From Idiomarina loihiensis (GTDB taxonomy: Bacteria; Pseudomonadota; Gammaproteobacteria; Enterobacterales; Alteromonadaceae): a stretch of DNA of 64,000 nucleotides. The DNA is taken from contig NZ_CP074112.1 of NCBI RefSeq assembly GCF_024584785.1, positions 1,736,001 through 1,800,000 on the forward strand. Direction: 5' to 3'. The translations under genes were made by a program, and so were the position numbers. The notes under the pieces are model-generated. The model was given only the letters and a program-made list of their open reading frames with translations. It did no database searches and was not told where the DNA came from. Of the stretch, positions 1 through 64,000 are shown piece by piece (within the stretch, counting starts at the first letter, position 1; each line of letters begins with the position of its first letter).

Positions 1-73
1 AGCTCAATTGAATGACTGATAACCTTCTTGGGCAAGCAAGTCGTCATAGGCCCCCTGCAATATCCCCTTGAGT

Positions 74-150
74 GCTAACGCTCGAGCACAGCGGCAACAG
101 GAAGGCTGTTGTCCGGCGCCGCAGGCGCGCGCTGATGCGTCTTGTTATGT
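74..150 (-). other. attC-like cassette recombination site
   Basis: Left end GCTAAC and right end GTTATGT, with a GC-rich imperfectly palindromic middle (ggcgccgcaggcgcgc). It has the size and end sequences of an integron attC and lies immediately after the minus-strand toxin gene whose stop codon falls inside it. Confidence 0.7.
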
Positions 151-444
151 GCGTGGTAGATTCTGCCACCGTTCCGGCGCTTGTCTAGGATGAAATACTG
201 CCAGTATGAGAATGAAGTCGTCTTCATTACGATAGAGCACTCCATGAGGAAATGTATCAAGAGGCCAGCGTCGTATTTCATTTTCGAGAATTTGCATCGC
301 CAACGGTTGCATAGCGACCGCGTTAACCGCGTTTTCTAAGGCATTCTGAAACTGTATCGCTAAATCAGGGCTGATTTTGCGGTAATAGCTTTTTTCCCGC
401 CGAACATCCTCTCGCGCAGATTGAAGAAAACGTACAGGTTTCAA
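145..444 (-). CDS. ParE/RelE-family toxin of a toxin-antitoxin cassette
   Basis: The 99-residue basic protein has the ParE-like opening (VRFLQSAREDVRREKSYY) and the typical late strand in which an Arg-rich segment precedes LYRNEDDFILILAVFH. Family members inhibit DNA gyrase or cleave mRNA at the ribosome; which applies here cannot be read from the sequence. It follows the antitoxin gene with a 4-bp overlap, the usual order when antitoxin comes first. The last codons lie in the attC site, as is common for cassette genes. Confidence 0.8.
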   Translation of the reverse strand: MKPVRFLQSAREDVRREKSYYRKISPDLAIQFQNALENAVNAVAMQPLAMQILENEIRRWPLDTFPHGVLYRNEDDFILILAVFHPRQAPERWQNLPRT

Positions 445-680
445 CGATCATCAGCCCGAAGTTCCGCAAATACGTCTTCAGATGAGATCGTATGCTCGCC
501 ACCATCAAGATAACTTTGATACCTACGATTTGATTCGTTTAGCCAAGCTTGCTCTACTCCTCGGGGATCAGAGTTGGCCCGCTCATCGATACTCTCTAGC
601 AGGTGAACGATTAACCGAGTCCGGTCCTCTTTTGGAAGAGAAAGCGCCTCAGACTCGATGATTTCTGCTGATATGGTCAT
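441..680 (-). CDS. Addiction-module antitoxin (TIGR02574-like) paired with ParE-type toxin
   Basis: The 79-residue acidic protein has the family's pattern: an N-terminal helix rich in Leu/Glu (SLPKEDRTRLIVHLLESID), then a W-containing segment (EQAWLNESNRRYQSYLDGGEHTI) and an acidic tail that would wrap the toxin. It overlaps the downstream toxin by 4 bp, so both are translated from one message. The pair would act as a stabilising module of the array. Confidence 0.8.
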   Translation of the reverse strand: MTISAEIIESEALSLPKEDRTRLIVHLLESIDERANSDPRGVEQAWLNESNRRYQSYLDGGEHTISSEDVFAELRADDR

Positions 681-761
681 AAGCCACCTCGTTCAATATT
701 TAACCATTAACACTCTACTACACGAGAATGCTGAAATGAAGCTGTACGCCTGTATTAAGCA

Positions 762-838
762 CATAACGCCCCGCGCATGCGCGCGAACTTGTGAGCGTCG
801 CAGGGGTCGAAGACCCCGAATGACGCGGATTGTTAGCT
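762..838 (-). other. attC-like cassette recombination site
   Basis: Ends CATAAC and GTTAGCT with an internal stem (ggggtcgaagacccc). It separates the ParE cassette from the RelE/Phd cassette and contains the end of the RelE-like gene. Confidence 0.75.
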
Positions 839-1135
839 GTTTCCAAGCATGAACGCACGAAGTTGCCGCTCCTCTCGCATGACATAGAGGACGAGAACCC
901 GCTGCTCATCCTCACGATAAAAAATGCGACACGGTGGAACCACTACCTCCCTGTATACCGAATCCGGGAGCTCTGGAGGAATCCGCCCCGATTTGGGGAA
1001 ATTTTCCAAACGCTCTGTCTTACCGAAAACTTCCTTAACGAGATCGCTTGCGGCAGCAGGATTGTCCAAAGCAATATACTCAGCAATAGCATCAAGTTCT
1101 TGGAGGGCTGGCTCTGTCCAGATTACTTCAGCCAT
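833..1135 (-). CDS. RelE/ParE-family toxin
   Basis: 100 residues beginning VIWTEPALQELDAIAEYIA, the canonical ParE/RelE start, followed by SGRIPPELPDSVYREVVVPPCRIFYREDEQRVLVLYVMR, which matches the C-terminal beta-sheet with the conserved Arg-rich catalytic or binding strand. The start overlaps the end of the upstream antitoxin gene by 13 bp. Length and order (antitoxin, then toxin) fit a complete, probably functional module. Target (ribosome-bound mRNA or gyrase) is not resolved. Confidence 0.85.
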   Translation of the reverse strand: MAEVIWTEPALQELDAIAEYIALDNPAAASDLVKEVFGKTERLENFPKSGRIPPELPDSVYREVVVPPCRIFYREDEQRVLVLYVMREERQLRAFMLGNS

Positions 1136-1380
1136 TTACTCATTTTCTCTCTGGCCTCACTTTGGCTATACGTTCTTCCCTCAAGTACAGCACGCTCTCC
1201 CCGAGAGAGCCCCTCAAGCAGCTCAAGCCGACGCTGCATGAATTCATAATCTTGCACATCAACAAGGTATGCAGATGGCTGGCCATGCTCCGTAATCAAT
1301 ACGGGCTCTTTCGACAAGTGCAGATCTGCCAGAATCTTTGTAGCTTGGCGCTTGAGGTTCGTAACTAGCTCAACTTTCAT
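1123..1380 (-). CDS. Phd/YefM-family antitoxin
   Basis: 85 residues. The N-terminal KVELVTNLKRQATKILADL followed by EPVLITEHGQPSAYLVDVQDYE is the Phd/YefM DNA-binding fold (the H-G-x-P-x-A-x-L signature). The C-terminal half is charged and would block the RelE-like toxin. An 18-bp near-palindrome 26 bp upstream of its start is a good operator for autoregulation by the toxin-antitoxin complex. Confidence 0.85.
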   Translation of the reverse strand: MKVELVTNLKRQATKILADLHLSKEPVLITEHGQPSAYLVDVQDYEFMQRRLELLEGLSRGERAVLEGRTYSQSEAREKMSKWLK

Positions 1381-1405
1381 GGGTTCACCCTGTTCTAAAT
1401 TTCAA

Positions 1406-1423
1406 GTGACACTATAGTATCAC
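1406..1423 (-). promoter_or_regulatory. Probable Phd/YefM operator
   Basis: GTGACACTATAGTATCAC is an 18-bp inverted repeat with one mismatched pair, located 26 bp upstream of the antitoxin start. Phd/YefM modules bind such palindromes over their own promoter. Confidence 0.55.
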
Positions 1424-1444
1424 TTTACGGGTAAGGCAATCCCA

Positions 1445-1502
1445 GCTAACGCTTTGCTACTGTGCGCCGCTTGCGGTGTCACTTTTGAGCGGCTTGTTAG
1501 CA
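1445..1502 (-). other. attC-like cassette recombination site (short type)
   Basis: GCTAAC to GTTAGCA in 58 bp, with the inner arms gctactgtgcgccgc / gcggtgtcac. The antitoxin gene at 1457-1726 ends inside it. Confidence 0.75.
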
Positions 1503-1726
1503 GCTTCAGCTCGCAAACGCTCCACCAGCCAAACTTTAATGATTGATTGTCGAGTAACACCAATTCGAGCAGCTTCGCGATCAAGTGACTCAACTACCCA
1601 AGCCGGAAAGTCTACGTTAATACGTTTCGCTTCCTGGTTTACCCGCCGTGCGCTCTTAACATCCAGATCATCAATGATGTCATCTGCACCTTCATCAAAC
1701 TTCGTGTCAAAATCTTTAGCTTTCAT
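1457..1726 (-). CDS. brnA: BrnA-type antitoxin (ribbon-helix-helix)
   Basis: 89 residues. VNVDFPAWVVESLDREAARIGVTRQ-like spacing (here INVDFPAWVVESLDREA) followed by RQSIIKVWLVERL is the BrnA/CopG ribbon-helix-helix DNA-binding core. It overlaps the upstream BrnT-like gene by 11 bp, giving toxin-then-antitoxin order, which is characteristic of BrnTA. The last residues are encoded by the attC site. Confidence 0.8.
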   Translation of the reverse strand: MKAKDFDTKFDEGADDIIDDLDVKSARRVNQEAKRINVDFPAWVVESLDREAARIGVTRQSIIKVWLVERLRAEAANKPLKSDTASGAQ

Positions 1727-1979
1727 ACAACTCTACCTCTCTCTTACGCGAGCGTCGTACCGAAATAAGACGAATCTTCTCACCTCGATAAGTGATAACA
1801 GCAGACCAATGCTTCATCCCTATAAGACCAATAACCAAGTAACGAGGTTCATCGGATGATTTCGCCCGAACTTCCAATAGGTCTTGGTCTTCCCATAAAG
1901 CTTGGGCGTCATGGAAGTCGATTCCATGCTTATGGCGATTCGCCTGACTTTTCGCGTCATCAAACTCGAAAATACCCAT
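1716..1979 (-). CDS. brnT: BrnT-type ribonuclease toxin
   Basis: 87 residues with FEFDDAKSQANRHKHGIDFHDA near the N-terminus, the BrnT signature (F-D-x-x-K-x-x-x-N-x-x-K-H-G-I-x-F), then RYLVIGLIG, the VITYRGEKIRLISVRRSRKRE strand and a short tail. The family has a RelE-like fold and blocks translation. It is the first gene of the module, with BrnA directly after it. Confidence 0.9.
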   Translation of the reverse strand: MGIFEFDDAKSQANRHKHGIDFHDAQALWEDQDLLEVRAKSSDEPRYLVIGLIGMKHWSAVITYRGEKIRLISVRRSRKREVELYES

Positions 1980-2031
1980 GAGTATAAATTATTCCTTTTT
2001 TACTCATTTGGCAAGGTAGGTGGAGGGAATT

Positions 2032-2107
2032 GCTAACGCCCACCACACACGCGAGCAACTTGTTGAGAGTCGAGCGCCGAAGGCGCGTTGTTCTGGCGAT
2101 TGCTATG
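2032..2107 (-). other. attC-like cassette recombination site
   Basis: GCTAAC at the left and a degenerate GATTGCTATGC at the right, with inner stem gcgccgaaggcgc. It lies between the lipoprotein cassette and the BrnTA cassette. Confidence 0.65.
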
Positions 2108-2108
2108 C

Positions 2109-2504
2109 CTAGACCGGACCATGTTTAAGACCAGCTTTATTAATGATTAAAGGGATTTGTGATGCAAACCAGTCTTTCTCTCTGGCTCCAAATGTCAATT
2201 TCCGTCCGTTTAACCGATAGTCATAAACAACGGTCTCTTGGTGATTTAGTACCGAGAGCTGATGCTTTTCGAGGCTATCTGAAACAACGAACTCGAGCTG
2301 AGCACCTTTTGGCATAAATAACAGTTCTGTTTTTTCTGCGTTAAAACGAATTTCGTTTTTTATAGCAAGAGATGGAGCTGTGATATTTAAACAGAAATTT
2401 TCTTCATCTATTGTCTGGCGATGTCCGGGCAAAGTAACACATGCCGAAAGAGCAAGGCTTAGGCAAGCTAAAATAACTAGTCTAACTTTAAGAAATACTG
2501 ACAT
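2109..2504 (-). CDS. Small cassette-borne lipoprotein of unknown function
   Basis: 131 residues from ATG at 2504, chosen because it begins a signal peptide (MSVFLKVRLVILACLSLALSAC) and has AGGGAAAG a few bases upstream. LALSAC is a lipobox, so Cys would be lipidated and the protein membrane-anchored. The mature part is a predicted all-beta segment with no family I recognise. An ORF extension further upstream runs into the attC-like end and is not needed. Confidence 0.7.
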   Translation of the reverse strand: MSVFLKVRLVILACLSLALSACVTLPGHRQTIDEENFCLNITAPSLAIKNEIRFNAEKTELLFMPKGAQLEFVVSDSLEKHQLSVLNHQETVVYDYRLNGRKLTFGAREKDWFASQIPLIINKAGLKHGPV

Positions 2505-2560
2505 TTGCTTTCCCTGTTTCACTGTTGTTGCTCCTGAGAGTACCTCAAACCTTTCAGCCG

Positions 2561-2816
2561 GCATAACGCCTCAATCAGACGCCGCGTCAGCGGTCGGCTG
2601 CATTGAATTGATACTCATTGAGCCTTCTCCCCAGTTTGGCAGTGGATAACCACCACACTAAGAGAGCCTCAATAGGTGTTTGCTGTAAGCCACCAACAGC
2701 CAACGATGACACACGAAGCAGGCTCACTGGCTCAGAGATTTGGTATTGGCCGCTTACGCGGCGGCCAATAAAAAACTAATGCCTATTGACAGGACGAAGA
2801 CTCATAGGTGTTAGTT
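2561..2816 (-). other. attC-like region, long, next to the IS21 insertion
   Basis: GCATAAC at 2561 and GTTAGTT at 2810 bound a 256-bp stretch with no gene. It contains a 9-bp stem with a 7-base loop (ATTGGCCGC / GCGGCCAAT). This could be one long attC or two degenerate sites. The IS21 element inserted just outside it. Confidence 0.45.
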
Positions 2817-2950
2817 GCACATGCCGCTTTAGTGTTAATGGCCAACTAAACTGACCCACTTTCGGCCATTAATTTTGATCCACTTTTCGTGGCTTCGGCC
2901 ACATTTTTCTGTACCGTTTCCCGTTCAACTAATAAAGCGGGGGCGGCACA

Positions 2951-4465
2951 TTGAAGGAGTGGACAGTGATACACAAAATAAAATCGATGTACGACAACGG
3001 ACAAGGACTCTCGATCCGTGCCATTAGCCGAGAGTTGAACATCTCGCGCAACACAGTGAAAAAATACTTAGCAATGGACGCGCAAGGTATCTGCGTGATG
3101 ATGGAAGATACCTCGCGTGAAAAGTGGCTTGATGGCTATCGCGATTATCTGATCAACCAGCTTAAAGACTACCCCAAGTTGTCCGCAGTGAAGCTCATGC
3201 GCCGATTATGTCGCAAGGTGGGCAAGCTGCCCATATCCGAACGCAGCATGCGCCGTTACGTGCAAAACTTAAAAGCCGAGGTCGCTGTCGGCCAGTATCG
3301 TTATTATGAACCTATCATCGAAACTGTTCCCGGTGTGCAGTGTCAAGTTGACCCTGGTGAGCTTCGTGGTGTGCTCATCAATGGTAAGCCACACACCGTT
3401 TACTTTGTTGCGTTTGTGCTCTCATATAGCCGCCTCATGTACGTAGGCCTTTCGCTGCAACCGTTGAATACGCAGCGCTTTATTGAGATGCACGACGAAG
3501 CGTTTCGCTACTTCGGAGGCGTGACCGAAGAATGTGTTTATGACCAAACCAAGTTGGTCGTACTAAGCGAAGAATATCGCGAGCTCAAACTCAATCAACG
3601 CTTTGCGCAGTACGCCACGGCGGCATCATTCCATATTCATGCTTGCGAGGGTTTTGATCCGGAGAGCAAAGGCAAGGTTGAAGCAGCAGTTAAGTACGTC
3701 AAACAAGACTGTCTGTATGGTGAGTCGTTTCGCAGTGAAACAGAGCTTCGCGCTTACACGCTTGATTGGCTAAATGAAGTAGCCAACATTCGAGTACACG
3801 GCACCACCAAAGAGCAGCCGCAGCGCCATTATGACCGCTCAGAGCGGTCACACATGAACCACTATCATGTAGCTATGGCCAGCTTAGACAACACGCCCAT
3901 GCAAACGCGCAAGGTTGATAAAACGGGGCTGATCTCTTGGGCCTCGAACAAGTACTCGGTGCCTATGGAATGGCAACAAAGCCGAGTTGGTGTCAGTGAA
4001 GCCAATGGTCAATTACTCTTACTCGACCCTGCCACCGGTGAGCTTATTGGCCAACATACGGTCAGTCTTGATAAAGGCCTTATTATCAAAAACCGCGACC
4101 ATTACCGCGACAAAACGCAGGCGGTAGAAGCGCTTGAAGCGTACCTCAACGAGCGTCTAGGTATCGATGTTGGTCGCGCTATTGCGGCACAGCTCAAAGC
4201 AACCATGCCTCGGTTCTATAAAGACCAACTGCGCGGTGCTCTGGATGTATTAAAGCACTACGGTGAGTTACCCACGGCACTTACAGCCCACTTGCTTGAG
4301 CGAGAAGAGTTAACGGCGAGCAAGATGCGTGAATATATCGATGCATGGTTCAGTGCCGAGCAGCGCGGACGCATGGCCGATGACGAGGAGGATAGCCCCG
4401 TGACTATCGATTTAAGCATGTACCGCCGTATTAGCCACGTTAACGCGCAACGGAGCCTATCATGA
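2951..4465 (+). CDS. istA: IS21 transposase IstA
   Basis: 504 residues from a TTG start (GAAGGAG follows; an internal GTG is possible). The N-terminal helix-turn-helix contains LSIRAISRELNISRNTVKKYL. The DDE core is visible as QVDPGELRG (D1), VYDQTKLVV (D2) and ESKGKVEAAVKYVKQ (E). It makes the strand breaks and joins at the element ends. It overlaps istB by 4 bp and is full length, unlike the second copy. Confidence 0.95.
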   Translation: MKEWTVIHKIKSMYDNGQGLSIRAISRELNISRNTVKKYLAMDAQGICVMMEDTSREKWLDGYRDYLINQLKDYPKLSAVKLMRRLCRKVGKLPISERSMRRYVQNLKAEVAVGQYRYYEPIIETVPGVQCQVDPGELRGVLINGKPHTVYFVAFVLSYSRLMYVGLSLQPLNTQRFIEMHDEAFRYFGGVTEECVYDQTKLVVLSEEYRELKLNQRFAQYATAASFHIHACEGFDPESKGKVEAAVKYVKQDCLYGESFRSETELRAYTLDWLNEVANIRVHGTTKEQPQRHYDRSERSHMNHYHVAMASLDNTPMQTRKVDKTGLISWASNKYSVPMEWQQSRVGVSEANGQLLLLDPATGELIGQHTVSLDKGLIIKNRDHYRDKTQAVEALEAYLNERLGIDVGRAIAAQLKATMPRFYKDQLRGALDVLKHYGELPTALTAHLLEREELTASKMREYIDAWFSAEQRGRMADDEEDSPVTIDLSMYRRISHVNAQRSLS

Positions 4466-5205
4466 ACCAGTTAGACAACATCGCTAAGCAGCTTCGTAGC
4501 TTACGGTTAGGTGCAGCAGCGAGCCAGTTGGCCACTCTGGTGGCCACGGCTGAAGCCAATGAAGAATCCTACTTAAGCTTCGCTGAATCGTTAGTGTCAC
4601 ATGAAATCACCCAACGCAACGTGAACCGAATAAAACGCCACTACAAACAGGCACAGTTCCCAAATGAAAAACGTCTCGACTTGTTCGACTACCGTCACCA
4701 AACCACGGTAACCAAGCGCCAAATCAATGGGTTACTCGACTTTAGCTTTATTGATGAGCGCCAAAATGTGATCTTTATTGGCCCGCCGGGCGTGGGCAAG
4801 ACCCACTTGGCCATTGGGATCGGTCATGAAGCAATCCAAGCTGGATATAAAGTTTTGTTCAGAAACGCATTGACGCTGGTAGAGGAACTTGAGCTTGCCG
4901 AAATGAAGGGAGAGCTCAAAAAGCGGCTCACACAGCTAAGTAAATACGATCTCATCATCATTGATGAGTTGGGTTACTTACCCATGTCGCGTCAGTCGCG
5001 TTACAACTTATTCCAGCTAATCAATAGCTTGTACGAATATCGGTCTATCATCTTAACAACGAACAAAGATTTTACCAGTTGGGGTGAGTTCTTCCATGAT
5101 GACAATGTTGCGGTACCGATCATCGACCGCATCATCCATCACTCACACATATTTATGCTCGGAGGAGAAAGCTATCGACTGAAGGAGAAAGTTAGCAAAA
5201 CCTGA
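4462..5205 (+). CDS. istB: IS21 helper ATPase IstB
   Basis: 247 residues of the DnaA/IstB AAA+ family: Walker A GPPGVGKTHLA near residue 108, Walker B DLIIIDELGYLP, sensor segment SIILTTNKDF. It helps IstA select target DNA. It is translationally coupled to istA through an ATGA overlap, and the same protein sequence is encoded at 35139-35882. Confidence 0.95.
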   Translation: MNQLDNIAKQLRSLRLGAAASQLATLVATAEANEESYLSFAESLVSHEITQRNVNRIKRHYKQAQFPNEKRLDLFDYRHQTTVTKRQINGLLDFSFIDERQNVIFIGPPGVGKTHLAIGIGHEAIQAGYKVLFRNALTLVEELELAEMKGELKKRLTQLSKYDLIIIDELGYLPMSRQSRYNLFQLINSLYEYRSIILTTNKDFTSWGEFFHDDNVAVPIIDRIIHHSHIFMLGGESYRLKEKVSKT

Positions 5206-5263
5206 TCGCAGGTGGGTCAATTTTATTGGCCAAAAGTGGATCAATTTTAATGGCCATTGACAT

Positions 5264-5485
5264 TTAGCCACCATATGACTCAATTCGAATAACCTTGTTA
5301 CACTTTACAGAAGTGAATTCTATGACATGGCAAAATCGTTGTGGGCTTTTCCCTTGCTTGGTCTCTCCGTTGACGGCGCCGAGCTTTCCGTGAGACATGA
5401 CACGATCAATCGTCAGACTGGTTGGTATATTTAGAGCGCCAATGTGATCAAGGATATTTTCTACGGTTGCCACAGAGTCGCCCAC
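5264..5485 (-). CDS. Fragment resembling the C-terminal half of a small NTF2-like (SnoaL-type) protein
   Basis: 73 residues. The segment SHGKLGAVNGETKQGKSPQRFCHVIEF... through a final IES-Y resembles the two C-terminal strands of small NTF2-like proteins, but the expected N-terminal helices are mostly missing, so it may be a remnant. Its stop codon TAA lies within the TTTAG target duplication of the adjacent IS21 copy and therefore predates the insertion. Function unknown. Confidence 0.4.
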   Translation of the reverse strand: MGDSVATVENILDHIGALNIPTSLTIDRVMSHGKLGAVNGETKQGKSPQRFCHVIEFTSVKCNKVIRIESYGG

Positions 5486-5518
5486 TTAGTTCAGTGAGGT
5501 GTTGCGGGAAAGTAGAAT

Positions 5519-6178
5519 CTAGAATCGGTACTGCAGCCCGGCGACAAAAAGATTGTAGTTGAGCTTTCCCATTCGAACATCCCAATCATCGGTGGGCGGG
5601 TGTTCTTCTGGGTATACCGTTGGTCCGAAGGTGTAGCGGGTGGAGTCTATGCTCAGGTATCGGTATTCGGTAAATAGGATTAAATTTCTACTCAGTTTGC
5701 TTTTTATGCCTAGCTTGAATTGCAAGGCAGAGGCTGTATCCGAGGCGTTTGGGTCCGAGTTGAAATGATTGATACCCGGTTCAGACGGATTGGCCGAGTC
5801 TGCATTTGACAGGGAAACCCGAGCCATGCCGGTGCTGGCTGCGGCATAGGGGAGGAATCGCTGTGACCAGGGTGTCGTTACTGTCAGCATGGCAGTGGCT
5901 AGCAGGGCATACCCTTGGGTGTCGAAACTGAGGTATTGAGTACCGAGATATTGGGGCTCTATGGGCATTACGCCTTCCGGGGAGTGTTTTCCTAGGTAAA
6001 GTCCCTCAAACTCGAAAGCCAGCTTCAGTCCCCACCCGGACTCGGCGGAATGCCAGTCCGACCACTCGTAACCAATCTGCAATCCGCATTGACCACCGTC
6101 TTTCAGAACGGGCTCGAAATAATACACCACACCTGCCTCAAAGTTTTCCGTAAACTCTTGCTGCCCTCTTATATTCAT
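5519..6178 (-). CDS. Outer-membrane beta-barrel-like protein lacking a signal peptide
   Basis: 219 residues of alternating aromatic strands (GLKLAFEFEGLYLG, LILFTEYRYLSI) ending NYNLFVAGLQYRF, the C-terminal Phe signature of outer-membrane barrels. No signal peptide is encoded: reading upstream in frame reaches a TAA before any ATG. The gene is probably 5'-truncated or begins inside a degraded cassette. No clear attC separates it from the NTF2-like fragment downstream. Confidence 0.6.
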   Translation of the reverse strand: MNIRGQQEFTENFEAGVVYYFEPVLKDGGQCGLQIGYEWSDWHSAESGWGLKLAFEFEGLYLGKHSPEGVMPIEPQYLGTQYLSFDTQGYALLATAMLTVTTPWSQRFLPYAAASTGMARVSLSNADSANPSEPGINHFNSDPNASDTASALQFKLGIKSKLSRNLILFTEYRYLSIDSTRYTFGPTVYPEEHPPTDDWDVRMGKLNYNLFVAGLQYRF

Positions 6179-6259
6179 TCCACGCCACGTAATGAAGCAA
6201 CCCCTGACGTCAGCCCGGTTAACAATGCAATGTGGTTGGACGTCTCCGATACCCGTGCC

Positions 6260-6314
6260 GATTTATAGCCGAGGAGCGGCGGAAAAGCGGCCACTGTGCA
6301 GCCATTGGTTATGC
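6260..6314 (-). other. attC-like cassette recombination site
   Basis: Right end GTTATGC (6308-6314), with complementary arms gccgaggagcggcgg and gcggccactgtgcagcc; the left end is degenerate. It sits directly after the higA stop. Confidence 0.55.
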
Positions 6315-6320
6315 CCTGTG

Positions 6321-6623
6321 TCAGACCTCTGATTCAGCACTCCACGGACGAATATTCTTCAACTGATCCTCAAGGGTCTCTTTCGCAACCTCAGTGTCAT
6401 AGGCAGCCTGAGCTCGTAACCAATAGCCATTGGATAAACCAAAGAAGCGGCAAAGTCGCAGGTCCGTGTCTGCGGTTATCGAACGCTTCCCAGCAATAAT
6501 CTGACCGATCCTCTGAGCAGGCACCCCGATATCTTTAGCCAAACGGTATTGAGAAATATCCATCGGCTCAAGAAACTCTTCCCTCAGCAACTCTCCTGGC
6601 GTTACAGCTTCAATATTACGCAT
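6321..6623 (-). CDS. higA: HigA-type antitoxin (HTH)
   Basis: 100 residues. VTPGELLREEFLEPMDIS followed by RLAKDIGVPAQRIGQIIAGKRSITADTD is the HigA/XRE helix-turn-helix with the characteristic P-G-E-x-L-x-x-E-F-L start; the tail GYWLRAQAAYD is also typical. It lies just downstream of the higB remnant (TAGGAGG spans the higB stop and gives the ribosome site). As its toxin carries an internal deletion, HigA may now be an orphan regulator. Confidence 0.9.
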   Translation of the reverse strand: MRNIEAVTPGELLREEFLEPMDISQYRLAKDIGVPAQRIGQIIAGKRSITADTDLRLCRFFGLSNGYWLRAQAAYDTEVAKETLEDQLKNIRPWSAESEV

Positions 6624-6633
6624 CAGTTACCTC

Positions 6634-6804
6634 CTAATGGTAATCAACAATTTCAACGTCCTCCGCACCAGCCTTGGTCCAGCGGAAGCAAACCCGGAAT
6701 TGCCGAATTTTCCTCAAGGCAATTCGCTCAAAATTGACGAAGCGTCTGACGCGTCGTCCGCTTGCCAGCTTCTCGGTATCCTTACCCTTGAACGATATGA
6801 TCAT
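6634..6804 (-). pseudogene. higB: higB toxin with an in-frame internal deletion
   Basis: A 56-residue ORF with both ends of HigB: MIISFKGKDTEKLASGRRVR... at the front and RVCFRWTKAGAEDVEIVDYH at the back. The usual middle part of about 35-40 residues, including the conserved L-x-x-L-x-G-x-x-x-G-x-x-S-I-R-I-N-x-x-W stretch, is absent; RKIRQ is joined directly to FRVCFRW. The reading frame is preserved, but a HigB of this size should be inactive. Confidence 0.7.
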
Positions 6805-6834
6805 GGGCCAATAAGCGTTAACCCCAAGAAGGGC

Positions 6835-6915
6835 ATCTAACGCTCGCCTAAGCGGCGAGCAACTTGTTGCGAGTCCAGCGGCTGAAAGCCGCGATGCTTT
6901 AGGCGTTTGTTAGGC
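6835..6915 (-). other. attC-like cassette recombination site
   Basis: ATCTAAC to GTTAGGC (81 bp) with arms ctcgcctaagcggcgagcaac and cggctgaaagccg. This is the best consensus GTTAGGC end in the array. Confidence 0.8.
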
Positions 6916-7335
6916 TTCGACACGGGTTAAGATTCCTTCAAACTCCCGACGCTCTTCAGTGCTGAAAACTCGATATGGGACGGGCATCGCGCCACCAGAA
7001 CGCAGATGAATGAGATAGGTACCTGAGAGGCTGTTTACAGCTGATACTTCATCCCACCCACAGGACTTGACACCTACTTTAGATTCGCGAGTAAGCCCGT
7101 CTTCGCTAAAGGTGAACTTGCAGGTGCCTACCTTTGCAACTTTTATCTTGAACATTATGGGAATGAAAACTGCTGAGAAAGCCCTCTCAATAATAGGCCA
7201 GTTCCACGGAAAGTATCAATTCGGAGGCTTCTGCATAGCAGCCAAATGTAAAGGAATAAAATCACACACCATACGTTTGTACTCAGCTAGTTGGTACTCT
7301 ACAGTAACGCTAATCATGTCGCCGGAATGTTTCAT
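6910..7335 (-). pseudogene. YcxB-like membrane protein gene with one in-frame TGA
   Basis: From ATG at 7335 the frame reads MKHSGDMISVTVEYQLAEYK..., hits TGA at 7218-7216 (codon 40), then continues in the same frame through a hydrophobic segment (AFSAVFIPIMF) and KVGTCKFTFSEDGLTRESKVG...SCGWDEV to a stop at 6910. The whole resembles YcxB-like proteins: N-terminal Y-x-L-x-E-Y-x-x-M, a membrane part, then a PH-like C-terminal domain. One base change (probably TGG to TGA) would explain the break. The 81-residue distal part alone could be mistaken for a complete gene. Confidence 0.65.
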
Positions 7336-7353
7336 AGTGAGCCTAACATTTGA

Positions 7354-7692
7354 TTAGCCGGCATTTGATAATTCCTTCTGCAACGCTTCTTGAGCTAGCT
7401 TATTAACACTTTTACCCTTTACTTGCGCAGTAATAGCAAGTTGCTCATGCAGTTCAGGGGAAATTCTTAGATTAAACTTGCCCGAGTAGCGACGCCGAGG
7501 TTCAATGCTTTTTTCCTCACAAACTTCCAAAAACACACGCAAAGACTTCTTGAACTCGGCACGAAGTTCTTTAGGGTTGCGACCGTAAAAGTCCGCTCCA
7601 CCATTTAAACCCAGAATTTCACCTCTGAATGCATCCAACTCAGAATCATACTCAATTTTGGCGTGATAGCCGTCATATGTCATTGTGTTCAT
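7354..7692 (-). CDS. hicB: HicB-type antitoxin
   Basis: 112 residues. The N-terminal partial RNase-H-like domain (YHAKIEYDSELDAFRGEILGLNGGADFYG) and the C-terminal ribbon-helix-helix (KFNLRISPELHEQLAITAQ...SVNKLAQEALQ) give the classic HicB. It overlaps hicA by 4 bp. It neutralises HicA and represses the operon, probably through the TAGTACCA repeats upstream. Confidence 0.9.
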   Translation of the reverse strand: MNTMTYDGYHAKIEYDSELDAFRGEILGLNGGADFYGRNPKELRAEFKKSLRVFLEVCEEKSIEPRRRYSGKFNLRISPELHEQLAITAQVKGKSVNKLAQEALQKELSNAG

Positions 7693-7943
7693 GGCGTTAT
7701 CCTATGCTGCTTTAACCACTTACGAATACTAGCTACGGCACCTTTGTCAGTGCTCGGACTTGGATGAGGACGATGAAATACTCGAACCTCACCGAAAAGC
7801 ACCACAGCAACCCGGCTACCTTCACGTTCACTAACCTCCGCACCAATCTCGACGAACAATGCCTCAATGTCTCGCCATTGAACATTTCCACTCACAGGGC
7901 GGGCAAAAATAGCCTCTAAGGTTTTCTGATGCTTTCGCTTCAT
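7689..7943 (-). CDS. hicA: HicA-type mRNA interferase toxin
   Basis: 84 residues. WRDIEALFVEIGAEVSEREGSRVAVVLFGEVRVFHRPHPSPSTDKGAVASIRKWL is the HicA dsRBD-like fold: the G-S-R-V segment and the H-R-P-H-P motif carrying the catalytic His. It is first in the operon, hicB following with a 4-bp overlap. Confidence 0.9.
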   Translation of the reverse strand: MKRKHQKTLEAIFARPVSGNVQWRDIEALFVEIGAEVSEREGSRVAVVLFGEVRVFHRPHPSPSTDKGAVASIRKWLKQHRITP

Positions 7944-7950
7944 ATATAAA

Positions 7951-7971
7951 TAGTACCACTTATTAGTACCA
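7951..7971 (-). promoter_or_regulatory. Direct repeats upstream of hicAB, likely operator
   Basis: TAGTACCA occurs twice, 13 bp apart, 8-28 bp upstream of the hicA start, in an AT-rich promoter-like stretch. Antitoxin-mediated autoregulation would fit. Confidence 0.4.
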
Positions 7972-8021
7972 AATCAAGAAAGATTAACATTCCGCATTGA
8001 CACGGTACTTGAGGGATGACG

Positions 8022-8098
8022 GCTAACGACCGCCATAAGCGGCCGAGTGAAACGAGGTCCGGCGCACGAAGTGTGTGAACTTAATGGCTTGGTTATAC
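8022..8098 (-). other. attC-like cassette recombination site
   Basis: GCTAAC to GTTATAC (77 bp), with inner arms ccgccataagcggcc and ggtccggcgcacgaag. It follows the metallopeptidase-like gene. Confidence 0.75.
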
Positions 8099-8101
8099 AT
8101 G

Positions 8102-8662
8102 TCAGAGATCTCCTGCTTGATGAATTACTTCAGACCAAGATTTACCTGAGTGCCAGTCTCTGTATTTTGCCATCATGGGTAGGTAATGCTCAGGAATATC
8201 TGATTCCGGCGCGCCACTGTACACATACGCCATGCCTTCTCTAAACCAGTTCGGTTTCATCATGGTCGAAACTGCCCCAATTTCGGAAAACTGAAACCAA
8301 TGAATCAATTCATGCTGAGTGATGTAACTTTGCCAAGACTCGGGAGCTATTACCGTACCAAGAAAAGGATATGAAATGGCCCGCTCACTGCCTCCTCCGA
8401 ATGACTCATAGCACTCTGCAGTAGAGCAGTAAATGAAGTTGGGGCTCGCGCTGAGAGAAATGCGTACAGCAGCTAGATTTGCTACGGCGGACTCATACAG
8501 GTCAGCTGCTTTATCTATTTTCTTGGGGTCCTCGACGCAAATTGCGCCGTTACATTGCATCCCATTTAAATTGGGTAAAAGCAACCTAATCGGCTTTGCA
8601 TACGACCAAGCCAGTGCAGGTATTAGAACAACGACAAAAATCAAAACTACCTTCTTAACCAC
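8102..8662 (-). CDS. Membrane-anchored HExxH protein, probable metallopeptidase
   Basis: 186 residues from GTG at 8662, preferred because AAAGGA lies 6 bases upstream; the ATG at 8680 overlaps the GTTATGC of an attC and would add six residues. An N-terminal hydrophobic helix (VVLIFVVVLIPALAWSYA) is a signal peptide or anchor. The middle part has ITQHELIHWFQF, a zinc HExxH motif, followed by WFREGMAYVYSG, where the E of REGMA is placed as in gluzincin peptidases. The protein is exported or periplasmic; substrate unknown. Confidence 0.65.
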   Translation of the reverse strand: MVKKVVLIFVVVLIPALAWSYAKPIRLLLPNLNGMQCNGAICVEDPKKIDKAADLYESAVANLAAVRISLSASPNFIYCSTAECYESFGGGSERAISYPFLGTVIAPESWQSYITQHELIHWFQFSEIGAVSTMMKPNWFREGMAYVYSGAPESDIPEHYLPMMAKYRDWHSGKSWSEVIHQAGDL

Positions 8663-8676
8663 ATCGAGTCCTTTTT

Positions 8677-8748
8677 GCATAACGCCGCGCTCTGCGGCAA
8701 ATTTGGAGCGCAGCGGAAAATTTGTCCGACAGCAGCGCATTGTTATGC
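8677..8748 (-). other. attC-like cassette recombination site
   Basis: GCATAAC to GTTATGC, exact inverted ends, with arms gccgcgctctgcggc and gcgcagcgg (72 bp). Confidence 0.8.
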
Positions 8749-8758
8749 ATTTCCACTC

Positions 8759-11377
8759 CTACGCGGTTGCCTTCGCGGTCTTTCTCCGATTCTGAATGGC
8801 TTCAATAATGGCTTTCAAAGCAACGATGTCATTGCCAAAATCAGCCGCCGAGGGAACTGCAGCAGCCTTTGCCGACGATGGGTCGTGGGCCGTTACAACG
8901 TCACAACTTCGCTTATGCAGTTTTTCAATAGCTTCGTATTCGGGACGGCTAAAGCCTACAACCTCTTCAAGTGAGTCCACGCGAACCCAGTCGCGATATC
9001 GCTTCACGACGCCATTAAAAACAACGTCTTGAATTACTCTTTCGAGCGTTGCCCTTAATCGGTCATACTGGTGTCGCATATCTCCAATCTCTTTTTCATT
9101 AGGATATGCCGGCCACGTCTTCGCAAGCTTGCTCTGCGCCTGCTCAAGAGCGTTGATTCTCGCTTTATAGCCTTGATGATCCCACGGGAGGCCATCATTA
9201 ACACAGCCTGGGGCGCCACCTCGCCACTCCAAAAAGAATGTTGAGTTAGGAATACGTGCTGTCTCGATCTCATCGGATAATTGGCCAAGAAATGAAGTAT
9301 CGTGAGTAAACACTACTACTTGCCGATTCTTAGCCTCCTCAACCAATCTCCGGGCAACATTTTGTCGCCGCCAATGATCCAACGACGAAACCGGATCATC
9401 AAGGATAATTCCACACGAATGATTGGCGAGCGCCAATTCAGCAAAGAATGAACCCAGCGCGATTGCACGTTGCTCACCCTCGCTAAGAATCTCATCAATT
9501 TTGTTCGTAACTGGAAGATCTAGTAGAAGTTGATGGTACATCTTCCCACGGGAACTACGCTCCTTTAGCTTTGTTTTGATGTGCCCAATGCCAAGCGCTT
9601 CAAACTCTTTGTCAAGAGCCTTCCTTAACTCATCCGTTACCGCCACAGTAGCAAATTCCTTTGACTTATCAGAAATCGAACGTGTTTTTAAGGCGGGGCG
9701 ACATTTCTCAAGCGAATACTTCTTTTTCATCCGATCCAACAACTCGACTACAGCACTCAAACTCTTGGCCAGGCTTTGTCTTGCAGTAAGTTCACTCAGC
9801 TCTCTTTCAAGCTTAATTCGCTTCGTTTCATCCGCCGCTCTTGTAAGCGTTCGGAAAATCCTTAATTGCTGAGCTGCAAGCTGGCGAATTCGCGTCCTTG
9901 GCGAGATATTCAAGGCAGGAACCTCTGTCCATTTTGATGTTTCGAGACACTGGAGCATAAATTCTCTACGCGCATCAATCGAAGCTTGAAAATCTGAAAT
10001 TACTTGATGGATTGAGCCGTCTAAGACCTTTAGTTCTTCACTAAGGGCATCATCGGCGGCAATCATAAGATCGGCCGCCTTGATCTTAGCCTTGGCTATT
10101 TCGACCTTATTACGGGCTGCTTCGGCGGTCTTTGCGACGTCATTATGGATGTACTCATCAAATCGTTTAAGACGGTCAACCCCTGATTCGGGTAAATTTT
10201 CCTGGCACAACGGGCACACTTTACCCTCAGTAGATTGAGGAAACTCCTCTCTCGGATAAGCTGCTTCAGTGGAGTAGCGCCGTGCGGCGTCAAAAAGAAG
10301 CTTCCATACTTGCTCTCCAGTCCCTGGAAGTAGTTCTTCACCGGCGCACAATGCATCGGCAGCTTTCTTCTCAGCGTCCTCCGCTGAGATCTTTTCATCA
10401 TTTATTTTCTGAAGTTTTTCAAGAGCGTCTGAACTAACCCATTCCAAAGGTTTGGCTAGCTTGTCAGCGAAAGCTTTCAGTCGCATCATAGAACGCTTCG
10501 ACTCTTCCGCTTTAGCCAGAGGATTACCCTCCTTGAGAGCATTCTCAAGCTGGGCAATTCGCTTAACATCGCCTTCAGTGATGGTTCCAAGCGAAGTAAT
10601 AGTTTCTGTGTTTGACTTGATCGAAAGGTTTGCAATGATTCTCCCAACCTCGGTATCGCCAAGAAGGTGGTCGAACGGCAATCTACTTACATCAATCCCA
10701 TTAATCTCTGATTCGAGCATCTCTGAGAGTTTTGGGAGAACTTGGTTGGCTAGACTTTCAATAATGTCAAGGCCGTATGGTAAGTAAGCAACATCTTGCT
10801 CCGCCGTGATATAGGAGCGTGCACACTTGGAATCAAAGACTGAGATTGAGGAGAGCTGGTCCGGTGAGGTTGTGTCGCGCGTCCAATAAACTTCATGTGA
10901 CACACCCATTACCTTTACATCGAATTTTGCGGTGGGCACCCTCTTAGAGGCCATCGGATCATTTGCATCGGGGTGAACAGGCTCAGATTGATCTCTAGCC
11001 CGACAAGCTCTTTTCATAACACGAGCATAGCCCGACTTGCCCGAACCATTTCCTCCATAAATTACAGTAATGCCAGCTTCGGAGAAGGTTAGAATACGAT
11101 CACTCGGAATCTGATTGACGTTTTGTAAGTCTCTCAAAGCGACTAGAGTAACTTGCTCCCCTGGGGCAAGTTCAACAGGAAGGTGTTCTTTAGCCAGTGG
11201 TATCGGAAACAGTTCATCATCACTCTCTATACCGCAATTTTTCTTAAGAAGTGCGTATAGCTCGGACAGGTCAGTGTCGGTCAGTGCTGATTCCTGCTGG
11301 AAGAGGCGACGGCATGCATCTCGTTGCCATGACTGAAGAGATTCAGTCCACTTTAATATTTGATTAAGCAGGGTCAT
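8759..11377 (-). CDS. RloC-like AAA ATPase (AAA_13 type), probable defence protein
   Basis: 872 residues from ATG at 11377 (MTLLNQ), preceded by AGAGGAA. SMC/ABC-type ATPase: Walker A YGGNGSGKSGYARV at about residues 107-120; coiled-coil arms; a CPLC zinc-hook-like motif near residue 390; signature-like LSEGEQRAIALGSFFAELA; Walker B GIILDDPVSSLD near 655; switch FTHDTSFL. This layout is that of AAA_13/RloC proteins, which sense DNA damage and act through a C-terminal nuclease; I do not recognise the RloC anticodon-nuclease triad here. It is alone in a very long cassette between two attC sites. Confidence 0.75.
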   Translation of the reverse strand: MTLLNQILKWTESLQSWQRDACRRLFQQESALTDTDLSELYALLKKNCGIESDDELFPIPLAKEHLPVELAPGEQVTLVALRDLQNVNQIPSDRILTFSEAGITVIYGGNGSGKSGYARVMKRACRARDQSEPVHPDANDPMASKRVPTAKFDVKVMGVSHEVYWTRDTTSPDQLSSISVFDSKCARSYITAEQDVAYLPYGLDIIESLANQVLPKLSEMLESEINGIDVSRLPFDHLLGDTEVGRIIANLSIKSNTETITSLGTITEGDVKRIAQLENALKEGNPLAKAEESKRSMMRLKAFADKLAKPLEWVSSDALEKLQKINDEKISAEDAEKKAADALCAGEELLPGTGEQVWKLLFDAARRYSTEAAYPREEFPQSTEGKVCPLCQENLPESGVDRLKRFDEYIHNDVAKTAEAARNKVEIAKAKIKAADLMIAADDALSEELKVLDGSIHQVISDFQASIDARREFMLQCLETSKWTEVPALNISPRTRIRQLAAQQLRIFRTLTRAADETKRIKLERELSELTARQSLAKSLSAVVELLDRMKKKYSLEKCRPALKTRSISDKSKEFATVAVTDELRKALDKEFEALGIGHIKTKLKERSSRGKMYHQLLLDLPVTNKIDEILSEGEQRAIALGSFFAELALANHSCGIILDDPVSSLDHWRRQNVARRLVEEAKNRQVVVFTHDTSFLGQLSDEIETARIPNSTFFLEWRGGAPGCVNDGLPWDHQGYKARINALEQAQSKLAKTWPAYPNEKEIGDMRHQYDRLRATLERVIQDVVFNGVVKRYRDWVRVDSLEEVVGFSRPEYEAIEKLHKRSCDVVTAHDPSSAKAAAVPSAADFGNDIVALKAIIEAIQNRRKTAKATA

Positions 11378-11426
11378 CCATTTCCTCTCTTGATTTCGTT
11401 GTTGGGGAGCCAAATCTGTTTCTCTT

Positions 11427-11497
11427 GCATAATCGCAATAAACAGCACGAGCGTCCGGCGACCGAAGGGAGCGAATTTGATGGCTTTATAATGCATT
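11427..11497 (-). other. attC-like site, degenerate
   Basis: GCATAAT on the left and TTATAATGC on the right, with internal gcgtccggcgaccgaaggg, which is shared almost exactly with the site at 15553-15630. The same attC type in two non-adjacent cassettes suggests a common source. Confidence 0.6.
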
Positions 11498-11833
11498 GAC
11501 TTCAACTGTCAAGCCTAGCGACAACGTATCAACCACATCTTGTTGGGCCTGTGAATCCACAAACTCCGTGTTACATGGGTTATTTATTCGCGTTACTTTT
11601 CCGTTCGATTTTTCGATATATTTTTTTGAAAATTCGATGATTGCCTTGAATGCAGCCTGAGGATCAGTGTGCTGCCCCATCGTATGATAAGCACTATAAA
11701 GAGCATTAAAGGTCGGGTCGTATATCACCGCCTCAGCACCAGAAATCGCATTCTGCGGATTGGGCACAACCACATGAGCGGAGATTTTTATTCCGTTGTC
11801 CGAATAAATGTCTACTTCTTGTATTGGAATCAT
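11486..11833 (-). CDS. Cassette-borne hypothetical protein
   Basis: 115 residues from ATG at 11833 (MIPIQEVDIYSDNG), chosen for CAGGAGAGG 5 bases upstream; a longer frame would run through the neighbouring attC. The protein is soluble and mixed alpha/beta with no motif I can name. Its own attC follows at 11427-11497. Confidence 0.6.
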   Translation of the reverse strand: MIPIQEVDIYSDNGIKISAHVVVPNPQNAISGAEAVIYDPTFNALYSAYHTMGQHTDPQAAFKAIIEFSKKYIEKSNGKVTRINNPCNTEFVDSQAQQDVVDTLSLGLTVEVNAL

Positions 11834-11850
11834 ATCCTCTCCTGATTTAT

Positions 11851-11922
11851 GCATAACGCTCGCATTTGCGGCTGGGTTGTAGCGCAGCGGAAAACCAGTC
11901 CGCCAACATGCGCTTGTTAAAT
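11851..11922 (-). other. attC-like cassette recombination site
   Basis: GCATAAC to GTTAAAT, with arms gcatttgcggctgg / ccagtccgcca. It follows the macro-domain gene. Confidence 0.75.
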
Positions 11923-12755
11923 CAACTCTCTGCTGAGCCCACATTATTTCGGCTTGGGCTTTGTGGTGCATACTGACAGTGATGCTCCAAAAATTTTGTT
12001 ATTTTATCTATTTTTAGCCCGTATTTTTTTACATCCTTTGGATGAACTACAATTCTAATGCCTTCACAAAACGAACTATCAGTAATCGCAACAAGAAAAG
12101 ATAGAACAATTTCTTGGATAATCTCTTCCCTTGGCTCAGAAATTCTTGAAAATCCTGACCCAAGAACAGGGACATTCAAAATACATTTTTCAGCGTTTAA
12201 CGACAAATATACCCAGAGTCCGCCTAGAGAAGCTCGTAAGTTTTCCATGTTACTTCTCGCCACCCCAGCCTCATTCATTTCCGCGATAGCACAGAAATAT
12301 GCAATTCTGTTATTACCACGAACCGTAACGGTCGTACCAAAATCAACTGGGCGATTGGGCTGCTGAGAATTAACCTGATCATTAATGGACCGAATATCAC
12401 TGAAATACTTTGACGAGAACAAACCTTGAACGCTTGTTTTGGATATTAACGTTTGGCTTGTTTCAAACGTGGTGTTTGAGCCCACTATTATCGGACCGTC
12501 TTGTTTGAAGATGTCACCGATGACTAACTCAACTGAAATATCGCGACCATCAACAAGATATGAGAACCTTTTTTTGGGCCGAAGTCTTACAACGCATATT
12601 ATTATAGCCGCCAGTAAGAACACCCACCAAAACGATCGCATTTTTTCCGCGTTTTCTTCACCTCCGAAATAATCAATTATCTCGACTATCAACCACAGAG
12701 CACCAAAGACGCTGAGTATAGTGGATACTATTGCTTTAAATTTATCCATGCTCAC
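11922..12755 (-). CDS. thsA: ThsA-like Thoeris effector with two TM helices and a macro domain (type II Thoeris)
   Basis: 277 residues. Two N-terminal membrane helices (about 5-28 and 43-57) precede a ThsA-type macro-like domain: VELVIGDIFKQDGPIIVGSNTTFET, then GTTVTVRGNNRIAYFCAIAEMNE and ILNVPVLGSGFSR. In type II Thoeris such a TM-macro effector is triggered by a histidine-ADPR signal made by the TIR partner and disrupts the membrane. The start (GTG at 12755 or ATG at 12749) overlaps the stop of the TIR gene, so the two are coupled. Family assignment rests on domain order and motifs. Confidence 0.75.
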   Translation of the reverse strand: MSMDKFKAIVSTILSVFGALWLIVEIIDYFGGEENAEKMRSFWWVFLLAAIIICVVRLRPKKRFSYLVDGRDISVELVIGDIFKQDGPIIVGSNTTFETSQTLISKTSVQGLFSSKYFSDIRSINDQVNSQQPNRPVDFGTTVTVRGNNRIAYFCAIAEMNEAGVARSNMENLRASLGGLWVYLSLNAEKCILNVPVLGSGFSRISEPREEIIQEIVLSFLVAITDSSFCEGIRIVVHPKDVKKYGLKIDKITKFLEHHCQYAPQSPSRNNVGSAES

Positions 12756-13255
12756 AGCCCTAACTGCTGGTACACATTGCCTTTATAGTAATAAGGGCCG
12801 GTGTGCTGTTGTCCGCGATGTTTCTTGTGGCTATCTGGCCAATTATCTAGCGCATATCGAATAATTGATTGATTAAAAGAAACATGCATTGCTAAAGCGG
12901 TTTTCGCGGTTGGTGGACACCTGCTCTCATCCATAGACCTCTTTCCATTCAGGTTTACCACTATTATTGGCAAATCCAATCTTATAGCCTGCTCAACCTC
13001 CCATTTGACAAACTTAGTTAAATAGCGAGTGCTTTCTCCAACAAGGAGAATAAACGCTTTAGAGTTCGCAAAGCGTTGTCTTAAATTTGCCTTTATCGAT
13101 TGTTCCTGACTCGTATCACGAGACGTATTCAAATCGTGAGCGTCATGAAAATTAAAGCTATCGTTATCTCTATCTCTCCACGCTTTCATTAGATAGTAGT
13201 AGCGAATGTCCTTATCACCATCAAAGGCTACATAGGTTTTGTTTCTGTAGGCCAC
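12752..13255 (-). CDS. thsB: ThsB-like TIR-domain protein (Thoeris)
   Basis: 167 residues. NKTYVAFDGDKDIRYYYLMKAW opens the ThsB TIR-like fold. SIKANLRQRFANSKAFILLVGESTRYLTKFVKWEVEQAI holds the conserved Trp-Glu, where the Glu corresponds to the catalytic residue of TIR enzymes, and LDLPIIVVNLN is the next strand. On phage infection ThsB proteins convert NAD into a cyclic or amino-acid-linked ADP-ribose signal. It lies directly upstream of the TM-macro gene in the same cassette. Confidence 0.8.
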   Translation of the reverse strand: MAYRNKTYVAFDGDKDIRYYYLMKAWRDRDNDSFNFHDAHDLNTSRDTSQEQSIKANLRQRFANSKAFILLVGESTRYLTKFVKWEVEQAIRLDLPIIVVNLNGKRSMDESRCPPTAKTALAMHVSFNQSIIRYALDNWPDSHKKHRGQQHTGPYYYKGNVYQQLGL

Positions 13256-13268
13256 TATTCCCCCTTAG

Positions 13269-13340
13269 ATTTAACGCCGCGCTCACCGGTAAATTAGTAG
13301 CGCAGCGAGTGATTTATCTGCGTGCAGCGCCTTGTTCAGC
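13269..13340 (-). other. attC-like cassette recombination site
   Basis: ATTTAAC to GTTCAGC (72 bp), with internal cgctcaccggtaaat / gtgatttatctgcgtg. The Mrr/PIN gene ends inside it. Confidence 0.65.
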
Positions 13341-15515
13341 GTCTACTGCGTTTTGTGTTATTTTTCCATATCGCCTTTTCATTCGATCACATGTATCTCT
13401 CACCTTCCGTCTAATTACGTGTTCAGGCTGACCTTCATTTTTTTCCCGAACTCTATTAGCTATTTCTATCAATTCTCTCGGCATATACTCTGATGCATCA
13501 GCCTCAAAAAACAGAGGGAGCAACTGCTCTCGATCTCTACTAAAGTTCGATCTTGAAGGGCCAAATGACAAAGTGTTAGCTAAAAAATCCAATGACATTA
13601 ATGGGGATGAAGGTGGCCTCTCAAACTCTTCTTTGAGTTTATTCCTAATCTTCCAAGCTAAGCTATCTATCGTCAGCCACCAGTGCTTATACCCCAACTC
13701 GGAAGATTGTTCGTTTTTGCGCATCCCTATTACACCTACGTAACTTTCAACATCATGCTTTATTAAGGCTTCGGTTACTGTTTCGTCGAAATTGCCATTG
13801 CCATTGCCATTTTCGTTTCTTCTTCCCCGATGAGCCTCAGACCACAGCGCTTCTATACGAAATCTTGTCTCCTCATCGACCAATTTAAGGGCGTCAACCA
13901 AAGGTTCAACCGAAATTTTAAAATGATGTTTGAGGTAGTCTTGAATATCATCTTCAGGCCTATATTGGCCATGAAAAACCTCGGTAGAAGATGCAAATTT
14001 GCTAGGTTCGTAACCCTGCTCAACAAAATGGTAGTATAAAAAAGGAACTCTTCCGTTCCATTGTTTTATATTCCTTCTTGAGCAAGTAATCGATATGTTG
14101 ATGTGTTGCAATACCTCTCTGATCACACCATTAGTGACGCATAACTCAACACCACTTTCTATTAAAGAAGAAGCTATATTAGTATATTTTTTATCTTGTT
14201 CTTCTCGATAGAAGGTTTCTACCAACAAAGGCAATACAATTGTCGTATCAAGCCAAATTTTTCCATGACCAAATATTTTCTTTGTAACCTTTTGTACGTC
14301 TGGGGTTTGTCGCAAAAATGAGTAAAGCGTATAAGTATCAGAGATCTTCTTAAGATGGGTTTTTACTGCCAACAAATCAGAACTTAATATTCTTGCTACT
14401 ACATTCAAGGCAATATCAGGGAAGTGGGCTAAATATTGGGCATTTGAAGGATATTTAGATAAATCTTCAAATATACAGTTTTTGAGCGTATTGTGGTCAT
14501 TTAAACTTATGTTGCCACTCACTACAGAGGAAGCAAATGATTCGCCAGATTTAATAAGATAGCTATCAATTATTCTCAGTATTCTATTTGACATTTCCTC
14601 AATATTTTCGTCATTTATGTGATCATTTTCTTCCCTCTCATTCTCTACTAGCCTTTCGATTTCATTAAAGAACTCAACTTCATCGCATTCAGTTTCAGCA
14701 ATGCGTACCTGTATTCGACATGCCTCCTCGTGAGTTAGGCAGAACTCATCTTCTTTGGTCCAATGCCGAATTACCCTTTTATTTAGCCTGTCGAGGGCAC
14801 TATCAACATACTTCTTAATCTCATCTGTTTCACTAGAGGGTATGAAAGTGACAACTTTTTCTAGAACAGTGCTACGAGCCATTCTATTTTCTGAATTGGT
14901 ATTTCTTAGTGCAGCTCTAACAAGTGACTCAAACGCAATTTTAGTCAGCCCTTTGTCCGTGCTCTCATCTTCCCACTGCATTCCTAAATATGTTAGAGCT
15001 GCTTTTGACTCTATTGAGGTTAAAGCTGGCCTAGATTTTTCAATAATTGCTTCAGACTCTAAAAGCGGTCTTGCAATAACATCAACCAATCGAGAGGCAC
15101 AACTATATTTATTGTCATCCAGTTCATACCTTTCCAAAAACCAACTTTTATCTCGAATATCTAACGAAACACCTTTGTTCAAACACTTTTGTTTTAATGC
15201 GTCGCCTTTAGCTCCGATTTGTTGGTTGGTACAATAGATTAAAACTCTTATGTTATCGAAATTTTCTTCAAGGCGATTTATCGTCTTCATTACTTTAGCG
15301 TCAAAGTCTTTGGTAACTGAATATTGAACCGCTACATATGTATGTCCGTCCGAAGAGAATAGCTCAGAGTCACGCCCACCATCACCACTTGGAGATGCCA
15401 TTGTCCGAAGAGACGTAAGCTCTGATGCCAAAAAACCAGAACTAAGCTCTTCGAAATATTCCCAATCTGATGGCCTTGTTTTATCTAATGCCAACTCAAA
15501 TAGCTTTCTATTCAT
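13314..15515 (-). CDS. Large protein with Mrr-like nuclease and PIN-like domains, defence candidate
   Basis: 733 residues. Around 40-75, SPSGDGGRDSELF...TYVAVQYSVT has the D-G-G-R-D plus beta-strand arrangement of Mrr-type PD-(D/E)xK nucleases, though the catalytic E/Q-x-K reads Q-Y-S, so activity is uncertain. The middle is helical. Around 415, KIWLDTTIVLPLLVE begins a PIN-like domain (D-T start) with later acidic residues. Its own attC and its position between Thoeris and a HEPN-like gene suggest an anti-phage function, but no known named system was recognised. Confidence 0.55.
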   Translation of the reverse strand: MNRKLFELALDKTRPSDWEYFEELSSGFLASELTSLRTMASPSGDGGRDSELFSSDGHTYVAVQYSVTKDFDAKVMKTINRLEENFDNIRVLIYCTNQQIGAKGDALKQKCLNKGVSLDIRDKSWFLERYELDDNKYSCASRLVDVIARPLLESEAIIEKSRPALTSIESKAALTYLGMQWEDESTDKGLTKIAFESLVRAALRNTNSENRMARSTVLEKVVTFIPSSETDEIKKYVDSALDRLNKRVIRHWTKEDEFCLTHEEACRIQVRIAETECDEVEFFNEIERLVENEREENDHINDENIEEMSNRILRIIDSYLIKSGESFASSVVSGNISLNDHNTLKNCIFEDLSKYPSNAQYLAHFPDIALNVVARILSSDLLAVKTHLKKISDTYTLYSFLRQTPDVQKVTKKIFGHGKIWLDTTIVLPLLVETFYREEQDKKYTNIASSLIESGVELCVTNGVIREVLQHINISITCSRRNIKQWNGRVPFLYYHFVEQGYEPSKFASSTEVFHGQYRPEDDIQDYLKHHFKISVEPLVDALKLVDEETRFRIEALWSEAHRGRRNENGNGNGNFDETVTEALIKHDVESYVGVIGMRKNEQSSELGYKHWWLTIDSLAWKIRNKLKEEFERPPSSPLMSLDFLANTLSFGPSRSNFSRDREQLLPLFFEADASEYMPRELIEIANRVREKNEGQPEHVIRRKVRDTCDRMKRRYGKITQNAVDAEQGAARR

Positions 15516-15552
15516 ACTAATCCTTGATTTATGACTTTGATGCTAACTAGAC

Positions 15553-15630
15553 GCTGAACGCCGCCATAAACGGCGCGAGTTTACGAGCGTCCGGCGACCG
15601 AAGAGAGCGAATTTAATGGCCTTGTTATGC
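15553..15630 (-). other. attC-like cassette recombination site
   Basis: GCTGAAC to GTTATGC (78 bp). It contains gcgtccggcgaccgaag, shared with the site at 11427-11497. Confidence 0.75.
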
Positions 15631-15631
15631 A

Positions 15632-16153
15632 TTACCGCTCCACGACCCACTGCACAATCCTATCTTTATAGGATGATATGTATTGCAAATTCGGACATGG
15701 ATCACCGTTAAATAAAGATAGCGTATATGATATTGCAATATCACCATACGCAATATCCATCACTAGCTCTGACACTTGCCTGATAAAATCTAATTCGTCA
15801 ATTTTCGTATCTAAGCACCCCTCAAGGCCTTTAGACAAATCATGTGCAACTGTATTTCTCGCCTTTCTTGCATCGTGGAGAACTACTGATATGTCATCCG
15901 GCAACCCTATAGATTTAATGTTCCCGTTTAAGGTGCGATATTCTGAGCTTAGCTTTTGCAGATAGTCGTTGTATTGTGGCTCCGTCATGCGTGACGTTGA
16001 GAGAGCATCTTTTTTGAGCTCTAGCCCGATTGCCGCTGCTTCGCACATTGAATCGAATCGCGTAGCGATGATTAGAGCTCTTCCCAATATCGCATGCAGC
16101 TCATCAGTATTGTCTGTTCTTTCGAAATCTGTAATGAAGATATCAGGATTCAT
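15632..16153 (-). CDS. HEPN-like hypothetical protein
   Basis: 173 residues, predicted mainly helical. DARKARNTVAHDLSKG carries R-x4-H (RNTVAH), the catalytic motif of HEPN ribonucleases, located between two helices as in that fold. No partner nucleotidyltransferase is adjacent. It could be an RNase toxin or defence effector; no closer family recognised. Confidence 0.55.
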   Translation of the reverse strand: MNPDIFITDFERTDNTDELHAILGRALIIATRFDSMCEAAAIGLELKKDALSTSRMTEPQYNDYLQKLSSEYRTLNGNIKSIGLPDDISVVLHDARKARNTVAHDLSKGLEGCLDTKIDELDFIRQVSELVMDIAYGDIAISYTLSLFNGDPCPNLQYISSYKDRIVQWVVER

Positions 16154-16166
16154 AGTTCACCGAGAT

Positions 16167-16257
16167 GCATAACGCCCAAATTTAGCGCGGAAAGCCGCGC
16201 AGCGGGTTGACGTCGCAGCCAGCGATTTTTGCTGGCAATAATATTTGTTTGTTATAC
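16167..16257 (-). other. attC-like cassette recombination site (first cassette)
   Basis: GCATAAC to GTTATAC (91 bp), with arms gcgcggaaagccgcgc and cagccagcgatttttgctgg. It ends the VOC cassette. Confidence 0.8.
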
Positions 16258-16632
16258 ACGCTTTTCTACTTTCCATGGCGGATTTAAACGATTCTCGCCA
16301 GCCCAATAAAGTTTAATTTTATTACCCGACGGGTCGTGAAGAATAGCCTCTTTCCACAAGTACCTTTGTTCTGTTGGTGGTTGCTCAAAGCTAATGCCTT
16401 TATCAATGAGAGTTTGACAAAGTTCATCAAGATTTTCATGCTCAAAGTAAATTACAGAATGGTTTTCGAAATTGTCGCTTTCTAAAGACAAAGAAAACGT
16501 CGAATCACCATCTGGACATGAAAACCGCGCATAATGTGGCGTGTCTACTATTTGAGTAAAGCCAAGATTGAGATAAAACTGAACAGCTTTATCCATATCT
16601 TTTACCGGCAAAGTAACCTGATTAAGTTCCAT
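16252..16632 (-). CDS. VOC-superfamily (glyoxalase/bleomycin-resistance fold) protein
   Basis: 126 residues, one VOC module pair: NQVTLPVKDMDKAVQFYLNLGFTQIVDT at the start and AILHDPSGNKIKLYWAGEN at the end (D-P-x-G-N). The family binds metals or sequesters and modifies small molecules; substrate not predictable. It is the cassette nearest the integrase, so it would be the most recently inserted and most strongly expressed from Pc. Confidence 0.85.
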   Translation of the reverse strand: MELNQVTLPVKDMDKAVQFYLNLGFTQIVDTPHYARFSCPDGDSTFSLSLESDNFENHSVIYFEHENLDELCQTLIDKGISFEQPPTEQRYLWKEAILHDPSGNKIKLYWAGENRLNPPWKVEKRV

Positions 16633-16645
16633 CTAACCCCCGAGT

Positions 16646-16938
16646 GTATAACATTTGTGTAGTGTGCTGGCACATGTCGTAATCGTTCGTTTAAATTGGT
16701 AACTCACCAAAAACAATACAAAAACCATCTAAAAAGTCGCCTTTTACTGTCAGCAAAGTAAGCACGCACACTTTGCTGTTCGACTACGCCTGGTAACACT
16801 ATTTTTGTTTAAATTATGTAATTGAAAATAGGGCATATTTATCCTACATGCAAGCTTTAAGTGTGCGACTTTGAGCCGTGAAGCGTGCCGATTGATCGAT
16901 TATGCTTAACTCACGATTATCAAAAATCATGGATGTTA
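16646..16938 (-). promoter_or_regulatory. Probable attI site and cassette promoter region
   Basis: Gene-free DNA between the first cassette boundary (GTATAAC at 16646-16652) and the divergent integrase. In integrons attI, the intI promoter and the cassette promoter Pc lie here. AT-rich tracts (ttttgtttaaattatgtaattg) could hold promoters, but I cannot place -35/-10 boxes with confidence. Confidence 0.5.
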
Positions 16939-17448
16939 ATGATGGCGAGCCCTTTTATTGAAAAACTTCGCGCTGATATGCGATTACGTGGCTATAGCTT
17001 AAAAACTGAGAAATCTTATTTAGGTTGGATACGGCAGTTTATCTATTTTCATAAAAAACGACATCCTATTGATATGGGAGCGGAAGAGGTGAAGGCCTTT
17101 TTAAGTTGGTTGGCGAATGAGCGCCATGTTGCTGTTAATACGCAAAAAGTTGCTCTAAATGCTTTGGTGTATCTTTATCACAAAGCGCTGAATCAAGAAC
17201 TAGGTGATCTTAATTTTAGCCTTGCTACTAAACAGCGTCAGTTGCCTGTAGTGCTCACACCTGAGGAAGTTCAGCGCATTTTAAACCAGCTTAGTGGTCG
17301 AAATAAGCTGATTATTGAACTCCTATACGGTAGTTGTTTAAGAGTAAGTGAGGCGCTTCGTTTGCGGGTTCAAGATATCAATTTTAGTCATTCTGCACTT
17401 ACGATTCGTGACGGTAAAGGCAAGAAAGATCGGCAACTTCATCGATAG
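16939..17448 (+). pseudogene. intI: Integron integrase IntI, C-terminally truncated
   Basis: 169 residues from the ATGATG start (MMASPFIEKLRADMRLRGYS). The SAM-like N-terminal domain and the first catalytic block ELLYGSCLRVSEALRLRVQDI (catalytic Arg of LR-x-SE) are present. The frame ends shortly after GKGKKDRQ; a normal IntI has about 320 residues, so the HxLRH box and the Tyr nucleophile are missing. The sequence after about 17433 is unrelated. Divergent orientation to the cassettes is as expected. Confidence 0.9.
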
Positions 17449-17534
17449 ATTTAGCTGACGCGCGTTCAATAATGATGCGCCGGTATACTGCTGTAAGGTG
17501 ATGGCTTGGGTCAAAACTCAGCTCCAGAAACGAC

Positions 17535-17565
17535 AAAAGCGGTATCCGATTAAGATACCGCTTTT
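17535..17565. terminator. Bidirectional hairpin terminator
   Basis: Perfect 12-bp stem AAAAGCGGTATC / GATACCGCTTTT with a 7-base loop. The A-run and T-run on either side suit termination in both directions. It sits between the broken integrase and the aminotransferase. Confidence 0.75.
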
Positions 17566-17585
17566 GCTGATGAAGCGCTAGCGCT

Positions 17586-17641
17586 TGAGGAACTTGCAGA
17601 CCCACCTCCGGACCCTGCTACGTAGCTGGGGCCGCAAGTCT
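17586..17641. repeat. 56-bp direct repeat, copy 1
   Basis: Identical to 18864-18919 (starts TGAGGAACTTGCAGACCC). The ends ACTTGC and GCAAGT are inverted, and the middle has the palindrome GCTACGTAGC. It overlaps the last codons and stop of the aminotransferase. A 14-bp palindrome AAGCGCTAGCGCTT (17573-17586) precedes it. Confidence 0.95.
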
Positions 17642-18838
17642 CTCTTTCAAAAACCGGGCAATCCTGCTGATTGCTTCATGTAGGTCATCAATTTTAGGTA
17701 AGAATACCATGCGGAAGTATTGGTTGCTGGCAAGGTTAAAGCCGCTACCTGGCACTACCAAGACTTTTTCTTGTTGCAGTAATTGCATGGCAAAGTCTTG
17801 ATCGTTTTCTATGGGATAAAGTTCAGGATCTAAATGTACGAATAAGTACATGGCTCCTTGAGGGCTATTTACCGAGACTCCAGGAATCGCATTAAGATGC
17901 TCGACCGCAAAATTGCGTTGTTCATATAATCGCCCTTCTGGCGCACATAAAGCCTCTATCGACTGGCTACCACCCAAAGCTGTTTGAACGGCAAGCTGCG
18001 CTGGAACATTGGCACACAGCCGCATACTTGAAAGTGTCTCTAGCGCATTAAAAATGTCACCGGCTTGATCTATCGCACCACTGATGATTAACCATCCAGA
18101 CCGAAACCCGGCTGCTCGATAAGCTTTTGATAAGCCATTAAAGGTAAAACAAAGCACTCGCGGGTTAAGTGCCGCTATCGAAACGTGCTCAGTTTCGTCA
18201 AATAATACTTTATCGTAAATCTCATCAGAGAACAGAAGTAACTGATGAGTTTCAGCAATGTCTGCGATGGCTGTTAGTAGAGCTTTACTGTAAACAGCAC
18301 CCGTTGGGTTATTCGGGTTAATCACCAAAATAGCACGTGTCTTTGCCGTAACCTTGCTAGCAATGTCTTTAACGTTTGGGGCCCATTGATTTGCAGGGTC
18401 GCATTGATAGTAGACCGGCTTGCCACCAGCTAAGGTTACTGCCGCAGACCAGAGCGGATAGTCTGGCGATGGAATGAGCACTTCATCATCTGGATTCACG
18501 ATAGCTTGAGTCACCAAACTGATGAGTTCAGAAACGCCATTCCCCATAAAGATATGCTCATGGGTCACCCCTTCAATGCCCTTACGTTGGGCCTCTTGCA
18601 TGACCGCTTTACGTGCCTGAAATAAGCCTTTGGAATGGCTGTATCCCTGTGCATGAAATAGATTTTCTGCAATGTCGCTAACAATTTCTTGGGGGGCGTA
18701 TAGCTCGTATGGCGCCAGATTACCAATGTTGAGACGAATAATCGGATGTCCTGCTTTTTCCAAACGTTCAGCTTCTTGCTGCACAGCTCCTCGAATATCG
18801 TAACGAATATTCTGCATTCTCGTTGCTGGAGTAACCAT
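17618..18838 (-). CDS. PLP-dependent class I/II aminotransferase, AlaA-like
   Basis: 406 residues from ATG at 18838 (MVTPATRMQNIRYDIRG). Family marks: RLNIGNLAPYELYAP, the NPNNPTGAVY segment, LLFSDEIYDKVLF (Asp that binds the pyridine N), and NGLSKAYRAAGFRSGWLI with the PLP Lys in LSKAYR. This is closest to the AlaA-type alanine/glutamate-pyruvate aminotransferases. The last residues (RLAAPAT) are encoded by the downstream 56-bp repeat, and the second copy lies just upstream of the gene, so the C-terminus may have been altered by the repeat. Confidence 0.85.
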   Translation of the reverse strand: MVTPATRMQNIRYDIRGAVQQEAERLEKAGHPIIRLNIGNLAPYELYAPQEIVSDIAENLFHAQGYSHSKGLFQARKAVMQEAQRKGIEGVTHEHIFMGNGVSELISLVTQAIVNPDDEVLIPSPDYPLWSAAVTLAGGKPVYYQCDPANQWAPNVKDIASKVTAKTRAILVINPNNPTGAVYSKALLTAIADIAETHQLLLFSDEIYDKVLFDETEHVSIAALNPRVLCFTFNGLSKAYRAAGFRSGWLIISGAIDQAGDIFNALETLSSMRLCANVPAQLAVQTALGGSQSIEALCAPEGRLYEQRNFAVEHLNAIPGVSVNSPQGAMYLFVHLDPELYPIENDQDFAMQLLQQEKVLVVPGSGFNLASNQYFRMVFLPKIDDLHEAISRIARFLKERLAAPAT

Positions 18839-18863
18839 GTATCTATCCTTGTTCAGAGTAAAG

Positions 18864-18919
18864 TGAGGAACTTGCAGACCCACCTCCGGACCCTGCTACG
18901 TAGCTGGGGCCGCAAGTCT
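18864..18919. repeat. 56-bp direct repeat, copy 2
   Basis: Exact copy of 17586-17641, just upstream of the aminotransferase start. The two copies in the same orientation bracket that gene. Confidence 0.95.
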
Positions 18920-18943
18920 TTCAACTAAGTTTTTCAACTCAAA

Positions 18944-20845
18944 CTAACGATGCAGCCACAACAAATCATTCACCTCACTTTCAGTAGGTGCGTACCCGCA
19001 AGGGGCGCTGAGTAGCAGCGCGCGCAGTTCATCAATTTTGAAGTTTTGGCAGGCGTCGTCCAGCGCGTCCAGCAACGCAGACATTTCATCCCAGGGTAAA
19101 TAAGCTTCTTGGGCTTGGCAGATGCGTGGGTGGGCGCAGTCGATGACATTGTCGCCGATCAGCAGTTCTTCGTAGAGTTTCTCGCCAGGGCGCAGGCCAC
19201 TAAAGGCTATCTCGATATCGCCATGGGGGTTACTCGAATCACGCACTTCAAGGCCGGATAAATGAATCATTTTACGAGCTAAATCGACTATTTTCACGGG
19301 ATCGCCCATATCCAACACAAACACCGAACCGGACGTTCCCATGGTACCAGCTTGGATCACTAGCTGAGCGGCTTCAGGGATGGTCATAAAGTAACGAGTG
19401 ATCTCTGGATGGGTGACGGTAACAGGGCCACCCTCGGCTATTTGCCGTTTAAATAGAGGTACTACGGAGCCAGAAGAACCTAACACGTTACCAAAGCGTA
19501 CCATGCAGAAGCGAGTCGCTACGTCAGAGCGTGACGCGAGCCCCTGCAAGACTAACTCTGACAAGCGTTTGGTGGTGCCCATCACATTGGTGGGGCGCAC
19601 CGCTTTATCTGTAGAAATCAGCACAAACTGTTCAACGCCTGAGGCAATCGCTGCTTCCGCAGTATGCCAGGTGCCGAACACGTTATTACGCACGCCTTCT
19701 ACCATGTTAAATTCAACCAGCGGTACATGTTTATAGGCCGCAGCATGGTAAACCGTTTGCACTTTAAAAGCGCGCATCACGGCTTCAACCCGGTTGCGGC
19801 GCTGCACCGTGCCTATCATCGGATAAATCGGTACTGATAAGCCCAAACGCGCGGACATCGCACGGAGTTCGTTATCGATGCTGTAAAGGCCGTACTCGCT
19901 AAGTTCGTAGAGTACTAACGCGGCTGGCTTTTGTTGCAAGATTTGACGACACAGCTCAGAACCAATCGAACCGCCGGCCCCCGTAACTAAAACCACTTTG
20001 CCACGAATGTGTTGCTGCATCAGCGCTGGCTCTGGGTCTACCGGGTCGCGGCCCAATAAATCTTCGATGTGAACATCTTGCAAGGCATCGATGGCTAAAT
20101 CGCCATTCACCATATCGGCCATACCGGGTACCGTTTGTACCAGTACGTTAAGCGATTCTAATGATTCTAAAATTTGTTTACGCACCGAACGTGGTGCAGA
20201 CGGCAGCGCCAGTAGAATGCGTTGTATGTGTGAGCAGCGCACTGCTTCAGAAACTTGAGAGGGATCGATAACAGGGATACCCAGAATCGTAGAGCGCTGC
20301 AGAGTTTTGTCATCGTCGACAAAAACTACCGGATGAAACTGCTCGCCATTGATTAGCGCTTGTGCCAACTGGCGTCCGGCCGAGCCAGCACCGTAAATCA
20401 TCACGCGTGTTTTACGACGGCTTACCATGCGATGATACATTTCGCGCATGGCCAACCGGCTACCACCTATCAGCAGTAAACTCACCAAGCCAAAATTAAC
20501 GATGGCATCGAACGGTAAACTGACACCCAACAGCTGCACCAAGGCATACAACCAGATGGTTGCTACCAGCACCCCGGCAAAAACCAAACCCAGAGCTCGG
20601 ATACTGACATACCGCACCACCGCACGATACAACCCTAACTTAGTAAATACCGCCAACGAGCCAACCGCTAAGCCTACGTATACCCCTGCCCACTGCCATA
20701 AATGGCCCGGCATATTCAGGTTAAACGACAAACAGTAAGCAATCACTAACGCCAGCAGTAGCGCCGCAGAATCAGCAACTAAGCTAATCACTCGTTTCAC
20801 AGAGCGTGGAAGTTGCAAAAGTTGACTAAGCAGGTTCACGTGCAA
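18944..20845 (-). CDS. Membrane NDP-sugar 4,6-dehydratase (WbpM/PglF/CapD family)
   Basis: 633 residues from TTG at 20845 (GTG at 20839 also possible). Four or five N-terminal membrane helices (residues 15-125), a first Rossmann motif GAGSAGRQLAQAL, then the catalytic SDR domain: TGAGGSIGSELCRQI, YHAAAYKHVPLVE, and STDKAVRPTNVMGTTKR with Met-x-x-x-Lys replacing the Tyr-Lys pair of ordinary SDRs. It makes UDP-4-keto-6-deoxy sugars for surface glycans in the inner membrane. Full length for the family. Confidence 0.9.
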   Translation of the reverse strand: MHVNLLSQLLQLPRSVKRVISLVADSAALLLALVIAYCLSFNLNMPGHLWQWAGVYVGLAVGSLAVFTKLGLYRAVVRYVSIRALGLVFAGVLVATIWLYALVQLLGVSLPFDAIVNFGLVSLLLIGGSRLAMREMYHRMVSRRKTRVMIYGAGSAGRQLAQALINGEQFHPVVFVDDDKTLQRSTILGIPVIDPSQVSEAVRCSHIQRILLALPSAPRSVRKQILESLESLNVLVQTVPGMADMVNGDLAIDALQDVHIEDLLGRDPVDPEPALMQQHIRGKVVLVTGAGGSIGSELCRQILQQKPAALVLYELSEYGLYSIDNELRAMSARLGLSVPIYPMIGTVQRRNRVEAVMRAFKVQTVYHAAAYKHVPLVEFNMVEGVRNNVFGTWHTAEAAIASGVEQFVLISTDKAVRPTNVMGTTKRLSELVLQGLASRSDVATRFCMVRFGNVLGSSGSVVPLFKRQIAEGGPVTVTHPEITRYFMTIPEAAQLVIQAGTMGTSGSVFVLDMGDPVKIVDLARKMIHLSGLEVRDSSNPHGDIEIAFSGLRPGEKLYEELLIGDNVIDCAHPRICQAQEAYLPWDEMSALLDALDDACQNFKIDELRALLLSAPCGYAPTESEVNDLLWLHR

Positions 20846-21185
20846 TACATCCTAATTGTGCAGAAAGGTAGCTCCAACACCATAGGCAATCCGCTGCCTT
20901 GGTAGGTAAAACATTGGCGCAAGTATAGCTTTGTTAACGGGGTGTTACAAGGATTTGCAAAGTAAGAAAGGAGTTTGGGGCCAGTTGGGAAACCAAGACA
21001 AAATACCGCCCATTACTTGATAGCGTGAGACAGAACGACACTAGTGACACCAATCTTGGTCAATACGTGATTCCAAAAACTCTCATCCATATATCACAAA
21101 TTGACCTAATGGTGACACATTCGGTTAGTTTTGCATTAGCAATTATAGATAAGCATCCCCAGTCTATTAATTAACTCTCGTATAT
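20846..21185. other. Intergenic stretch, nothing recognised
   Basis: 340 bp upstream of the dehydratase and downstream of the 21186-22250 gene. It presumably holds the dehydratase promoter. I see no convincing ORF, tRNA, long repeat or strong hairpin. Confidence 0.6.
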
Positions 21186-22250
21186 TTAATATGATGTTTT
21201 AGGTTCAGATATAGTCCTGCATTCAAAATTTAAAGATTCGTGAGCTCTGTTTGTGTCAATCACTATTCTTCTCTTGTTTTCAGCCTCTTTAAAATCTCGA
21301 TACTTTGAGGGACGAAACGTTGCTATCGACACAATATCATTGAATTTAATGGATATACGATAACGATTTAATACTGAGCGATCTGATTCATAGTTAGTAG
21401 ACATCAAAGGGGCATTAGATTCTTGATTCTGGAATATTCGAAGCACTTCTTGATAACTAGTGGTTCGCTCAAAACATAAATCATCCTTATCACGATACCC
21501 TGAATAAATTGGGACAATTGATATTTCCGAGTGATCGTGCGAGGCTATGGGTGGATTTAAATAAAGCGGTATACATACATAACATCTACGACTCGTTAAC
21601 GTAACCAGAAAAACCGAGTGTTCGTGTCGTCTCGGGTCAAAGAAATGTGAAATCAACTCACTATCTGTACTTTCTACATAAAGCTTTAATTTCAGGTCGT
21701 TTTTTAGCTGCAAAGTATCTAATCCAAACTTATTAGCAACATGATTAAGTAACCGGTTGAAACTCAGCAAGTTTATTATAAATACAATGAACTGAAACGA
21801 CCATGAACTAATTAACTCAAGGGCATTTAAGTCGATAACTTTAAAACTTCCCAAATACAATTTCGTCACCTGAGTTTGACTTAGATACTTCTCTATTATT
21901 CTTTCTGTTAGACATTTCTGTAAGCAATATGCGTTAAACACCGCCGCTATCACAAAAGCTGAAAGTGTTGACATTGCCGCAATGACTACAAAATTGAAAA
22001 CACTTTGGGACATCGACGGATAAACTAACTCTGTTGCGTCATACAGCAGGCTAGATTTCGACGTTATGCTCCAAAATAAAATGAACAATGAAGCTGACAG
22101 AATATGTATCCAAGTACCATGCAAAACCGCTTTATAGACTAAATGATGGCCCTGATGCCTAGATACTTGGTATTTTGTACCAAGATAGTTGGAAAGAAAA
22201 ATATACCCCGAAATTGTCAGGCTAAGAATAACAACTAGCGTTCCGTGCAC
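21186..22250 (-). CDS. Unknown multi-pass membrane protein
   Basis: 354 residues. Membrane segments near 5-22, 45-63, 82-108 and 150-170 are followed by a soluble C-terminal half rich in charged residues with no known motif. It lies 52 bp after a 64-residue gene, on the same strand as an SDH-type serine protease gene further upstream; the three could form an operon. I do not recognise the family. Confidence 0.6.
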   Translation of the reverse strand: MHGTLVVILSLTISGYIFLSNYLGTKYQVSRHQGHHLVYKAVLHGTWIHILSASLFILFWSITSKSSLLYDATELVYPSMSQSVFNFVVIAAMSTLSAFVIAAVFNAYCLQKCLTERIIEKYLSQTQVTKLYLGSFKVIDLNALELISSWSFQFIVFIINLLSFNRLLNHVANKFGLDTLQLKNDLKLKLYVESTDSELISHFFDPRRHEHSVFLVTLTSRRCYVCIPLYLNPPIASHDHSEISIVPIYSGYRDKDDLCFERTTSYQEVLRIFQNQESNAPLMSTNYESDRSVLNRYRISIKFNDIVSIATFRPSKYRDFKEAENKRRIVIDTNRAHESLNFECRTISEPKTSY

Positions 22251-22302
22251 AACAAACCTCCTACCAACTCACATTTTAAGCGAACCGTATAACTTTTCGC
22301 GG

Positions 22303-22497
22303 CTATTTGTCCGCTGCAATTTCATCCATCAAGGTCCGACTGCTCTTCAATGAGTCGACATTAAGTTCAATTCGATTACTTTTGTTGATAAAATACATAC
22401 TGTTATTCTCATCTGAGCGCCTAGAGTCCTTGGGCAATTCAACTTTAACGAGCCCCCAAAGAAAACTAACTGATGATGCATGATCAGAACCTTTCAT
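22303..22497 (-). CDS. Small hypothetical protein
   Basis: 64 residues, hydrophilic after a short hydrophobic start (SSVSFLWGLVKVELP), with no recognised domain. The upstream sequence CAAGGGAGAG gives a reasonable ribosome site. It lies between the SDH protease and the membrane protein on the same strand. Confidence 0.5.
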   Translation of the reverse strand: MKGSDHASSVSFLWGLVKVELPKDSRRSDENNSMYFINKSNRIELNVDSLKSSRTLMDEIAADK

Positions 22498-22624
22498 AGA
22501 ACTCTCCCTTGAAATAATCCACCTTTGACGAACAGATTAGACAAGTATAGTTGACAATGCAATATGCCTTTTTGTAACAAACCAATGTGACTGTAGGCTG
22601 TTGCTAAAAACGAGTAGGTCCAAC

Positions 22625-23575
22625 TCACTTTCGTTCTTTTACGTTTATTTGATTATCAATACCACCTACGTGCCACAAGTAACTTTTCTTCACAATGTGT
22701 AGCCAAATTGCCAAAGTGTTGTATACACGAAAAACTTCGTTAGCAAACTTATATTCGTTAGACTCTCTCTTAATTATAGACTCACCGAGGAGCGCAGTAC
22801 ATTCGTCGATATCGATTACAAACCCATGATCTTTGTAATGACTAACAAAATGGTTCGCCAATGATTGAGCATTTTGATCTTTGGGTAAGGACTTTCCTGC
22901 AAGTAACCGTTCGGCGTACTGAGCTGCAGATTCCGATACACGCTCAAAATACCCTACATCTTTTAAATTCAGCGTTTTAGCTAAATATGACGCAAACATT
23001 TCCGAGCTTTCCGGATAGTCTCGTGAAATTTCAGCAAACTTTAGTAAAGCGTTTGAAAGACCTAAAGCTGGGTATCCATTTATCTGAGGGTCAATAGGCC
23101 CTAGTTCGCTCATCAATCCCATATGGATTTCATCTGCTCCTAGCGAAACTAGAGTAGCTGCTGACTTTGCTTTTCGTGGCACTGCTACAACGAAATTATC
23201 ATGACTTAAGCTTTTACAAGTCTTGCTGATCAAATATGCTGGCTCTATCTTCCCTCCACTCGAATGAACAATTAGCAAAATATCTTTTTCCTCACCGGCC
23301 TGACGAGCAACTTCATAAAGTTTGTTAGCATGAAAGCTGTCAATTGGATCATACTCGTCAAACAAAAATAAAATCACGTATTTTTCTAGTTTATATTCTG
23401 TTACTAAGGATTCTAAATGCTCTTTAATTAACTGAGTTACCTGCTCAAGGCCACATGCTTCTAACGCCTTAAAAATATCGTCATTATTATTGAAGTTAAA
23501 ATTCTCCTGGGATTTATTTTGTTGTTCTTCGGATACTCTCGATACATCAGATACAGCTTTTGTTTTCTTGGCCAC
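22625..23575 (-). CDS. SDH-type (SppA/ClpP-fold) serine protease homologue
   Basis: 316 residues from GTG at 23575, chosen for AAGGAGA 5 bases upstream; a longer frame to 23620 lacks such a site. After a variable N-terminus come LLIVHSSGGKIEPAYLISKTCKSL, with the candidate nucleophile Ser before Gly-Gly, and AVPRKAKSAATLVSLGADEIHMG, whose Ser/Lys are the other conserved site, then SELGPIDPQ. These are the marks of the serine dehydrogenase proteinase (SDH_sah) family. Cytoplasmic, substrate unknown. First gene of a possible three-gene unit. Confidence 0.75.
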   Translation of the reverse strand: MAKKTKAVSDVSRVSEEQQNKSQENFNFNNNDDIFKALEACGLEQVTQLIKEHLESLVTEYKLEKYVILFLFDEYDPIDSFHANKLYEVARQAGEEKDILLIVHSSGGKIEPAYLISKTCKSLSHDNFVVAVPRKAKSAATLVSLGADEIHMGLMSELGPIDPQINGYPALGLSNALLKFAEISRDYPESSEMFASYLAKTLNLKDVGYFERVSESAAQYAERLLAGKSLPKDQNAQSLANHFVSHYKDHGFVIDIDECTALLGESIIKRESNEYKFANEVFRVYNTLAIWLHIVKKSYLWHVGGIDNQINVKERK

Positions 23576-23862
23576 GTATAGTCTCCTTATATTGTATGCT
23601 GTTGATGAGTACGATAACAATCTTATCCAAACGCAACATTGCGCCTTGAACGATTTATTTCTTAAACAATCGAGTTGGTCATCATAAAACTATCAGTGGC
23701 CATGCTGACGTCGTAAAAATCGAGCTGTCTATGTTCGTTTGTGTTTGAACGCTATGAACAACTGTAACCTATCGGCAAAAATACACAGGTTACGAGCCAT
23801 AAGTCACCTAGCTAGTTAAGACTAAAACATATTGATAAACTTGAATGTCTGCAAGAAGAGGC

Positions 23863-24561
23863 CTATGTATGGTTGCTACTATTATGCCGTCCCCCCTTAT
23901 AGTTCCTATTAAACACATTAATAAATTGTAATGCGATGGTAAGCGCAACTAACAACGGCATAATCGACAATAAAAGGACCTCATATGGTTTGAGATTCTT
24001 GTCTGCTTTTAAATTCAAGGCAACGAAAACGAGCCGATTGTGGAGAGCTATATCGTTAGTAACACGGTTTTGGTGGCTTTGTAACTCAAGTAGGTATAGA
24101 TTATCCATATCAATTCCATCTAGTTTTATGTAACCGAGATTATTAACAAAGCTCGCAATTATAATTTTCTTAGCTGCGTTAACCCAACTACAAGCGACTT
24201 TATACTGTTGTTCTACTTCATCAAAATTGAGAGGGACAAGGTCACTTTTTACAGCGCTACGACAAGATTTTATTTCCATCCCCTTTAAGCTTCGCATGAC
24301 GTTATCTCGTTGAAATAAAATCTCTAATGTTTGGTTGTTAAAGTTTTGCTCAGAGCGAAATTGCCGAACCTCAGTTGCGACTAATATTATACTCAGCGAT
24401 GCCAATCCAAGAACCATGTAGTCAAACATGGCCACTGTTGAATCTTGTAACTTACGGTTACGACGAGTTATTACAAAACAAACTGATACGGTGATGGAAA
24501 AGGCTAATATCAACGATAATAGTAAAATATTTTGACTCACCCCATACAACAACAATTCCAC
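23863..24561 (-). CDS. Unknown three-helix membrane protein
   Basis: 232 residues with helices at about 8-32, 44-63 and a C-terminal one (LLSIMPLLVALTIALQFINVF). The roughly 140-residue loop between the second and third helices carries two or three Cys. No family recognised. It stands alone between the SDH gene and a lipoprotein terminator. Confidence 0.55.
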   Translation of the reverse strand: MELLLYGVSQNILLLSLILAFSITVSVCFVITRRNRKLQDSTVAMFDYMVLGLASLSIILVATEVRQFRSEQNFNNQTLEILFQRDNVMRSLKGMEIKSCRSAVKSDLVPLNFDEVEQQYKVACSWVNAAKKIIIASFVNNLGYIKLDGIDMDNLYLLELQSHQNRVTNDIALHNRLVFVALNLKADKNLKPYEVLLLSIMPLLVALTIALQFINVFNRNYKGGRHNSSNHT

Positions 24562-24636
24562 TTTTTAAAAGTCCTTTATTAGCATTACAGCTCGCAACAA
24601 CTCTGACTACAACCTAACGGAAAAAGAATCAAAGAA

Positions 24637-24668
24637 CAGGCACTGAAGCACTTAAGCTTCAGTGCCTG
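24637..24668 (-). terminator. Rho-independent terminator of the lipoprotein gene
   Basis: Perfect 13-bp stem CAGGCACTGAAGC / GCTTCAGTGCCTG with a 6-base loop, 10 bp after the lipoprotein stop, followed on the minus strand by T-rich sequence. Confidence 0.8.
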
Positions 24669-24678
24669 CCCCCAAAGC

Positions 24679-25002
24679 CTATTTTTTCAAGCAGAGAAAG
24701 CCGCCGCCTTCAATTGTAGTACCGTTGAAATCTTTTGCGCGTGGGTGATAGCCGGCTGCATAGTAACCTGCACCTAAGGTGCTGCAAACTTCCTGACCCT
24801 GAGTTTCTAAATTCGCTGGAACCGGCCCAAAGGCTGATAGATCATCCCAAACTCGAGCGCTAGGATTTTCAGCATCAGCAACAATCTGGGGCGGTGTAGC
24901 ACCCGGCGCTTTACCAATGTTCGGACCTGTTGTCATACATCCACTGACAAACAGAGAAACCACTGCGAAAACAACAGCTTTTTTTACATTTAATAATGAC
25001 AT
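24679..25002 (-). CDS. Small secreted lipoprotein
   Basis: 107 residues from ATG at 25002, with AAGGAGAA upstream. The signal peptide AVVFAVVSLFVSGC ends in a lipobox (VSGC). The mature protein has two further Cys (EVCSTLG and GFLCLKK) that could pair. Function unknown; it has its own terminator, so it is monocistronic. Confidence 0.75.
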   Translation of the reverse strand: MSLLNVKKAVVFAVVSLFVSGCMTTGPNIGKAPGATPPQIVADAENPSARVWDDLSAFGPVPANLETQGQEVCSTLGAGYYAAGYHPRAKDFNGTTIEGGGFLCLKK

Positions 25003-25239
25003 ATTCAGGTTCTCCTTAACTGACCTCATCTGATAATAGCGCAGATTTCGACATTTTCTAGTAGCTTGCGATGTTTTTTCTGCGCCAAGAATAAAACGCC
25101 AAAAATCTATGGAGCAGCAACAGATCATGTTGATTATCCAAGGCAGCGTTCCAATTAATAAGAGCATCCTTCTGTTGCAATGGCAACAAAAAAAGAACAC
25201 TATTTATCCACAATCATTTAATATGCAAAAGGTAGTCCG

Positions 25240-25971
25240 TTGTCACAATTTATTGTTGTTCTCGCGTACCCTCGAACGGGGTCGTCTTTGTGTATGCAAA
25301 CATTGAAGCTGTTAGGTGCTCATGTGGCTGGTGAAGCAAAACGACCCGACCTAGATATTGACGGAAATCCCAAAGGTTACTACGAAGATATGCGGGTACT
25401 TGGCAAAGGCTTGAACGCCCAAATTATAAATGAATATCAAGCTATTAAAGCCCATAATATCGCTTTTAAATTATCATACGCCCCCCTTCACCCGAACCAC
25501 AAACGAACGACTCCTGAACAACAAGTTGCATTTTTAAAGCAACTCAGCCCGAGATTTATCTTAACCGTTCGAGAACCCTTAGAATCAATCATGTCAGTTC
25601 AACGATGGTCCGATTCTACTTGTCCTAAAGAACAATTTATTCGTATTACCCAAAAATTAAAGAAATACAAAGAAAATATAGAGACCATATTAAAGGTTCT
25701 TCACGACAATCACTGGCTGAATCCAAACAACTGTCTAGTCCAGAATTATCATGATGCGATTCAGAATCCGACAGCTTATGTTGAACGCTTGGCTGATTTT
25801 GCTGGCCTAGCACCAAGTCATGAGCAAATAGCATCAGCGAGGGCGAATATTGACCCAGCCCTTTTTCGCTATAAAGCCAAAACATTACCCGCAAATGTTG
25901 TGGATTGGGACAGTAAAATTGGCGCTAGTGCAACCTATGAACGCTTGATACAGCCTTTACTCATTAGATAA
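25240..25971 (+). CDS. Sulfotransferase family protein
   Basis: 243 residues from TTG at 25240, with AAAGG 8 bases upstream (the nearby ATG is out of frame). AYPRTGSSLCMQTLKLLGAHV is the PAPS 5'-phosphosulfate loop, and VREPLESIMSVQRW is the 3'-phosphate-binding segment. It would transfer sulfate from PAPS to an unknown acceptor. It precedes the first tail-collar triplet on the same strand, and PAPS synthesis genes lie at 59.8-63 kb. Confidence 0.8.
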   Translation: MSQFIVVLAYPRTGSSLCMQTLKLLGAHVAGEAKRPDLDIDGNPKGYYEDMRVLGKGLNAQIINEYQAIKAHNIAFKLSYAPLHPNHKRTTPEQQVAFLKQLSPRFILTVREPLESIMSVQRWSDSTCPKEQFIRITQKLKKYKENIETILKVLHDNHWLNPNNCLVQNYHDAIQNPTAYVERLADFAGLAPSHEQIASARANIDPALFRYKAKTLPANVVDWDSKIGASATYERLIQPLLIR

Positions 25972-26070
25972 CAACACCGAATCGCGTTATGTGTTTTGCG
26001 GTTTTCTCATTTTTGCTCTATACAAATGTACGTGCATTAAATATGAACAAAAAATGAGGACGAAAAACCA

Positions 26071-26580
26071 ATGGATTATTTTTTAGGTGAAATACGACTG
26101 TTCGCTTCCAAACGTATACCGAGGGGATGGTTAGAGTGTAAGGGACAAGCTTTACCAATCTCCAGAAATCAGGCTTTATATGCTCTCATTGGAAAAAAGT
26201 TTGGTGGGGATATGAATAATTTCAATCTTCCCAATCTGCAATATCGTGCTATTCGAAGTACAACAAATCCGTCAAGTCAGATAGGTAACCAAGGTGGCAG
26301 TAGTGCGGTTGCACTCACCTCTAACCAAATACCTTCCCACACTCATGAATTGGGCGCAAGTCACCAAATCGCAGATACACCTGTACCACAAGAACAGTCT
26401 TTACCTGCCAACACGATAGATGAATTTATACCCTTTTATGGCACCAAACTGCCCAATACGACGGGCTCATCTCGAAATTTCACCTCAGCCGGTGCGAGTG
26501 CACCACATAACAACATGCAACCTTCACTCGCCATGGTGTACTGCATTTCAACCGATGGCATGTGGCCACCCCGTCGATAA
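26071..26580 (+). CDS. Phage-tail-collar (Mdp-like) protein, type 1, left cassette
   Basis: 169 residues. FLGEIRLFASKRIPRGWLECKGQALPIS and NQALYALIGKKFGGDMNNFNLPNL form the tail collar domain; IPSHTHELG is the central His motif and PHNNMQPSLAMVYCIS the C-terminal block. Such microcystin-dependent-protein homologues resemble tail-fibre tips and are thought to be surface or export associated. First of three adjacent paralogues; its closest local match is the gene at 57760-58275. Confidence 0.85.
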   Translation: MDYFLGEIRLFASKRIPRGWLECKGQALPISRNQALYALIGKKFGGDMNNFNLPNLQYRAIRSTTNPSSQIGNQGGSSAVALTSNQIPSHTHELGASHQIADTPVPQEQSLPANTIDEFIPFYGTKLPNTTGSSRNFTSAGASAPHNNMQPSLAMVYCISTDGMWPPRR

Positions 26581-26595
26581 ACAAGGAAAATTATT

Positions 26596-27129
26596 ATGGC
26601 TGATTGTTATATAGGAGAAGTTCGTATTTTTGTGGGTATGCGCCCTCCCAGAAATTGGTTGTTCTGTGAAGGCCAATTATTACCTATAGCTGGCAATGAA
26701 TCGCTCTACAGCTTACTTGGCACAACCTACGGCGGCGATGGGATCACTCGCTTTGCGATACCAGACCTTCGCGGTTGTGTTCCTATTGGGCAAGGACAAG
26801 ATCCGAGTAGCTCCAATAACATTCATTGCGGTACCCGCATAGGCACCGAAACAGTAACTCTTTCGTCTAGTCAATTGGCAGAACATTCACACTCACTTAA
26901 TACCAACACGCAATTTGACGGAACCACGGTCGCGCCAGATCGAATGTACATCAATAGTCTAAATATTGAGGCGTTCAGCAATACCACCGACCCCAATCGC
27001 CTAATTAACTTTAATCAAAATGCTGTGAGCACGGTGGGCGGCGGACAACCTCACGAAAACAGAATGCCATATATGGCACTTCACTACATGATTGCTACTC
27101 AGGGTGAATACCCCATGCCAACAGAATAG
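26596..27129 (+). CDS. Phage-tail-collar (Mdp-like) protein, type 2, left cassette
   Basis: 177 residues, starting MADCYIGEVRIFVG, with GDGITRFAIPDLRGCVPIG and LAEHSHSLN, ending in a PHENRMPYMALHYMIA block. It lies 15 bp after type 1. It matches the second gene of the right cassette (57211-57738), so the order is conserved. Confidence 0.85.
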   Translation: MADCYIGEVRIFVGMRPPRNWLFCEGQLLPIAGNESLYSLLGTTYGGDGITRFAIPDLRGCVPIGQGQDPSSSNNIHCGTRIGTETVTLSSSQLAEHSHSLNTNTQFDGTTVAPDRMYINSLNIEAFSNTTDPNRLINFNQNAVSTVGGGQPHENRMPYMALHYMIATQGEYPMPTE

Positions 27130-27141
27130 GAGCAGAAAATA

Positions 27142-27675
27142 ATGGATGCATTTATAGGTGAAATACGAGCTTTTCCTTATGGCTTCGCTCCTGATGGTTG
27201 GCTCGCGTGCAATGGGCAAGTGGTTCCGATACAGCAATACCAGGCGTTATTCAGTATCGTTAGCTATCAATTCGGTCCCCGTAGCAGCGTGTCGTTCTAC
27301 TTACCCAACCTGAATGAAAAAATTGTCATAGGCGCTGGACGCTTGGCTGAGACCGGCTCGTTATACCAGTTTGGACAAACAGGCGGACAAGATGAGGTAA
27401 CCCTAACTGAGGCACAGATCCCAGCACATTCTCACCGTTGGGTTGGAGCGCGCCGCCCGGGCGAATCTAATAGCCCAACCACTGGTGTACTCGGCAATAT
27501 ACTTGGTTTAGTAGAATACAAGGAATTTCCACAGCCGACCATACCCACAGCTACGTTTGGTCCACAATCTATGGGAGTGACTGGCGCAAACGAGGCTCAC
27601 GAAAACCGACAACCATTTTTGCAAATGGCGTATTACATCAATTATGACGGCGTCTATCCCATTCCAAGCGATTAA
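27142..27675 (+). CDS. Phage-tail-collar (Mdp-like) protein, type 3, left cassette
   Basis: 177 residues, starting MDAFIGEIRAFPYGFAPDGWL, with IPAHSHRWVGARR and AHENRQPFLQMAYYI. Matches the third gene of the right cassette (56672-57199), which starts MDAYLGEIRAFPYNFAP. The precursor A1 gene follows 163 bp downstream. Confidence 0.85.
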   Translation: MDAFIGEIRAFPYGFAPDGWLACNGQVVPIQQYQALFSIVSYQFGPRSSVSFYLPNLNEKIVIGAGRLAETGSLYQFGQTGGQDEVTLTEAQIPAHSHRWVGARRPGESNSPTTGVLGNILGLVEYKEFPQPTIPTATFGPQSMGVTGANEAHENRQPFLQMAYYINYDGVYPIPSD

Positions 27676-27788
27676 AATAGTCACAACATTAACGACTCGT
27701 TTTTTGCCTTAAATTTCAATTATTCTCATATATTCGCTAGCAATTTCAAAAGAGAAGTCTAATATAGTTCAAAGAGTAGACAATTGGC

Positions 27789-27805
27789 GCCCCTACCCTA
27801 GGGGC
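27789..27805 (+). promoter_or_regulatory. Small hairpin upstream of precursor A1
   Basis: GCCCCT / AGGGGC stem of 6 bp with a 5-base loop, 33 bp before the A1 start. It has no T-run, so it may be a leader or attenuator structure or chance; ACAAGG just before the ATG is the probable ribosome site. Confidence 0.3.
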
Positions 27806-27931
27806 ATAATGTAAGAGCAAAAAAGACAAGGTTAACCCATGCACCAAAACAACAATAAATTAGACTGTGAAGGTAAGCTTAACGACATAGCTAATAACGA
27901 TAGCAAAGCTTCTTGGCAAGCACCTAAAGTA

Positions 27932-28983
27932 GGCCTTGTTGAACAAATAGCGGAACTTTCTCAGTTAGCGTTGATCAGATCGCCAAACCACGCTGATACT
28001 AGACACCGCAATGAGCAAAGCAAAATACCGAGTTAAAAACTGGTCTGAATACAACAAAGCCCTTAAACAACGAGGCTCAGTGACGTTCTGGCTGGACGAG
28101 AAAGCTATCGCTCAGTGGTGGCATGATACACCAAACGGCAAACGTGGCAGAGACCTGACATACAGCGACCAAGCTATCGTCACGTTCATGATGCTTCAGG
28201 CTGTGTATAAACTCAGCTTGCGCAGTACCGAAGGTTTCTTAAACTCCTTGTTTAATTTGATGAATGTGCCGCTAAAAAGCCCTGATTACAGCAGTGTCAG
28301 CAAGCGGGCTCGGACGGTGAAGGTGAAAATACCACGCCCGTCAGGTCCTGTAGCACACGTGGTGTTTGATGCGACCGGACTAAAAGTATTCGGTGAAGGC
28401 GAATGGAAAGTGCGCAAGCATGGCCAAGAAAAGCGTCGTACTTGGCGTAAACTCCACCTAGGCGTAGACGTCGAAAGCCAACAAGTCGTGTGTGAAGAAG
28501 TCTCTCTGGTTAATGTCGGAGACAACGAAGTTCTCCCGAAGATGCTAAAGAAAATGCGTCGTCGAAAAGTAGGCAAGGTAACCGGCGACGGAGCCTACGA
28601 CACCAAAGAATGTTACCGGGAAATAGCCCGTAAAAACGCAATACCATGTATACCGCCGCGCAGCAACGCTAGATACTGGCGTGGAGACCACCCGCGAAAC
28701 GACGCAGTTAAAGCCTTGAAGCAAGGCCAGTTAGCGCAATGGAAGCATGATACCGGTTACCACCAGCGTTCATTAGCGGAAACCGCGATGTGGCGGTTCA
28801 AAAGCCTGACCGGCGAGCGGTTGCGTTACCATAGTTACAACGCGCAGGTCGGAGAGGGTTATGTACGGGTCGCCGTACTTAATAAATTAACCCGCCTTGG
28901 CATGCCCGTGAGCGAAATGGTGCGTTAACCCTAGGTGGGAAAGGGGCAATTTTACCCTCGGTACGGATTTGATCAACAAGGCC
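27932..28983 (+). mobile_element. IS5-family (IS903-group) insertion sequence
   Basis: 1052 bp bounded by inverted repeats GGCCTTGTTGAACAAAT / GGCCTTGTTGATCAAAT, and by a 9-bp target duplication CCTAAAGTA (27923-27931 and 28984-28992). Length, ends and 9-bp duplication all match the IS903 group. It interrupts precursor A1 after codon 31. Confidence 0.95.
28011..28928 (+). CDS. IS903-group transposase
   Basis: 305 residues, full length. VKNWSEYNKALKQRGSVTFWLDE is the group's start; the DDE residues are in FDATGLKVFGEGEWKVRKHG (D1), GDGAYDTKECY (D2) and RSLAETAMWRFK (E). Intact, so the element may still be mobile. Confidence 0.95.
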   Translation: MSKAKYRVKNWSEYNKALKQRGSVTFWLDEKAIAQWWHDTPNGKRGRDLTYSDQAIVTFMMLQAVYKLSLRSTEGFLNSLFNLMNVPLKSPDYSSVSKRARTVKVKIPRPSGPVAHVVFDATGLKVFGEGEWKVRKHGQEKRRTWRKLHLGVDVESQQVVCEEVSLVNVGDNEVLPKMLKKMRRRKVGKVTGDGAYDTKECYREIARKNAIPCIPPRSNARYWRGDHPRNDAVKALKQGQLAQWKHDTGYHQRSLAETAMWRFKSLTGERLRYHSYNAQVGEGYVRVAVLNKLTRLGMPVSEMVR

Positions 28984-29144
28984 CCTAAAGTAACTCAAAT
29001 CACGGCTCGAAACACCGAAGGTAAAAATTGGACTGCGGGAGGCGAAGCCTCAGAATGGCAAGGTCCTAGCTAACCCCACAAGCGATTACTGCTCAACGTG
29101 GCAACCTGTGAACAACGGGTGATACATGACACATGAAGGCGGGG

Positions 29145-30362
29145 CTAAACGCTTGGGCTATGTTGGGGTAGCCCCGCGCAACTCACCATATCCAAGTAGT
29201 CACCGTCAACTAGACCACCGCGGCCTTGGGTTTGTAGAACGCTCGTCCCCCAATTTAAATTACCCTCAATTAATATCGGGCCCTCATCAGTCAAAGCAAC
29301 ATCCCAACCAACTGACTTTAAATCAGCAACTTCAGCATGAGCCCGAATCGCTAAAACAACAAGATCAGCCCAACAGGGTAACGTAAAGTTGTCTAACTCA
29401 CCAACACGACCATCAGTAACGTCAATTGCGTAAGGCTTTACAAATACTTGATTCAGAACCGGAAGTTCAAGGTTAGCTCGCCACGCCCTAAAACCTTTGG
29501 CGGTTCGCAACGTAACAATGCGAATCACCACTAAGTCATGATTGTCGTAGAATGGCGTTAAATCTGGGTGACTCACGAGTTTCGGTTGCTTTAAATAAGA
29601 GGTCGAACACAAAGCCTCATTCAAATAGCTCCGTATTGCCGTTAAGCCCTTGCGTTGAGTTTTACCATCTTTACTTCGCAAATGCGCTTCGCCACATTCT
29701 GTCCACTCGATTATAAGACAGCCTTTTGCTTGTGATGATATTTCCGGCTTAAAGAACAGCGCTGGTCCCGCTGCCAACTCCACAACAGTATCAGACGTCA
29801 CTTTTTCAGTCGGTATCACGGCAAGACCGGCCTGCGCCATTGCCTGCGCAAACTCCAGCTTACTTGATATAATTGCCGACGAACGCTTGCTATACCCCTC
29901 CTGCAATACCATATGCCAATGCGGTAGCACTTGGTTTGGTACATATGCCCACCAATCATTACGCGCTAGCTCTGCAAAATTTAACGAAGAAAACGAAACC
30001 GGAGCCAAGCCGCGCAAATAGGCAAAGAATGATTGCTTCATATAATGAAGAAATGTTAAGCCTGTTGAAGGCTGGTCGACTGATTTTGAACATCGCCTTT
30101 TAATCAAATGCCGAGTGTAAAACCATGGCCCCCAAATGAAATACCAAACCAACAAACTATAAATAACACCAAATACATATAACGATCGGGGAATTTGCGG
30201 CCACGCTTGAAGAAAAACTTTTTTGTGCAATTTATAAGCACTCATGTTTAAATCAGCCCAACCCATTGGAACGAAAAAGCGCCAGCTTACTAATGTATGC
30301 GGTATTGTTCTTTTTATAATTCGTTGGTAAAAGAAATTTAGAAATTTACTCAAGGCAGTCAA
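29145..30362 (-). CDS. Sugar-transfer-associated ATP-grasp protein 1
   Basis: 405 residues. The N-terminal 100 residues include a hydrophobic segment (LYVFGVIYSLLVWYFIWGPWF), so it is probably membrane-associated. The ATP-grasp core has ALFFKPEISSQAKGCLI, VVIRIVTLRT and a metal-binding GPILIEGNLNWGTS. The family ligates carboxylates using ATP; substrate unknown. It is a paralogue of 52877-54100, and each lies next to an Mdp-precursor cassette. It converges on precursor A1. Confidence 0.8.
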   Translation of the reverse strand: MTALSKFLNFFYQRIIKRTIPHTLVSWRFFVPMGWADLNMSAYKLHKKVFLQAWPQIPRSLYVFGVIYSLLVWYFIWGPWFYTRHLIKRRCSKSVDQPSTGLTFLHYMKQSFFAYLRGLAPVSFSSLNFAELARNDWWAYVPNQVLPHWHMVLQEGYSKRSSAIISSKLEFAQAMAQAGLAVIPTEKVTSDTVVELAAGPALFFKPEISSQAKGCLIIEWTECGEAHLRSKDGKTQRKGLTAIRSYLNEALCSTSYLKQPKLVSHPDLTPFYDNHDLVVIRIVTLRTAKGFRAWRANLELPVLNQVFVKPYAIDVTDGRVGELDNFTLPCWADLVVLAIRAHAEVADLKSVGWDVALTDEGPILIEGNLNWGTSVLQTQGRGGLVDGDYLDMVSCAGLPQHSPSV

Positions 30363-30412
30363 TCCACTTAAAATGGGTTAAATACAATAAAAATCGCTAA
30401 AGGCACTCCAAC

Positions 30413-31411
30413 TTGGTCAATTTTGTATCACAACTATCTCACCGCTTAACACACTCAGGATCTCATGAAGCAGCCGATCCGATAGATCCTGACTTTATTA
30501 CTGCGTTAAAATACCACCAGCTAGTGTCGGCGGTACAAGAAGTATTACCGCTTCCACAGCTCAAAGAATGGCAATTTCACAACCTTAAGCGCACCAAAAT
30601 ACAACTATTAGCCAAGCAATACCTGAGTGATTTTTTTAACCAAAACGCCGTTAAATTTAAATGGTTAAAGGGCCAGGGTTTAGCCCAGAAGTTATACCCA
30701 ACGCAGGCATCTCGCTACGCAAGCGATTTAGATGTGCTCATCCAAAGCAGAGACGCGGTTCTTACCTGTGCCGTAAAACTTATTGCTGAGGGCTGGACGT
30801 ATTCCAATAACGCCAATAAAAACACTCCCAACCACCTTCAGCAACATCTTAAACTACACAAGGACATTCCATTATCGCACCCTGACTTTGGTACACTTGA
30901 GCTACACTATCGCGTTACAGCAGTTCCTACACCGCTTGGAACTGCCTACGAAACATGGCTCTGGCAAAATAATCATCAGAACTTAAGTGCCGAAGAATTC
31001 TTGTATTTATGCTATCACGGTACAGCAACTGCGTATCATCGGTTAAAGTGGCTCTACGATATTCATCTTTACATTACTGCATGGTCAAACGAAATCGATA
31101 TCAATGATCTGTTAGCTAAAGCACATAACTTAGACTGCGAGCGCCCCTTATTACTTAGTTGGTATTTGGCCCACCAAATATTTAAAACCCCGTTACCTGA
31201 AACTGTCCAAATTAGAGTTCAACAATCGCCGTTAATTCGCTTCGCTGCAAAACGCATTATTAATCATGCGAATCAATGCCGCGGACGAAATCCACATACT
31301 GCATATCGGCTCGAGCGCCGATTGTTCTGGTATTTCGCTCATAAGACGCGTAAACATCGCTACCAAATAGGCCGTCATTTGACTATTTTGGCATGGCAGC
31401 GATTCAAATAA
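30413..31411 (+). CDS. Nucleotidyltransferase-family protein (NTP_transf_5), lasso-tailoring type
   Basis: 332 residues from TTG at 30413. KGQGLAQKLYPTQASRYASDLDVLI is the NTP_transf_5 active-site block (S-D-x-D). Members occur in lasso gene clusters beside HprK-like kinases; in the pseudomycoidin system such a protein adds hexoses to the phosphorylated C-terminus. Here it would act on precursors ending in Ser, after the kinases. It converges with the B2 gene with 23 bp between them. Confidence 0.75.
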   Translation: MVNFVSQLSHRLTHSGSHEAADPIDPDFITALKYHQLVSAVQEVLPLPQLKEWQFHNLKRTKIQLLAKQYLSDFFNQNAVKFKWLKGQGLAQKLYPTQASRYASDLDVLIQSRDAVLTCAVKLIAEGWTYSNNANKNTPNHLQQHLKLHKDIPLSHPDFGTLELHYRVTAVPTPLGTAYETWLWQNNHQNLSAEEFLYLCYHGTATAYHRLKWLYDIHLYITAWSNEIDINDLLAKAHNLDCERPLLLSWYLAHQIFKTPLPETVQIRVQQSPLIRFAAKRIINHANQCRGRNPHTAYRLERRLFWYFAHKTRKHRYQIGRHLTILAWQRFK

Positions 31412-31434
31412 TCGGAGACCTATATAGGCTTAAG

Positions 31435-31893
31435 CTATAAATGCAAGAAAGTTGAAACAATCGTAAAAGAACGGTGTCCTTCTCTGCCAGAAAAAACTAA
31501 CTTTCCGGTACAAAGCCACGCATGCGCTTTCATACCCTCTGCCTCGTCTTTTCGAACACCTAAATGTACCACATACGGAATACCATATAATCGACACCAG
31601 CAAGCTCCAACTAAAGCTTGCACCAAACACTTGGATTCCCATGGCGTAAACCGAGCAGCAAGTTCAACCGCTCTGCCAATTTGCCAAGCACGCTGCAACT
31701 GCCGGTCACTAGTCAAAACACACAACTCCGTATTCCCCCAATGCTGCCCAAGCACACCACGATACCAACGAAACGGCAGTACCACCACCGCCAGCCGAAA
31801 TAGTCCAGTCATTGGCCACATCAAGATAAACCACAGCTTTTTGCGCAGCGACATCTTAATGAAGAAAGTTTGAAGCTTGTTCAACACCGCCAT
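31435..31893 (-). CDS. Lasso peptide B2-type leader protease (transglutaminase-like)
   Basis: 152 residues. An N-terminal hydrophobic region is followed by FTPWESKCLVQALVGA with the catalytic Cys, VVHLGVRKDEAEGMKAHAWL with the catalytic His, and LVFSGREGH. This is the compact B2 (Transglut_core3) protein that removes the leader with help from a B1/RRE protein. It is the only B2 in the window and lies 20 bp after the exporter gene, so it is probably co-transcribed with it. Confidence 0.9.
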   Translation of the reverse strand: MAVLNKLQTFFIKMSLRKKLWFILMWPMTGLFRLAVVVLPFRWYRGVLGQHWGNTELCVLTSDRQLQRAWQIGRAVELAARFTPWESKCLVQALVGACWCRLYGIPYVVHLGVRKDEAEGMKAHAWLCTGKLVFSGREGHRSFTIVSTFLHL

Positions 31894-33625
31894 GAATGAT
31901 CTCTTTTCATTGTTTAACCTAAATGAATTTGGTTATCGGCAAGCTCATTAATCGATGCTTGATGTGATATAACAATTACCGTTAATTTGCCACGCAAACT
32001 TTGAATCGTCTCTTTTACCAAAGCTTCATTAGCCTGATCTAAAGCATTCGTCGCCTCGTCCAAAATAAGCAATTGGGGGTTACGCAAAAGTGCTCTTGCT
32101 ATGGCTAATCGCTGGCGTTGACCACCACTTAACTGCCGCCCATGATCGCCCACCCGAGTATGCAAGCCTTTAGGTAGACTTTGTACAAAATCCCAAGCCG
32201 CCGCATCCCGCAACGCTCGCTCTATGTCAATGTCCGAGATATCATCGCGAACCCAAATTAAATTGTTGTAAATTGTGTCGTCAAATAGTAATGGCTCTTG
32301 CACCACATAGGCGACGGAATGACGCCAAGCTAACGTTTGCATCGCATTTAATACAATATTGTCCACCACGAGTTCACCGGCGGTAGCTTGCTGCAGACCC
32401 GCAATTAGATCAGCAACCGTGCTCTTGCCTGAACCCGATGGTCCTGTTAATGCCGTTATTTTATTAGCTGGAATGACACACGAAAACTGTTGTAAAACCG
32501 GTTCATTAGCACCATTGTACTGGAACGTGACATGACGTAACTCACATTGCTGAGTGATTTGCACAACATATTTAGTGGCATCAACCGCTGCTAGTTCCGG
32601 CTCCTGCGCTTGCTGCAATTGTTTTACTACAGCGCGGCCATTAGCACTTGCCGGAATAGCATGCAACGCTTGCTGCACCGTTTTTTGCACACTCGATAAC
32701 AGCGGTAGCATACGCGCAAGAATAACCACCAACACGATTAACTCAGCGATTTCACTACCGACAACCGTTAATGAAATATAGAAAAACGCGGCCACTAATA
32801 GCGCTGCGATAATCGTTAACAGCCACGTGGTCACGGCATTAATAAGGGTCAATCGAATCTGCTGCTGTTCCAGACGTTCACTGGTATGAGACAGGGCCTG
32901 CGCAAAGCGATCTTCAGCGCCAAATAGCTTAATCATTCGTAAACTATGTAAGTGCTCACTTACCGCCTTAAATAAGCGTTGATTCTCGCGCAACTGCGTA
33001 CGACCGCTTCCCAGTGTTCGTTTGTATAAGGGTAACAACAATACCGATGACAACACCGCAAACAACAGCGCCATGAAGCTCATTTGCCACGACACCACTA
33101 GCGCCACTACAAAAAAGCCAATCGTAAGCAAAAACTGAGACAAAAACTGAAAAGTAAGTTGGCTTAAACGCCCTATTTGGCTCACTTGTCCATTTAAAAG
33201 GTAACCCAAGTCAGCCAGAGAATAACGGTTCAAAACGCTCCATTGAGTACGCATAACCAAACGATACATCGTTTGTCGTAACACATGCGTGTAGCGTTGC
33301 TGTACTGATGCACTTAACGTCATATTATACGCACGAAGCGTTGCCACTAAGGTAATCAGAGCGACATAAACCGCGAGCATCGACACTAAATTTAAAGGGA
33401 TATGTAACGTCTCAAAAATCGCTGCAACAACTTGGGTGATTTCATGATTTGAAGCGGTCTCACCAGCAAAACCGAGCACGCTTAATAACGGCAAAATAAA
33501 AAGAACGTGTTAATGGCCAACTAAACTGACCCACTTTCGGCCATTAATTTTGATCCACTTTTCGTGGCTTCGGCCACATTTTTCTGTACCGTTTCCCGTT
33601 CAACTAATAAAGCGGGGGCGGCACA

Positions 33626-35142
33626 TTGAAGGAGTGGACAGTGATACACAAAATAAAATCGATGTACGACAACGGACAAGGACTCTCGATCCGTGCCATT
33701 AGCCGAGAGTTGAACATCTCGCGCAACACAGTGAAAAAATACTTAGCAATGGACGCGCAAGGTATCTGCGTGATGATGGAAGATACCTCGCGTGAAAAGT
33801 GGCTTGATGGCTATCGCGATTATCTGATCAACCAGCTTAAAGACTACCCCAAGTTGTCCGCAGTGAAGCTCATGCGCCGATTATGTCGCAAGGTGGGCAA
33901 GCTGCCCATATCCGAACGCAGCATGCGCCGTTACGTGCAAAACTTAAAAGCCGAGGTCGCTGTCGGCCAGTATCGTTATTATGAACCTATCATCGAAACT
34001 GTTCCCGGTGTGCAGTGTCAAGTTGACCCTGGTGAGCTTCGTGGTGTGCTCATCAATGGTAAGCCACACACCGTTTACTTTGTTGCGTTTGTGCTCTCAT
34101 ATAGCCGCCTCATGTACGTAGGCCTTTCGCTGCAACCGTTGAATACGCAGCGCTTTATTGAGATGCACGACGAAGCGTTTCGCTACTTCGGAGGCGTGAC
34201 CGAAGAATGTGTTTATGACCAAACCAAGTTGGTCGTACTAAGCGAAGAATATCGCGAGCTCAAACTCAATCAACGCTTTGCGCAGTACGCCACGGCGGCA
34301 TCATTCCATATTCATGCTTGCGAGGGTTTTGATCCGGAGAGCAAAGGCAAGGTTGAAGCAGCAGTTAAGTACGTCAAACAAGACTGTCTGTATGGTGAGT
34401 CGTTTCGCAGTGAAACAGAGCTTCGCGCTTACACGCTTGATTGGCTAAATGAAGTAGCCAACATTCGAGTACACGGCACCACCAAAGAGCAGCCGCAGCG
34501 CCATTATGACCGCTCAGAGCGGTCACACATGAACCACTATCATGTAGCTATGGCCAGCTTAGACAACACGCCCATGCAAACGCGCAAGGTTGATAAAACG
34601 GGGCTGATCTCTTGGGCCTCAGAACAAGTTACTCGGTGCCTATGGAATGGCAACAAAGCCGAGTTGGTGTCAGTGAAGCCAATGGTCAATTACTCTTACT
34701 CGACCCTGCCACCGGTGAGCTTATTGGCCAACATACGGTCAGTCTTGATAAAGGCCTTATTATCAAAAACCGCGACCATTACCGCGACAAAACGCAGGCG
34801 GTAGAAGCGCTTGAAGCGTACCTCAACGAGCGTCTAGGTATCGATGTTGGTCGCGCTATTGCGGCACAGCTCAAAGCAACCATGCCTCGGTTCTATAAAG
34901 ACCAACTGCGCGGTGCTCTGGATGTATTAAAGCACTACGGTGAGTTACCCACGGCACTTACAGCCCACTTGCTTGAGCGAGAAGAGTTAACGGCGAGCAA
35001 GATGCGTGAATATATCGATGCATGGTTCAGTGCCGAGCAGCGCGGACGCATGGCCGATGACGAGGAGGATAGCCCCGTGACTATCGATTTAAGCATGTAC
35101 CGCCGTATTAGCCACGTTAACGCGCAACGGAGCCTATCATGA
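33626..35142 (+). pseudogene. istA: istA with a frameshift from two 1-bp insertions
   Basis: Identical to the first copy up to the codons for ISWAS; then an extra A (GGCCTCAGAACAAG against GGCCTCGAACAAG) and an extra T (AAGTTACTC against AAGTACTC) shift the frame by two. The N-terminal product (392 residues) keeps the DDE domain but loses the C-terminal part, which is open again from about 34612. Confidence 0.9.
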
Positions 35143-35882
35143 ACCAGTTAGACAACATCGCTAAGCAGCTTCGTAGCTTACGGTTAGGTGCAGCAGCGAG
35201 CCAGTTGGCCACTCTGGTGGCCACGGCTGAAGCCAATGAAGAATCCTACTTAAGCTTCGCTGAATCGTTAGTGTCACATGAAATCACCCAACGCAACGTG
35301 AACCGAATAAAACGCCACTACAAACAGGCACAGTTCCCAAATGAAAAACGTCTCGACTTGTTCGACTACCGTCACCAAACCACGGTAACCAAGCGCCAAA
35401 TCAATGGGTTACTCGACTTTAGCTTTATTGATGAGCGCCAAAATGTGATCTTTATTGGCCCGCCGGGCGTGGGCAAGACCCACTTGGCCATTGGGATCGG
35501 TCATGAAGCAATCCAAGCTGGATATAAAGTTTTGTTCAGAAACGCATTGACGCTGGTAGAGGAACTTGAGCTTGCCGAAATGAAGGGAGAGCTCAAAAAG
35601 CGGCTCACACAGCTAAGTAAATACGATCTCATCATCATTGATGAGTTGGGTTACTTACCCATGTCGCGTCAGTCGCGTTACAACTTATTCCAGCTAATCA
35701 ATAGCTTGTACGAATATCGGTCTATCATCTTAACAACGAACAAAGATTTTACCAGTTGGGGTGAGTTCTTCCATGATGACAATGTTGCGGTACCGATCAT
35801 CGACCGCATCATCCATCACTCACACATATTTATGCTCGGAGGAGAAAGCTATCGACTGAAGGAGAAAGTTAGCAAAACCTGA
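35139..35882 (+). CDS. istB: IS21 helper ATPase IstB, copy 2
   Basis: 247 residues, same protein as at 4462-5205, with intact Walker A (GPPGVGKTHLA) and Walker B. It could still assist the intact IstA in trans. Confidence 0.95.
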   Translation: MNQLDNIAKQLRSLRLGAAASQLATLVATAEANEESYLSFAESLVSHEITQRNVNRIKRHYKQAQFPNEKRLDLFDYRHQTTVTKRQINGLLDFSFIDERQNVIFIGPPGVGKTHLAIGIGHEAIQAGYKVLFRNALTLVEELELAEMKGELKKRLTQLSKYDLIIIDELGYLPMSRQSRYNLFQLINSLYEYRSIILTTNKDFTSWGEFFHDDNVAVPIIDRIIHHSHIFMLGGESYRLKEKVSKT

Positions 35883-36223
35883 TCGCAGGTGGGTCAATTT
35901 TATTGGCCAAAAGTGGATCAATTTTAATGGCCATTGACAGAACGCCTACGCCAGCAGAAAGCGTTTGTGCCACCATGAGTAGGACAATTAACGAAATACG
36001 CTTTGGAAATGCACGAAAGAAGTCTAGAAAATAGTTTTTCGCTTCGGTAACCGTTTGTCGTGCCGATAGTACTGGTACTTGATGATATCCTGACATGCCT
36101 TGTCTTTATTTTTTTTAATAAACATAGATTCCACTATACGACACCTTAGGTTTACACTCCATCTACAATCATGTCTTTTATGTACCACCACAAGGCACTT
36201 ATGTATAATTAGGTACACAAGTT

Positions 36224-37210
36224 ATGACTCAAGAAAGGAACGACGTGTTTTCTTCACAGGTATACGGACAATATATTGAAAGCGATTTCATACTACCTGG
36301 GCTGGCTCCTGCATATAGTCAGAACAACACGACGTTAAAACGGCAAGTAATAAGGTTAGCCCACACCACTTTTCAACAGCCGGCGCAGAATAAACGAATT
36401 TACGTCAGGCTTAATCATGGTATTTATCGTTCACCTGAGTATCCAAATCACTTATTCGGTACAGTAGACCAACTAGGTAGCTTTAGACTCACGCCGTCCA
36501 GCGTAACACTTGCGCCTATCGATAGCCTTCCGCACCAACATCTTATATCGTTCGCACTGGGTAGTGGGCTAGGGGTGCAGCTTTACTTACGGCAAATTAT
36601 TCCAATGCACGGTATGGCATTTTTAAATTCTGATAACACCGCAAGTTTAGTTTTTGGTATGAGTGGCGCAGGAAAGAGTACCTTAACGGCGGCCTGCATA
36701 AGCGCAGGGATTCCTGTTTTTAGTGATGATATTTTACCTATCGAGCGAAGAGACCATGAGTTATTTATTCATCCGGCGCATCGTCGATTAAAGCTTTCAC
36801 AACAATTAGTCTCTGAGCTGATGGTATCAAATTCAAACATTCAATCACCCGATCATACGGCGGAGTCCGCTTATCCAGGCACCGATAAAATTGGCTGGGT
36901 GGCACCACAACAGAGCTTTGCGCATGAACCGGCACGCGTATCACGCCTGTATTTACTACGTAAAGTCCGTCATCAAGAAGCTGGCTCAGTAAGCTCTCCA
37001 ATGAGCTCTTTTCAAACAATCAACCTGTTACGACGCTTCGTATATCGGCCGAGGCTCCTTCCATTTCTGGGTTTAAACAAACTCTTTTTTGAACAGGCTT
37101 CTCTACTTAGTCAAACGACTCAGTTACGCGAAATACACCTACCAGACATCACACACTTTTCATCTTTTAACAACTATGCTTGCAAAATCAAAGAGTTGCT
37201 TCAAGTTTAA
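36224..37210 (+). CDS. HprK-like kinase 1 (lasso C-terminal Ser kinase type)
   Basis: 328 residues. After a beta-rich N-terminus comes LVFGMSGAGKSTLTAACISAG (P-loop) and VFSDDILPI (Asp pair), as in HPr kinase/phosphorylase-related proteins of RiPP clusters. Members in lasso clusters (PadeK, ThcoK) phosphorylate the hydroxyl of the precursor's C-terminal Ser, and all three local precursors end in Ser. Divergent from the exporter gene across 127 bp. Confidence 0.8.
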   Translation: MTQERNDVFSSQVYGQYIESDFILPGLAPAYSQNNTTLKRQVIRLAHTTFQQPAQNKRIYVRLNHGIYRSPEYPNHLFGTVDQLGSFRLTPSSVTLAPIDSLPHQHLISFALGSGLGVQLYLRQIIPMHGMAFLNSDNTASLVFGMSGAGKSTLTAACISAGIPVFSDDILPIERRDHELFIHPAHRRLKLSQQLVSELMVSNSNIQSPDHTAESAYPGTDKIGWVAPQQSFAHEPARVSRLYLLRKVRHQEAGSVSSPMSSFQTINLLRRFVYRPRLLPFLGLNKLFFEQASLLSQTTQLREIHLPDITHFSSFNNYACKIKELLQV

Positions 37211-37240
37211 CGCTATCTCTGTAGCAACGTAACCGCAGAG

Positions 37241-38431
37241 CTATTCATCTAATTTGCAGCCTGTATTATCTAGATAGCTTTTTAGCCGATTTGTAAAAAC
37301 GCCAGCGCCATCGTCATTGAGATGAAGTAAATCGGCAAACCAGTCTTCTTGCATGCCATCGGTGTTATGCTGCCATAGCTCGCCCGGGAGGATAATGCAG
37401 TGATTTGTTTTAGCTAACTCACGCATTACATTTTCTTGTAAATGAAATGGGTTTGGTATTTCTTTTTTTGTATTATCTTTCGAAGTAATCCAGTTAATAA
37501 ATCTGTCGTAATACCTAATTAAAATAGGTGGTTCCTCGATTATTGCCCTTCTATTTCGCATTATCGCTCTTTGCGATGAGTGAGCCTCAGCCGTCATGAG
37601 ACCTTCTAGCATTCCAGTAACGTACCATTGCGACAAAGGTGATTCTAGCAGGACAAAGTGAGAACCATGTTGTGAAGCCAATTGCTGAATTATCCGAAGT
37701 TCATTCAATGACTCTTCAATAATAGTACTATTACTTTTCAACGCAGGGGTAACTGAGGATAATAATATCGGAAAGCGGTAATAGGGATGAAACTCTGTAT
37801 TAATAGGTTCCGCTTCTTGTATAAATGTAAACTTAGGATCGGTACATCTGTCGGTTGGCTTTACAGCGCACTTTAAATAAGCAAGCATGGAATACCCTTG
37901 CCGACCTTCTACTCGAAGCGGTATGAGATTGGAGCGAAGAAAACCAATAAAATCACTTCTTATAATTGTCAATGCGGAAATTTCTCTCAAAATAAGATAC
38001 GCATTTTCACGACCTCTATTGGCAAGTAATTGACTATTTGAAAAATTTATCGAATGCCCGTTATCTTGAAGTAAAATAAAAGGGTTCAGTGTTAAAAAAA
38101 TCCACTTGGGCTTTGCGCCGCTTTCATAAACAGCCTCTAAAATGACCCTTGTTTCGAAAAGATCTCCACCGGGAATCCATAGTGGAACATGCTCTAAGCC
38201 GAGTTCGTCAAAGTCAATGGCCACAGAATGTGAATTACCAATAGATATCGCATCCGCTTTGTGTAATCCGCCATCTCTGATATCACTGATTCGCTCAGAG
38301 ATTATAAATATTTGATTTACCCAAATATGACTAATCAACCATAACGAAACAAAGAGCAAAGCACAAAAACAAAACGCTCTTGCTGCAGAAAACTTGTTAC
38401 TATCTTTAAAATTGGAAATAAATAAACGCAT
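37241..38431 (-). CDS. SGNH-like membrane-anchored partner of MBOAT 1
   Basis: 396 residues. One N-terminal membrane helix (FCALLFVSLWLISHIWV); ADAISIGNSHSVAIDFDEL has the Ser block and DLLHLNDDGAG the D-x-x-H block of SGNH hydrolases. AlgX/AlgJ/DltD-like proteins of this type complete O-acyl transfer outside the cytoplasmic membrane. It overlaps the MBOAT gene by 26 bp and ends the long minus-strand operon. Confidence 0.7.
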   Translation of the reverse strand: MRLFISNFKDSNKFSAARAFCFCALLFVSLWLISHIWVNQIFIISERISDIRDGGLHKADAISIGNSHSVAIDFDELGLEHVPLWIPGGDLFETRVILEAVYESGAKPKWIFLTLNPFILLQDNGHSINFSNSQLLANRGRENAYLILREISALTIIRSDFIGFLRSNLIPLRVEGRQGYSMLAYLKCAVKPTDRCTDPKFTFIQEAEPINTEFHPYYRFPILLSSVTPALKSNSTIIEESLNELRIIQQLASQHGSHFVLLESPLSQWYVTGMLEGLMTAEAHSSQRAIMRNRRAIIEEPPILIRYYDRFINWITSKDNTKKEIPNPFHLQENVMRELAKTNHCIILPGELWQHNTDGMQEDWFADLLHLNDDGAGVFTNRLKSYLDNTGCKLDE

Positions 38432-39821
38432 TTTGATCCGGAGCTGAAAAGTTAGCTATAAAGATAATTATTATTAAATAGCAAGCCCATCTGAAAATAG
38501 GATTACGAAAAGGCCAATTCTCTTTTTCTTTCTGAAAATCGACAAGCTTTCGACTAAAAAACCAACTAGCTGATGCTATACCCGCAATTAATAAAGGAAA
38601 AACCATAGCGTAATTACTGATAGATATATCCATTTGAAAAGAAACAATCTTTAAGAATACTGTACCAGCATGCTCAACACTAGGTGATAGAAAAATAACT
38701 GCTCCCAAATTTACTAAACAAAAAGTCCTTAATTTCCGAAGGTTATCCCACAACCTATTCTTCGGCAAAATTAAATTCTGTTTATAAAATAATTTTTCTA
38801 CTACAATAAAAACCCCATTAACAAAGCCCCACAAAATGAAGTTGAAAGCAGCTCCATGCCACAAACCTACAATCGTGAATGTAATGATAGTTAGATAAAA
38901 ACGCCAGTAACTATTTTCAGATAGGGATGCTAAAGGTTGATGAAGATAATCGAAAATCCATCTTGTTAAACTAATATGCCAGCGCTGCCAAAAATCTCGG
39001 ACACTTAGAGCACTGAAGGGTCTATTAAAGTTTTCAGTGAGATTTACACCATATATCCGCGCCGACCCTCTCGCAATATCAGTGTAAGACGAGAAATCCA
39101 TATAGACATAGAACATAGATAGTCCTGCAGTTGCAGTAGCTTCAAGCCATGTGTATTGATCACCGTTACCATAGACAGTATCCATCAAAGGCGACAAATT
39201 ACCTACAATAACGAGCTTTTTAAAAAGTCCAACCAGTATTAATATAAGCCCAGAACGAATACGCTCCCAGTCAAAGTTATAATACCGTTTTAACTGAGGT
39301 AATAGCTTATTTGCACGTTCTATTGGACCAGCTATTAGCTGTGGGAAATAAGCTACGTAAAGAGCAAAGTAGCCCAGATGCCTTTCCGCAGCCTTCTTTC
39401 CACGATATACGTCAATGGTATATCCCATAGACTGCAACGTGAAAAAAGAAATACCAATAGGCAGGATAAAATTTGCTGCTGGACCTGATAGAAAAGAGGA
39501 TGTTTCGAGAAGATAGCCAAGTGTTTCATCGATTAGCAGTCGATATTTAAAATAAGCTAAAATAGATAAATTTGTTATTATACTTACTATCAAAAACAAC
39601 CTGCGTTGTCTTTTATTTTTAGTTTTGCTTATACTCAATCCACAGCTATAATCAATAAAAGTTGAAACAAGTAATAGCCAGATAAAATCTAATTGAGAAT
39701 ACCCATAAAAAAAGTAGCTTACAATAAGAAGTAAAAGCCACCTTAAACGAAATGGCGTTATAAAATAAATAGAAGCACTAAAAATGAGTAATAAAAAATA
39801 TTCTACGTTATGAAAGCTCAT
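38406..39821 (-). CDS. MBOAT O-acyltransferase 1 (AlgI/DltB-like)
   Basis: 471 residues with about ten membrane helices. RDFWQRWHISLTRW and FTIVGLWHGAAFNFILWG, the latter with the catalytic His, are the MBOAT marks. It moves an acyl group across the membrane to a partner SGNH protein, here the next gene. Substrate unknown; a glycan or peptide target is possible. Confidence 0.9.
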   Translation of the reverse strand: MSFHNVEYFLLLIFSASIYFITPFRLRWLLLLIVSYFFYGYSQLDFIWLLLVSTFIDYSCGLSISKTKNKRQRRLFLIVSIITNLSILAYFKYRLLIDETLGYLLETSSFLSGPAANFILPIGISFFTLQSMGYTIDVYRGKKAAERHLGYFALYVAYFPQLIAGPIERANKLLPQLKRYYNFDWERIRSGLILILVGLFKKLVIVGNLSPLMDTVYGNGDQYTWLEATATAGLSMFYVYMDFSSYTDIARGSARIYGVNLTENFNRPFSALSVRDFWQRWHISLTRWIFDYLHQPLASLSENSYWRFYLTIITFTIVGLWHGAAFNFILWGFVNGVFIVVEKLFYKQNLILPKNRLWDNLRKLRTFCLVNLGAVIFLSPSVEHAGTVFLKIVSFQMDISISNYAMVFPLLIAGIASASWFFSRKLVDFQKEKENWPFRNPIFRWACYLIIIIFIANFSAPDQNAFIYFQF

Positions 39822-39869
39822 GGAGTCTCTCTGTCATTTAACTGGGAAAACTAAGACTCAAAATAGCAC

Positions 39870-40781
39870 TCAGGGTAAGTAACCTAAATTAGACATTACT
39901 TCTGAATGGTCTTTCACAATGGTATCGACTTGCTGGGTGCTTAGCGTGTTTTTCCAATCACCAACAATACCTTTTCGAAAAAAACTTTGAACACCTACGG
40001 GCTTTTCACGAAAGCCAAACTCCCTTTCCTTCTTTTGCAGTCGCTCAAAACGTGTGAGCTCTAACGACTTCTCGATCAGCTCCTTATCATTGGGTAATTC
40101 CAGGAAAGTTGCTATTTCGAAAAAGGTTTCAAAAGGTTTAGACTTCATATCTTCATAACGTACGATCTTAACGGGTAAATCAGCATTTTGCCATGAACGC
40201 ACATGCCCACTCCACGACCGCAACCGTTGCCGAACCTGATTTGCTTGACCTATCTCGGTTTTACAAAGTGCACAATTCGAATTGTTCATTTTCGCTATTG
40301 ACTCGTCAATGGAACACTTTGAGTGATTCGCAAATGAAATACATACGTCAAGAGGGTTACGAACTATATATAACGCACCTCGTGTGACATCTCTTGGAAA
40401 CATTGGCTGCCGAGCCGCACCTTCCCCCACAAAACTATAGGCATCATGTGCTTTATGATATCCCCAATTTTTTGTCACACTATTTATGTACCGATATGCA
40501 GAAGGGCGTAGGGTATCTATTTCATTCGGTGTTAAACTGTCTAGTGAAAATCCGAGTGCATTTTGAATCCACTCTCGCCCACTCGCTATTACGCCAGTTC
40601 TTAAGTCATTTAAATCAATATCAAAGCTTTCTTCGAAAGTATTTTCATGAATAAATTCCTCGTTCATACTCCGCAACGCTGCTATGAAGCTACGTGTCCA
40701 GGTGTTACCAGACTTCGGGTATGATGCTAGCCAAAATAACCGTGCTTCATGATTTATCACGGGTGGCTCCAAGAAGTTCAT
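39870..40781 (-). CDS. Sulfotransferase 2
   Basis: 303 residues. LFWLASYPKSGNTWTRSFIAAL is the PAPS 5'-phosphosulfate loop, GALYIVRNPLDVCISFANH the 3'-phosphate block, and FFRKGIVGDWKN the C-terminal R-K-G motif. All three are intact, so it should be active with PAPS. It overlaps the HprK-like gene by 35 bp, which links sulfation directly to the peptide-modification operon. Confidence 0.9.
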   Translation of the reverse strand: MNFLEPPVINHEARLFWLASYPKSGNTWTRSFIAALRSMNEEFIHENTFEESFDIDLNDLRTGVIASGREWIQNALGFSLDSLTPNEIDTLRPSAYRYINSVTKNWGYHKAHDAYSFVGEGAARQPMFPRDVTRGALYIVRNPLDVCISFANHSKCSIDESIAKMNNSNCALCKTEIGQANQVRQRLRSWSGHVRSWQNADLPVKIVRYEDMKSKPFETFFEIATFLELPNDKELIEKSLELTRFERLQKKEREFGFREKPVGVQSFFRKGIVGDWKNTLSTQQVDTIVKDHSEVMSNLGYLP

Positions 40782-41688
40782 TTGTTAAATAAGTAAATAA
40801 TGCTTTGCCCATTTTCTCGAAATTTTCTAATATCTTAGAGCTGCGCGGACGCCCTAGTTTTATAACCGGTGTATGCCCAAAGCTCTTTCCAATCAAAATA
40901 AAGTGAATTTTTTCTAGCCCTGCAGTCTTCGCAAACTCCTTTCTAAATATCTGGTTCTGTAACGGCGATAACTTCTTTATTCCTTGAATTTCTTCAATCT
41001 CAACAGTGTTTTCATTGTCACCAGTAAGCAACACTACAAGGTCAACAGAGGCTTGTTCAGAGATAAAGCGCTCACCAATATGCCAGTCAAACTTATTAAC
41101 ACTAGGGCGTACTGGCGTTAACTCGGCTTCATCTAGTTGCAAAGCTTGCGACACATCTTGCCAAATTTTTAACCGCGGAGAACCACTACAAACAACCCCT
41201 TGACTATTAAAAACAGCCAAATCGTCAGCGACTAAACGCGCATTACACTGGTTAATGAGGTACGCTGAAAAAGACGATTTCCCTACCGCAGAGTGTCCAC
41301 ATAATAGCAACCGATGAATCTGACCATGTATTTCAAGGTGAACGACATTACCGTGCATCACTAGATACTTACGCATATTCATTAATGGGCCTAAAACAGC
41401 CCCTAATAGGTACAACTCTACAGAGTCCATATCCGCCATAGGGTAAGGCTGCACATTGATAGTATCTAGATCAGCAACAAAGAAACGAGCAATATTTGGA
41501 ACATCAAGCCAAAACTGGGTATTACTTATACTTGCGAAAGCTGATACAGACTCCAAATGGCTCGGCGGCGCCGACTCAACATTAGCAAGTTTGATATGAA
41601 TATCAGGGCTCTTATCCGTCACTAACGGCGCCTTTAATTCGAACTCACTGGCAAGTACTACGCCATAAATCTCATAATTATGAGCCAT
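40747..41688 (-). CDS. HprK-like kinase 2
   Basis: 313 residues. LLLCGHSAVGKSSFSAYLI (P-loop) and RLVADDLAVF (Asp pair) are as in HprK-related RiPP kinases, with PSVNKFDWHIGERF following. It is a distant paralogue of the kinase at 36224. It lies 9 bp after a PqqD-like gene and overlaps a sulfotransferase gene, giving PqqD-kinase-sulfotransferase as a compact unit. Confidence 0.8.
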   Translation of the reverse strand: MAHNYEIYGVVLASEFELKAPLVTDKSPDIHIKLANVESAPPSHLESVSAFASISNTQFWLDVPNIARFFVADLDTINVQPYPMADMDSVELYLLGAVLGPLMNMRKYLVMHGNVVHLEIHGQIHRLLLCGHSAVGKSSFSAYLINQCNARLVADDLAVFNSQGVVCSGSPRLKIWQDVSQALQLDEAELTPVRPSVNKFDWHIGERFISEQASVDLVVLLTGDNENTVEIEEIQGIKKLSPLQNQIFRKEFAKTAGLEKIHFILIGKSFGHTPVIKLGRPRSSKILENFEKMGKALFTYLTNELLGATRDKS

Positions 41689-41697
41689 CCAATATCC

Positions 41698-41988
41698 TTA
41701 AGCTTCGTCGGGATGAATTTGAATCAACTTCTTTTGTTGCATGTCATTCAAAAAAAATAATAAATCTTGCTCACATTGCTCTTTGCTCACCTCAAACTCT
41801 TGCTGTAATTTGGTACACAGAACATTCACCACATGAGGCTCTTCCAACATTGTCCAAATTTTGCTCGCCACTCCATTTAAACCAAGGTAGTTATCTTGGT
41901 CCTCGCTCATCATTACAACTTCTTCGCCCATCAGGGCAAATACTAAATCAGGATGACGTTGCACTTTACTTTCCAAATCAATTACCAT
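41698..41988 (-). CDS. PqqD-like RRE (B1) protein 1
   Basis: 96 residues, a single RiPP recognition element: KVQRHPDLVFALMGEEVVMMSEDQDNYLGLNGVASKIW and a winged-helix end. It binds the leader and presents the precursor to modifying enzymes. Very similar to the PqqD at 50564-50848 (shared segment LQQEFEVSKEQCEQD), so they are recent duplicates. Upstream of HprK 2. Confidence 0.9.
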   Translation of the reverse strand: MVIDLESKVQRHPDLVFALMGEEVVMMSEDQDNYLGLNGVASKIWTMLEEPHVVNVLCTKLQQEFEVSKEQCEQDLLFFLNDMQQKKLIQIHPDEA

Positions 41989-42048
41989 TTTTTATCCTAA
42001 CTGTCTAATAGAAAAGCTAATAACTCGCTGTAACTACCTGAACATTCG

Positions 42049-43608
42049 CTATTTACTTCCACGAGTAACTTTACCACTCGTAGTTCGAGCTAAACTACCA
42101 CGCTTAAGCAAGGTAACTTTCAAATTACCCACACCAAGCTCCTTCAGTAAGCACTCATTTATCTTCTGTACTAGAAGCTGGTTGGCATCTAACGTTTTAT
42201 CAGTTCGTTCAAGAACTAACTCAGCATTCTCAAAACCTTTTGGCTCTTGACTCCGACCCACAACACTGTTGCTAAGCAGTCCTATATTTGTATTCACCGG
42301 AATGTTTAGTTCAGAAATAAGAGCAAGTATATCGGCTAAATAGATATTTCTTCCGGCAAGTGAGACTCGATCATTATTGCGCCCCAGAACCACAAGACAG
42401 TCGTCCTTTATATAACCTAAATCCCCGGTATTAAACCAACCTTCAACTTCTTCCCCGTTTAAATAGTTCGAAAATAAACTGGGTAAACGAACCTCTATCT
42501 CGCCAACATTTAATTCTGAGGACTCGCCAAACTCACTTGAACAATAAACATCATTCTCTGACTTGATACGAATAAAATTCGCGGACTCCGCAGACAATAT
42601 ACAAGGTAAAATACGAGTGTCCAGATGTTGTGCTTTATCGAATTCATAACAGCTCATCGCTGGGCGACCGCAAACATACAATACCGCTTCGGCTAATCCA
42701 TAGGTTGAAAAAAAAGCGTCTCTGGGTATGGAGCAATATTCACTCAATTTCCTAAAAGTTTCTGTTAAAGCGCTTGGTACGATGTCTGCTCCCACAAATA
42801 TCCGCCGCAAATTTTGCAAGTTTAACTGCCGGAGTTGTTCACTCGAAGTAGATTTCAACAACAAATCGAAGGCAAAAGGAGGCCCACCTGTTACTGTAAC
42901 TGAGTATTTTTCCATCATAGTAAGCCATCGTATCGGCTTTTTTAAGAAGTCAGTCGGCGACATAAGCACAGTTTGCCTTCCGCAAACTAAACTAAAAACA
43001 TAGATCCCAAATAATCCCATGTCGTGGTGTAGCGGTAGCCAACTCCCCATCACATCTGCCTTATCAAACTCCCAATCTTGATTGTTATACTTTGTATTGC
43101 TTAAAATTTGTGCATCTGTTAAACAGACGCCTTTTGGCTTAGAAGTAGAGCCTGATGTAAACTGAACAATGCGATTCTTTGGAACCTGAGAGCAAACAAA
43201 ACTTTCACAGCGGTATTCGCTACTATCTAACAAATACTGGCCAAGTAGAACATGGTCCATTAATAAAGCATCAACAAACAATGAACGAATAAAATCTGAT
43301 CGCCCCTCTTCCTTTTCTCGAGTTGGCTGCGGAATTGGAATAATTGTATATCCGGCATAGATAAGTGCTAACAAACCGACATATATTGATCTATGGTGAC
43401 TTACATAAACAATAACGTTTTTAGCCTCACCAAATTTTAATTTTAAGAAGCCAGCTAGTTGTTGCGCTTCTCTACTCAGCTCTCCAGCTGTTATGTCATC
43501 AGAACCTTTTTCTCCACCCCGCTGCAAAATACGAAGGAGAGTTTTCTCTTTAATCTCAGACAGCGACTTATAAATTGCGAAGGCCAAATTATCCGCGTGG
43601 TTCATCAT
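42049..43608 (-). CDS. Acyl-AMP ligase (FAAL/adenylation family)
   Basis: 519 residues. VQFTSGSTSKPKGVCLT (P-loop-like A3), TYGLAEAVLYV (A5), GWFNTGDLGYI (A7), GRNNDRVSLAGRNIY (A8), and TTSGKVTR with the A10 Lys. FAAL-like enzymes activate fatty acids and pass them to ACP, and an ACP is encoded at 47752-48003. The product could be the donor for the MBOAT proteins. Confidence 0.85.
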   Translation of the reverse strand: MMNHADNLAFAIYKSLSEIKEKTLLRILQRGGEKGSDDITAGELSREAQQLAGFLKLKFGEAKNVIVYVSHHRSIYVGLLALIYAGYTIIPIPQPTREKEEGRSDFIRSLFVDALLMDHVLLGQYLLDSSEYRCESFVCSQVPKNRIVQFTSGSTSKPKGVCLTDAQILSNTKYNNQDWEFDKADVMGSWLPLHHDMGLFGIYVFSLVCGRQTVLMSPTDFLKKPIRWLTMMEKYSVTVTGGPPFAFDLLLKSTSSEQLRQLNLQNLRRIFVGADIVPSALTETFRKLSEYCSIPRDAFFSTYGLAEAVLYVCGRPAMSCYEFDKAQHLDTRILPCILSAESANFIRIKSENDVYCSSEFGESSELNVGEIEVRLPSLFSNYLNGEEVEGWFNTGDLGYIKDDCLVVLGRNNDRVSLAGRNIYLADILALISELNIPVNTNIGLLSNSVVGRSQEPKGFENAELVLERTDKTLDANQLLVQKINECLLKELGVGNLKVTLLKRGSLARTTSGKVTRGSK

Positions 43609-44563
43609 TATCTCTCTTGGTCGGCTTTTCGTTTAATTGATATGTTTCAATAATTTGCTTGCCATAGTCGACGGAAAAATGAATAGGATCCCGCCAAATA
43701 GACTGTATTTCGTCTTGTACAGCTGGAACCTTTACAAATATATTCCGCCCGCGGCACAATGCAGCAATATCATTTGTATGGTCAAAAATAGACTTTACCT
43801 TTCCACTCCAACGAGCACGTTCAGCACGGGAAGGCAGCAAATAGTCATTCATATCAAATACGAGGAAGTTTACCGTTAGTTGAGGATATCGAACGCATAA
43901 CCTCTGGTAGAAACCTAGTGCATCAGAAAAACTTGCGGGAAATTTGTTCTCGATTTGGCTTGCATAAACCTCACGCAACCGGATCGCTTTCGCATATAGG
44001 TTTTCGGAAGTAGGTGCCGGAGATTCAAAGTCATCAAAGGTTACACGATAGGACTCTGCCGGTAAAAAGAGCGCCTTTAAACTATTAAAACTTAGCAGTA
44101 CTGTCTTCCATACATCTAACGTTGTCTGTCGATTGGTTCTATCATTAGTCATCGGCGCAAATACTTCTACATTCAAAATCGTATTTTCAGAGCTTAATGT
44201 AGTTTCAGACAAACCATCTACAATCACTGACGTTTCAAAAAAATTCATGCCAGCTAACCCAAGCACGGCTAACGAAGGAGTATCAACAAAACCATCTCTT
44301 ACTATGGATGAGCCGACCAAATAAGAACGTTTCGTTTGGTCACCTGCAAACCTTCTAAGCATAAGAAGTTCAACAATACGGTTACTGTGCCGCCCTTTCA
44401 AAACTTCTAAATTATTGCTATCCGGCAATGGGCTGTTTTTAGTGAAAAGCCCAAATGGATTAATGAAAGAATAGGCGACTACATACGCCGTTAAGCTTAT
44501 TACAAAAACTGCAGCTAGTGTAAGTACGAACTTGTGTTCCTTTAGTTGGTTAGAACTGCTCAT
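43589..44563 (-). CDS. SGNH-like partner of MBOAT 2
   Basis: 324 residues. One N-terminal helix (LTLAAVFVISLTAYVVAYSF), YLVGSSIVRDGFVD as Ser block and WRDPIHFSVDYG as D-x-x-H block. Overlaps MBOAT 2 by 14 bp and the ligase gene by 20 bp. It is the second MBOAT/SGNH pair in the operon but is divergent from the first. Confidence 0.65.
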   Translation of the reverse strand: MSSSNQLKEHKFVLTLAAVFVISLTAYVVAYSFINPFGLFTKNSPLPDSNNLEVLKGRHSNRIVELLMLRRFAGDQTKRSYLVGSSIVRDGFVDTPSLAVLGLAGMNFFETSVIVDGLSETTLSSENTILNVEVFAPMTNDRTNRQTTLDVWKTVLLSFNSLKALFLPAESYRVTFDDFESPAPTSENLYAKAIRLREVYASQIENKFPASFSDALGFYQRLCVRYPQLTVNFLVFDMNDYLLPSRAERARWSGKVKSIFDHTNDIAALCRGRNIFVKVPAVQDEIQSIWRDPIHFSVDYGKQIIETYQLNEKPTKRDNDEPRG

Positions 44564-46046
44564 AAAAAAACTTACCGTAATGCTGTGAATAGAAAATCAC
44601 CCACAAAAAAACAAACGCAACTGCGGCAGCGCGCTGCCGGTTCATTTTCATTATCTTTAATTTCCGAGGTTCTAGCTCACTATACCCAGTAATCTCCATT
44701 GAGTTCGGCATAAACAGGGAGATTAAAGACGCAACCCCAAGCAACAACATAGCAGCGAAAGGCGTCATGCCGGTATCTATCATAAATGTTCGCAGCGATA
44801 TACTTGAAAAAATCAGCGGCTGAGACAATGCAAACAAATCAAAAAAGCTCTGAAAATTAACAAGCCCAGTTAAAAAATGGGTCCCGATTCCTATACTACC
44901 CGCTTTAAAGTAAGCAGCAATTAGAGAAGCAGTAGCTAATAGAGTTATTTGCCCAATAGCTCCTCTCCGCATTCCTAGTGCTTGGCCAGGCTTTTTACCT
45001 GATACAAATTGCATTCCCATAATAAATAATGCCACGGCAATCGCGGAATAAATAAAAGTTATATTAGGAGCGTGCCACAATCCTGCTAACAAGAAGACCG
45101 CAAAGACAGAAATTGCATAGATTAAACTTGCTCGTTGCCTACCTTCTATACGACGAGGAAGCCTTTGGCTAAGCCATTTAGCTGTAGTTGAGAACACATA
45201 AACTTTTAAAATATTAAGCAAACTAATGTGCCATCTATTAATATAATCGGAAACATTCTTTGCTTTAAATGGAGAGTTAAAGTTCATAGGTAACGTTATG
45301 CCAAAGCACAACGCTATGCCTATGGCAATATCGGAGTAGCCTGAAAAATCAAAGTACAATTGTACTAAAACACCCCAACTTAGAAATATCGACTCCGAAA
45401 AGCTCGCTTGATCTAACCCTGCAGCTACAGCTGCATACAGTGTGTCATTGATTGCTCCCAAAGGTGCTGCTATCGCGAGAACTTTTAACAAACCCAAGGC
45501 TAAAAGTGTTAGACCTTGCGCAATATAATACCAACTTTGATTGGGTAAGCTTTTAAATTTAAGCACAGCACCTTTATAACTTAAGATCGGCCCCGCGATA
45601 AAATTCGGGAAGAAAGTAGTCGCAAGTAAATGACGAAGCAAAGACAAAGGCCTCGACCGATTTTTGTACGATTCAAATAAGCCTGTAGCGAGATGAATAC
45701 TATAAAATGCTAAGCCCGTAGGAATACCAATAGTAAGCAAAAACCCCTGCTCGCTGTCACTTACGAGTAAGTATTTATAAATAATTAGGGGGCTAAGTGT
45801 TATAGCTAAAAAGAACAAAAAAAACTTATCACAGCGTCCTGTACTCAATCCATACATCATGCCCCAGGAGACTGTCGAAATAGATATAACAAGTACTAAC
45901 GCCTGTAAGCTGACGTACCCAATAAATACTAGGCTAAATACTAATAAGAAAACGACAGCAACATTCTCTGACCGGCGCTGGATAAATGCATACAGCGCCG
46001 CCAAAAATGGGAGTACGAATATAATGAGGAAGGGGTAGGCTAACAT
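44550..46046 (-). CDS. MBOAT O-acyltransferase 2
   Basis: 498 residues, polytopic. SDYINRWHISLLNIL and FLLAGLWHAPNITFIY (catalytic His) are the MBOAT marks. It overlaps the carbamoyltransferase gene by 7 bp and lies near an ACP and an acyl-AMP ligase that could supply its acyl donor. Confidence 0.9.
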   Translation of the reverse strand: MLAYPFLIIFVLPFLAALYAFIQRRSENVAVVFLLVFSLVFIGYVSLQALVLVISISTVSWGMMYGLSTGRCDKFFLFFLAITLSPLIIYKYLLVSDSEQGFLLTIGIPTGLAFYSIHLATGLFESYKNRSRPLSLLRHLLATTFFPNFIAGPILSYKGAVLKFKSLPNQSWYYIAQGLTLLALGLLKVLAIAAPLGAINDTLYAAVAAGLDQASFSESIFLSWGVLVQLYFDFSGYSDIAIGIALCFGITLPMNFNSPFKAKNVSDYINRWHISLLNILKVYVFSTTAKWLSQRLPRRIEGRQRASLIYAISVFAVFLLAGLWHAPNITFIYSAIAVALFIMGMQFVSGKKPGQALGMRRGAIGQITLLATASLIAAYFKAGSIGIGTHFLTGLVNFQSFFDLFALSQPLIFSSISLRTFMIDTGMTPFAAMLLLGVASLISLFMPNSMEITGYSELEPRKLKIMKMNRQRAAAVAFVFLWVIFYSQHYGKFFYEQF

Positions 46047-47749
46047 TTTTTTGTCAAAATGAGATTCTCTAAAACAACAGCATCAAGCTCCGTTGTCATT
46101 AAGGTCGCAACTGCATCTTCAATTGAGTGTATAATAGGCTTGCCCATAATATTAAAGCTTGTATTTAATAAAATAGGAACGCCAGAGGCTAGCTCAAACT
46201 CATTTAATAATTTATGTAACCAAGGCTGATATAGCTTATTTATAGTTTGAACTCTTCCTGTACCATTAGCATGAGTTACTGCAGGAATTCGATCTCGCTT
46301 TTCTTCATGTATTGAAATTGCAGCGCTCATATAAGGACTTAGAGCATCGGCTATGAACCAATCGGCGACCTTCTCCTCGGGAATCATGGGAGCAAAAGGG
46401 CGATATGCCTCACGCCCCTTCACCTTACGATTAATTGCATCCTTCATTTCGCTAGAAATCGGTGATGCTATAATTGACCGATTCCCCAACGCACGAGGAC
46501 CGAACTCAGCACGACCTCTCGCAATTCCTATAATTGAGTTCTTCAATAATAAAGCTACAAGTTCATTAATAAGCTCAGAGTCGTCATCAATAATGTTCAC
46601 ATTAACTAAGCCTAAGGTTTCAGGAAGCTTAACTAACGTTTTTTTATTCAGTTGACTACCCAAATACGGCAGATAATTATTATGTGGAAAAACATCGTGT
46701 TGAGTTATCTTTGCCCGAAGTAGCAAAGCTGCACCAATTGCATTTCCATCGTCTCCTGGAGCAGGCGGAACATGCACATTCAAGGTCGAGCGCCGCGTTA
46801 TCAGCTCACCATTAAAGGCAGAATTAAGCGCACACCCACCTGTCAAAATTATATTGTTTGTGGCTGGAGAAAATCGTTCTAAGTTTGAGTCGATCAACTC
46901 ATTCAGAACTTCAGTGAACACATATTGTGCGCTCGATGCAAGTTCAGCAGAGCTCATATAGTCCGGAGCAATGCTCGGGTCTCTAGCGTAAACCTGAAAC
47001 TCCTGCTTTATTTCATCAAGCCCTGTGATATCTGCAAAATACAGGCGCCCAGATTCAACACGAAATAAGGAACGGAGCCTCGCTACAAGGGCTTCGTTTG
47101 GATCAGAGAACGCTGCTAGACCCATTACTTTCCATTCTTCACCGGCAATACTCGAAAACCCACAAAGTTCTGTTATCCATGCATAAAAAGCACCAAGGCT
47201 GGCGGGGCCCCAGTTCCTTAATTTACGAACCACACGCCCTTCATGCCATTCAAAGACACTTATTGCACCGATTTCACCCTCTCCATCTACGACCAAACAG
47301 AGAGCATCAGGATGCGGGGAAAAATAGTAAGCACTTACAGCATGGCATAAATGATGATCGAAGCCTTGAATTTCATTTAACGCCAAGCGGTCACCCAAAA
47401 TAAAGCGCAGCGCCGCACCTGTCGACATCTGCGTTGCTTTATGTACATGAGAAATCCGGTCTACACTACGCTGGCTAAGCAATACTTCTCTGTACTCTTT
47501 GGCAGGTTTGCTCTCCTCGGTCTTCAACCAAGTTTGAGCAAGAAAGAACTGAGCATTCGGGTCGTTTAAACATATCGTATGCAATATGGGAGCAATGTGC
47601 TGCTCGATATCAGCCGGAGAGCCAATTGCTCTCTTTGACTGCAAATATCGCTCCGTCGCCTCAGCAAAAATACATTCTCCAGCGTCGTTCACTATTGCTA
47701 TCGCAGGGTCATGCCCCGTGGTAGATAACCCAATATAATAGCTACTCAT
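46040..47749 (-). CDS. Carbamoyltransferase (NodU/CmcH family)
   Basis: 569 residues. YYIGLSTTGHDPAIAIVND opens the Kae1-like domain; HHLCHAVSAYYFSP carries metal-binding His; GGCALNSAFNG and RAEFGPRALGNRSIIASP are typical of the C-terminal domain, as is YRPFAPMI. It transfers a carbamoyl group from carbamoyl phosphate to a hydroxyl, as in antibiotic and Nod-factor tailoring. 2 bp after the ACP gene in the precursor A2 operon. Confidence 0.9.
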   Translation of the reverse strand: MSSYYIGLSTTGHDPAIAIVNDAGECIFAEATERYLQSKRAIGSPADIEQHIAPILHTICLNDPNAQFFLAQTWLKTEESKPAKEYREVLLSQRSVDRISHVHKATQMSTGAALRFILGDRLALNEIQGFDHHLCHAVSAYYFSPHPDALCLVVDGEGEIGAISVFEWHEGRVVRKLRNWGPASLGAFYAWITELCGFSSIAGEEWKVMGLAAFSDPNEALVARLRSLFRVESGRLYFADITGLDEIKQEFQVYARDPSIAPDYMSSAELASSAQYVFTEVLNELIDSNLERFSPATNNIILTGGCALNSAFNGELITRRSTLNVHVPPAPGDDGNAIGAALLLRAKITQHDVFPHNNYLPYLGSQLNKKTLVKLPETLGLVNVNIIDDDSELINELVALLLKNSIIGIARGRAEFGPRALGNRSIIASPISSEMKDAINRKVKGREAYRPFAPMIPEEKVADWFIADALSPYMSAAISIHEEKRDRIPAVTHANGTGRVQTINKLYQPWLHKLLNEFELASGVPILLNTSFNIMGKPIIHSIEDAVATLMTTELDAVVLENLILTKKC

Positions 47750-47751
47750 AT

Positions 47752-48003
47752 CTATTTTTGACGTTTAATTACTTCGAGGACTTCTTCCGAAACTTCAGCG
47801 ATAGTTCTACATTCGAACATAAGCAATGGCTCTACCTCAATTTCGTATTCATCTTCAATCATTCCGCACAGCAATACAGCATAGAATGACGTCATCCCTA
47901 TATCTACTAGAGGCGTCGTCGGAGTTACATCTTCACGAGAAACCTCTAAAACCCCTACTGCGCTATTTGTCAAAAAGGCTTGTATGTCTTGCACTGTTGT
48001 CAT
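47752..48003 (-). CDS. Acyl carrier protein
   Basis: 83 residues, acidic. LVDIGMTSFYAV contains the D-x-G-x-x-S phosphopantetheine site, Ser in MTS. It would carry an acyl group made by the acyl-AMP ligase of the same operon. 3 bp separate it from the P450 gene before it. Confidence 0.9.
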   Translation of the reverse strand: MTTVQDIQAFLTNSAVGVLEVSREDVTPTTPLVDIGMTSFYAVLLCGMIEDEYEIEVEPLLMFECRTIAEVSEEVLEVIKRQK

Positions 48004-48006
48004 TTT

Positions 48007-49029
48007 CTATGTTGTCCTAATAACCAATCGCGATATTTCGTAGGCAATTTTATTATTCTCGTTGTGCTTAATATCTAAAATTTTTGCCGTCGGAAATTTT
48101 GTGAAAAATTGCTGTACCATGTACTTCAAAATAAATCTGGAAAGCCCAAAACCAACGCAAAAGTGTCTTCCGTGACCGAATGGGAATGCAGGACACCCGC
48201 CCCGCTCTATCGCTTGGATATCAAACAAGTAGGTTCCGTTGTAGGCGCTATCCTTAGCGCTATCCTTGCAAACTCTATGTAAGTATGATTGTGCCGCACC
48301 CTTCGCTATTTCCTCGTCTGAAAGAGCAACCGTGCGATCACGAGACTCTTGCAGCCGCTTGGCAACAATATTAGTAAAGGTTTGGGCTAATGGAGCCGTA
48401 GCCGCGTAAAGAATAATAACTATTGATATCTTATCAACTTGACGCTCTGGCCACGCACGGTTTCTTAATAAATGCCCCAAAGCCGTGCGTTCTCTGACTA
48501 TACCCGCAGCCACTGTGTCCTCGACCGCTTCAATGGCGCGCTTAATTTTCTGGTTGATGGCCTTTAATTCGCGGAGTGAACGATAGGGCTGCACAAGTTC
48601 TTGTAAACGAATTGTATCTGCATTAAACGAAGCCGAATCTGCGGGCATTAGACCCAGCGTCGGTTTCAAGAGGCTATCAAATACTTTTAAAGAAAGCTCT
48701 TCTACTAAGTCGAACTCTGCACATTCATCTAAATTATCAACAAGCTTTTCAATTGTATCTTTAATATATTCCGACCAATCGTTTAGGATTACGTCCAGCA
48801 GATCTTTATAAACATCTCGAAGCTGCCGCAACTGCTCTCCTTCTTGAAAAAACGGCGCAAGACGGGTAAACCGAACTAACTCATCCAAACCAGACACATT
48901 ATGGCGCTGTAGTTGTTCTAGATAAGCTAAAAGACCCGGAACCTGCATGCCATCACGCCTGAGTAATGCATTTGCCTCCTCAAAATCAACAACACGCTTG
49001 AACATTGTCTGTTCTGCTAGTTTGTTCAA
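48007..49029 (-). CDS. Cytochrome P450, second of two
   Basis: 340 residues, short for a bacterial P450 (about 400). PFGHGRHFCVGFGLSRFILK is the haem-binding loop with the Cys ligand. The I-helix region (ILYAATAPLAQTF) departs from the usual A/G-G-x-E/D-T, so it may not perform ordinary hydroxylation. Its start overlaps the preceding P450 stop by 4 bp. Confidence 0.85.
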   Translation of the reverse strand: MNKLAEQTMFKRVVDFEEANALLRRDGMQVPGLLAYLEQLQRHNVSGLDELVRFTRLAPFFQEGEQLRQLRDVYKDLLDVILNDWSEYIKDTIEKLVDNLDECAEFDLVEELSLKVFDSLLKPTLGLMPADSASFNADTIRLQELVQPYRSLRELKAINQKIKRAIEAVEDTVAAGIVRERTALGHLLRNRAWPERQVDKISIVIILYAATAPLAQTFTNIVAKRLQESRDRTVALSDEEIAKGAAQSYLHRVCKDSAKDSAYNGTYLFDIQAIERGGCPAFPFGHGRHFCVGFGLSRFILKYMVQQFFTKFPTAKILDIKHNENNKIAYEISRLVIRTT

Positions 49030-50129
49030 ACTCTATGCGCCTCAAGTCGGATTAGATAGCTCAAGCTATAACCATAATGAATCTGATAATCAATTTCATA
49101 GTTATCAAGTAGAAGAAGTAATTTTAAAGTCCGCTGCCAAAACCAAGGTATGAGTTGAAGTGCAAGCCATTGGCCTGGGCAAGCATGCGAACCTGCACCA
49201 AAATTTAAGTTGGGGGTGGAAGACAGTAACTCACTTACATCAAACTCTTTAAGCGATTCTTCCCGCCGATTAATTTGATGTATATCTACCGCTTGGTAAC
49301 ACTGGTCGATTTTACTGTATCTAACAAGACGTTGAGTATTTCCAAAAACCCGAATGATATTTTGTACTACTCTATTGTCTACCTCTAAACTGATGAAAGC
49401 TTGGAGCTCGTCAGTTTTAAAATTACTCATCAATATAGCAATGAAACGACCCACAAGTTCGGCTGGTGTGGTGGAGCCTAATGCAAGCAAAAAGATACTT
49501 GCCTGTAATTCATCAAAACTTTTACCATCTTGCTCGGCTAAACGTTTGAATTTGTCAATTAGGGGCGCATTAGCACTGTTAAATCGAAGCGAATCACTAA
49601 TAATATCAAGCAATTTACCCGCACTTGCATCTGCCTGCTTAAGCTTTCGGATGGGAGCTAAGTGCTCAATCATTTGTTCAGTACAATGAATTTCACTTAA
49701 GAAGTCGTATTCATCGCGCTCAGGCAAGTGCAACCCTAAAATGTCAGAGCCAATTAACTGCGCTAGCGGCGCAACAAGACTGTCAAGAAAATCGACTGAA
49801 TCACCTTGAACTAACTGGGCTTCTACGCCAGCGAACATAGCCTCCGCCTTCTCAATGAATTGCGGCAGTAAAGACTTAATAAAAGAGCCAGCTAAGCCCG
49901 GTCTCAAAAACCTACAAAATGACTGCTCCGATTCAGAAAAACCTAAACCACGTGCAACCGTGTGCACATGCTTTAGGTTTGGAAACGAAATAGAACCATG
50001 AGTGCCCTCCTCAAGGAGGGTAATAAAATGCAAAAAATCAGGAGGTATGGAGTTCCTGCACCTAAGTACAGCTCGCCCCTCGGCTTCGCTGCAGATATTA
50101 CGATGGCTAGTCTCTTTTAAGGCATCCAT
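49026..50129 (-). CDS. Cytochrome P450, first of two
   Basis: 367 residues. NLNFGAGSHACPGQWLALQLI is the haem loop with Cys; the I-helix reads LLALGSTTPAEL, not the usual acid-Thr pair. It follows precursor A2 by 36 bp, so oxidation of this peptide, or of an acyl or ACP-bound intermediate, is plausible. Confidence 0.85.
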   Translation of the reverse strand: MDALKETSHRNICSEAEGRAVLRCRNSIPPDFLHFITLLEEGTHGSISFPNLKHVHTVARGLGFSESEQSFCRFLRPGLAGSFIKSLLPQFIEKAEAMFAGVEAQLVQGDSVDFLDSLVAPLAQLIGSDILGLHLPERDEYDFLSEIHCTEQMIEHLAPIRKLKQADASAGKLLDIISDSLRFNSANAPLIDKFKRLAEQDGKSFDELQASIFLLALGSTTPAELVGRFIAILMSNFKTDELQAFISLEVDNRVVQNIIRVFGNTQRLVRYSKIDQCYQAVDIHQINRREESLKEFDVSELLSSTPNLNFGAGSHACPGQWLALQLIPWFWQRTLKLLLLLDNYEIDYQIHYGYSLSYLIRLEAHRV

Positions 50130-50165
50130 TTAGATAGGAATGTTAATGCGTTATCGATCGTTTAC

Positions 50166-50330
50166 TTAAGACGTTCCATAATTATAGTTAATTTCTACGG
50201 TGTCTGGCGATGGTTTCGATGATTTGGTTATATCTATCGCGAAATCAATCACTACTGGCGTTTCCCATGTTTTTTTGTCAGTAACTTCAACAATAACTTT
50301 ATTACTCGACTTGTTACTTAGATTTTTCAT
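50166..50330 (-). CDS. Lasso-type precursor peptide A2 (54 residues)
   Basis: ATG at 50330, with GAGGGAAC upstream. Leader segment KKTWETPVVIDFAIDITK has W-x-x-P and a Thr 13 residues after the Trp, as in A1 and A3. If that Thr is -2, the core is SSKPSPDTVEINYNYGTS with Asp7; if the core begins one residue later, Glu is at position 9. The C-terminus is Ser. It sits between PqqD 2 and the P450 pair and is the first small gene of the tailoring operon. No homologue known to me. Confidence 0.75.
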   Translation of the reverse strand: MKNLSNKSSNKVIVEVTDKKTWETPVVIDFAIDITKSSKPSPDTVEINYNYGTS

Positions 50331-50453
50331 TTTAGTTCCCTCTTTTTTAGATAAAAAAATGTTAACCGAAATCGCTAAACATGTATAGATGTGCCCGAAT
50401 AAAAAAATGCCACTCTTAACTACTTGCGTTGCCTCTATGAACTTTGATGTTAA

Positions 50454-50482
50454 AATATTTCCTACATTTCGCTTTAAGTCAA
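50454..50482 (-). promoter_or_regulatory. Possible sigma-70 promoter of the A2 operon
   Basis: On the minus strand TTGACT, 17 bases, AATATT, located 125-150 bp before the A2 start in the 233-bp gap after PqqD 2. The -35 is good, the -10 weak. Confidence 0.3.
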
Positions 50483-50563
50483 GAACTATTTCGAGAGGGT
50501 GCCTGCTTTACTACACGAAACTCGTGGTGGCCTCTAACTATAAGCCATCAGTAATCCTTGGTT

Positions 50564-50848
50564 TTAAGAACTAAGCACTTGGATGAGATTTCGTTGCTGC
50601 ATTTCATTTAAGAATAGCAATACATCTTGCTCGCATTGCTCTTTACTCACTTCAAACTCTTGCTGTAGTTTTGTACAAACAACGTCTACCGCTAAAGGTT
50701 GCTCTAACATCTCCCAAATTCTGCTGGCGACCCCGTTCAATCCAAGATAATCACTCTGGTCTTCACTCATCATAACAACTTCATTGCCCATGTGAGCGAA
50801 GACTAATTCTGTATGCCTTTGTACTTTATCTTCCAATGCTATGGTCAT
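50564..50848 (-). CDS. PqqD-like RRE (B1) protein 2
   Basis: 94 residues from ATG at 50848 (MTIALEDKVQRHTELVF), which aligns with the start of PqqD 1 and has AGGAAG upstream. Contains NEVVMMSEDQSDYLGLNGVA. Located directly after the cyclase gene and before A2, the usual B1 position. Near-duplicate of 41698-41988. Confidence 0.9.
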   Translation of the reverse strand: MTIALEDKVQRHTELVFAHMGNEVVMMSEDQSDYLGLNGVASRIWEMLEQPLAVDVVCTKLQQEFEVSKEQCEQDVLLFLNEMQQRNLIQVLSS

Positions 50849-50918
50849 ATTAACTCTTCCTATCATTAACTTATCGAACGAAAACAGAAGCGCCCAAAAC
50901 GCTTATACTAACTAAAAG

Positions 50919-52880
50919 TTACCGCTTTTTGTTAGGACTACTCTCAGTTAATTTACTACAAAAATCCAGCCGTCCCTCTTGCTGTGCTTTAGCGAGACTA
51001 TTTAAAGTATCCAGGGCTTTAATATTTGCGACAAAGGGTAATTGCAAGAGATGATCAAGTCGCTCAAATCGCAGATAATGCTGCAACACAGGCAATTTAG
51101 CATTATCTTTGACCTCAGCTATAAGCTTTTTCAATCTCATTTTCACATCAAGACGCTGATGTTTTGGTAGCACCACATCATGTTTCATTCGCATTCGAAT
51201 GCGTTCGGTCACTAAGTCTTTAATAATTTCTCGAAACATCCATCGCTCAATACCAAATTTACATTTCATATGGGTGGGTACTGAATAAGCGAACTCAATC
51301 AGCTCTTTATCAAACATGGGGTAGCGATATTCAAAATTAAAAGCCCTTGCATGGATTTCCGACCCCGATACTCGGCTCTCTATCCCCACATGAAATAGCT
51401 CTCGGTAATCTCTTTCACGAACGCCAGAAGATGTATAGTTATCAACAAAGTCAACAGCCTCTTTTAGTCTTTGCCTTGTAACAAGTTCAGGATTCAAAGG
51501 GGATTCGGTAGCGGAAAAGTGCAATAACTGGACCATAGGATTACGCCGGCGCTCAATTGTTCTGAACAGCGGTGGGTAACCATATTTCACACCAAGCTTT
51601 AGAAAGTTAAACAAGGGCTTCACTCTACGCCCTCTTTTTTTTGTGTATTGAAACTGTTGATAAAGTGATAACCAACGACCTTTACGGAATAATTCATCCT
51701 CATAAAAAGCCCCATAAGAAGTGACGCAGTGATCACCGCCCCAGCCACTAAGTAAGGTACGCACACCTCGGTCTTTCACTAAATAGTACCGAGTACATTT
51801 TTGCCCCGGATGAGGGGCTACAACACCATAATATTGTTCTATTAAATCATTATAGTTTTCAGGTTGTTGTTGTGTTGTCCACTCAGCGGATAAGTTTGGA
51901 TAAAGAGCCAAAAATTCAAATATATCCTTATAGGTATCTTGGTAAATATGTCTATTATCATCAGTAAGTTGCTGCGAATCATACGAATAGGTATAAATAG
52001 TTTGATGCGGCAACATTCGAGCTGTTAAGCCAGTTATAGCGGTTGAATCAAGACCTTCACTAAGCTCACAACCGATTGGGTACGCTGAAAGCAGGCGACG
52101 CTTCACCGCCTTCTCAAACCGCACCCTCAATTCTCGTAGATAATCCTCATCTGAATTTAGACTAGGGTACTGTTTAACTTGCAACTGCCAGTAGCACTCA
52201 CTGCGCACACTGTGCGGAGTAATAACTACATAATGTGCAGGAGGAACTCTCTGTATTGCCTTAACTGGGGAGTAATAACCTGAATTTGATTTTGGTAAAA
52301 ACAGATCAAGCACAAAGTCGTCATTAAGCTCTCTAGACACTAGCCCACTTTCAAGCAGCGCATTATGTTCATTACTAACCAATACAGCGTCGTCAGTAAC
52401 ACTATAGAAGGCCGTTTTAATTCCCAGATGATCACGAGCTATATAAATTGAATCTTTATTTTTATCCCAAACCGCAAAGACAAAATCCCCTAGCAATTTT
52501 GCTGCACAGTCTTCACCCCATTTTTGATAGGCAGCTAAAATAATTGCACCATCAGGATAATCTGATGCAAGAAACATACCGCGTTTATCTCCGATATCGA
52601 GTCGCAATTCGTCAAGCAATTCATGTCGGTTATCAATTCGAGCATTAGCTACGCACAGAAAATGGCCACATTGAGACACATGCACAGATTCATTATGAGA
52701 TTGTGGTGTATTAGAAAACCGAAGATGACTCACTGAAAGAGCGCCACCGTTAGGTTCTATGCTCAGCTCATATTGATCTACACTTTCTGGCTGCCAATAA
52801 TCACTGGCAGCCAACATCTTTTGCATGATAGCTGCGGTATCAAATGTTTTAAACGCCCATAAAAGATTAAAAACACTCAT
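50919..52880 (-). CDS. Lasso cyclase, asparagine-synthetase homologue (C protein)
   Basis: 653 residues. The N-terminal glutaminase-like domain lacks the catalytic Cys2 (the protein starts M-S-V) but keeps NARIDNRHELL and LLGDFVFAVWDKNKDSIYIARDHLGIK. The synthetase domain has PP-loop ELSEGLDSTAITGL near residues 270-283. As in McjC-type cyclases, it would adenylate the Asp/Glu side chain and close the macrolactam with residue 1. Only cyclase in the window; overlaps the ATP-grasp 2 gene by 4 bp. Confidence 0.9.
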   Translation of the reverse strand: MSVFNLLWAFKTFDTAAIMQKMLAASDYWQPESVDQYELSIEPNGGALSVSHLRFSNTPQSHNESVHVSQCGHFLCVANARIDNRHELLDELRLDIGDKRGMFLASDYPDGAIILAAYQKWGEDCAAKLLGDFVFAVWDKNKDSIYIARDHLGIKTAFYSVTDDAVLVSNEHNALLESGLVSRELNDDFVLDLFLPKSNSGYYSPVKAIQRVPPAHYVVITPHSVRSECYWQLQVKQYPSLNSDEDYLRELRVRFEKAVKRRLLSAYPIGCELSEGLDSTAITGLTARMLPHQTIYTYSYDSQQLTDDNRHIYQDTYKDIFEFLALYPNLSAEWTTQQQPENYNDLIEQYYGVVAPHPGQKCTRYYLVKDRGVRTLLSGWGGDHCVTSYGAFYEDELFRKGRWLSLYQQFQYTKKRGRRVKPLFNFLKLGVKYGYPPLFRTIERRRNPMVQLLHFSATESPLNPELVTRQRLKEAVDFVDNYTSSGVRERDYRELFHVGIESRVSGSEIHARAFNFEYRYPMFDKELIEFAYSVPTHMKCKFGIERWMFREIIKDLVTERIRMRMKHDVVLPKHQRLDVKMRLKKLIAEVKDNAKLPVLQHYLRFERLDHLLQLPFVANIKALDTLNSLAKAQQEGRLDFCSKLTESSPNKKR

Positions 52881-54100
52881 AAACTATCTCTACCAGGGTT
52901 CAACCCTTCAATCATTTGAAGGTACATGGCATCAACTAAACCGCCTCGTTTTTCACTCTGCATTAAGTTTGTTCCCCAATTTATGTTTCCTTCAAGCAGC
53001 AGAGGTCCCTTATCCGTTAAAGCCACATCCCAGCCTACAGCATTTAAATCAATTACCTGTTGATGCGCGTAGGTAACCAACACTTTAATCGCTTGCCATT
53101 CCTGCAGAACTTTACCGTCTAGTTGTGGGATGGCTCCAGAATCTACATTAATAGCATAAGGCCGAATAAAAACTTTTCTTGAAATAGGTAGCTCTACATT
53201 GGCACGCCAGACCATAAATCTTCCAGCCACTTTTAACGTCACTATTCTAACAACTACCACCTCATCATTATCACAAATATCTGCAAATTCAGGAGGCATG
53301 ACCAGTCTCGGCTGTTGCAAATAGTTCAAGTTCTTCGACAACCCCAGAAGGAAATCAATCACAGCCTGTTTACCATCAACACGAACAACACCATCTTTAC
53401 TTGTTGAGTGAAACAAGCCTTCTTTAGTGGTCGTTAAAATAAAACATCCTTTGGCTTGAGATGATACGTCTGGCTTAAAGAAATAATCATTGCCCGGTAC
53501 CAGATTAGCTAAGCTATCCACAGTCATCAATTGTGTAGGTACTGATGGCACATCTATAGAACTTGCAAAGAATAACTTACTACTCATTATCTTAGCTGTT
53601 CTATTACTATAGGCTGCTTGAAAGGTCTGATGCCAGTGTGGCAATACTTGGTTAGGAACATAGTACCACCAATAACATAGCGGGACGTTATATAGCGCCA
53701 GTGAATGGAAGCTCTGGGGAGTTATTCCTCTCGAGTATGCTCTTATAGCTTTCCATAAATAGCGAGGTGATATGGGAACGATCGTTTCTGTTTGCTTACT
53801 GCCGTGTTTAGTCTTTCTGTAAAGATGCCGAACATACAACCAAGGGCCGAAAATGATATACCAAGAGATGATGCTGTAGACCACGGCCAAACCATACAAC
53901 CAGCGTGGAATAGGTTGCCAAGCGTTGAAAAAAACTTTTTTATGGAGCTGATATCCCTGACACTTCTTATCAGCGAGGCCAAGAGGCACAATGAATCGCC
54001 AACTAATAAGAGTATGGGGCGACTTTCTCAATAATATCCGTTTATAAAAGTACTTTAAGAGTTTACCCAATGTACTAGATCCACATAGAATGGTAGTCAA
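52877..54100 (-). CDS. Sugar-transfer-associated ATP-grasp protein 2
   Basis: 407 residues from TTG at 54100; alignment with paralogue 1 suggests the true start may be about ten codons later (TTG in GSSTLGKLL). Shares SWRFIVPLGLADKK, a membrane-like segment, YFFKPDVSSQAKGCFIL and GPLLLEGNINWGTN with 29145-30362. Coupled to the cyclase gene, so it is likely to act on the same peptide or its carrier. Confidence 0.8.
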   Translation of the reverse strand: MTTILCGSSTLGKLLKYFYKRILLRKSPHTLISWRFIVPLGLADKKCQGYQLHKKVFFNAWQPIPRWLYGLAVVYSIISWYIIFGPWLYVRHLYRKTKHGSKQTETIVPISPRYLWKAIRAYSRGITPQSFHSLALYNVPLCYWWYYVPNQVLPHWHQTFQAAYSNRTAKIMSSKLFFASSIDVPSVPTQLMTVDSLANLVPGNDYFFKPDVSSQAKGCFILTTTKEGLFHSTSKDGVVRVDGKQAVIDFLLGLSKNLNYLQQPRLVMPPEFADICDNDEVVVVRIVTLKVAGRFMVWRANVELPISRKVFIRPYAINVDSGAIPQLDGKVLQEWQAIKVLVTYAHQQVIDLNAVGWDVALTDKGPLLLEGNINWGTNLMQSEKRGGLVDAMYLQMIEGLNPGRDSL

Positions 54101-54227
54101 AGCCCACTAATTGATGGTCACTTTATAATTATAGGCAGCTTCGATAAAGTCTACACCAACAAGCTCCTTGAACTTCCCGAGTATACATCGTGAAGTAGCA
54201 AACCATCCAATTATTGTGTCGCTTTGT

Positions 54228-56402
54228 TTAGTTACGACAAGAAAAATACTGCACCACGTCAGTATAGGATGACGGTTTGGCAAAAAAATAGCCCTGAATA
54301 CGATCACATCCCAATGCCTTCAATTCATGCAGCGTTGCCTCATCCTCAACGCCTTCTGCTGTAACTTGCATGCCCAGATTGTGGGCTAATTCTATGGTTG
54401 AACTAATAATAATTCGGCTGCGCTCATCAGTGGTTAAAGCTCCTACAAACAGTCGATCTAATTTAACCTCAGCTATCGGAAACAAACTCAAATAACTCAA
54501 GGATGAATAACCTGTTCCGAAATCATCCACACTGCAGCAAATGCCTCTTTTAGCCAAGGTTTGCAAAACATCTTGCGCAACCCCAGAATCAGTAATCAAA
54601 CCCGTCTCAGTGATTTCAAAGCACAACCGAACATTTTTTAAACCAACCACAGTGGCCAGAACAAAATCTACAAAGCCTGGTTCCATTAAATCATCGGCGG
54701 TAACATTCACACTAATACGACTAATCTCATAATCTTCAGCAAGCCTCTTTGCATATTCGCAAGCCTTCGAAATTACCCAACGAGTTACTTCGGGCATCAT
54801 CCCTGCTTGCTCAATTAGTGGAATAAAGGTAGCTGGTAATAACATACCACGGGTAGGATGATGCCATCGCAATAATGCTTCAGCGCTATTAATCTTATCC
54901 TCTAAAACGCTATATTGAGGTTGTAGTAATAATTCAAAATCCTGCATCCGAGCCGTTGTAAAGTCTTTGAGCAGCATTAAATCAACAGGATCAGGCTCAA
55001 AACTTTCGTGGTACTTAAGCCACTGCATATGATGACTCTGAACATAAGACAAAGCAGTTAGTGCACGGCGCAAAAGCTCCTCTGTGGGGTTATCTAACCG
55101 TTCGTTTAAATCAATCTCAACCACACCCATAGCAATTACTGGGTCAATATCAATATTAGACATTTCAAGGGGCGTGGAAATAAACTCGTAGATTTGTTCG
55201 GCAGTTAAGTCTGATTGACACGTAAAAGCGAATAAACCAGCACCCAAATGAGCCTTATAGCGAAAAGACGGGCTATCTATGCGACGGGCAAACTGTTGTA
55301 CTAATTCTATTGATGTTTGATGGGAAAACGCTGTGGTCACCGCCTCTAGATTAACAATGCGAGCTACCACAAACCAACGTAGCTCCTGGGGCTCAGGACT
55401 ACTTCTAACGTATTGGTTTAAACAGCTAACAAAGGCATCCCTATTTAATAGCTGAGTCACTGAATCATGGGTAGCGGTATATTCAAGCTGAGCAGCAAAG
55501 CGAACTGATTTTACGCGAAATAACACCAGCGAAATGATGATACCTAATAACAGAGTGATAAAAACCAATAACAAGCCAGTGTAATGCTGTAACTGTTCAT
55601 ACCAGGATAAACTTTTCCACTCCAAGTACGGCAACCAGCGATTATAAACTTGCTGGTAGCCGCCACTGACAATAATACTTGAAAGTGCATCATTAAGTTG
55701 AGCCAGTGTTTTAGTATCACCCTTACGAACACCAAACGCATAAGGCACGGCCCAGAATGGCGGACTCGTCTGAACTAAATCAAGGTTATACTGCTGAATT
55801 AAATGACGAGACGATTGAATCACTTCAATACAGAGCTCCGCTTGCCCTTGCGCCACCAACACTAAACAATCGAGTTCATCTGTTGCCCAGACGATTTGGT
55901 TACGTAATATAAGCGGTAACTCCAGCTCTGCAAAAGCCCCCTCAACCACAGCTATTCTTTCGGTCTTAATTGCTGCTAAGGCACGCACTGAAGCATCACC
56001 TTCACGCATAAAAATTGCATGCGCGACATGATAAAAAGGAATCGAGAAATCAAAAAGTTGAGAGCGCTTGTCGGTGGCAATTAAGGCGACAGCATCGGCT
56101 TCACCAGCCTGAACTTTGCGCAAGGCCTCCGACCAAACATGTAAGTTTTGCTCTATTTTAAAGTGACCGTCCAGCGCAAACTGACGTTCAAGATCAACCA
56201 AAAAGCCATGTGATCCATCAGTATCTAACCACTGAAACGGCGGATAAAAAGCTGAACCTGTAAAGCGGACCTTGGCTGACGAATCAGAATCTTCTGGTAG
56301 TGTTTGAGCCGGCCTCGCCACACCGAAAACCATGGCAATTACTAACAGGAAGATAACAGTAACAACCAGTAATTTTGTTAATGTTTTCGTGGTTGTTACC
56401 AT
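54228..56402 (-). CDS. c-di-GMP phosphodiesterase with periplasmic sensor (SBP_bac_3 - TM - degenerate GGDEF - EAL)
   Basis: 724 residues. N-terminal anchor, a family-3 solute-binding domain (about 45-270), a TM helix (LLVFITLLLGIIISLVLF), a GGDEF-like domain without the GGDEF motif, and a full EAL domain with AEALLRWHHP, VDDFGTGYSSLSYL, VTAEGVEDEA. It should bind a small ligand outside and hydrolyse c-di-GMP inside. It lies between precursor A3 and the ATP-grasp/cyclase genes, an unusual position. Confidence 0.9.
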   Translation of the reverse strand: MVTTTKTLTKLLVVTVIFLLVIAMVFGVARPAQTLPEDSDSSAKVRFTGSAFYPPFQWLDTDGSHGFLVDLERQFALDGHFKIEQNLHVWSEALRKVQAGEADAVALIATDKRSQLFDFSIPFYHVAHAIFMREGDASVRALAAIKTERIAVVEGAFAELELPLILRNQIVWATDELDCLVLVAQGQAELCIEVIQSSRHLIQQYNLDLVQTSPPFWAVPYAFGVRKGDTKTLAQLNDALSSIIVSGGYQQVYNRWLPYLEWKSLSWYEQLQHYTGLLLVFITLLLGIIISLVLFRVKSVRFAAQLEYTATHDSVTQLLNRDAFVSCLNQYVRSSPEPQELRWFVVARIVNLEAVTTAFSHQTSIELVQQFARRIDSPSFRYKAHLGAGLFAFTCQSDLTAEQIYEFISTPLEMSNIDIDPVIAMGVVEIDLNERLDNPTEELLRRALTALSYVQSHHMQWLKYHESFEPDPVDLMLLKDFTTARMQDFELLLQPQYSVLEDKINSAEALLRWHHPTRGMLLPATFIPLIEQAGMMPEVTRWVISKACEYAKRLAEDYEISRISVNVTADDLMEPGFVDFVLATVVGLKNVRLCFEITETGLITDSGVAQDVLQTLAKRGICCSVDDFGTGYSSLSYLSLFPIAEVKLDRLFVGALTTDERSRIIISSTIELAHNLGMQVTAEGVEDEATLHELKALGCDRIQGYFFAKPSSYTDVVQYFSCRN

Positions 56403-56437
56403 TCAAGTTCTCACACAGCATCAAAGTAAATCGCTAA

Positions 56438-56608
56438 TTAACTACCAACACTAGTATAGGTATCCGACTCAAATGGGTTGTTATCTTTGATAGCACTCTC
56501 GGTGGTGGCAGAAGATAGAATACTCAACGTCGGCTGTTGCCAAGCCTTACGCAACTCTTGCTTACTACCCTGCTCACTAACCACTACTTCAGTTTGTTTA
56601 TTGGCCAT
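56438..56608 (-). CDS. Lasso-type precursor peptide A3 (56 residues)
   Basis: ATG at 56608 with GGAGACAT upstream; stop at 56438. Leader segment RKAWQQPTLSILSSATTE has W-x-x-P-x-L and a Thr 13 residues after the Trp. The tail is SAIKDNNPFESDTYTSVGS; starting at Ala2 of this tail puts Glu at position 9, while starting at Ser puts it at 10. C-terminal Ser. It follows the right Mdp triplet by 63 bp, the same position A1 has in the left cassette. Confidence 0.75.
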   Translation of the reverse strand: MANKQTEVVVSEQGSKQELRKAWQQPTLSILSSATTESAIKDNNPFESDTYTSVGS

Positions 56609-56671
56609 GATATGTCTCCATCAAATTAAATTAAAAATCAATCAAGTAAATACGAGTACATGATTGTCTGA

Positions 56672-57199
56672 TTACGGCCGTATCGGATACTCGCCGCCAT
56701 CAACACAAATATAAAACCCCATTGCCAATACCGGCTGTCTGTTCTCATGCGCTTGCCCAGCACCGGTAATACCGATGGTCGCGGGATGCAGCGGAACAAG
56801 ATTAGTGCCAGCGGCGGTAAAGGTTTTAAACTCTATAGTATCTTGAATGTTCGCTAAATAGCCAGATGTCGGAATAGCCGAATCTGCAGCTTTGCGAACA
56901 GCCCGCCATTCATGAGTATGTGGTGGAAGTTGTGGTGGCAGTAGGTTAACGGAGTTAGCTCCCAAAGACTGACCAAAAGAATAACCAGATAACCCTGCCC
57001 CCTGTCCCCACTGAGCTATCACTTTATGGCGGAGGTCAGGGAGATTATAAGTGGTAGAGCTTCCACCGAATTTAGTACCAATAATAGAATAAAGTGCCGG
57101 ATATTGCGACACTTGTAAAGTTTGTCCCATGCATTCCAACCAATACCTTGGTGCAAAGTTATATGGAAAGGCTCTAATTTCTCCAAGATAAGCATCCAT
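56672..57199 (-). CDS. Phage-tail-collar (Mdp-like) protein, type 3, right cassette
   Basis: 175 residues starting MDAYLGEIRAFPYNFAPRYWLECMGQ-like, with LPPHTHEWRAVRK and AHENRQPVLAMGFYICVDG. Counterpart of 27142-27675. Last of the triplet, directly before precursor A3. Confidence 0.85.
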   Translation of the reverse strand: MDAYLGEIRAFPYNFAPRYWLECMGQTLQVSQYPALYSIIGTKFGGSSTTYNLPDLRHKVIAQWGQGAGLSGYSFGQSLGANSVNLLPPQLPPHTHEWRAVRKAADSAIPTSGYLANIQDTIEFKTFTAAGTNLVPLHPATIGITGAGQAHENRQPVLAMGFYICVDGGEYPIRP

Positions 57200-57210
57200 A
57201 ATAGTTGCTC

Positions 57211-57738
57211 CTAGTATTGCGATGGATAAATGCCGGTGTGGGCAATAATGTAATTTAACGCCATCATGGGCATTCTATTTTCATGTGCCATTGCATGGCC
57301 CTCAGGCTTAATACATTCAGCATTCAACACATTAATATCCGCCGGATTAGTTGATGTACTGTAACTTTTATTATCGCCTAAATTGAGCGCATTATTGGCC
57401 GGAATATTGGTATCACCGGTTGCGATACTAACCATAACACTATGTTGGTGTGAGGGCATTTCTGCAGCGGTTAAGGTCTCCGTCTCTGTGCCTAACGTTT
57501 GGCCTCGAGTCACATTACTACCGGTTGCAGGATTAGTACCAATTCCAATAGGAATTCTGCTACGCATATCAGGCAACTTAAAATGAGTTTGGCCATCACC
57601 GCCATAGGTTGTTCCCAGTAATGAGAATAGCGCTTCGTTTTCTACAATTTGAAGCGACTGCCCAGCACAGATATACCAGCCTTGCGGAGCGTAATCTCCC
57701 GCAAAAATTCTAATTTCACCAAGATAGAAATCACTCAT
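57211..57738 (-). CDS. Phage-tail-collar (Mdp-like) protein, type 2, right cassette
   Basis: 175 residues: MSDFYLGEIRIFAGDYAPQGW, TTYGGDGQTHFKLPDMRSRIPIG, MPSHQHSV, AHENRMPMMALNYIIAHTG. Counterpart of 26596-27129. Confidence 0.85.
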   Translation of the reverse strand: MSDFYLGEIRIFAGDYAPQGWYICAGQSLQIVENEALFSLLGTTYGGDGQTHFKLPDMRSRIPIGIGTNPATGSNVTRGQTLGTETETLTAAEMPSHQHSVMVSIATGDTNIPANNALNLGDNKSYSTSTNPADINVLNAECIKPEGHAMAHENRMPMMALNYIIAHTGIYPSQY

Positions 57739-57759
57739 ATCAATGTCCTCTATGGTCTT

Positions 57760-58275
57760 CTACGGCCGGCTAGGAAAGATGCCAGTTGTCGCAATACAAT
57801 AGACCAAGCCAATACTGGGCTGCATGTTGTTATGGGCTTGGCTCCCACCGACGCTACTCAAGCTATTACTGGTAAGCATTTGATCAGGGACCACTGAACC
57901 ATAAATATCAGCTGCATCGCCAGATACTTCTCCCAACATGGTATTAGGTCTTGGTTGAGGAACGTCGGCAGCAAGGCTTGTTGCCATTACTTGGTGACGA
58001 TGCGCAGGCATTGCTTCAACAGTTAAGGCGACTCGCTCACTCCCTACTTTAGTCCCCACAGTCAGCCCAATGTTGTAATCTTGCCCCACCACAGCCCGGT
58101 ATCGCAAATCAGGAAGCTGAAACGTAGTTCCCGCATTACCTCCGAATCTGTTAGCAAGTAATGCATACAATGCTTGATATTGATTTATCGGTAGCGTTTG
58201 TCCGTCGCAAATCATCCAACCATTAGGGATAAATCCATAAGTAAATAATCTTATTTCACCAAGAAAATTATCCAT
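57760..58275 (-). CDS. Phage-tail-collar (Mdp-like) protein, type 1, right cassette
   Basis: 171 residues: MDNFLGEIRLFTYGFIPNGWM, RFGGNAGTTFQLPDLRYRAVV, MPAHRHQVM, AHNNMQPSIGLVYCIA. Counterpart of 26071-26580. First gene of the right triplet; GAGGAGTT lies upstream of the start. Confidence 0.85.
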   Translation of the reverse strand: MDNFLGEIRLFTYGFIPNGWMICDGQTLPINQYQALYALLANRFGGNAGTTFQLPDLRYRAVVGQDYNIGLTVGTKVGSERVALTVEAMPAHRHQVMATSLAADVPQPRPNTMLGEVSGDAADIYGSVVPDQMLTSNSLSSVGGSQAHNNMQPSIGLVYCIATTGIFPSRP

Positions 58276-58376
58276 GGCGAACTCCTCTTGCGTTTCTTGT
58301 TCATTCGATTGGAATTGGTTAAGAATTTAACATCTAGAACATTGATGTAGAACAAACTTTGAACAAACGCAAGTGT

Positions 58377-58853
58377 TTACAACAACTTTTTCAAATACCA
58401 ATGCAGATCGGTTTCGCCGCAAATACAAAAACCTAAGCGCTGGTAAAGTCGTAATGCAGGATTATCTTTTTGCACGTGAAGGTCAGCATCTAAAGATTTA
58501 GCCCTCGCAAGATCAATGAAGTGTTCAAGCACTTGAGTACCAACACCTCGGCATCGATAGCGTTGATCGATAATGATATCAACTAATCTTAAACATCCAG
58601 TAATCTGAGCTTGCCCAATACGAAGTATTCCAATCGGTTGACTATCCAAGGTGGCGGTGAGCTTTTGATAATCATGGTAAGAAACAGAGTAAGACTGCTC
58701 ACGAATATCATATTGTGAACGTAGTAATTGCTCTAAAATGGCGGGAGGTGAAAGTAAGCGTGAAAACTCCTGCTGTTTTTGGTCAGCAAAGAGTGTGTAG
58801 GCCAAGTCACCATCTCGGGCATCTGAAAACGGTTCTAACCTGGTTGTTATCAC
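58377..58853 (-). CDS. GNAT-family acetyltransferase
   Basis: 158 residues. IIDQRYRCRGVGTQVLEHFIDLARAKSL is the acetyl-CoA-binding Q/R-x-x-G-x-G/A motif, and NPALRLYQRLGF the C-terminal block. Substrate unknown. It lies 15 bp after the DHH gene on the same strand, and only 101 bp from the tail-collar genes. Confidence 0.85.
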   Translation of the reverse strand: MITTRLEPFSDARDGDLAYTLFADQKQQEFSRLLSPPAILEQLLRSQYDIREQSYSVSYHDYQKLTATLDSQPIGILRIGQAQITGCLRLVDIIIDQRYRCRGVGTQVLEHFIDLARAKSLDADLHVQKDNPALRLYQRLGFCICGETDLHWYLKKLL

Positions 58854-58868
58854 ACACTCTCCTCAGGG

Positions 58869-59840
58869 CTAACTATAGGCTAAAGTTACTGCATTAATAA
58901 ACAAATCTAATTGCTCCATCGGCAACGCGTTCACACCAGCAGCTCCAGCTCGACCTCCGCCGGTAGCGAAGCCTGAACAAATATCGCCCGCACCTTGCAA
59001 ATTCGATTTAGGCGCCCGCAAACTGATAGTTAATGTGCAGCCATCGGCATTAGGAGTAGCAATTACAATCGCTTTATCAGGATTTGCATGAGCTAAATCA
59101 TTACCTAACGTACCACTAATTCGACGCGCCCAAGCCGCATCATCAAGTAACAAGGCTTTCACTGATCTATTCTCAGCCACAACAACAGCATTACGAGCTT
59201 TCTGCATATCTTCGGCATAACCGTCACGAAGCGCTGCAAACGGAGAGGTGCTATCAGCAACAATATCAAATGGAGAATCATAGGCTGATAATGCTTGGTA
59301 CAAGCCTTGGGGCTCAAAGTGTAAGTCAGTCAAATCAGCACCGTAACCGTTGTAATTAACCAACACGCCCAACTCGCGCAGCTGTTCTGCTCGCTTGCCA
59401 GAGAAACTTAGTTTGCTACATTCTGCATAAGCGACACTATTTAAACTATCGCCAAACGCTGCCGCAATCGCCCAAGCATGATGCTGCTGGTTTAAGTAGT
59501 CACTAACTAACAACCCCGTACAAACTGCCGGAGAGAAATCAATAACTGTGGTCAGTCGCGGATGCTCAAACAAGGTTTTGGCTTGATGATGATCGCAATA
59601 AAACACCGATTCCACACTTGGTAGGATACTACGAAGCGCCTCCGTATTTTTATCAAAAGAAAGATCTAAAGCCGTTACTATAGCTCCAGCCGCTTGCTCT
59701 AGATTAATGTGCTGAATCAGCGCGTTATCCCGTTTTACTCCGCTAATTATTTGGCTCTCAACGACAGGAAAGGCTTTACGCCATTGAATTAGCGAAAAAA
59801 TACCATCTGCGTCGCCGTTAAAAACATCAATATACTTCAC
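58869..59840 (-). CDS. DHH-family phosphoesterase, possibly a pAp phosphatase
   Basis: 323 residues. [17 protein letters not shown] and FGDS are metal-binding DHH motifs; [13 protein letters not shown] is the DHHA1 substrate loop. The family includes NrnA-type enzymes that hydrolyse pAp and short RNAs. It overlaps cysC by 4 bp; since sulfotransferases release pAp, a pAp-clearing role is a reasonable inference. Confidence 0.7.
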
Positions 59841-60430
59841 GAGATAATTTCCTTTTCAACGAGCGCTTGAATCACTTGTTCTGCTGCTTCTTCCACGCTA
59901 AGTGATGCAGTGCGTAGATGCACTTCTGGCGCTAATGGCGGCTCATATGGTGAGCTGATACCGGTAAAATGCGGAATATCACCTGCTCGGGCTTTTTTAT
60001 ACAAGCCTTTAGGATCTCGTTGTTCGCACACAGCCAAGGGAGTATCTACATACACCTCGATAAAACGACTAGCAGCAAGTTTGCGGGCTTGCTCACGATC
60101 GGCCAGAAACGGCGATATAAAAGCAGTGCCGACAATTAACCCGGCATCGGTCATCAAATTCGCGACTTCGGTAATGCGACGGATATTTTCCACTCGCGAA
60201 ACATCGTCGAAACCTAAATCTTTGTTCAAGCCGTGGCGCACATTATCGCCGTCCAGCACGTAGCTGTGACAACCACGCTCATATAGTTTTCTATCTACTG
60301 CGTTGGCAATCGTGCTTTTACCTGAACCAGATAAGCCGGTATACCAAAGTACACAAGATGCGTGACCTTTTTGCGCCTTCCTTTCAGCAGTCGAGACTGA
60401 AGCTTGGTGCCAGACAATATTTGTACTCAT
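59837..60430 (-). CDS. cysC: Adenylylsulfate (APS) kinase
   Basis: 197 residues. [22 protein letters not shown] (P-loop), [16 protein letters not shown], and [27 protein letters not shown] are diagnostic. It phosphorylates APS to PAPS, the donor for both sulfotransferases in this window. Divergent from cysD across 206 bp. Confidence 0.95.
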
Positions 60431-60636
60431 TCAATAATCCCTATCAATAAACCTTCGCGCAGTGTAGCCATCAAACAAAAGCCAGTAAAGAGAGCTTTAT
60501 AGTGAAGCCACCTTCATGTTGCCCTTTATCTCACTTCCACCATTCCTAAAACTAAGCTATAATGCAACAACTTTTCAACGCCAAGTTGAACCTCAGATCT
60601 TTTTAAACAGATTAGCAGTCAAGGACGTCCCAAACC
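60431..60636. promoter_or_regulatory. Divergent promoter region between cysC and cysD
   Basis: 206 bp between divergently transcribed sulfate-activation genes. Presumably holds both promoters; no clear operator motif picked out. Confidence 0.5.
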
Positions 60637-61542
60637 ATGGCCTCAAAGCTTACTCATTTAAAGCAATTAGAAGCGGAATCAATTCATATATTTCGTGAAG
60701 TAGCTGCTGAATTTCAAAATCCTGTGATGCTTTACTCAGTAGGTAAAGATAGCTCAGTTCTTTTGCATTTAGCTCGTAAGGCTTTTGCCCCCGGCAAAAT
60801 ACCTTTTCCACTGATGCATGTAGATACGACTTGGAAATTCAAAGAAATGATTGAGTTTCGAGACCGGATGGCGAAACAACATGGTTTTGAATTAATAACT
60901 CACAGCAATCCCGAAGGCCTTGCCCAAGGTATTGGACCATTTAGCCACGGCAGTGCCGTTCATACAGACGTGATGAAAACTCAAGCCTTGAAGCAAGCTC
61001 TCGATAAGTATCAATTTGATGCAGCTTTTGGTGGTGCGCGCCGTGATGAAGAAAAATCTCGCGCCAAAGAACGCGTCTATAGCTTCCGCGACAAGAAGCA
61101 TCGCTGGGACCCCAAAAATCAGCGCCCAGAACTCTGGAATATCTACAACGGTAAAGTACACAAAGGTGAAAGTATCCGAGTATTTCCACTGAGTAACTGG
61201 ACCGAGCTTGATATTTGGCAATATATATATCTTGAAGGCATCGAGATTCCTGAGCTTTACTTCGCTAAAGAACGCCCAGTAGTAGAACGCGATGGCACAC
61301 TCATTATGGTTGATGATGACCGTATGCCACTAGAAGAAAACGAAACTCCAGAAATGCGCATGGTACGTTTCCGTACTCTCGGCTGCTACCCGCTTACTGG
61401 CGCCGTTGAATCAAGCGCAGCAACACTGCCAGAGATCATTCAAGAAATGTTGCTGACCACTACATCGGAACGCCAAGGCCGCGTGATTGATCACGACAGT
61501 GCAGGATCTATGGAAAAGAAAAAGATGGAAGGGTATTTCTAA
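60637..61542 (+). CDS. cysD: Sulfate adenylyltransferase subunit 2
   Basis: 301 residues. [19 protein letters not shown] is the PP-loop (SxGKDS), then [32 protein letters not shown] and the C-terminal EKKKMEGYF. It forms ATP sulfurylase with CysN. Its stop overlaps the cysN ATG by one base. Confidence 0.95.
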
Positions 61543-62948
61543 TGAGTCACGCATCGCCATTAATTGAACAAAACATTTTAAAGTATCTGGAACAGCACGA
61601 AAATAAAGAACTGCTCAGATTTATCACCTGCGGCAGCGTTGATGACGGTAAGAGCACTTTGATTGGTCGCCTTTTGCACGACAGCAAGATGATTTTTGAA
61701 GATCAACTTGCTGCCATTACCAAAGATTCAAAGACGGTGGGTACAACAGGTGACCGAATTGACCTAGCGCTACTTGTAGACGGATTACAATCTGAACGTG
61801 AGCAAGGTATTACCATTGACGTTGCTTATCGGTACTTCAGTACCGACAAACGTAAGTTCATTATTGCAGATACCCCAGGACATGAGCAATACACGCGTAA
61901 CATGGCTACAGGTGCTAGCACTAGTGATTTAGCCATTATTCTGATCGATGCTCGCCACGGTGTGCAGACCCAAACGCGTCGCCACAGTTTTATTGTCAGC
62001 TTGCTTGGCATTAAGCACGTGATTGTTGCTGTAAATAAAATGGATTTAGTTGATTACAACCAAGATCGTTACAAAGAAATTCAAGACGAATACTTAAAGT
62101 TGGCAGGACAACTAGATATTCCTGATATTCACTTTGTTCCGATTTCGGCGCTTGAAGGTGACAACGTCGTTAACCGCAGCGAGCATACGCCTTGGTTCCG
62201 CGGTCGGACCTTGATGGAGTATCTTGAGACACTAGAAATCAGTCGTGCTAGCGACCACACGGATTTCCGTTTTCCGGTGCAATATGTTAACCGCCCTAAC
62301 CTGGATTTCCGCGGTTTCGCCGGTACCATTGCCTCTGGAACGGTTAAAGTTGGTGATACTATTCGTGCCCTACCTTCCGGTAAAGTATCAACCGTAAAAG
62401 GCATTCATACTTTTGACGGTGATTTAGACGAAGCTACAGCACCGCTAGCGGTTACGCTTACATTAAACGATGAGATCGACATTAGCCGCGGTGACATGAT
62501 TGTCGAAAAAGATGCACTCCCTCATACCTCTAACCGCTTACGCGCAAAAGTTGTTTGGATGCATGAAGACGCCCTAGTGCCGCACCGTGACTATTACATT
62601 AAATTTGGTACGAAATTCACCAGCGGCAGTGCTGAGAAAATTCATCACCGTATTGATGTGAACAGCTTCGAAGAGAAAGATGCAGAAACCTTGGCGTTAA
62701 ATGAAATTGGTCTGCTAGATTTCAGCCTGCAAGAACCGGTAGTGTTTGATAAATACCGCATTAATAAGAAAACCGGCGCGTTTATTATTATTGACCGAAT
62801 ATCTAACGTTACCGTCGGTGCTGGTATGGTTGAGCAACCATTAGCAGAAAAAGAAGACAACCAAGCCGAAGCAAGCGAGTTTGAAAAAGATTTAAACGCG
62901 TTTGTGCGTAAGCACTTCCCACATTGGGGAGCTAAAGAAATAGTATGA
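61542..62948 (+). CDS. cysN: Sulfate adenylyltransferase subunit 1 (GTPase)
   Basis: 468 residues. [19 protein letters not shown] (G1), [12 protein letters not shown] (G3), VAVNKMDLV (G4). It drives APS formation by CysD through GTP hydrolysis. No APS-kinase fusion, which agrees with a separate cysC. Overlaps the transporter gene by 4 bp. Confidence 0.95.
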
Positions 62949-64000
62949 TGCAGGCCTATGTAGGTCTTGTTATTGTCTTATTGTTTGCGGGGCTCATTTC
63001 TAATAGAGTGCGTCCCGCAACTCTGTTTGTTATAGCGGCCCTTGCACTTTATTTCCCCGGGCTACTTTCCGCTCAAGATCTACTAAACCACTATGTTAAT
63101 CAGAGCTTAGTAACACTCATGCTGCTACTAATTGGCTCAATGGCATTAGAGCGCACTCGTGCTCTACAGTGGGTAAGTCGAAATCTATTCCACAAAAGCC
63201 AATTAGTAACCTTACTAAGAATGATGGGCTTAGTTAGTTTCACTTCGGCGTTTCTTAACAATACTGCAGTTGTGGCCGCACTCATGTCTACGGTGCGTAA
63301 AAACCGTGACCATCCCGCCCAACGTCTTCTAATACCCCTGAGCTATTTTGCAATACTAGGCGGTGTATTAACTCTCATTGGTACATCCACTAACTTGGTT
63401 GTAAACAGCTTTTTAGTAGAAACTGGACACCCTGGGTTTCATTTCTTTGACTTCTTACCCATAGGGTTAGGAGTTTTAGCTATTGCAGGCTTAACTACTT
63501 GCCTTGCTGCCTACTTGCTACCAAGCCAACAAGTAGCCAGTGATATTAGCCAAGATTACTTTCTTGATGCAAAAGTAGCTGATAATTCACCTCTTATTGG
63601 CAAAACGGTGCAGCAAGCAGGGTTACGTGCCCTAGATGGATTATTTCTAGCTGAAATAATTAGAGCGGGTAACCTCATTAGTCCAGTGAAGCCAGAAACT
63701 ACTCTACAAGCCAAAGATCGTCTCGTCTTCTGTGGTGATGTTAAAGCCGCACAACAGGTATCGAATTTACCTGGGGTCAACATGTTTGCTCATGAAGCAT
63801 TTTCCGAAACTAATGGGTTATTAAAGGATAACTTAACTGAAGTAATCGTTAGCCCAACCTCTACCCTAGTTGGAAGAACATTAAAAGAAGCAAACTTCCG
63901 AGCACTTTTTGATGCTGCGGTGGTGGCGATTGGCCGCGGTGGTCAACGAATTTCTGGAAAGTTAGGATTAGTAGAAATAAAGGCGGGGGACAGATTGGTA
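62945..64000 (+). CDS. SLC13-type anion transporter with RCK_C domains (partial)
   Basis: 352 codons up to the window end; no stop seen. ATG at 62945 overlaps cysN (ATGA). Multiple helices with [17 protein letters not shown] and [16 protein letters not shown] (the N-T and S-T-N motifs of SLC13 carriers), then two RCK_C-like domains ([29 protein letters not shown]). Probably imports sulfate for the CysDN pathway. Confidence 0.85.

Follow-up and report, generated by a model that had tools for sequence, protein, structure and literature searches.

The described systems closest to the locus analysed here are those in which a lasso peptide is phosphorylated. In the sections of that literature used for comparison, paeninodin-type and proteobacterial (SyanK/BsfK) systems have split B1/B2 proteins, an exporter and an HprK-like kinase with the motif H...GKS...DD, each with a counterpart here; the paeninodin and SyanK cores end in Ser, as do those of our locus, and BsfK, a known lasso kinase, phosphorylates Ser3, not the C-terminal Ser (PMC8498205, PMC10368454, PMC5067487). 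The leader motif given there is YxxPxL, for which our locus has W in place of Y. Pseudomycoidin, matched by description, shares with our locus the combination of a kinase and a nucleotidyltransferase (PsmK and PsmN), and a putative sulfotransferase adjoins lasso genes in clusters of Firmicutes, as described in part of one source (PMC8498205). Two further excerpts concern acylation: lasso peptides can be acylated (PMC13352647), and the acyl group used by DltB comes from a carrier protein (PMC10213974).

The window, by which we mean the whole 64,000-nucleotide stretch of Idiomarina loihiensis DNA that was analysed, holds three precursor genes, two B1 genes, one B2 gene and one Ser2 (Cys2-less) cyclase, much as the initial annotation had listed them. 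The two B1/PqqD copies (41698..41988, an RRE protein, and 50564..50866, both on the minus strand) are identical at 69 of 94 residues and match Pfam (PF05402, above cut-off) and NCBIfam profiles, the best lasso-specific profile being NF033536, whose cut-off of 80 bits neither copy reaches (66 and 73 bits). The B2 leader peptidase (Transglut_core3; 31435..31893, minus) retains its Cys...His residues and lies well above the NCBIfam lasso_biosyn_B2 cut-off (NF033537, 88.9 bits against 33). The cyclase C (50919..52880, minus) starts with Met-Ser instead of Met-Cys and carries SEGLDS; its best NCBIfam family is the lasso cyclase NF033535, at 280 bits against a cut-off of 525.

The precursors were found by ORF reading and by pattern scans. 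A2 (50166..50330, minus; recovered both ways) and A3 (56438..56608, minus; from the scan) are intact, while A1 (27839..29073, plus) is split into a leader part (27839-27931) and a core part (28984-29073), both flanks having been read directly, not joined by script, to give the core GKNWTAGGE-ASEWQGPS. Of 241 ORFs between 24 and 60 kb, 2 fitted a core pattern of [GSA]K-x6-E and a terminal Ser, where shuffled 64-kb windows gave 0.225 on average, and a second pattern of leader plus core gave 2 matches in the same interval against 0.125. Together the two patterns recovered all three precursors of the window, and neither matched any of 982 ORFs in the control loci L027-L030 and L034 or any of 226 ORFs in the remainder of the window. 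All told, 11 precursors were counted across six loci: three in the window, four in the related locus L006 and one in each of the four others. On our preferred reading, every one of the 11 has G, S or A as first core residue and E at position 8 or 9. The leader motif is WxxPx[V/L]...T, so that an aromatic-x-x-P-x-[V/L] leader precedes an N-terminal G/S/A that can be joined to D/E at position 7-9; W..P is found in 9 of 10 whole precursors, the exception being L006 9336-9479, which was counted nonetheless. The Thr stands at -2 in A1; with E9 as the ring residue, A2 and A3 have it at -3. Ser is the last residue of each of the three window cores, a uniformity that is partly by construction, since terminal Ser was in the search patterns; a looser scan without it recovered five precursors together with three further ORFs that have another last residue (one in L024, the others two copies of a single ORF borne on an IS) and that were left out.

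Two parts of the lasso system are broken. The exporter, claimed as a single gene, is split by an insertion into a C-terminal part (31914..33494, minus; profile matches, 78% to the exporter of L006) and an N-terminal part (35869..36096, minus; from sequence comparison) of about 53 residues that then runs into IS sequence. The L006 exporter is a single open frame of 584 aa; in this strain the dedicated exporter is not intact. The intervening element (33539..35932, plus), with ORFs 33626-34804 and 35139-35882 and inverted repeats at 33539-33562 and 35909-35932, we take to be IS21-type. Precursor A1 is interrupted by an element (27932..28983, plus; transposase 28011-28928) that is flanked on both sides by the 9-bp target duplication CCTAAAGTA and is presumably of the IS5/IS903 type, judging from its terminal repeats and transposase. 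Because both genes are broken, lasso output in this strain is probably reduced or lost, and the state of the exporter speaks against a secreted, active product in this strain.

Comparison with five other loci bearing related cyclases (fetched stretches, E <= 1e-4) helps to sort the remaining genes. Kinase, sulfotransferase and ATP-grasp homologs were each found at all five, and NTP_transf_5 at four; this recurrence supports assigning all four to the lasso system, as judged from sequence. In the window they comprise ATP-grasp 1 (29145..30362, minus), with homologs at all five relatives, and ATP-grasp 2 (52877..54100, minus; 47% to copy 1), both PF14397; an NTP_transf_5 protein (PF14907; 30413..31411, plus), a nucleotidyl/glycosyltransferase likened to PsmN by family name only; a PAPS-type sulfotransferase (39870..40781, minus; Pfam and motif); and two HprK-like kinases (36224..37210, plus, 49% to its L006 homolog; 40747..41688, minus, at five of five relatives). 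The kinases score below the Pfam and NCBIfam cut-offs, yet both keep the catalytic motif (H...G..G.GKS...DD), which together with a phosphorylatable Ser would fit a phosphorylated lasso system. L006, from an Idiomarina MAG, is a compact cluster of about 10 kb that keeps the order of the shared genes, and it occupies the same place beside cysC- and DHHA1-like genes. The core genes had been described as dispersed, an appearance better explained by insertions that have stretched a compact cluster. Tail-collar triplets flank the locus as neighbouring modules (26071..27675, three genes, plus; 56672..58853, minus, three genes and a GNAT at 58377-58853), recognised by sequence comparison; such triplets occur at four of the five relatives, yet are also common as a stand-alone module.

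The other genes form a different set, all on the minus strand. An acyl-AMP ligase (42049..43608; profiles, PDB) is read as a fatty acyl-AMP ligase (FAAL), since it matches DltA at 9e-14 but fatty-acyl-type ligases better, and an acyl carrier protein (47752..48003; Pfam, SC52 comparison) carries DxGxxS. Two DltB-like MBOATs, MBOAT1 (38406..39821; profiles, PDB, 50% to the MBOAT of Rhodobacteraceae SC52) and MBOAT2 (44550..46046; no Pfam match, assigned from NCBIfam, PDB and SC52 comparison), score 127 and 121 bits against NCBIfam dltB, under its cut-off of 375, and the only solved structures that match either at E <= 0.01 are DltB chains. AMP ligase, carrier and DltB-like MBOAT, three parts of a Dlt-type relay, are all present. 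As had been claimed, each MBOAT is paired with an SGNH-like gene: SGNH1 (37241..38431; 27% over 396 columns to the SC52 SGNH/GDSL protein) and SGNH2 (43589..44563; weakly SC52-like), both with DxxH and neither with a family-profile match, SGNH1 also having no meaningful PDB match. The set is completed by a NodU-like O-carbamoyltransferase (46040..47749; profiles, 46% and 44% to Rhodobacterales plasmid copies) and two P450-like proteins. The annotation of these last as P450s holds as far as the Cys motif and weak PDB matches to P450s go, but P450a (48007..49029; FGxGxHxCxG) falls just under the Pfam cut-off, P450b (49026..50129; also aligned with SC52) has no Pfam match, and no obvious ExxR was seen by eye in either. 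The other enzymes that had been named (NTP_transf_5, sulfotransferase, both ATP-grasps, AMP ligase, ACP and carbamoyltransferase) are all present.

At E <= 1e-4, the stretches fetched for the five relatives gave no match to the AMP ligase, ACP, P450 pair, carbamoyltransferase or MBOAT/SGNH pairs. On plasmid CP049029 of strain SC52, homologs of the FAAL, P450 pair, ACP, carbamoyltransferase, MBOAT2, MBOAT1 and SGNH1 lie in one run, and the corresponding position has a gene weakly resembling SGNH2; eight of nine genes match at E 1e-6 or better and SGNH2 only at 0.061, values computed for a set of 15 proteins. A cyclase profile search of the whole CP049029 record found no lasso cyclase. A shorter version is carried by CP104105, and our literature search found no published description of this Rhodobacterales cassette. 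The acyl genes therefore appear to be a separate cassette, and its coupling to a lasso locus has been seen once, no lasso relative with the cassette having been found.

How the two sets came to stand together, and whether they act together, admits several explanations. We think it reasonably likely that the locus holds two co-expressed biosynthetic modules, with the exported lasso peptide as the likely, though unproven, acceptor. The acyl cassette would have entered, in two pieces, the lasso operon of an L006-like ancestor. Functional coupling is plausible because the cassette is split and interleaved into the lasso operon, codirectional and with small gaps: the 16 genes from ATP-grasp 2 to SGNH1 run in one direction, and their spacing is -35 to 60 bp apart from one gap of 233 bp. 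Side-by-side islands would not give such an arrangement, which tells against the chief rival, that the island, and perhaps the operon, is common to two pathways independent of each other, with the acyl-carbamoyl relay serving a surface glycan or lipid while the lasso peptide is decorated by kinase, NTP_transf_5, sulfotransferase and ATP-grasp only. That rival nevertheless has about an even chance of being right, given that CP049029 bears the cassette but no lasso cyclase, that the search of the five lasso relatives did not turn it up, and that known bacterial MBOAT/SGNH pairs have surface polymers as targets.

It is rather unlikely that the locus is a decaying remnant, its lasso product no longer made and its gene mixture a scrap heap of insertions. 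The elements in A1 and the exporter, and the extra duplicates (B1, ATP-grasp, collar triplets), fit such decay; against it, all thirteen enzymes and carriers checked are open frames with their tested motifs, and copies of the cyclase (98% identical) and ATP-grasp 2 (94%) exist elsewhere, in either case on a contig 42,541 bases long, so the lineage keeps both genes. The initial annotation had favoured a single, heavily modified lasso product that would carry phosphate, sulfate, carbamoyl and acyl groups at once. The lasso system does have many accessory enzymes, and A2 lies inside the single codirectional run, but tailoring genes without lasso core genes, named in advance as evidence against that reading, occur as the acyl block of CP049029; with the same block not found at the five relatives, we regard a single such product as improbable.

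Under the preferred reading of two co-expressed modules, the reactions that we infer would run as follows. B1 would bind the leader, B2 would cut it and C would form the ring by joining the N-terminal residue to E9. The HprK-like kinases may phosphorylate the precursor, most likely at the C-terminal Ser, after which NTP_transf_5 could add to the phosphate; the sulfotransferase would add sulfate, and the ATP-grasp ligase an acyl group or amino acid. In the DltABCD-like module, the AMP ligase would charge the ACP, the P450 pair would then oxidise the acyl-ACP, the carbamoyltransferase would carbamoylate the new hydroxyl on the acyl group, and the two MBOAT/SGNH pairs would move the modified acyl group through the inner membrane and onto an acceptor located there. 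That the exported lasso peptide is itself lipidated in the periplasm, receiving an oxidised, carbamoylated fatty acyl group from ACP through the two DltB-like MBOAT/SGNH pairs, seems to us unlikely. Were it so, a carrier-protein acyl relay would be producing a lasso lipopeptide for the first time, two unrelated pathways having been merged into one operon.

These findings point to a lasso subgroup defined by a core that is mostly [GSA]K-x6-E with C-terminal Ser, accompanied by kinase, sulfotransferase and ATP-grasp, the ATP-grasp ligase being a constant partner at six of six loci. They also expose a stand-alone cassette for acyl oxidation, carbamoylation and export, one that recombination can bring into a peptide operon. 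Should the cassette act on the lasso peptide, an ACP relay could lipidate RiPP scaffolds outside the cytoplasm, a question made directly testable by L006, with its compact cluster, and by the plasmid whose cassette stands free of lasso genes.

The locus also differs from these known systems. It departs from the phosphorylated lasso systems in bringing together, in one cluster, two kinases, a sulfotransferase, ATP-grasp and NTP_transf_5, and its subgroup does so in the number of precursors, up to four in L006; the portions of their literature that were compared make no mention of ATP-grasp with lasso genes. Pseudomycoidin differs in gene order, host phylum and the additional enzymes found here, and the Firmicutes sulfotransferase clusters in phylum and gene neighbours. 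For the acylated lasso peptide (PMC13352647), the part of the source consulted mentions no ACP/MBOAT/SGNH route. The Rhodobacterales cassette shares the AMP ligase, P450 pair, ACP and carbamoyltransferase, with two MBOAT/SGNH pairs in CP049029, but its P450s are fused, the lasso cyclase is absent and the AMP ligase sits at the opposite end of the gene series. DltD is SGNH-type, and the DltABCD D-alanylation relay has in common with the window an AMP ligase, a carrier protein, a DltB-like MBOAT and, in the window putatively, an SGNH-type partner; the window differs in a ligase closer to the fatty-acyl type than to DltA, in two MBOAT/SGNH pairs whose SGNH genes lack profile matches, and in the addition of a P450 pair and a carbamoyltransferase.

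The lasso core in this stretch is genuine. For the cyclase C (50919-52880), lasso cyclase is the top NCBIfam family, at 280 bits with a cut-off of 525, and the leader peptidase B2 lies above its NCBIfam lasso cut-off. Both PqqD/RRE (B1) proteins (2/2) exceed the Pfam PqqD cut-off, and both (2/2) fall under the lasso-specific cut-offs. C begins with Met-Ser instead of Met-Cys, and Met1-Ser2 is nearly invariant across an alignment of 15 cyclase sequences. The window (1736001-1800000) is part of one 2.90-Mb contig.

Relatives were drawn from genome samples at the levels of genus (26), family (295), order (394) and class (369), within which the cyclase family is rare. At E <= 1e-30 a cyclase is found in 2 of the 26 genus genomes, the window's own included, the second (G015) being a 27% match only; at 1e-40, 2/295 family genomes carry one, the window's genome counted. 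The cyclase profile at 1e-100 matches 4 of 394 order genomes, again counting the window's, and a single class genome of 369, the window's own. Two order samples (394 each) contained identical lasso-positive genomes and are taken as one draw. Among the cyclase relatives are those of Pseudidiomarina sp. PP-1MA (65%) and of a compact lasso locus in an Idiomarina MAG, L006 (60%), making a gammaproteobacterium akin to Idiomarina the very likely host. A plasmid search with the cyclase at E <= 1e-40 returned one record, annotated as archaeal asnB.

L006, a 21.9-kb piece from a 55.9-kb contig, is informative about the layout of the cluster. Read from the cysC-like side, it holds three precursors, C, B1, the kinase HprK2, a sulfotransferase and the kinase HprK1 (reversed), followed by a 381-aa protein, the ABC exporter, B2, an ATP-grasp, a further precursor and tail-collar genes, with 10.3 kb from C through the last precursor. 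The window retains this order next to the same neighbour genes. Its core genes had been described as dispersed; L006 keeps the shared order compactly, so dispersal was rejected as the original design. Relative to L006, the window has extra genes before C, namely a collar triplet, precursor A3, one with an EAL domain, and ATP-grasp 2. Between C and HprK2 it carries another B1, precursor A2 and an acyl block; MBOAT1/SGNH1 separate the sulfotransferase from HprK1, and NTP_transf_5 separates B2 from ATP-grasp 1. Two IS elements are further additions. We infer that these extras were gained in the window rather than lost from L006, a reading helped by the lack of an acyl block in the other relatives. 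The 381-aa gene of L006 is absent from the corresponding window position; its product (15421-16566 in L006) lacks a Pfam match and sits within a lasso cluster that has no NTP_transf_5. The window gene between A3 and ATP-grasp 2 (54228-56402) encodes an SBP_bac_3, weak GGDEF and EAL protein, for which the stretches of the relatives gave no match at 1e-4.

ATP-grasp 2, SGNH1 and the genes between them, 16 in all, share one direction; their spacing is -35 to 60 bp apart from a 233-bp gap ahead of A2, an arrangement that favours co-expression. A promoter scan stayed at shuffle level, a terminator scan lay about one standard deviation over shuffles, and Rfam, tRNA and PADLOC (five proteins) searches gave no lead.

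Two of the lasso genes are interrupted. An element that we take to be of the IS5/IS903 family (27932-28983) lies inside precursor A1 with 9-bp duplications, separating its leader (27839-27931) from its core (28984-29073). A presumed IS21-type element (33539-35932) splits the ABC exporter and cuts off its first ~53 residues from the remainder; the pieces align to consecutive stretches of the L006 exporter, itself one 584-aa open frame. In all 13 other proteins (13/13) the motif tested is present in the open frame. Elsewhere in the window, at 2846-5205, ORFs 2951-4465 and 4462-5205 accompany a 52-aa ORF (2846-3004) that is identical to 33521-33679, which suggests a second copy of the exporter-breaking element.

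An initial count of two precursors was rejected when a scan with a leader-plus-core pattern revealed A3 (56438-56608) in addition to A1 and A2 (50166-50330). The core pattern, [GSA]K-x6-E with Ser last, matches 2 of 241 ORFs in window 24-60 kb, four in L006 and one each in the related genomes G032, G584 and G617; the precursor of G557 escapes it and was recovered by the leader pattern. Shuffled windows gave a mean of 0.225 matches, and neither the remainder of the window nor five control loci (982 ORFs) nor L023, a locus of G617, gave any. All 11 precursors over six loci end in Ser, a residue that the search patterns required. A looser scan lacking this demand returned five of the eleven together with three ORFs whose last residue is not Ser, which were discarded as chance or IS-borne. 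Lys follows the first core residue in 9/11 precursors, the exceptions being G557 and A3 (in its E9 reading). Where the cores of A2 and A3 begin is uncertain: with Thr at -2, E falls at position 10 (and in A2 also D at 7), and a ring of 9 residues moves the Thr to -3. Calculated lasso masses are 1852.848 (E9 ring) or 1939.880 (other cut) for A2 and 1925.864 or 2012.896 for A3. One L006 precursor (9336-9479) has no leader motif.

Much of the tailoring equipment belongs to the lasso family itself. The five loci compared were L006; G032 (L018-L020, L026); G584 (L024, L036); G617 (L023, L038, L039; two contigs); and G557 (L025, L037), the most remote, with a cyclase identity of 28%. C, B1, B2, ABC, kinase, sulfotransferase and ATP-grasp are found in 5/5, the ATP-grasp match in G557 being weak (24-28%), and NTP_transf_5 in all except L006 (4/5). 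The cyclase search yielded twelve loci, five of which were scanned: L006 and the remoter L007, L010, L012 and L015, whose cyclases match at 24-30%. These four all have C, B1, kinase and NTP_transf_5, and three have B2; ATP-grasp, sulfotransferase and collar are unmatched there at 1e-4 and thus mark a closer lasso group. Few proteins make up the ATP-grasp family: a search at E <= 1e-10 gave 13, apparently counting the window's own, and K209, E370 and N372 are invariant across 18 sequences. Graspetide-like side-chain crosslinking by this enzyme was considered and is unsupported, the A2 tail having no acid; a PDB search with the ATP-grasp profile gave no lead. The G584 cluster (L024 6640-8623) also includes, by Pfam, genes for a 2OG-Fe(II) oxygenase and for another sulfotransferase-like protein, and ORFs in G617 (L038 53-1649) resemble this pair by eye; these genes point to more tailoring variety within the lasso family. 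An additional sulfotransferase (PF13469) lies at 25240-25971 in the window, immediately outside collar triplet A.

Both sides of the cluster are bordered by such three-gene tail-collar modules (PF07484): triplet A at 26071-27675 (+) and triplet B, with a GNAT gene, at 56672-58853 (-). Each gene of one triplet has its best match at the corresponding place in the other (74/169, 75/175 and 80/174 identical), which points to a probable duplication of the whole triplet, and one might guess that the three distinct chains form a heterotrimer. Within the genus sample only the window's genome (1/26) has collar genes, six in all, every one at this locus. Triplets also adjoin lasso genes in L006, G584, G617 and G557, making five of six lasso loci with the window; the exception, G032, has a single collar gene 1.5 Mb off its lasso locus. 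All four lasso-positive genomes of the order sample (394) have a triplet, an association with a chance of 7e-6 if genomes are independent, which they are not.

The triplet was accordingly considered as a putative lasso part. However, at least 22 of the 394 order genomes carry one, at least 18 of them devoid of a cyclase at 1e-100 (hand count), which makes it a possible rather than an assured member of the lasso system. Other triplets (L024, L025, L038, L040-L057) mostly have an adjoining GNAT, and in the fetched stretches of 18 cyclase-less genomes the GNAT is present in 16; triplet plus GNAT is thus a common, stand-alone module that tends to adjoin the lasso family. Self-immunity through lysine acetylation, an idea from triculamin/lariocidin in excerpts of PMC13352647, was considered for the GNAT; on the same count the gene is more likely part of the collar module. 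Around those 18 triplets C, B1, B2, ABC, kinase, ATP-grasp and NTP_transf_5 found no match at 1e-5, and a sulfotransferase-like gene was matched around two. Genes read as cysD, cysN and cysC, names that we assume, adjoin both Idiomarina clusters together with a weak DHHA1-type gene (window 58869-62948; L006 3924-8855), and could possibly supply PAPS to the sulfotransferase.

Parts of this picture are already known, namely the lasso core and the presence of a kinase, nucleotidyltransferase and sulfotransferase near lasso genes. Excerpts of the literature describe the kinase and nucleotidyltransferase alongside lasso genes, and the sulfotransferase appears in passages of PMC8498205. The ATP-grasp has a single mention in excerpts of the lasso literature, for microviridins; by term count it is not mentioned in PMC9266682 or PMC13352647, and both terms co-occur in other papers. 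In the open-access literature no paper was found that joins lasso with tail collar, nor one that joins MBOAT, SGNH and carbamoyltransferase, titles indicated neither lasso with carbamoyltransferase, acyltransferase and P450 nor the FAAL/carbamoyltransferase/MBOAT/P450/ACP arrangement, and a search for lasso peptide and Idiomarina listed only halophile papers.

The acyl block, comprising the AMP ligase, ACP, P450a and P450b, carbamoyltransferase and two MBOAT/SGNH pairs, is a separate cassette. On the Rhodobacteraceae SC52 plasmid CP049029 (L028 9868-21161) the AMP ligase is followed in turn by a fused P450 pair of 725 aa, the ACP, the carbamoyltransferase, a homolog of MBOAT2 with an SGNH2-like gene after it, and a homolog of MBOAT1 (50%) with one of SGNH1 after it; CP104105 of Phaeobacter sp. 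G2 (L027 9924-15689) has a shorter run of AMP ligase, fused P450, ACP and carbamoyltransferase. The window P450 genes overlap by 4 bases, each corresponding to one half of the fused protein. The cyclase profile has no match on the whole of either plasmid, an empty result that alone is weak evidence; the same profile does find the cyclase in genomes G000, G557, G584 and G617. Other lasso genes searched in 29.6-kb stretches around the plasmid cassettes gave a sole match, ABC to modC, and the stretches fetched for the five lasso relatives hold no match to the cassette genes at 1e-4. The proposal that the tailoring genes are lasso parts therefore finds no support in that form for the acyl block, which stands on plasmids with no cyclase-profile match. 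P450b matches one of 246 family genomes, the window's own, and a protein search (E <= 1e-3, needing shared exact words) recovered its own cluster only (3 member sequences). The carbamoyltransferase is found at 1e-90 in 3/196 family genomes, its own included; those of G168 (20 kb fetched) and G096 (5.7-kb contig) have no adjoining cassette gene. No published account of the Rhodobacterales cassette was found in the open-access literature searched.

Judged from its protein matches, the cassette is probably a Dlt-like relay. The AMP ligase has as top PDB matches polyketide synthase chains (7r7e-g) and saframycin synthetase (3kxw), with fatty acyl-adenylate ligase 3pbk (5e-33) and, lower down, DltA 3fcc (9e-14); its best NCBIfam families, under cut-off, are long-chain fatty-acid-CoA and fatty acyl-AMP ligases. 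The ACP carries DxGxxS, and DltB is the sole PDB match at 0.01 for both MBOAT1 and MBOAT2, their SGNH-type partners having no profile match. Among weak PDB matches of the P450s is the biotin-synthesis P450 3ejb, which works on acyl-ACP; the window enzymes may likewise oxidise acyl-ACP, and the carbamoyltransferase would then cap a hydroxyl. The lasso and acyl modules, an arrangement seen in a single genome, may both act on one molecule. In DltABCD, DltB draws on a carrier protein as its donor (excerpts of PMC10213974), and the cassette, with its AMP ligase, ACP and DltB-matching MBOATs, would do likewise.
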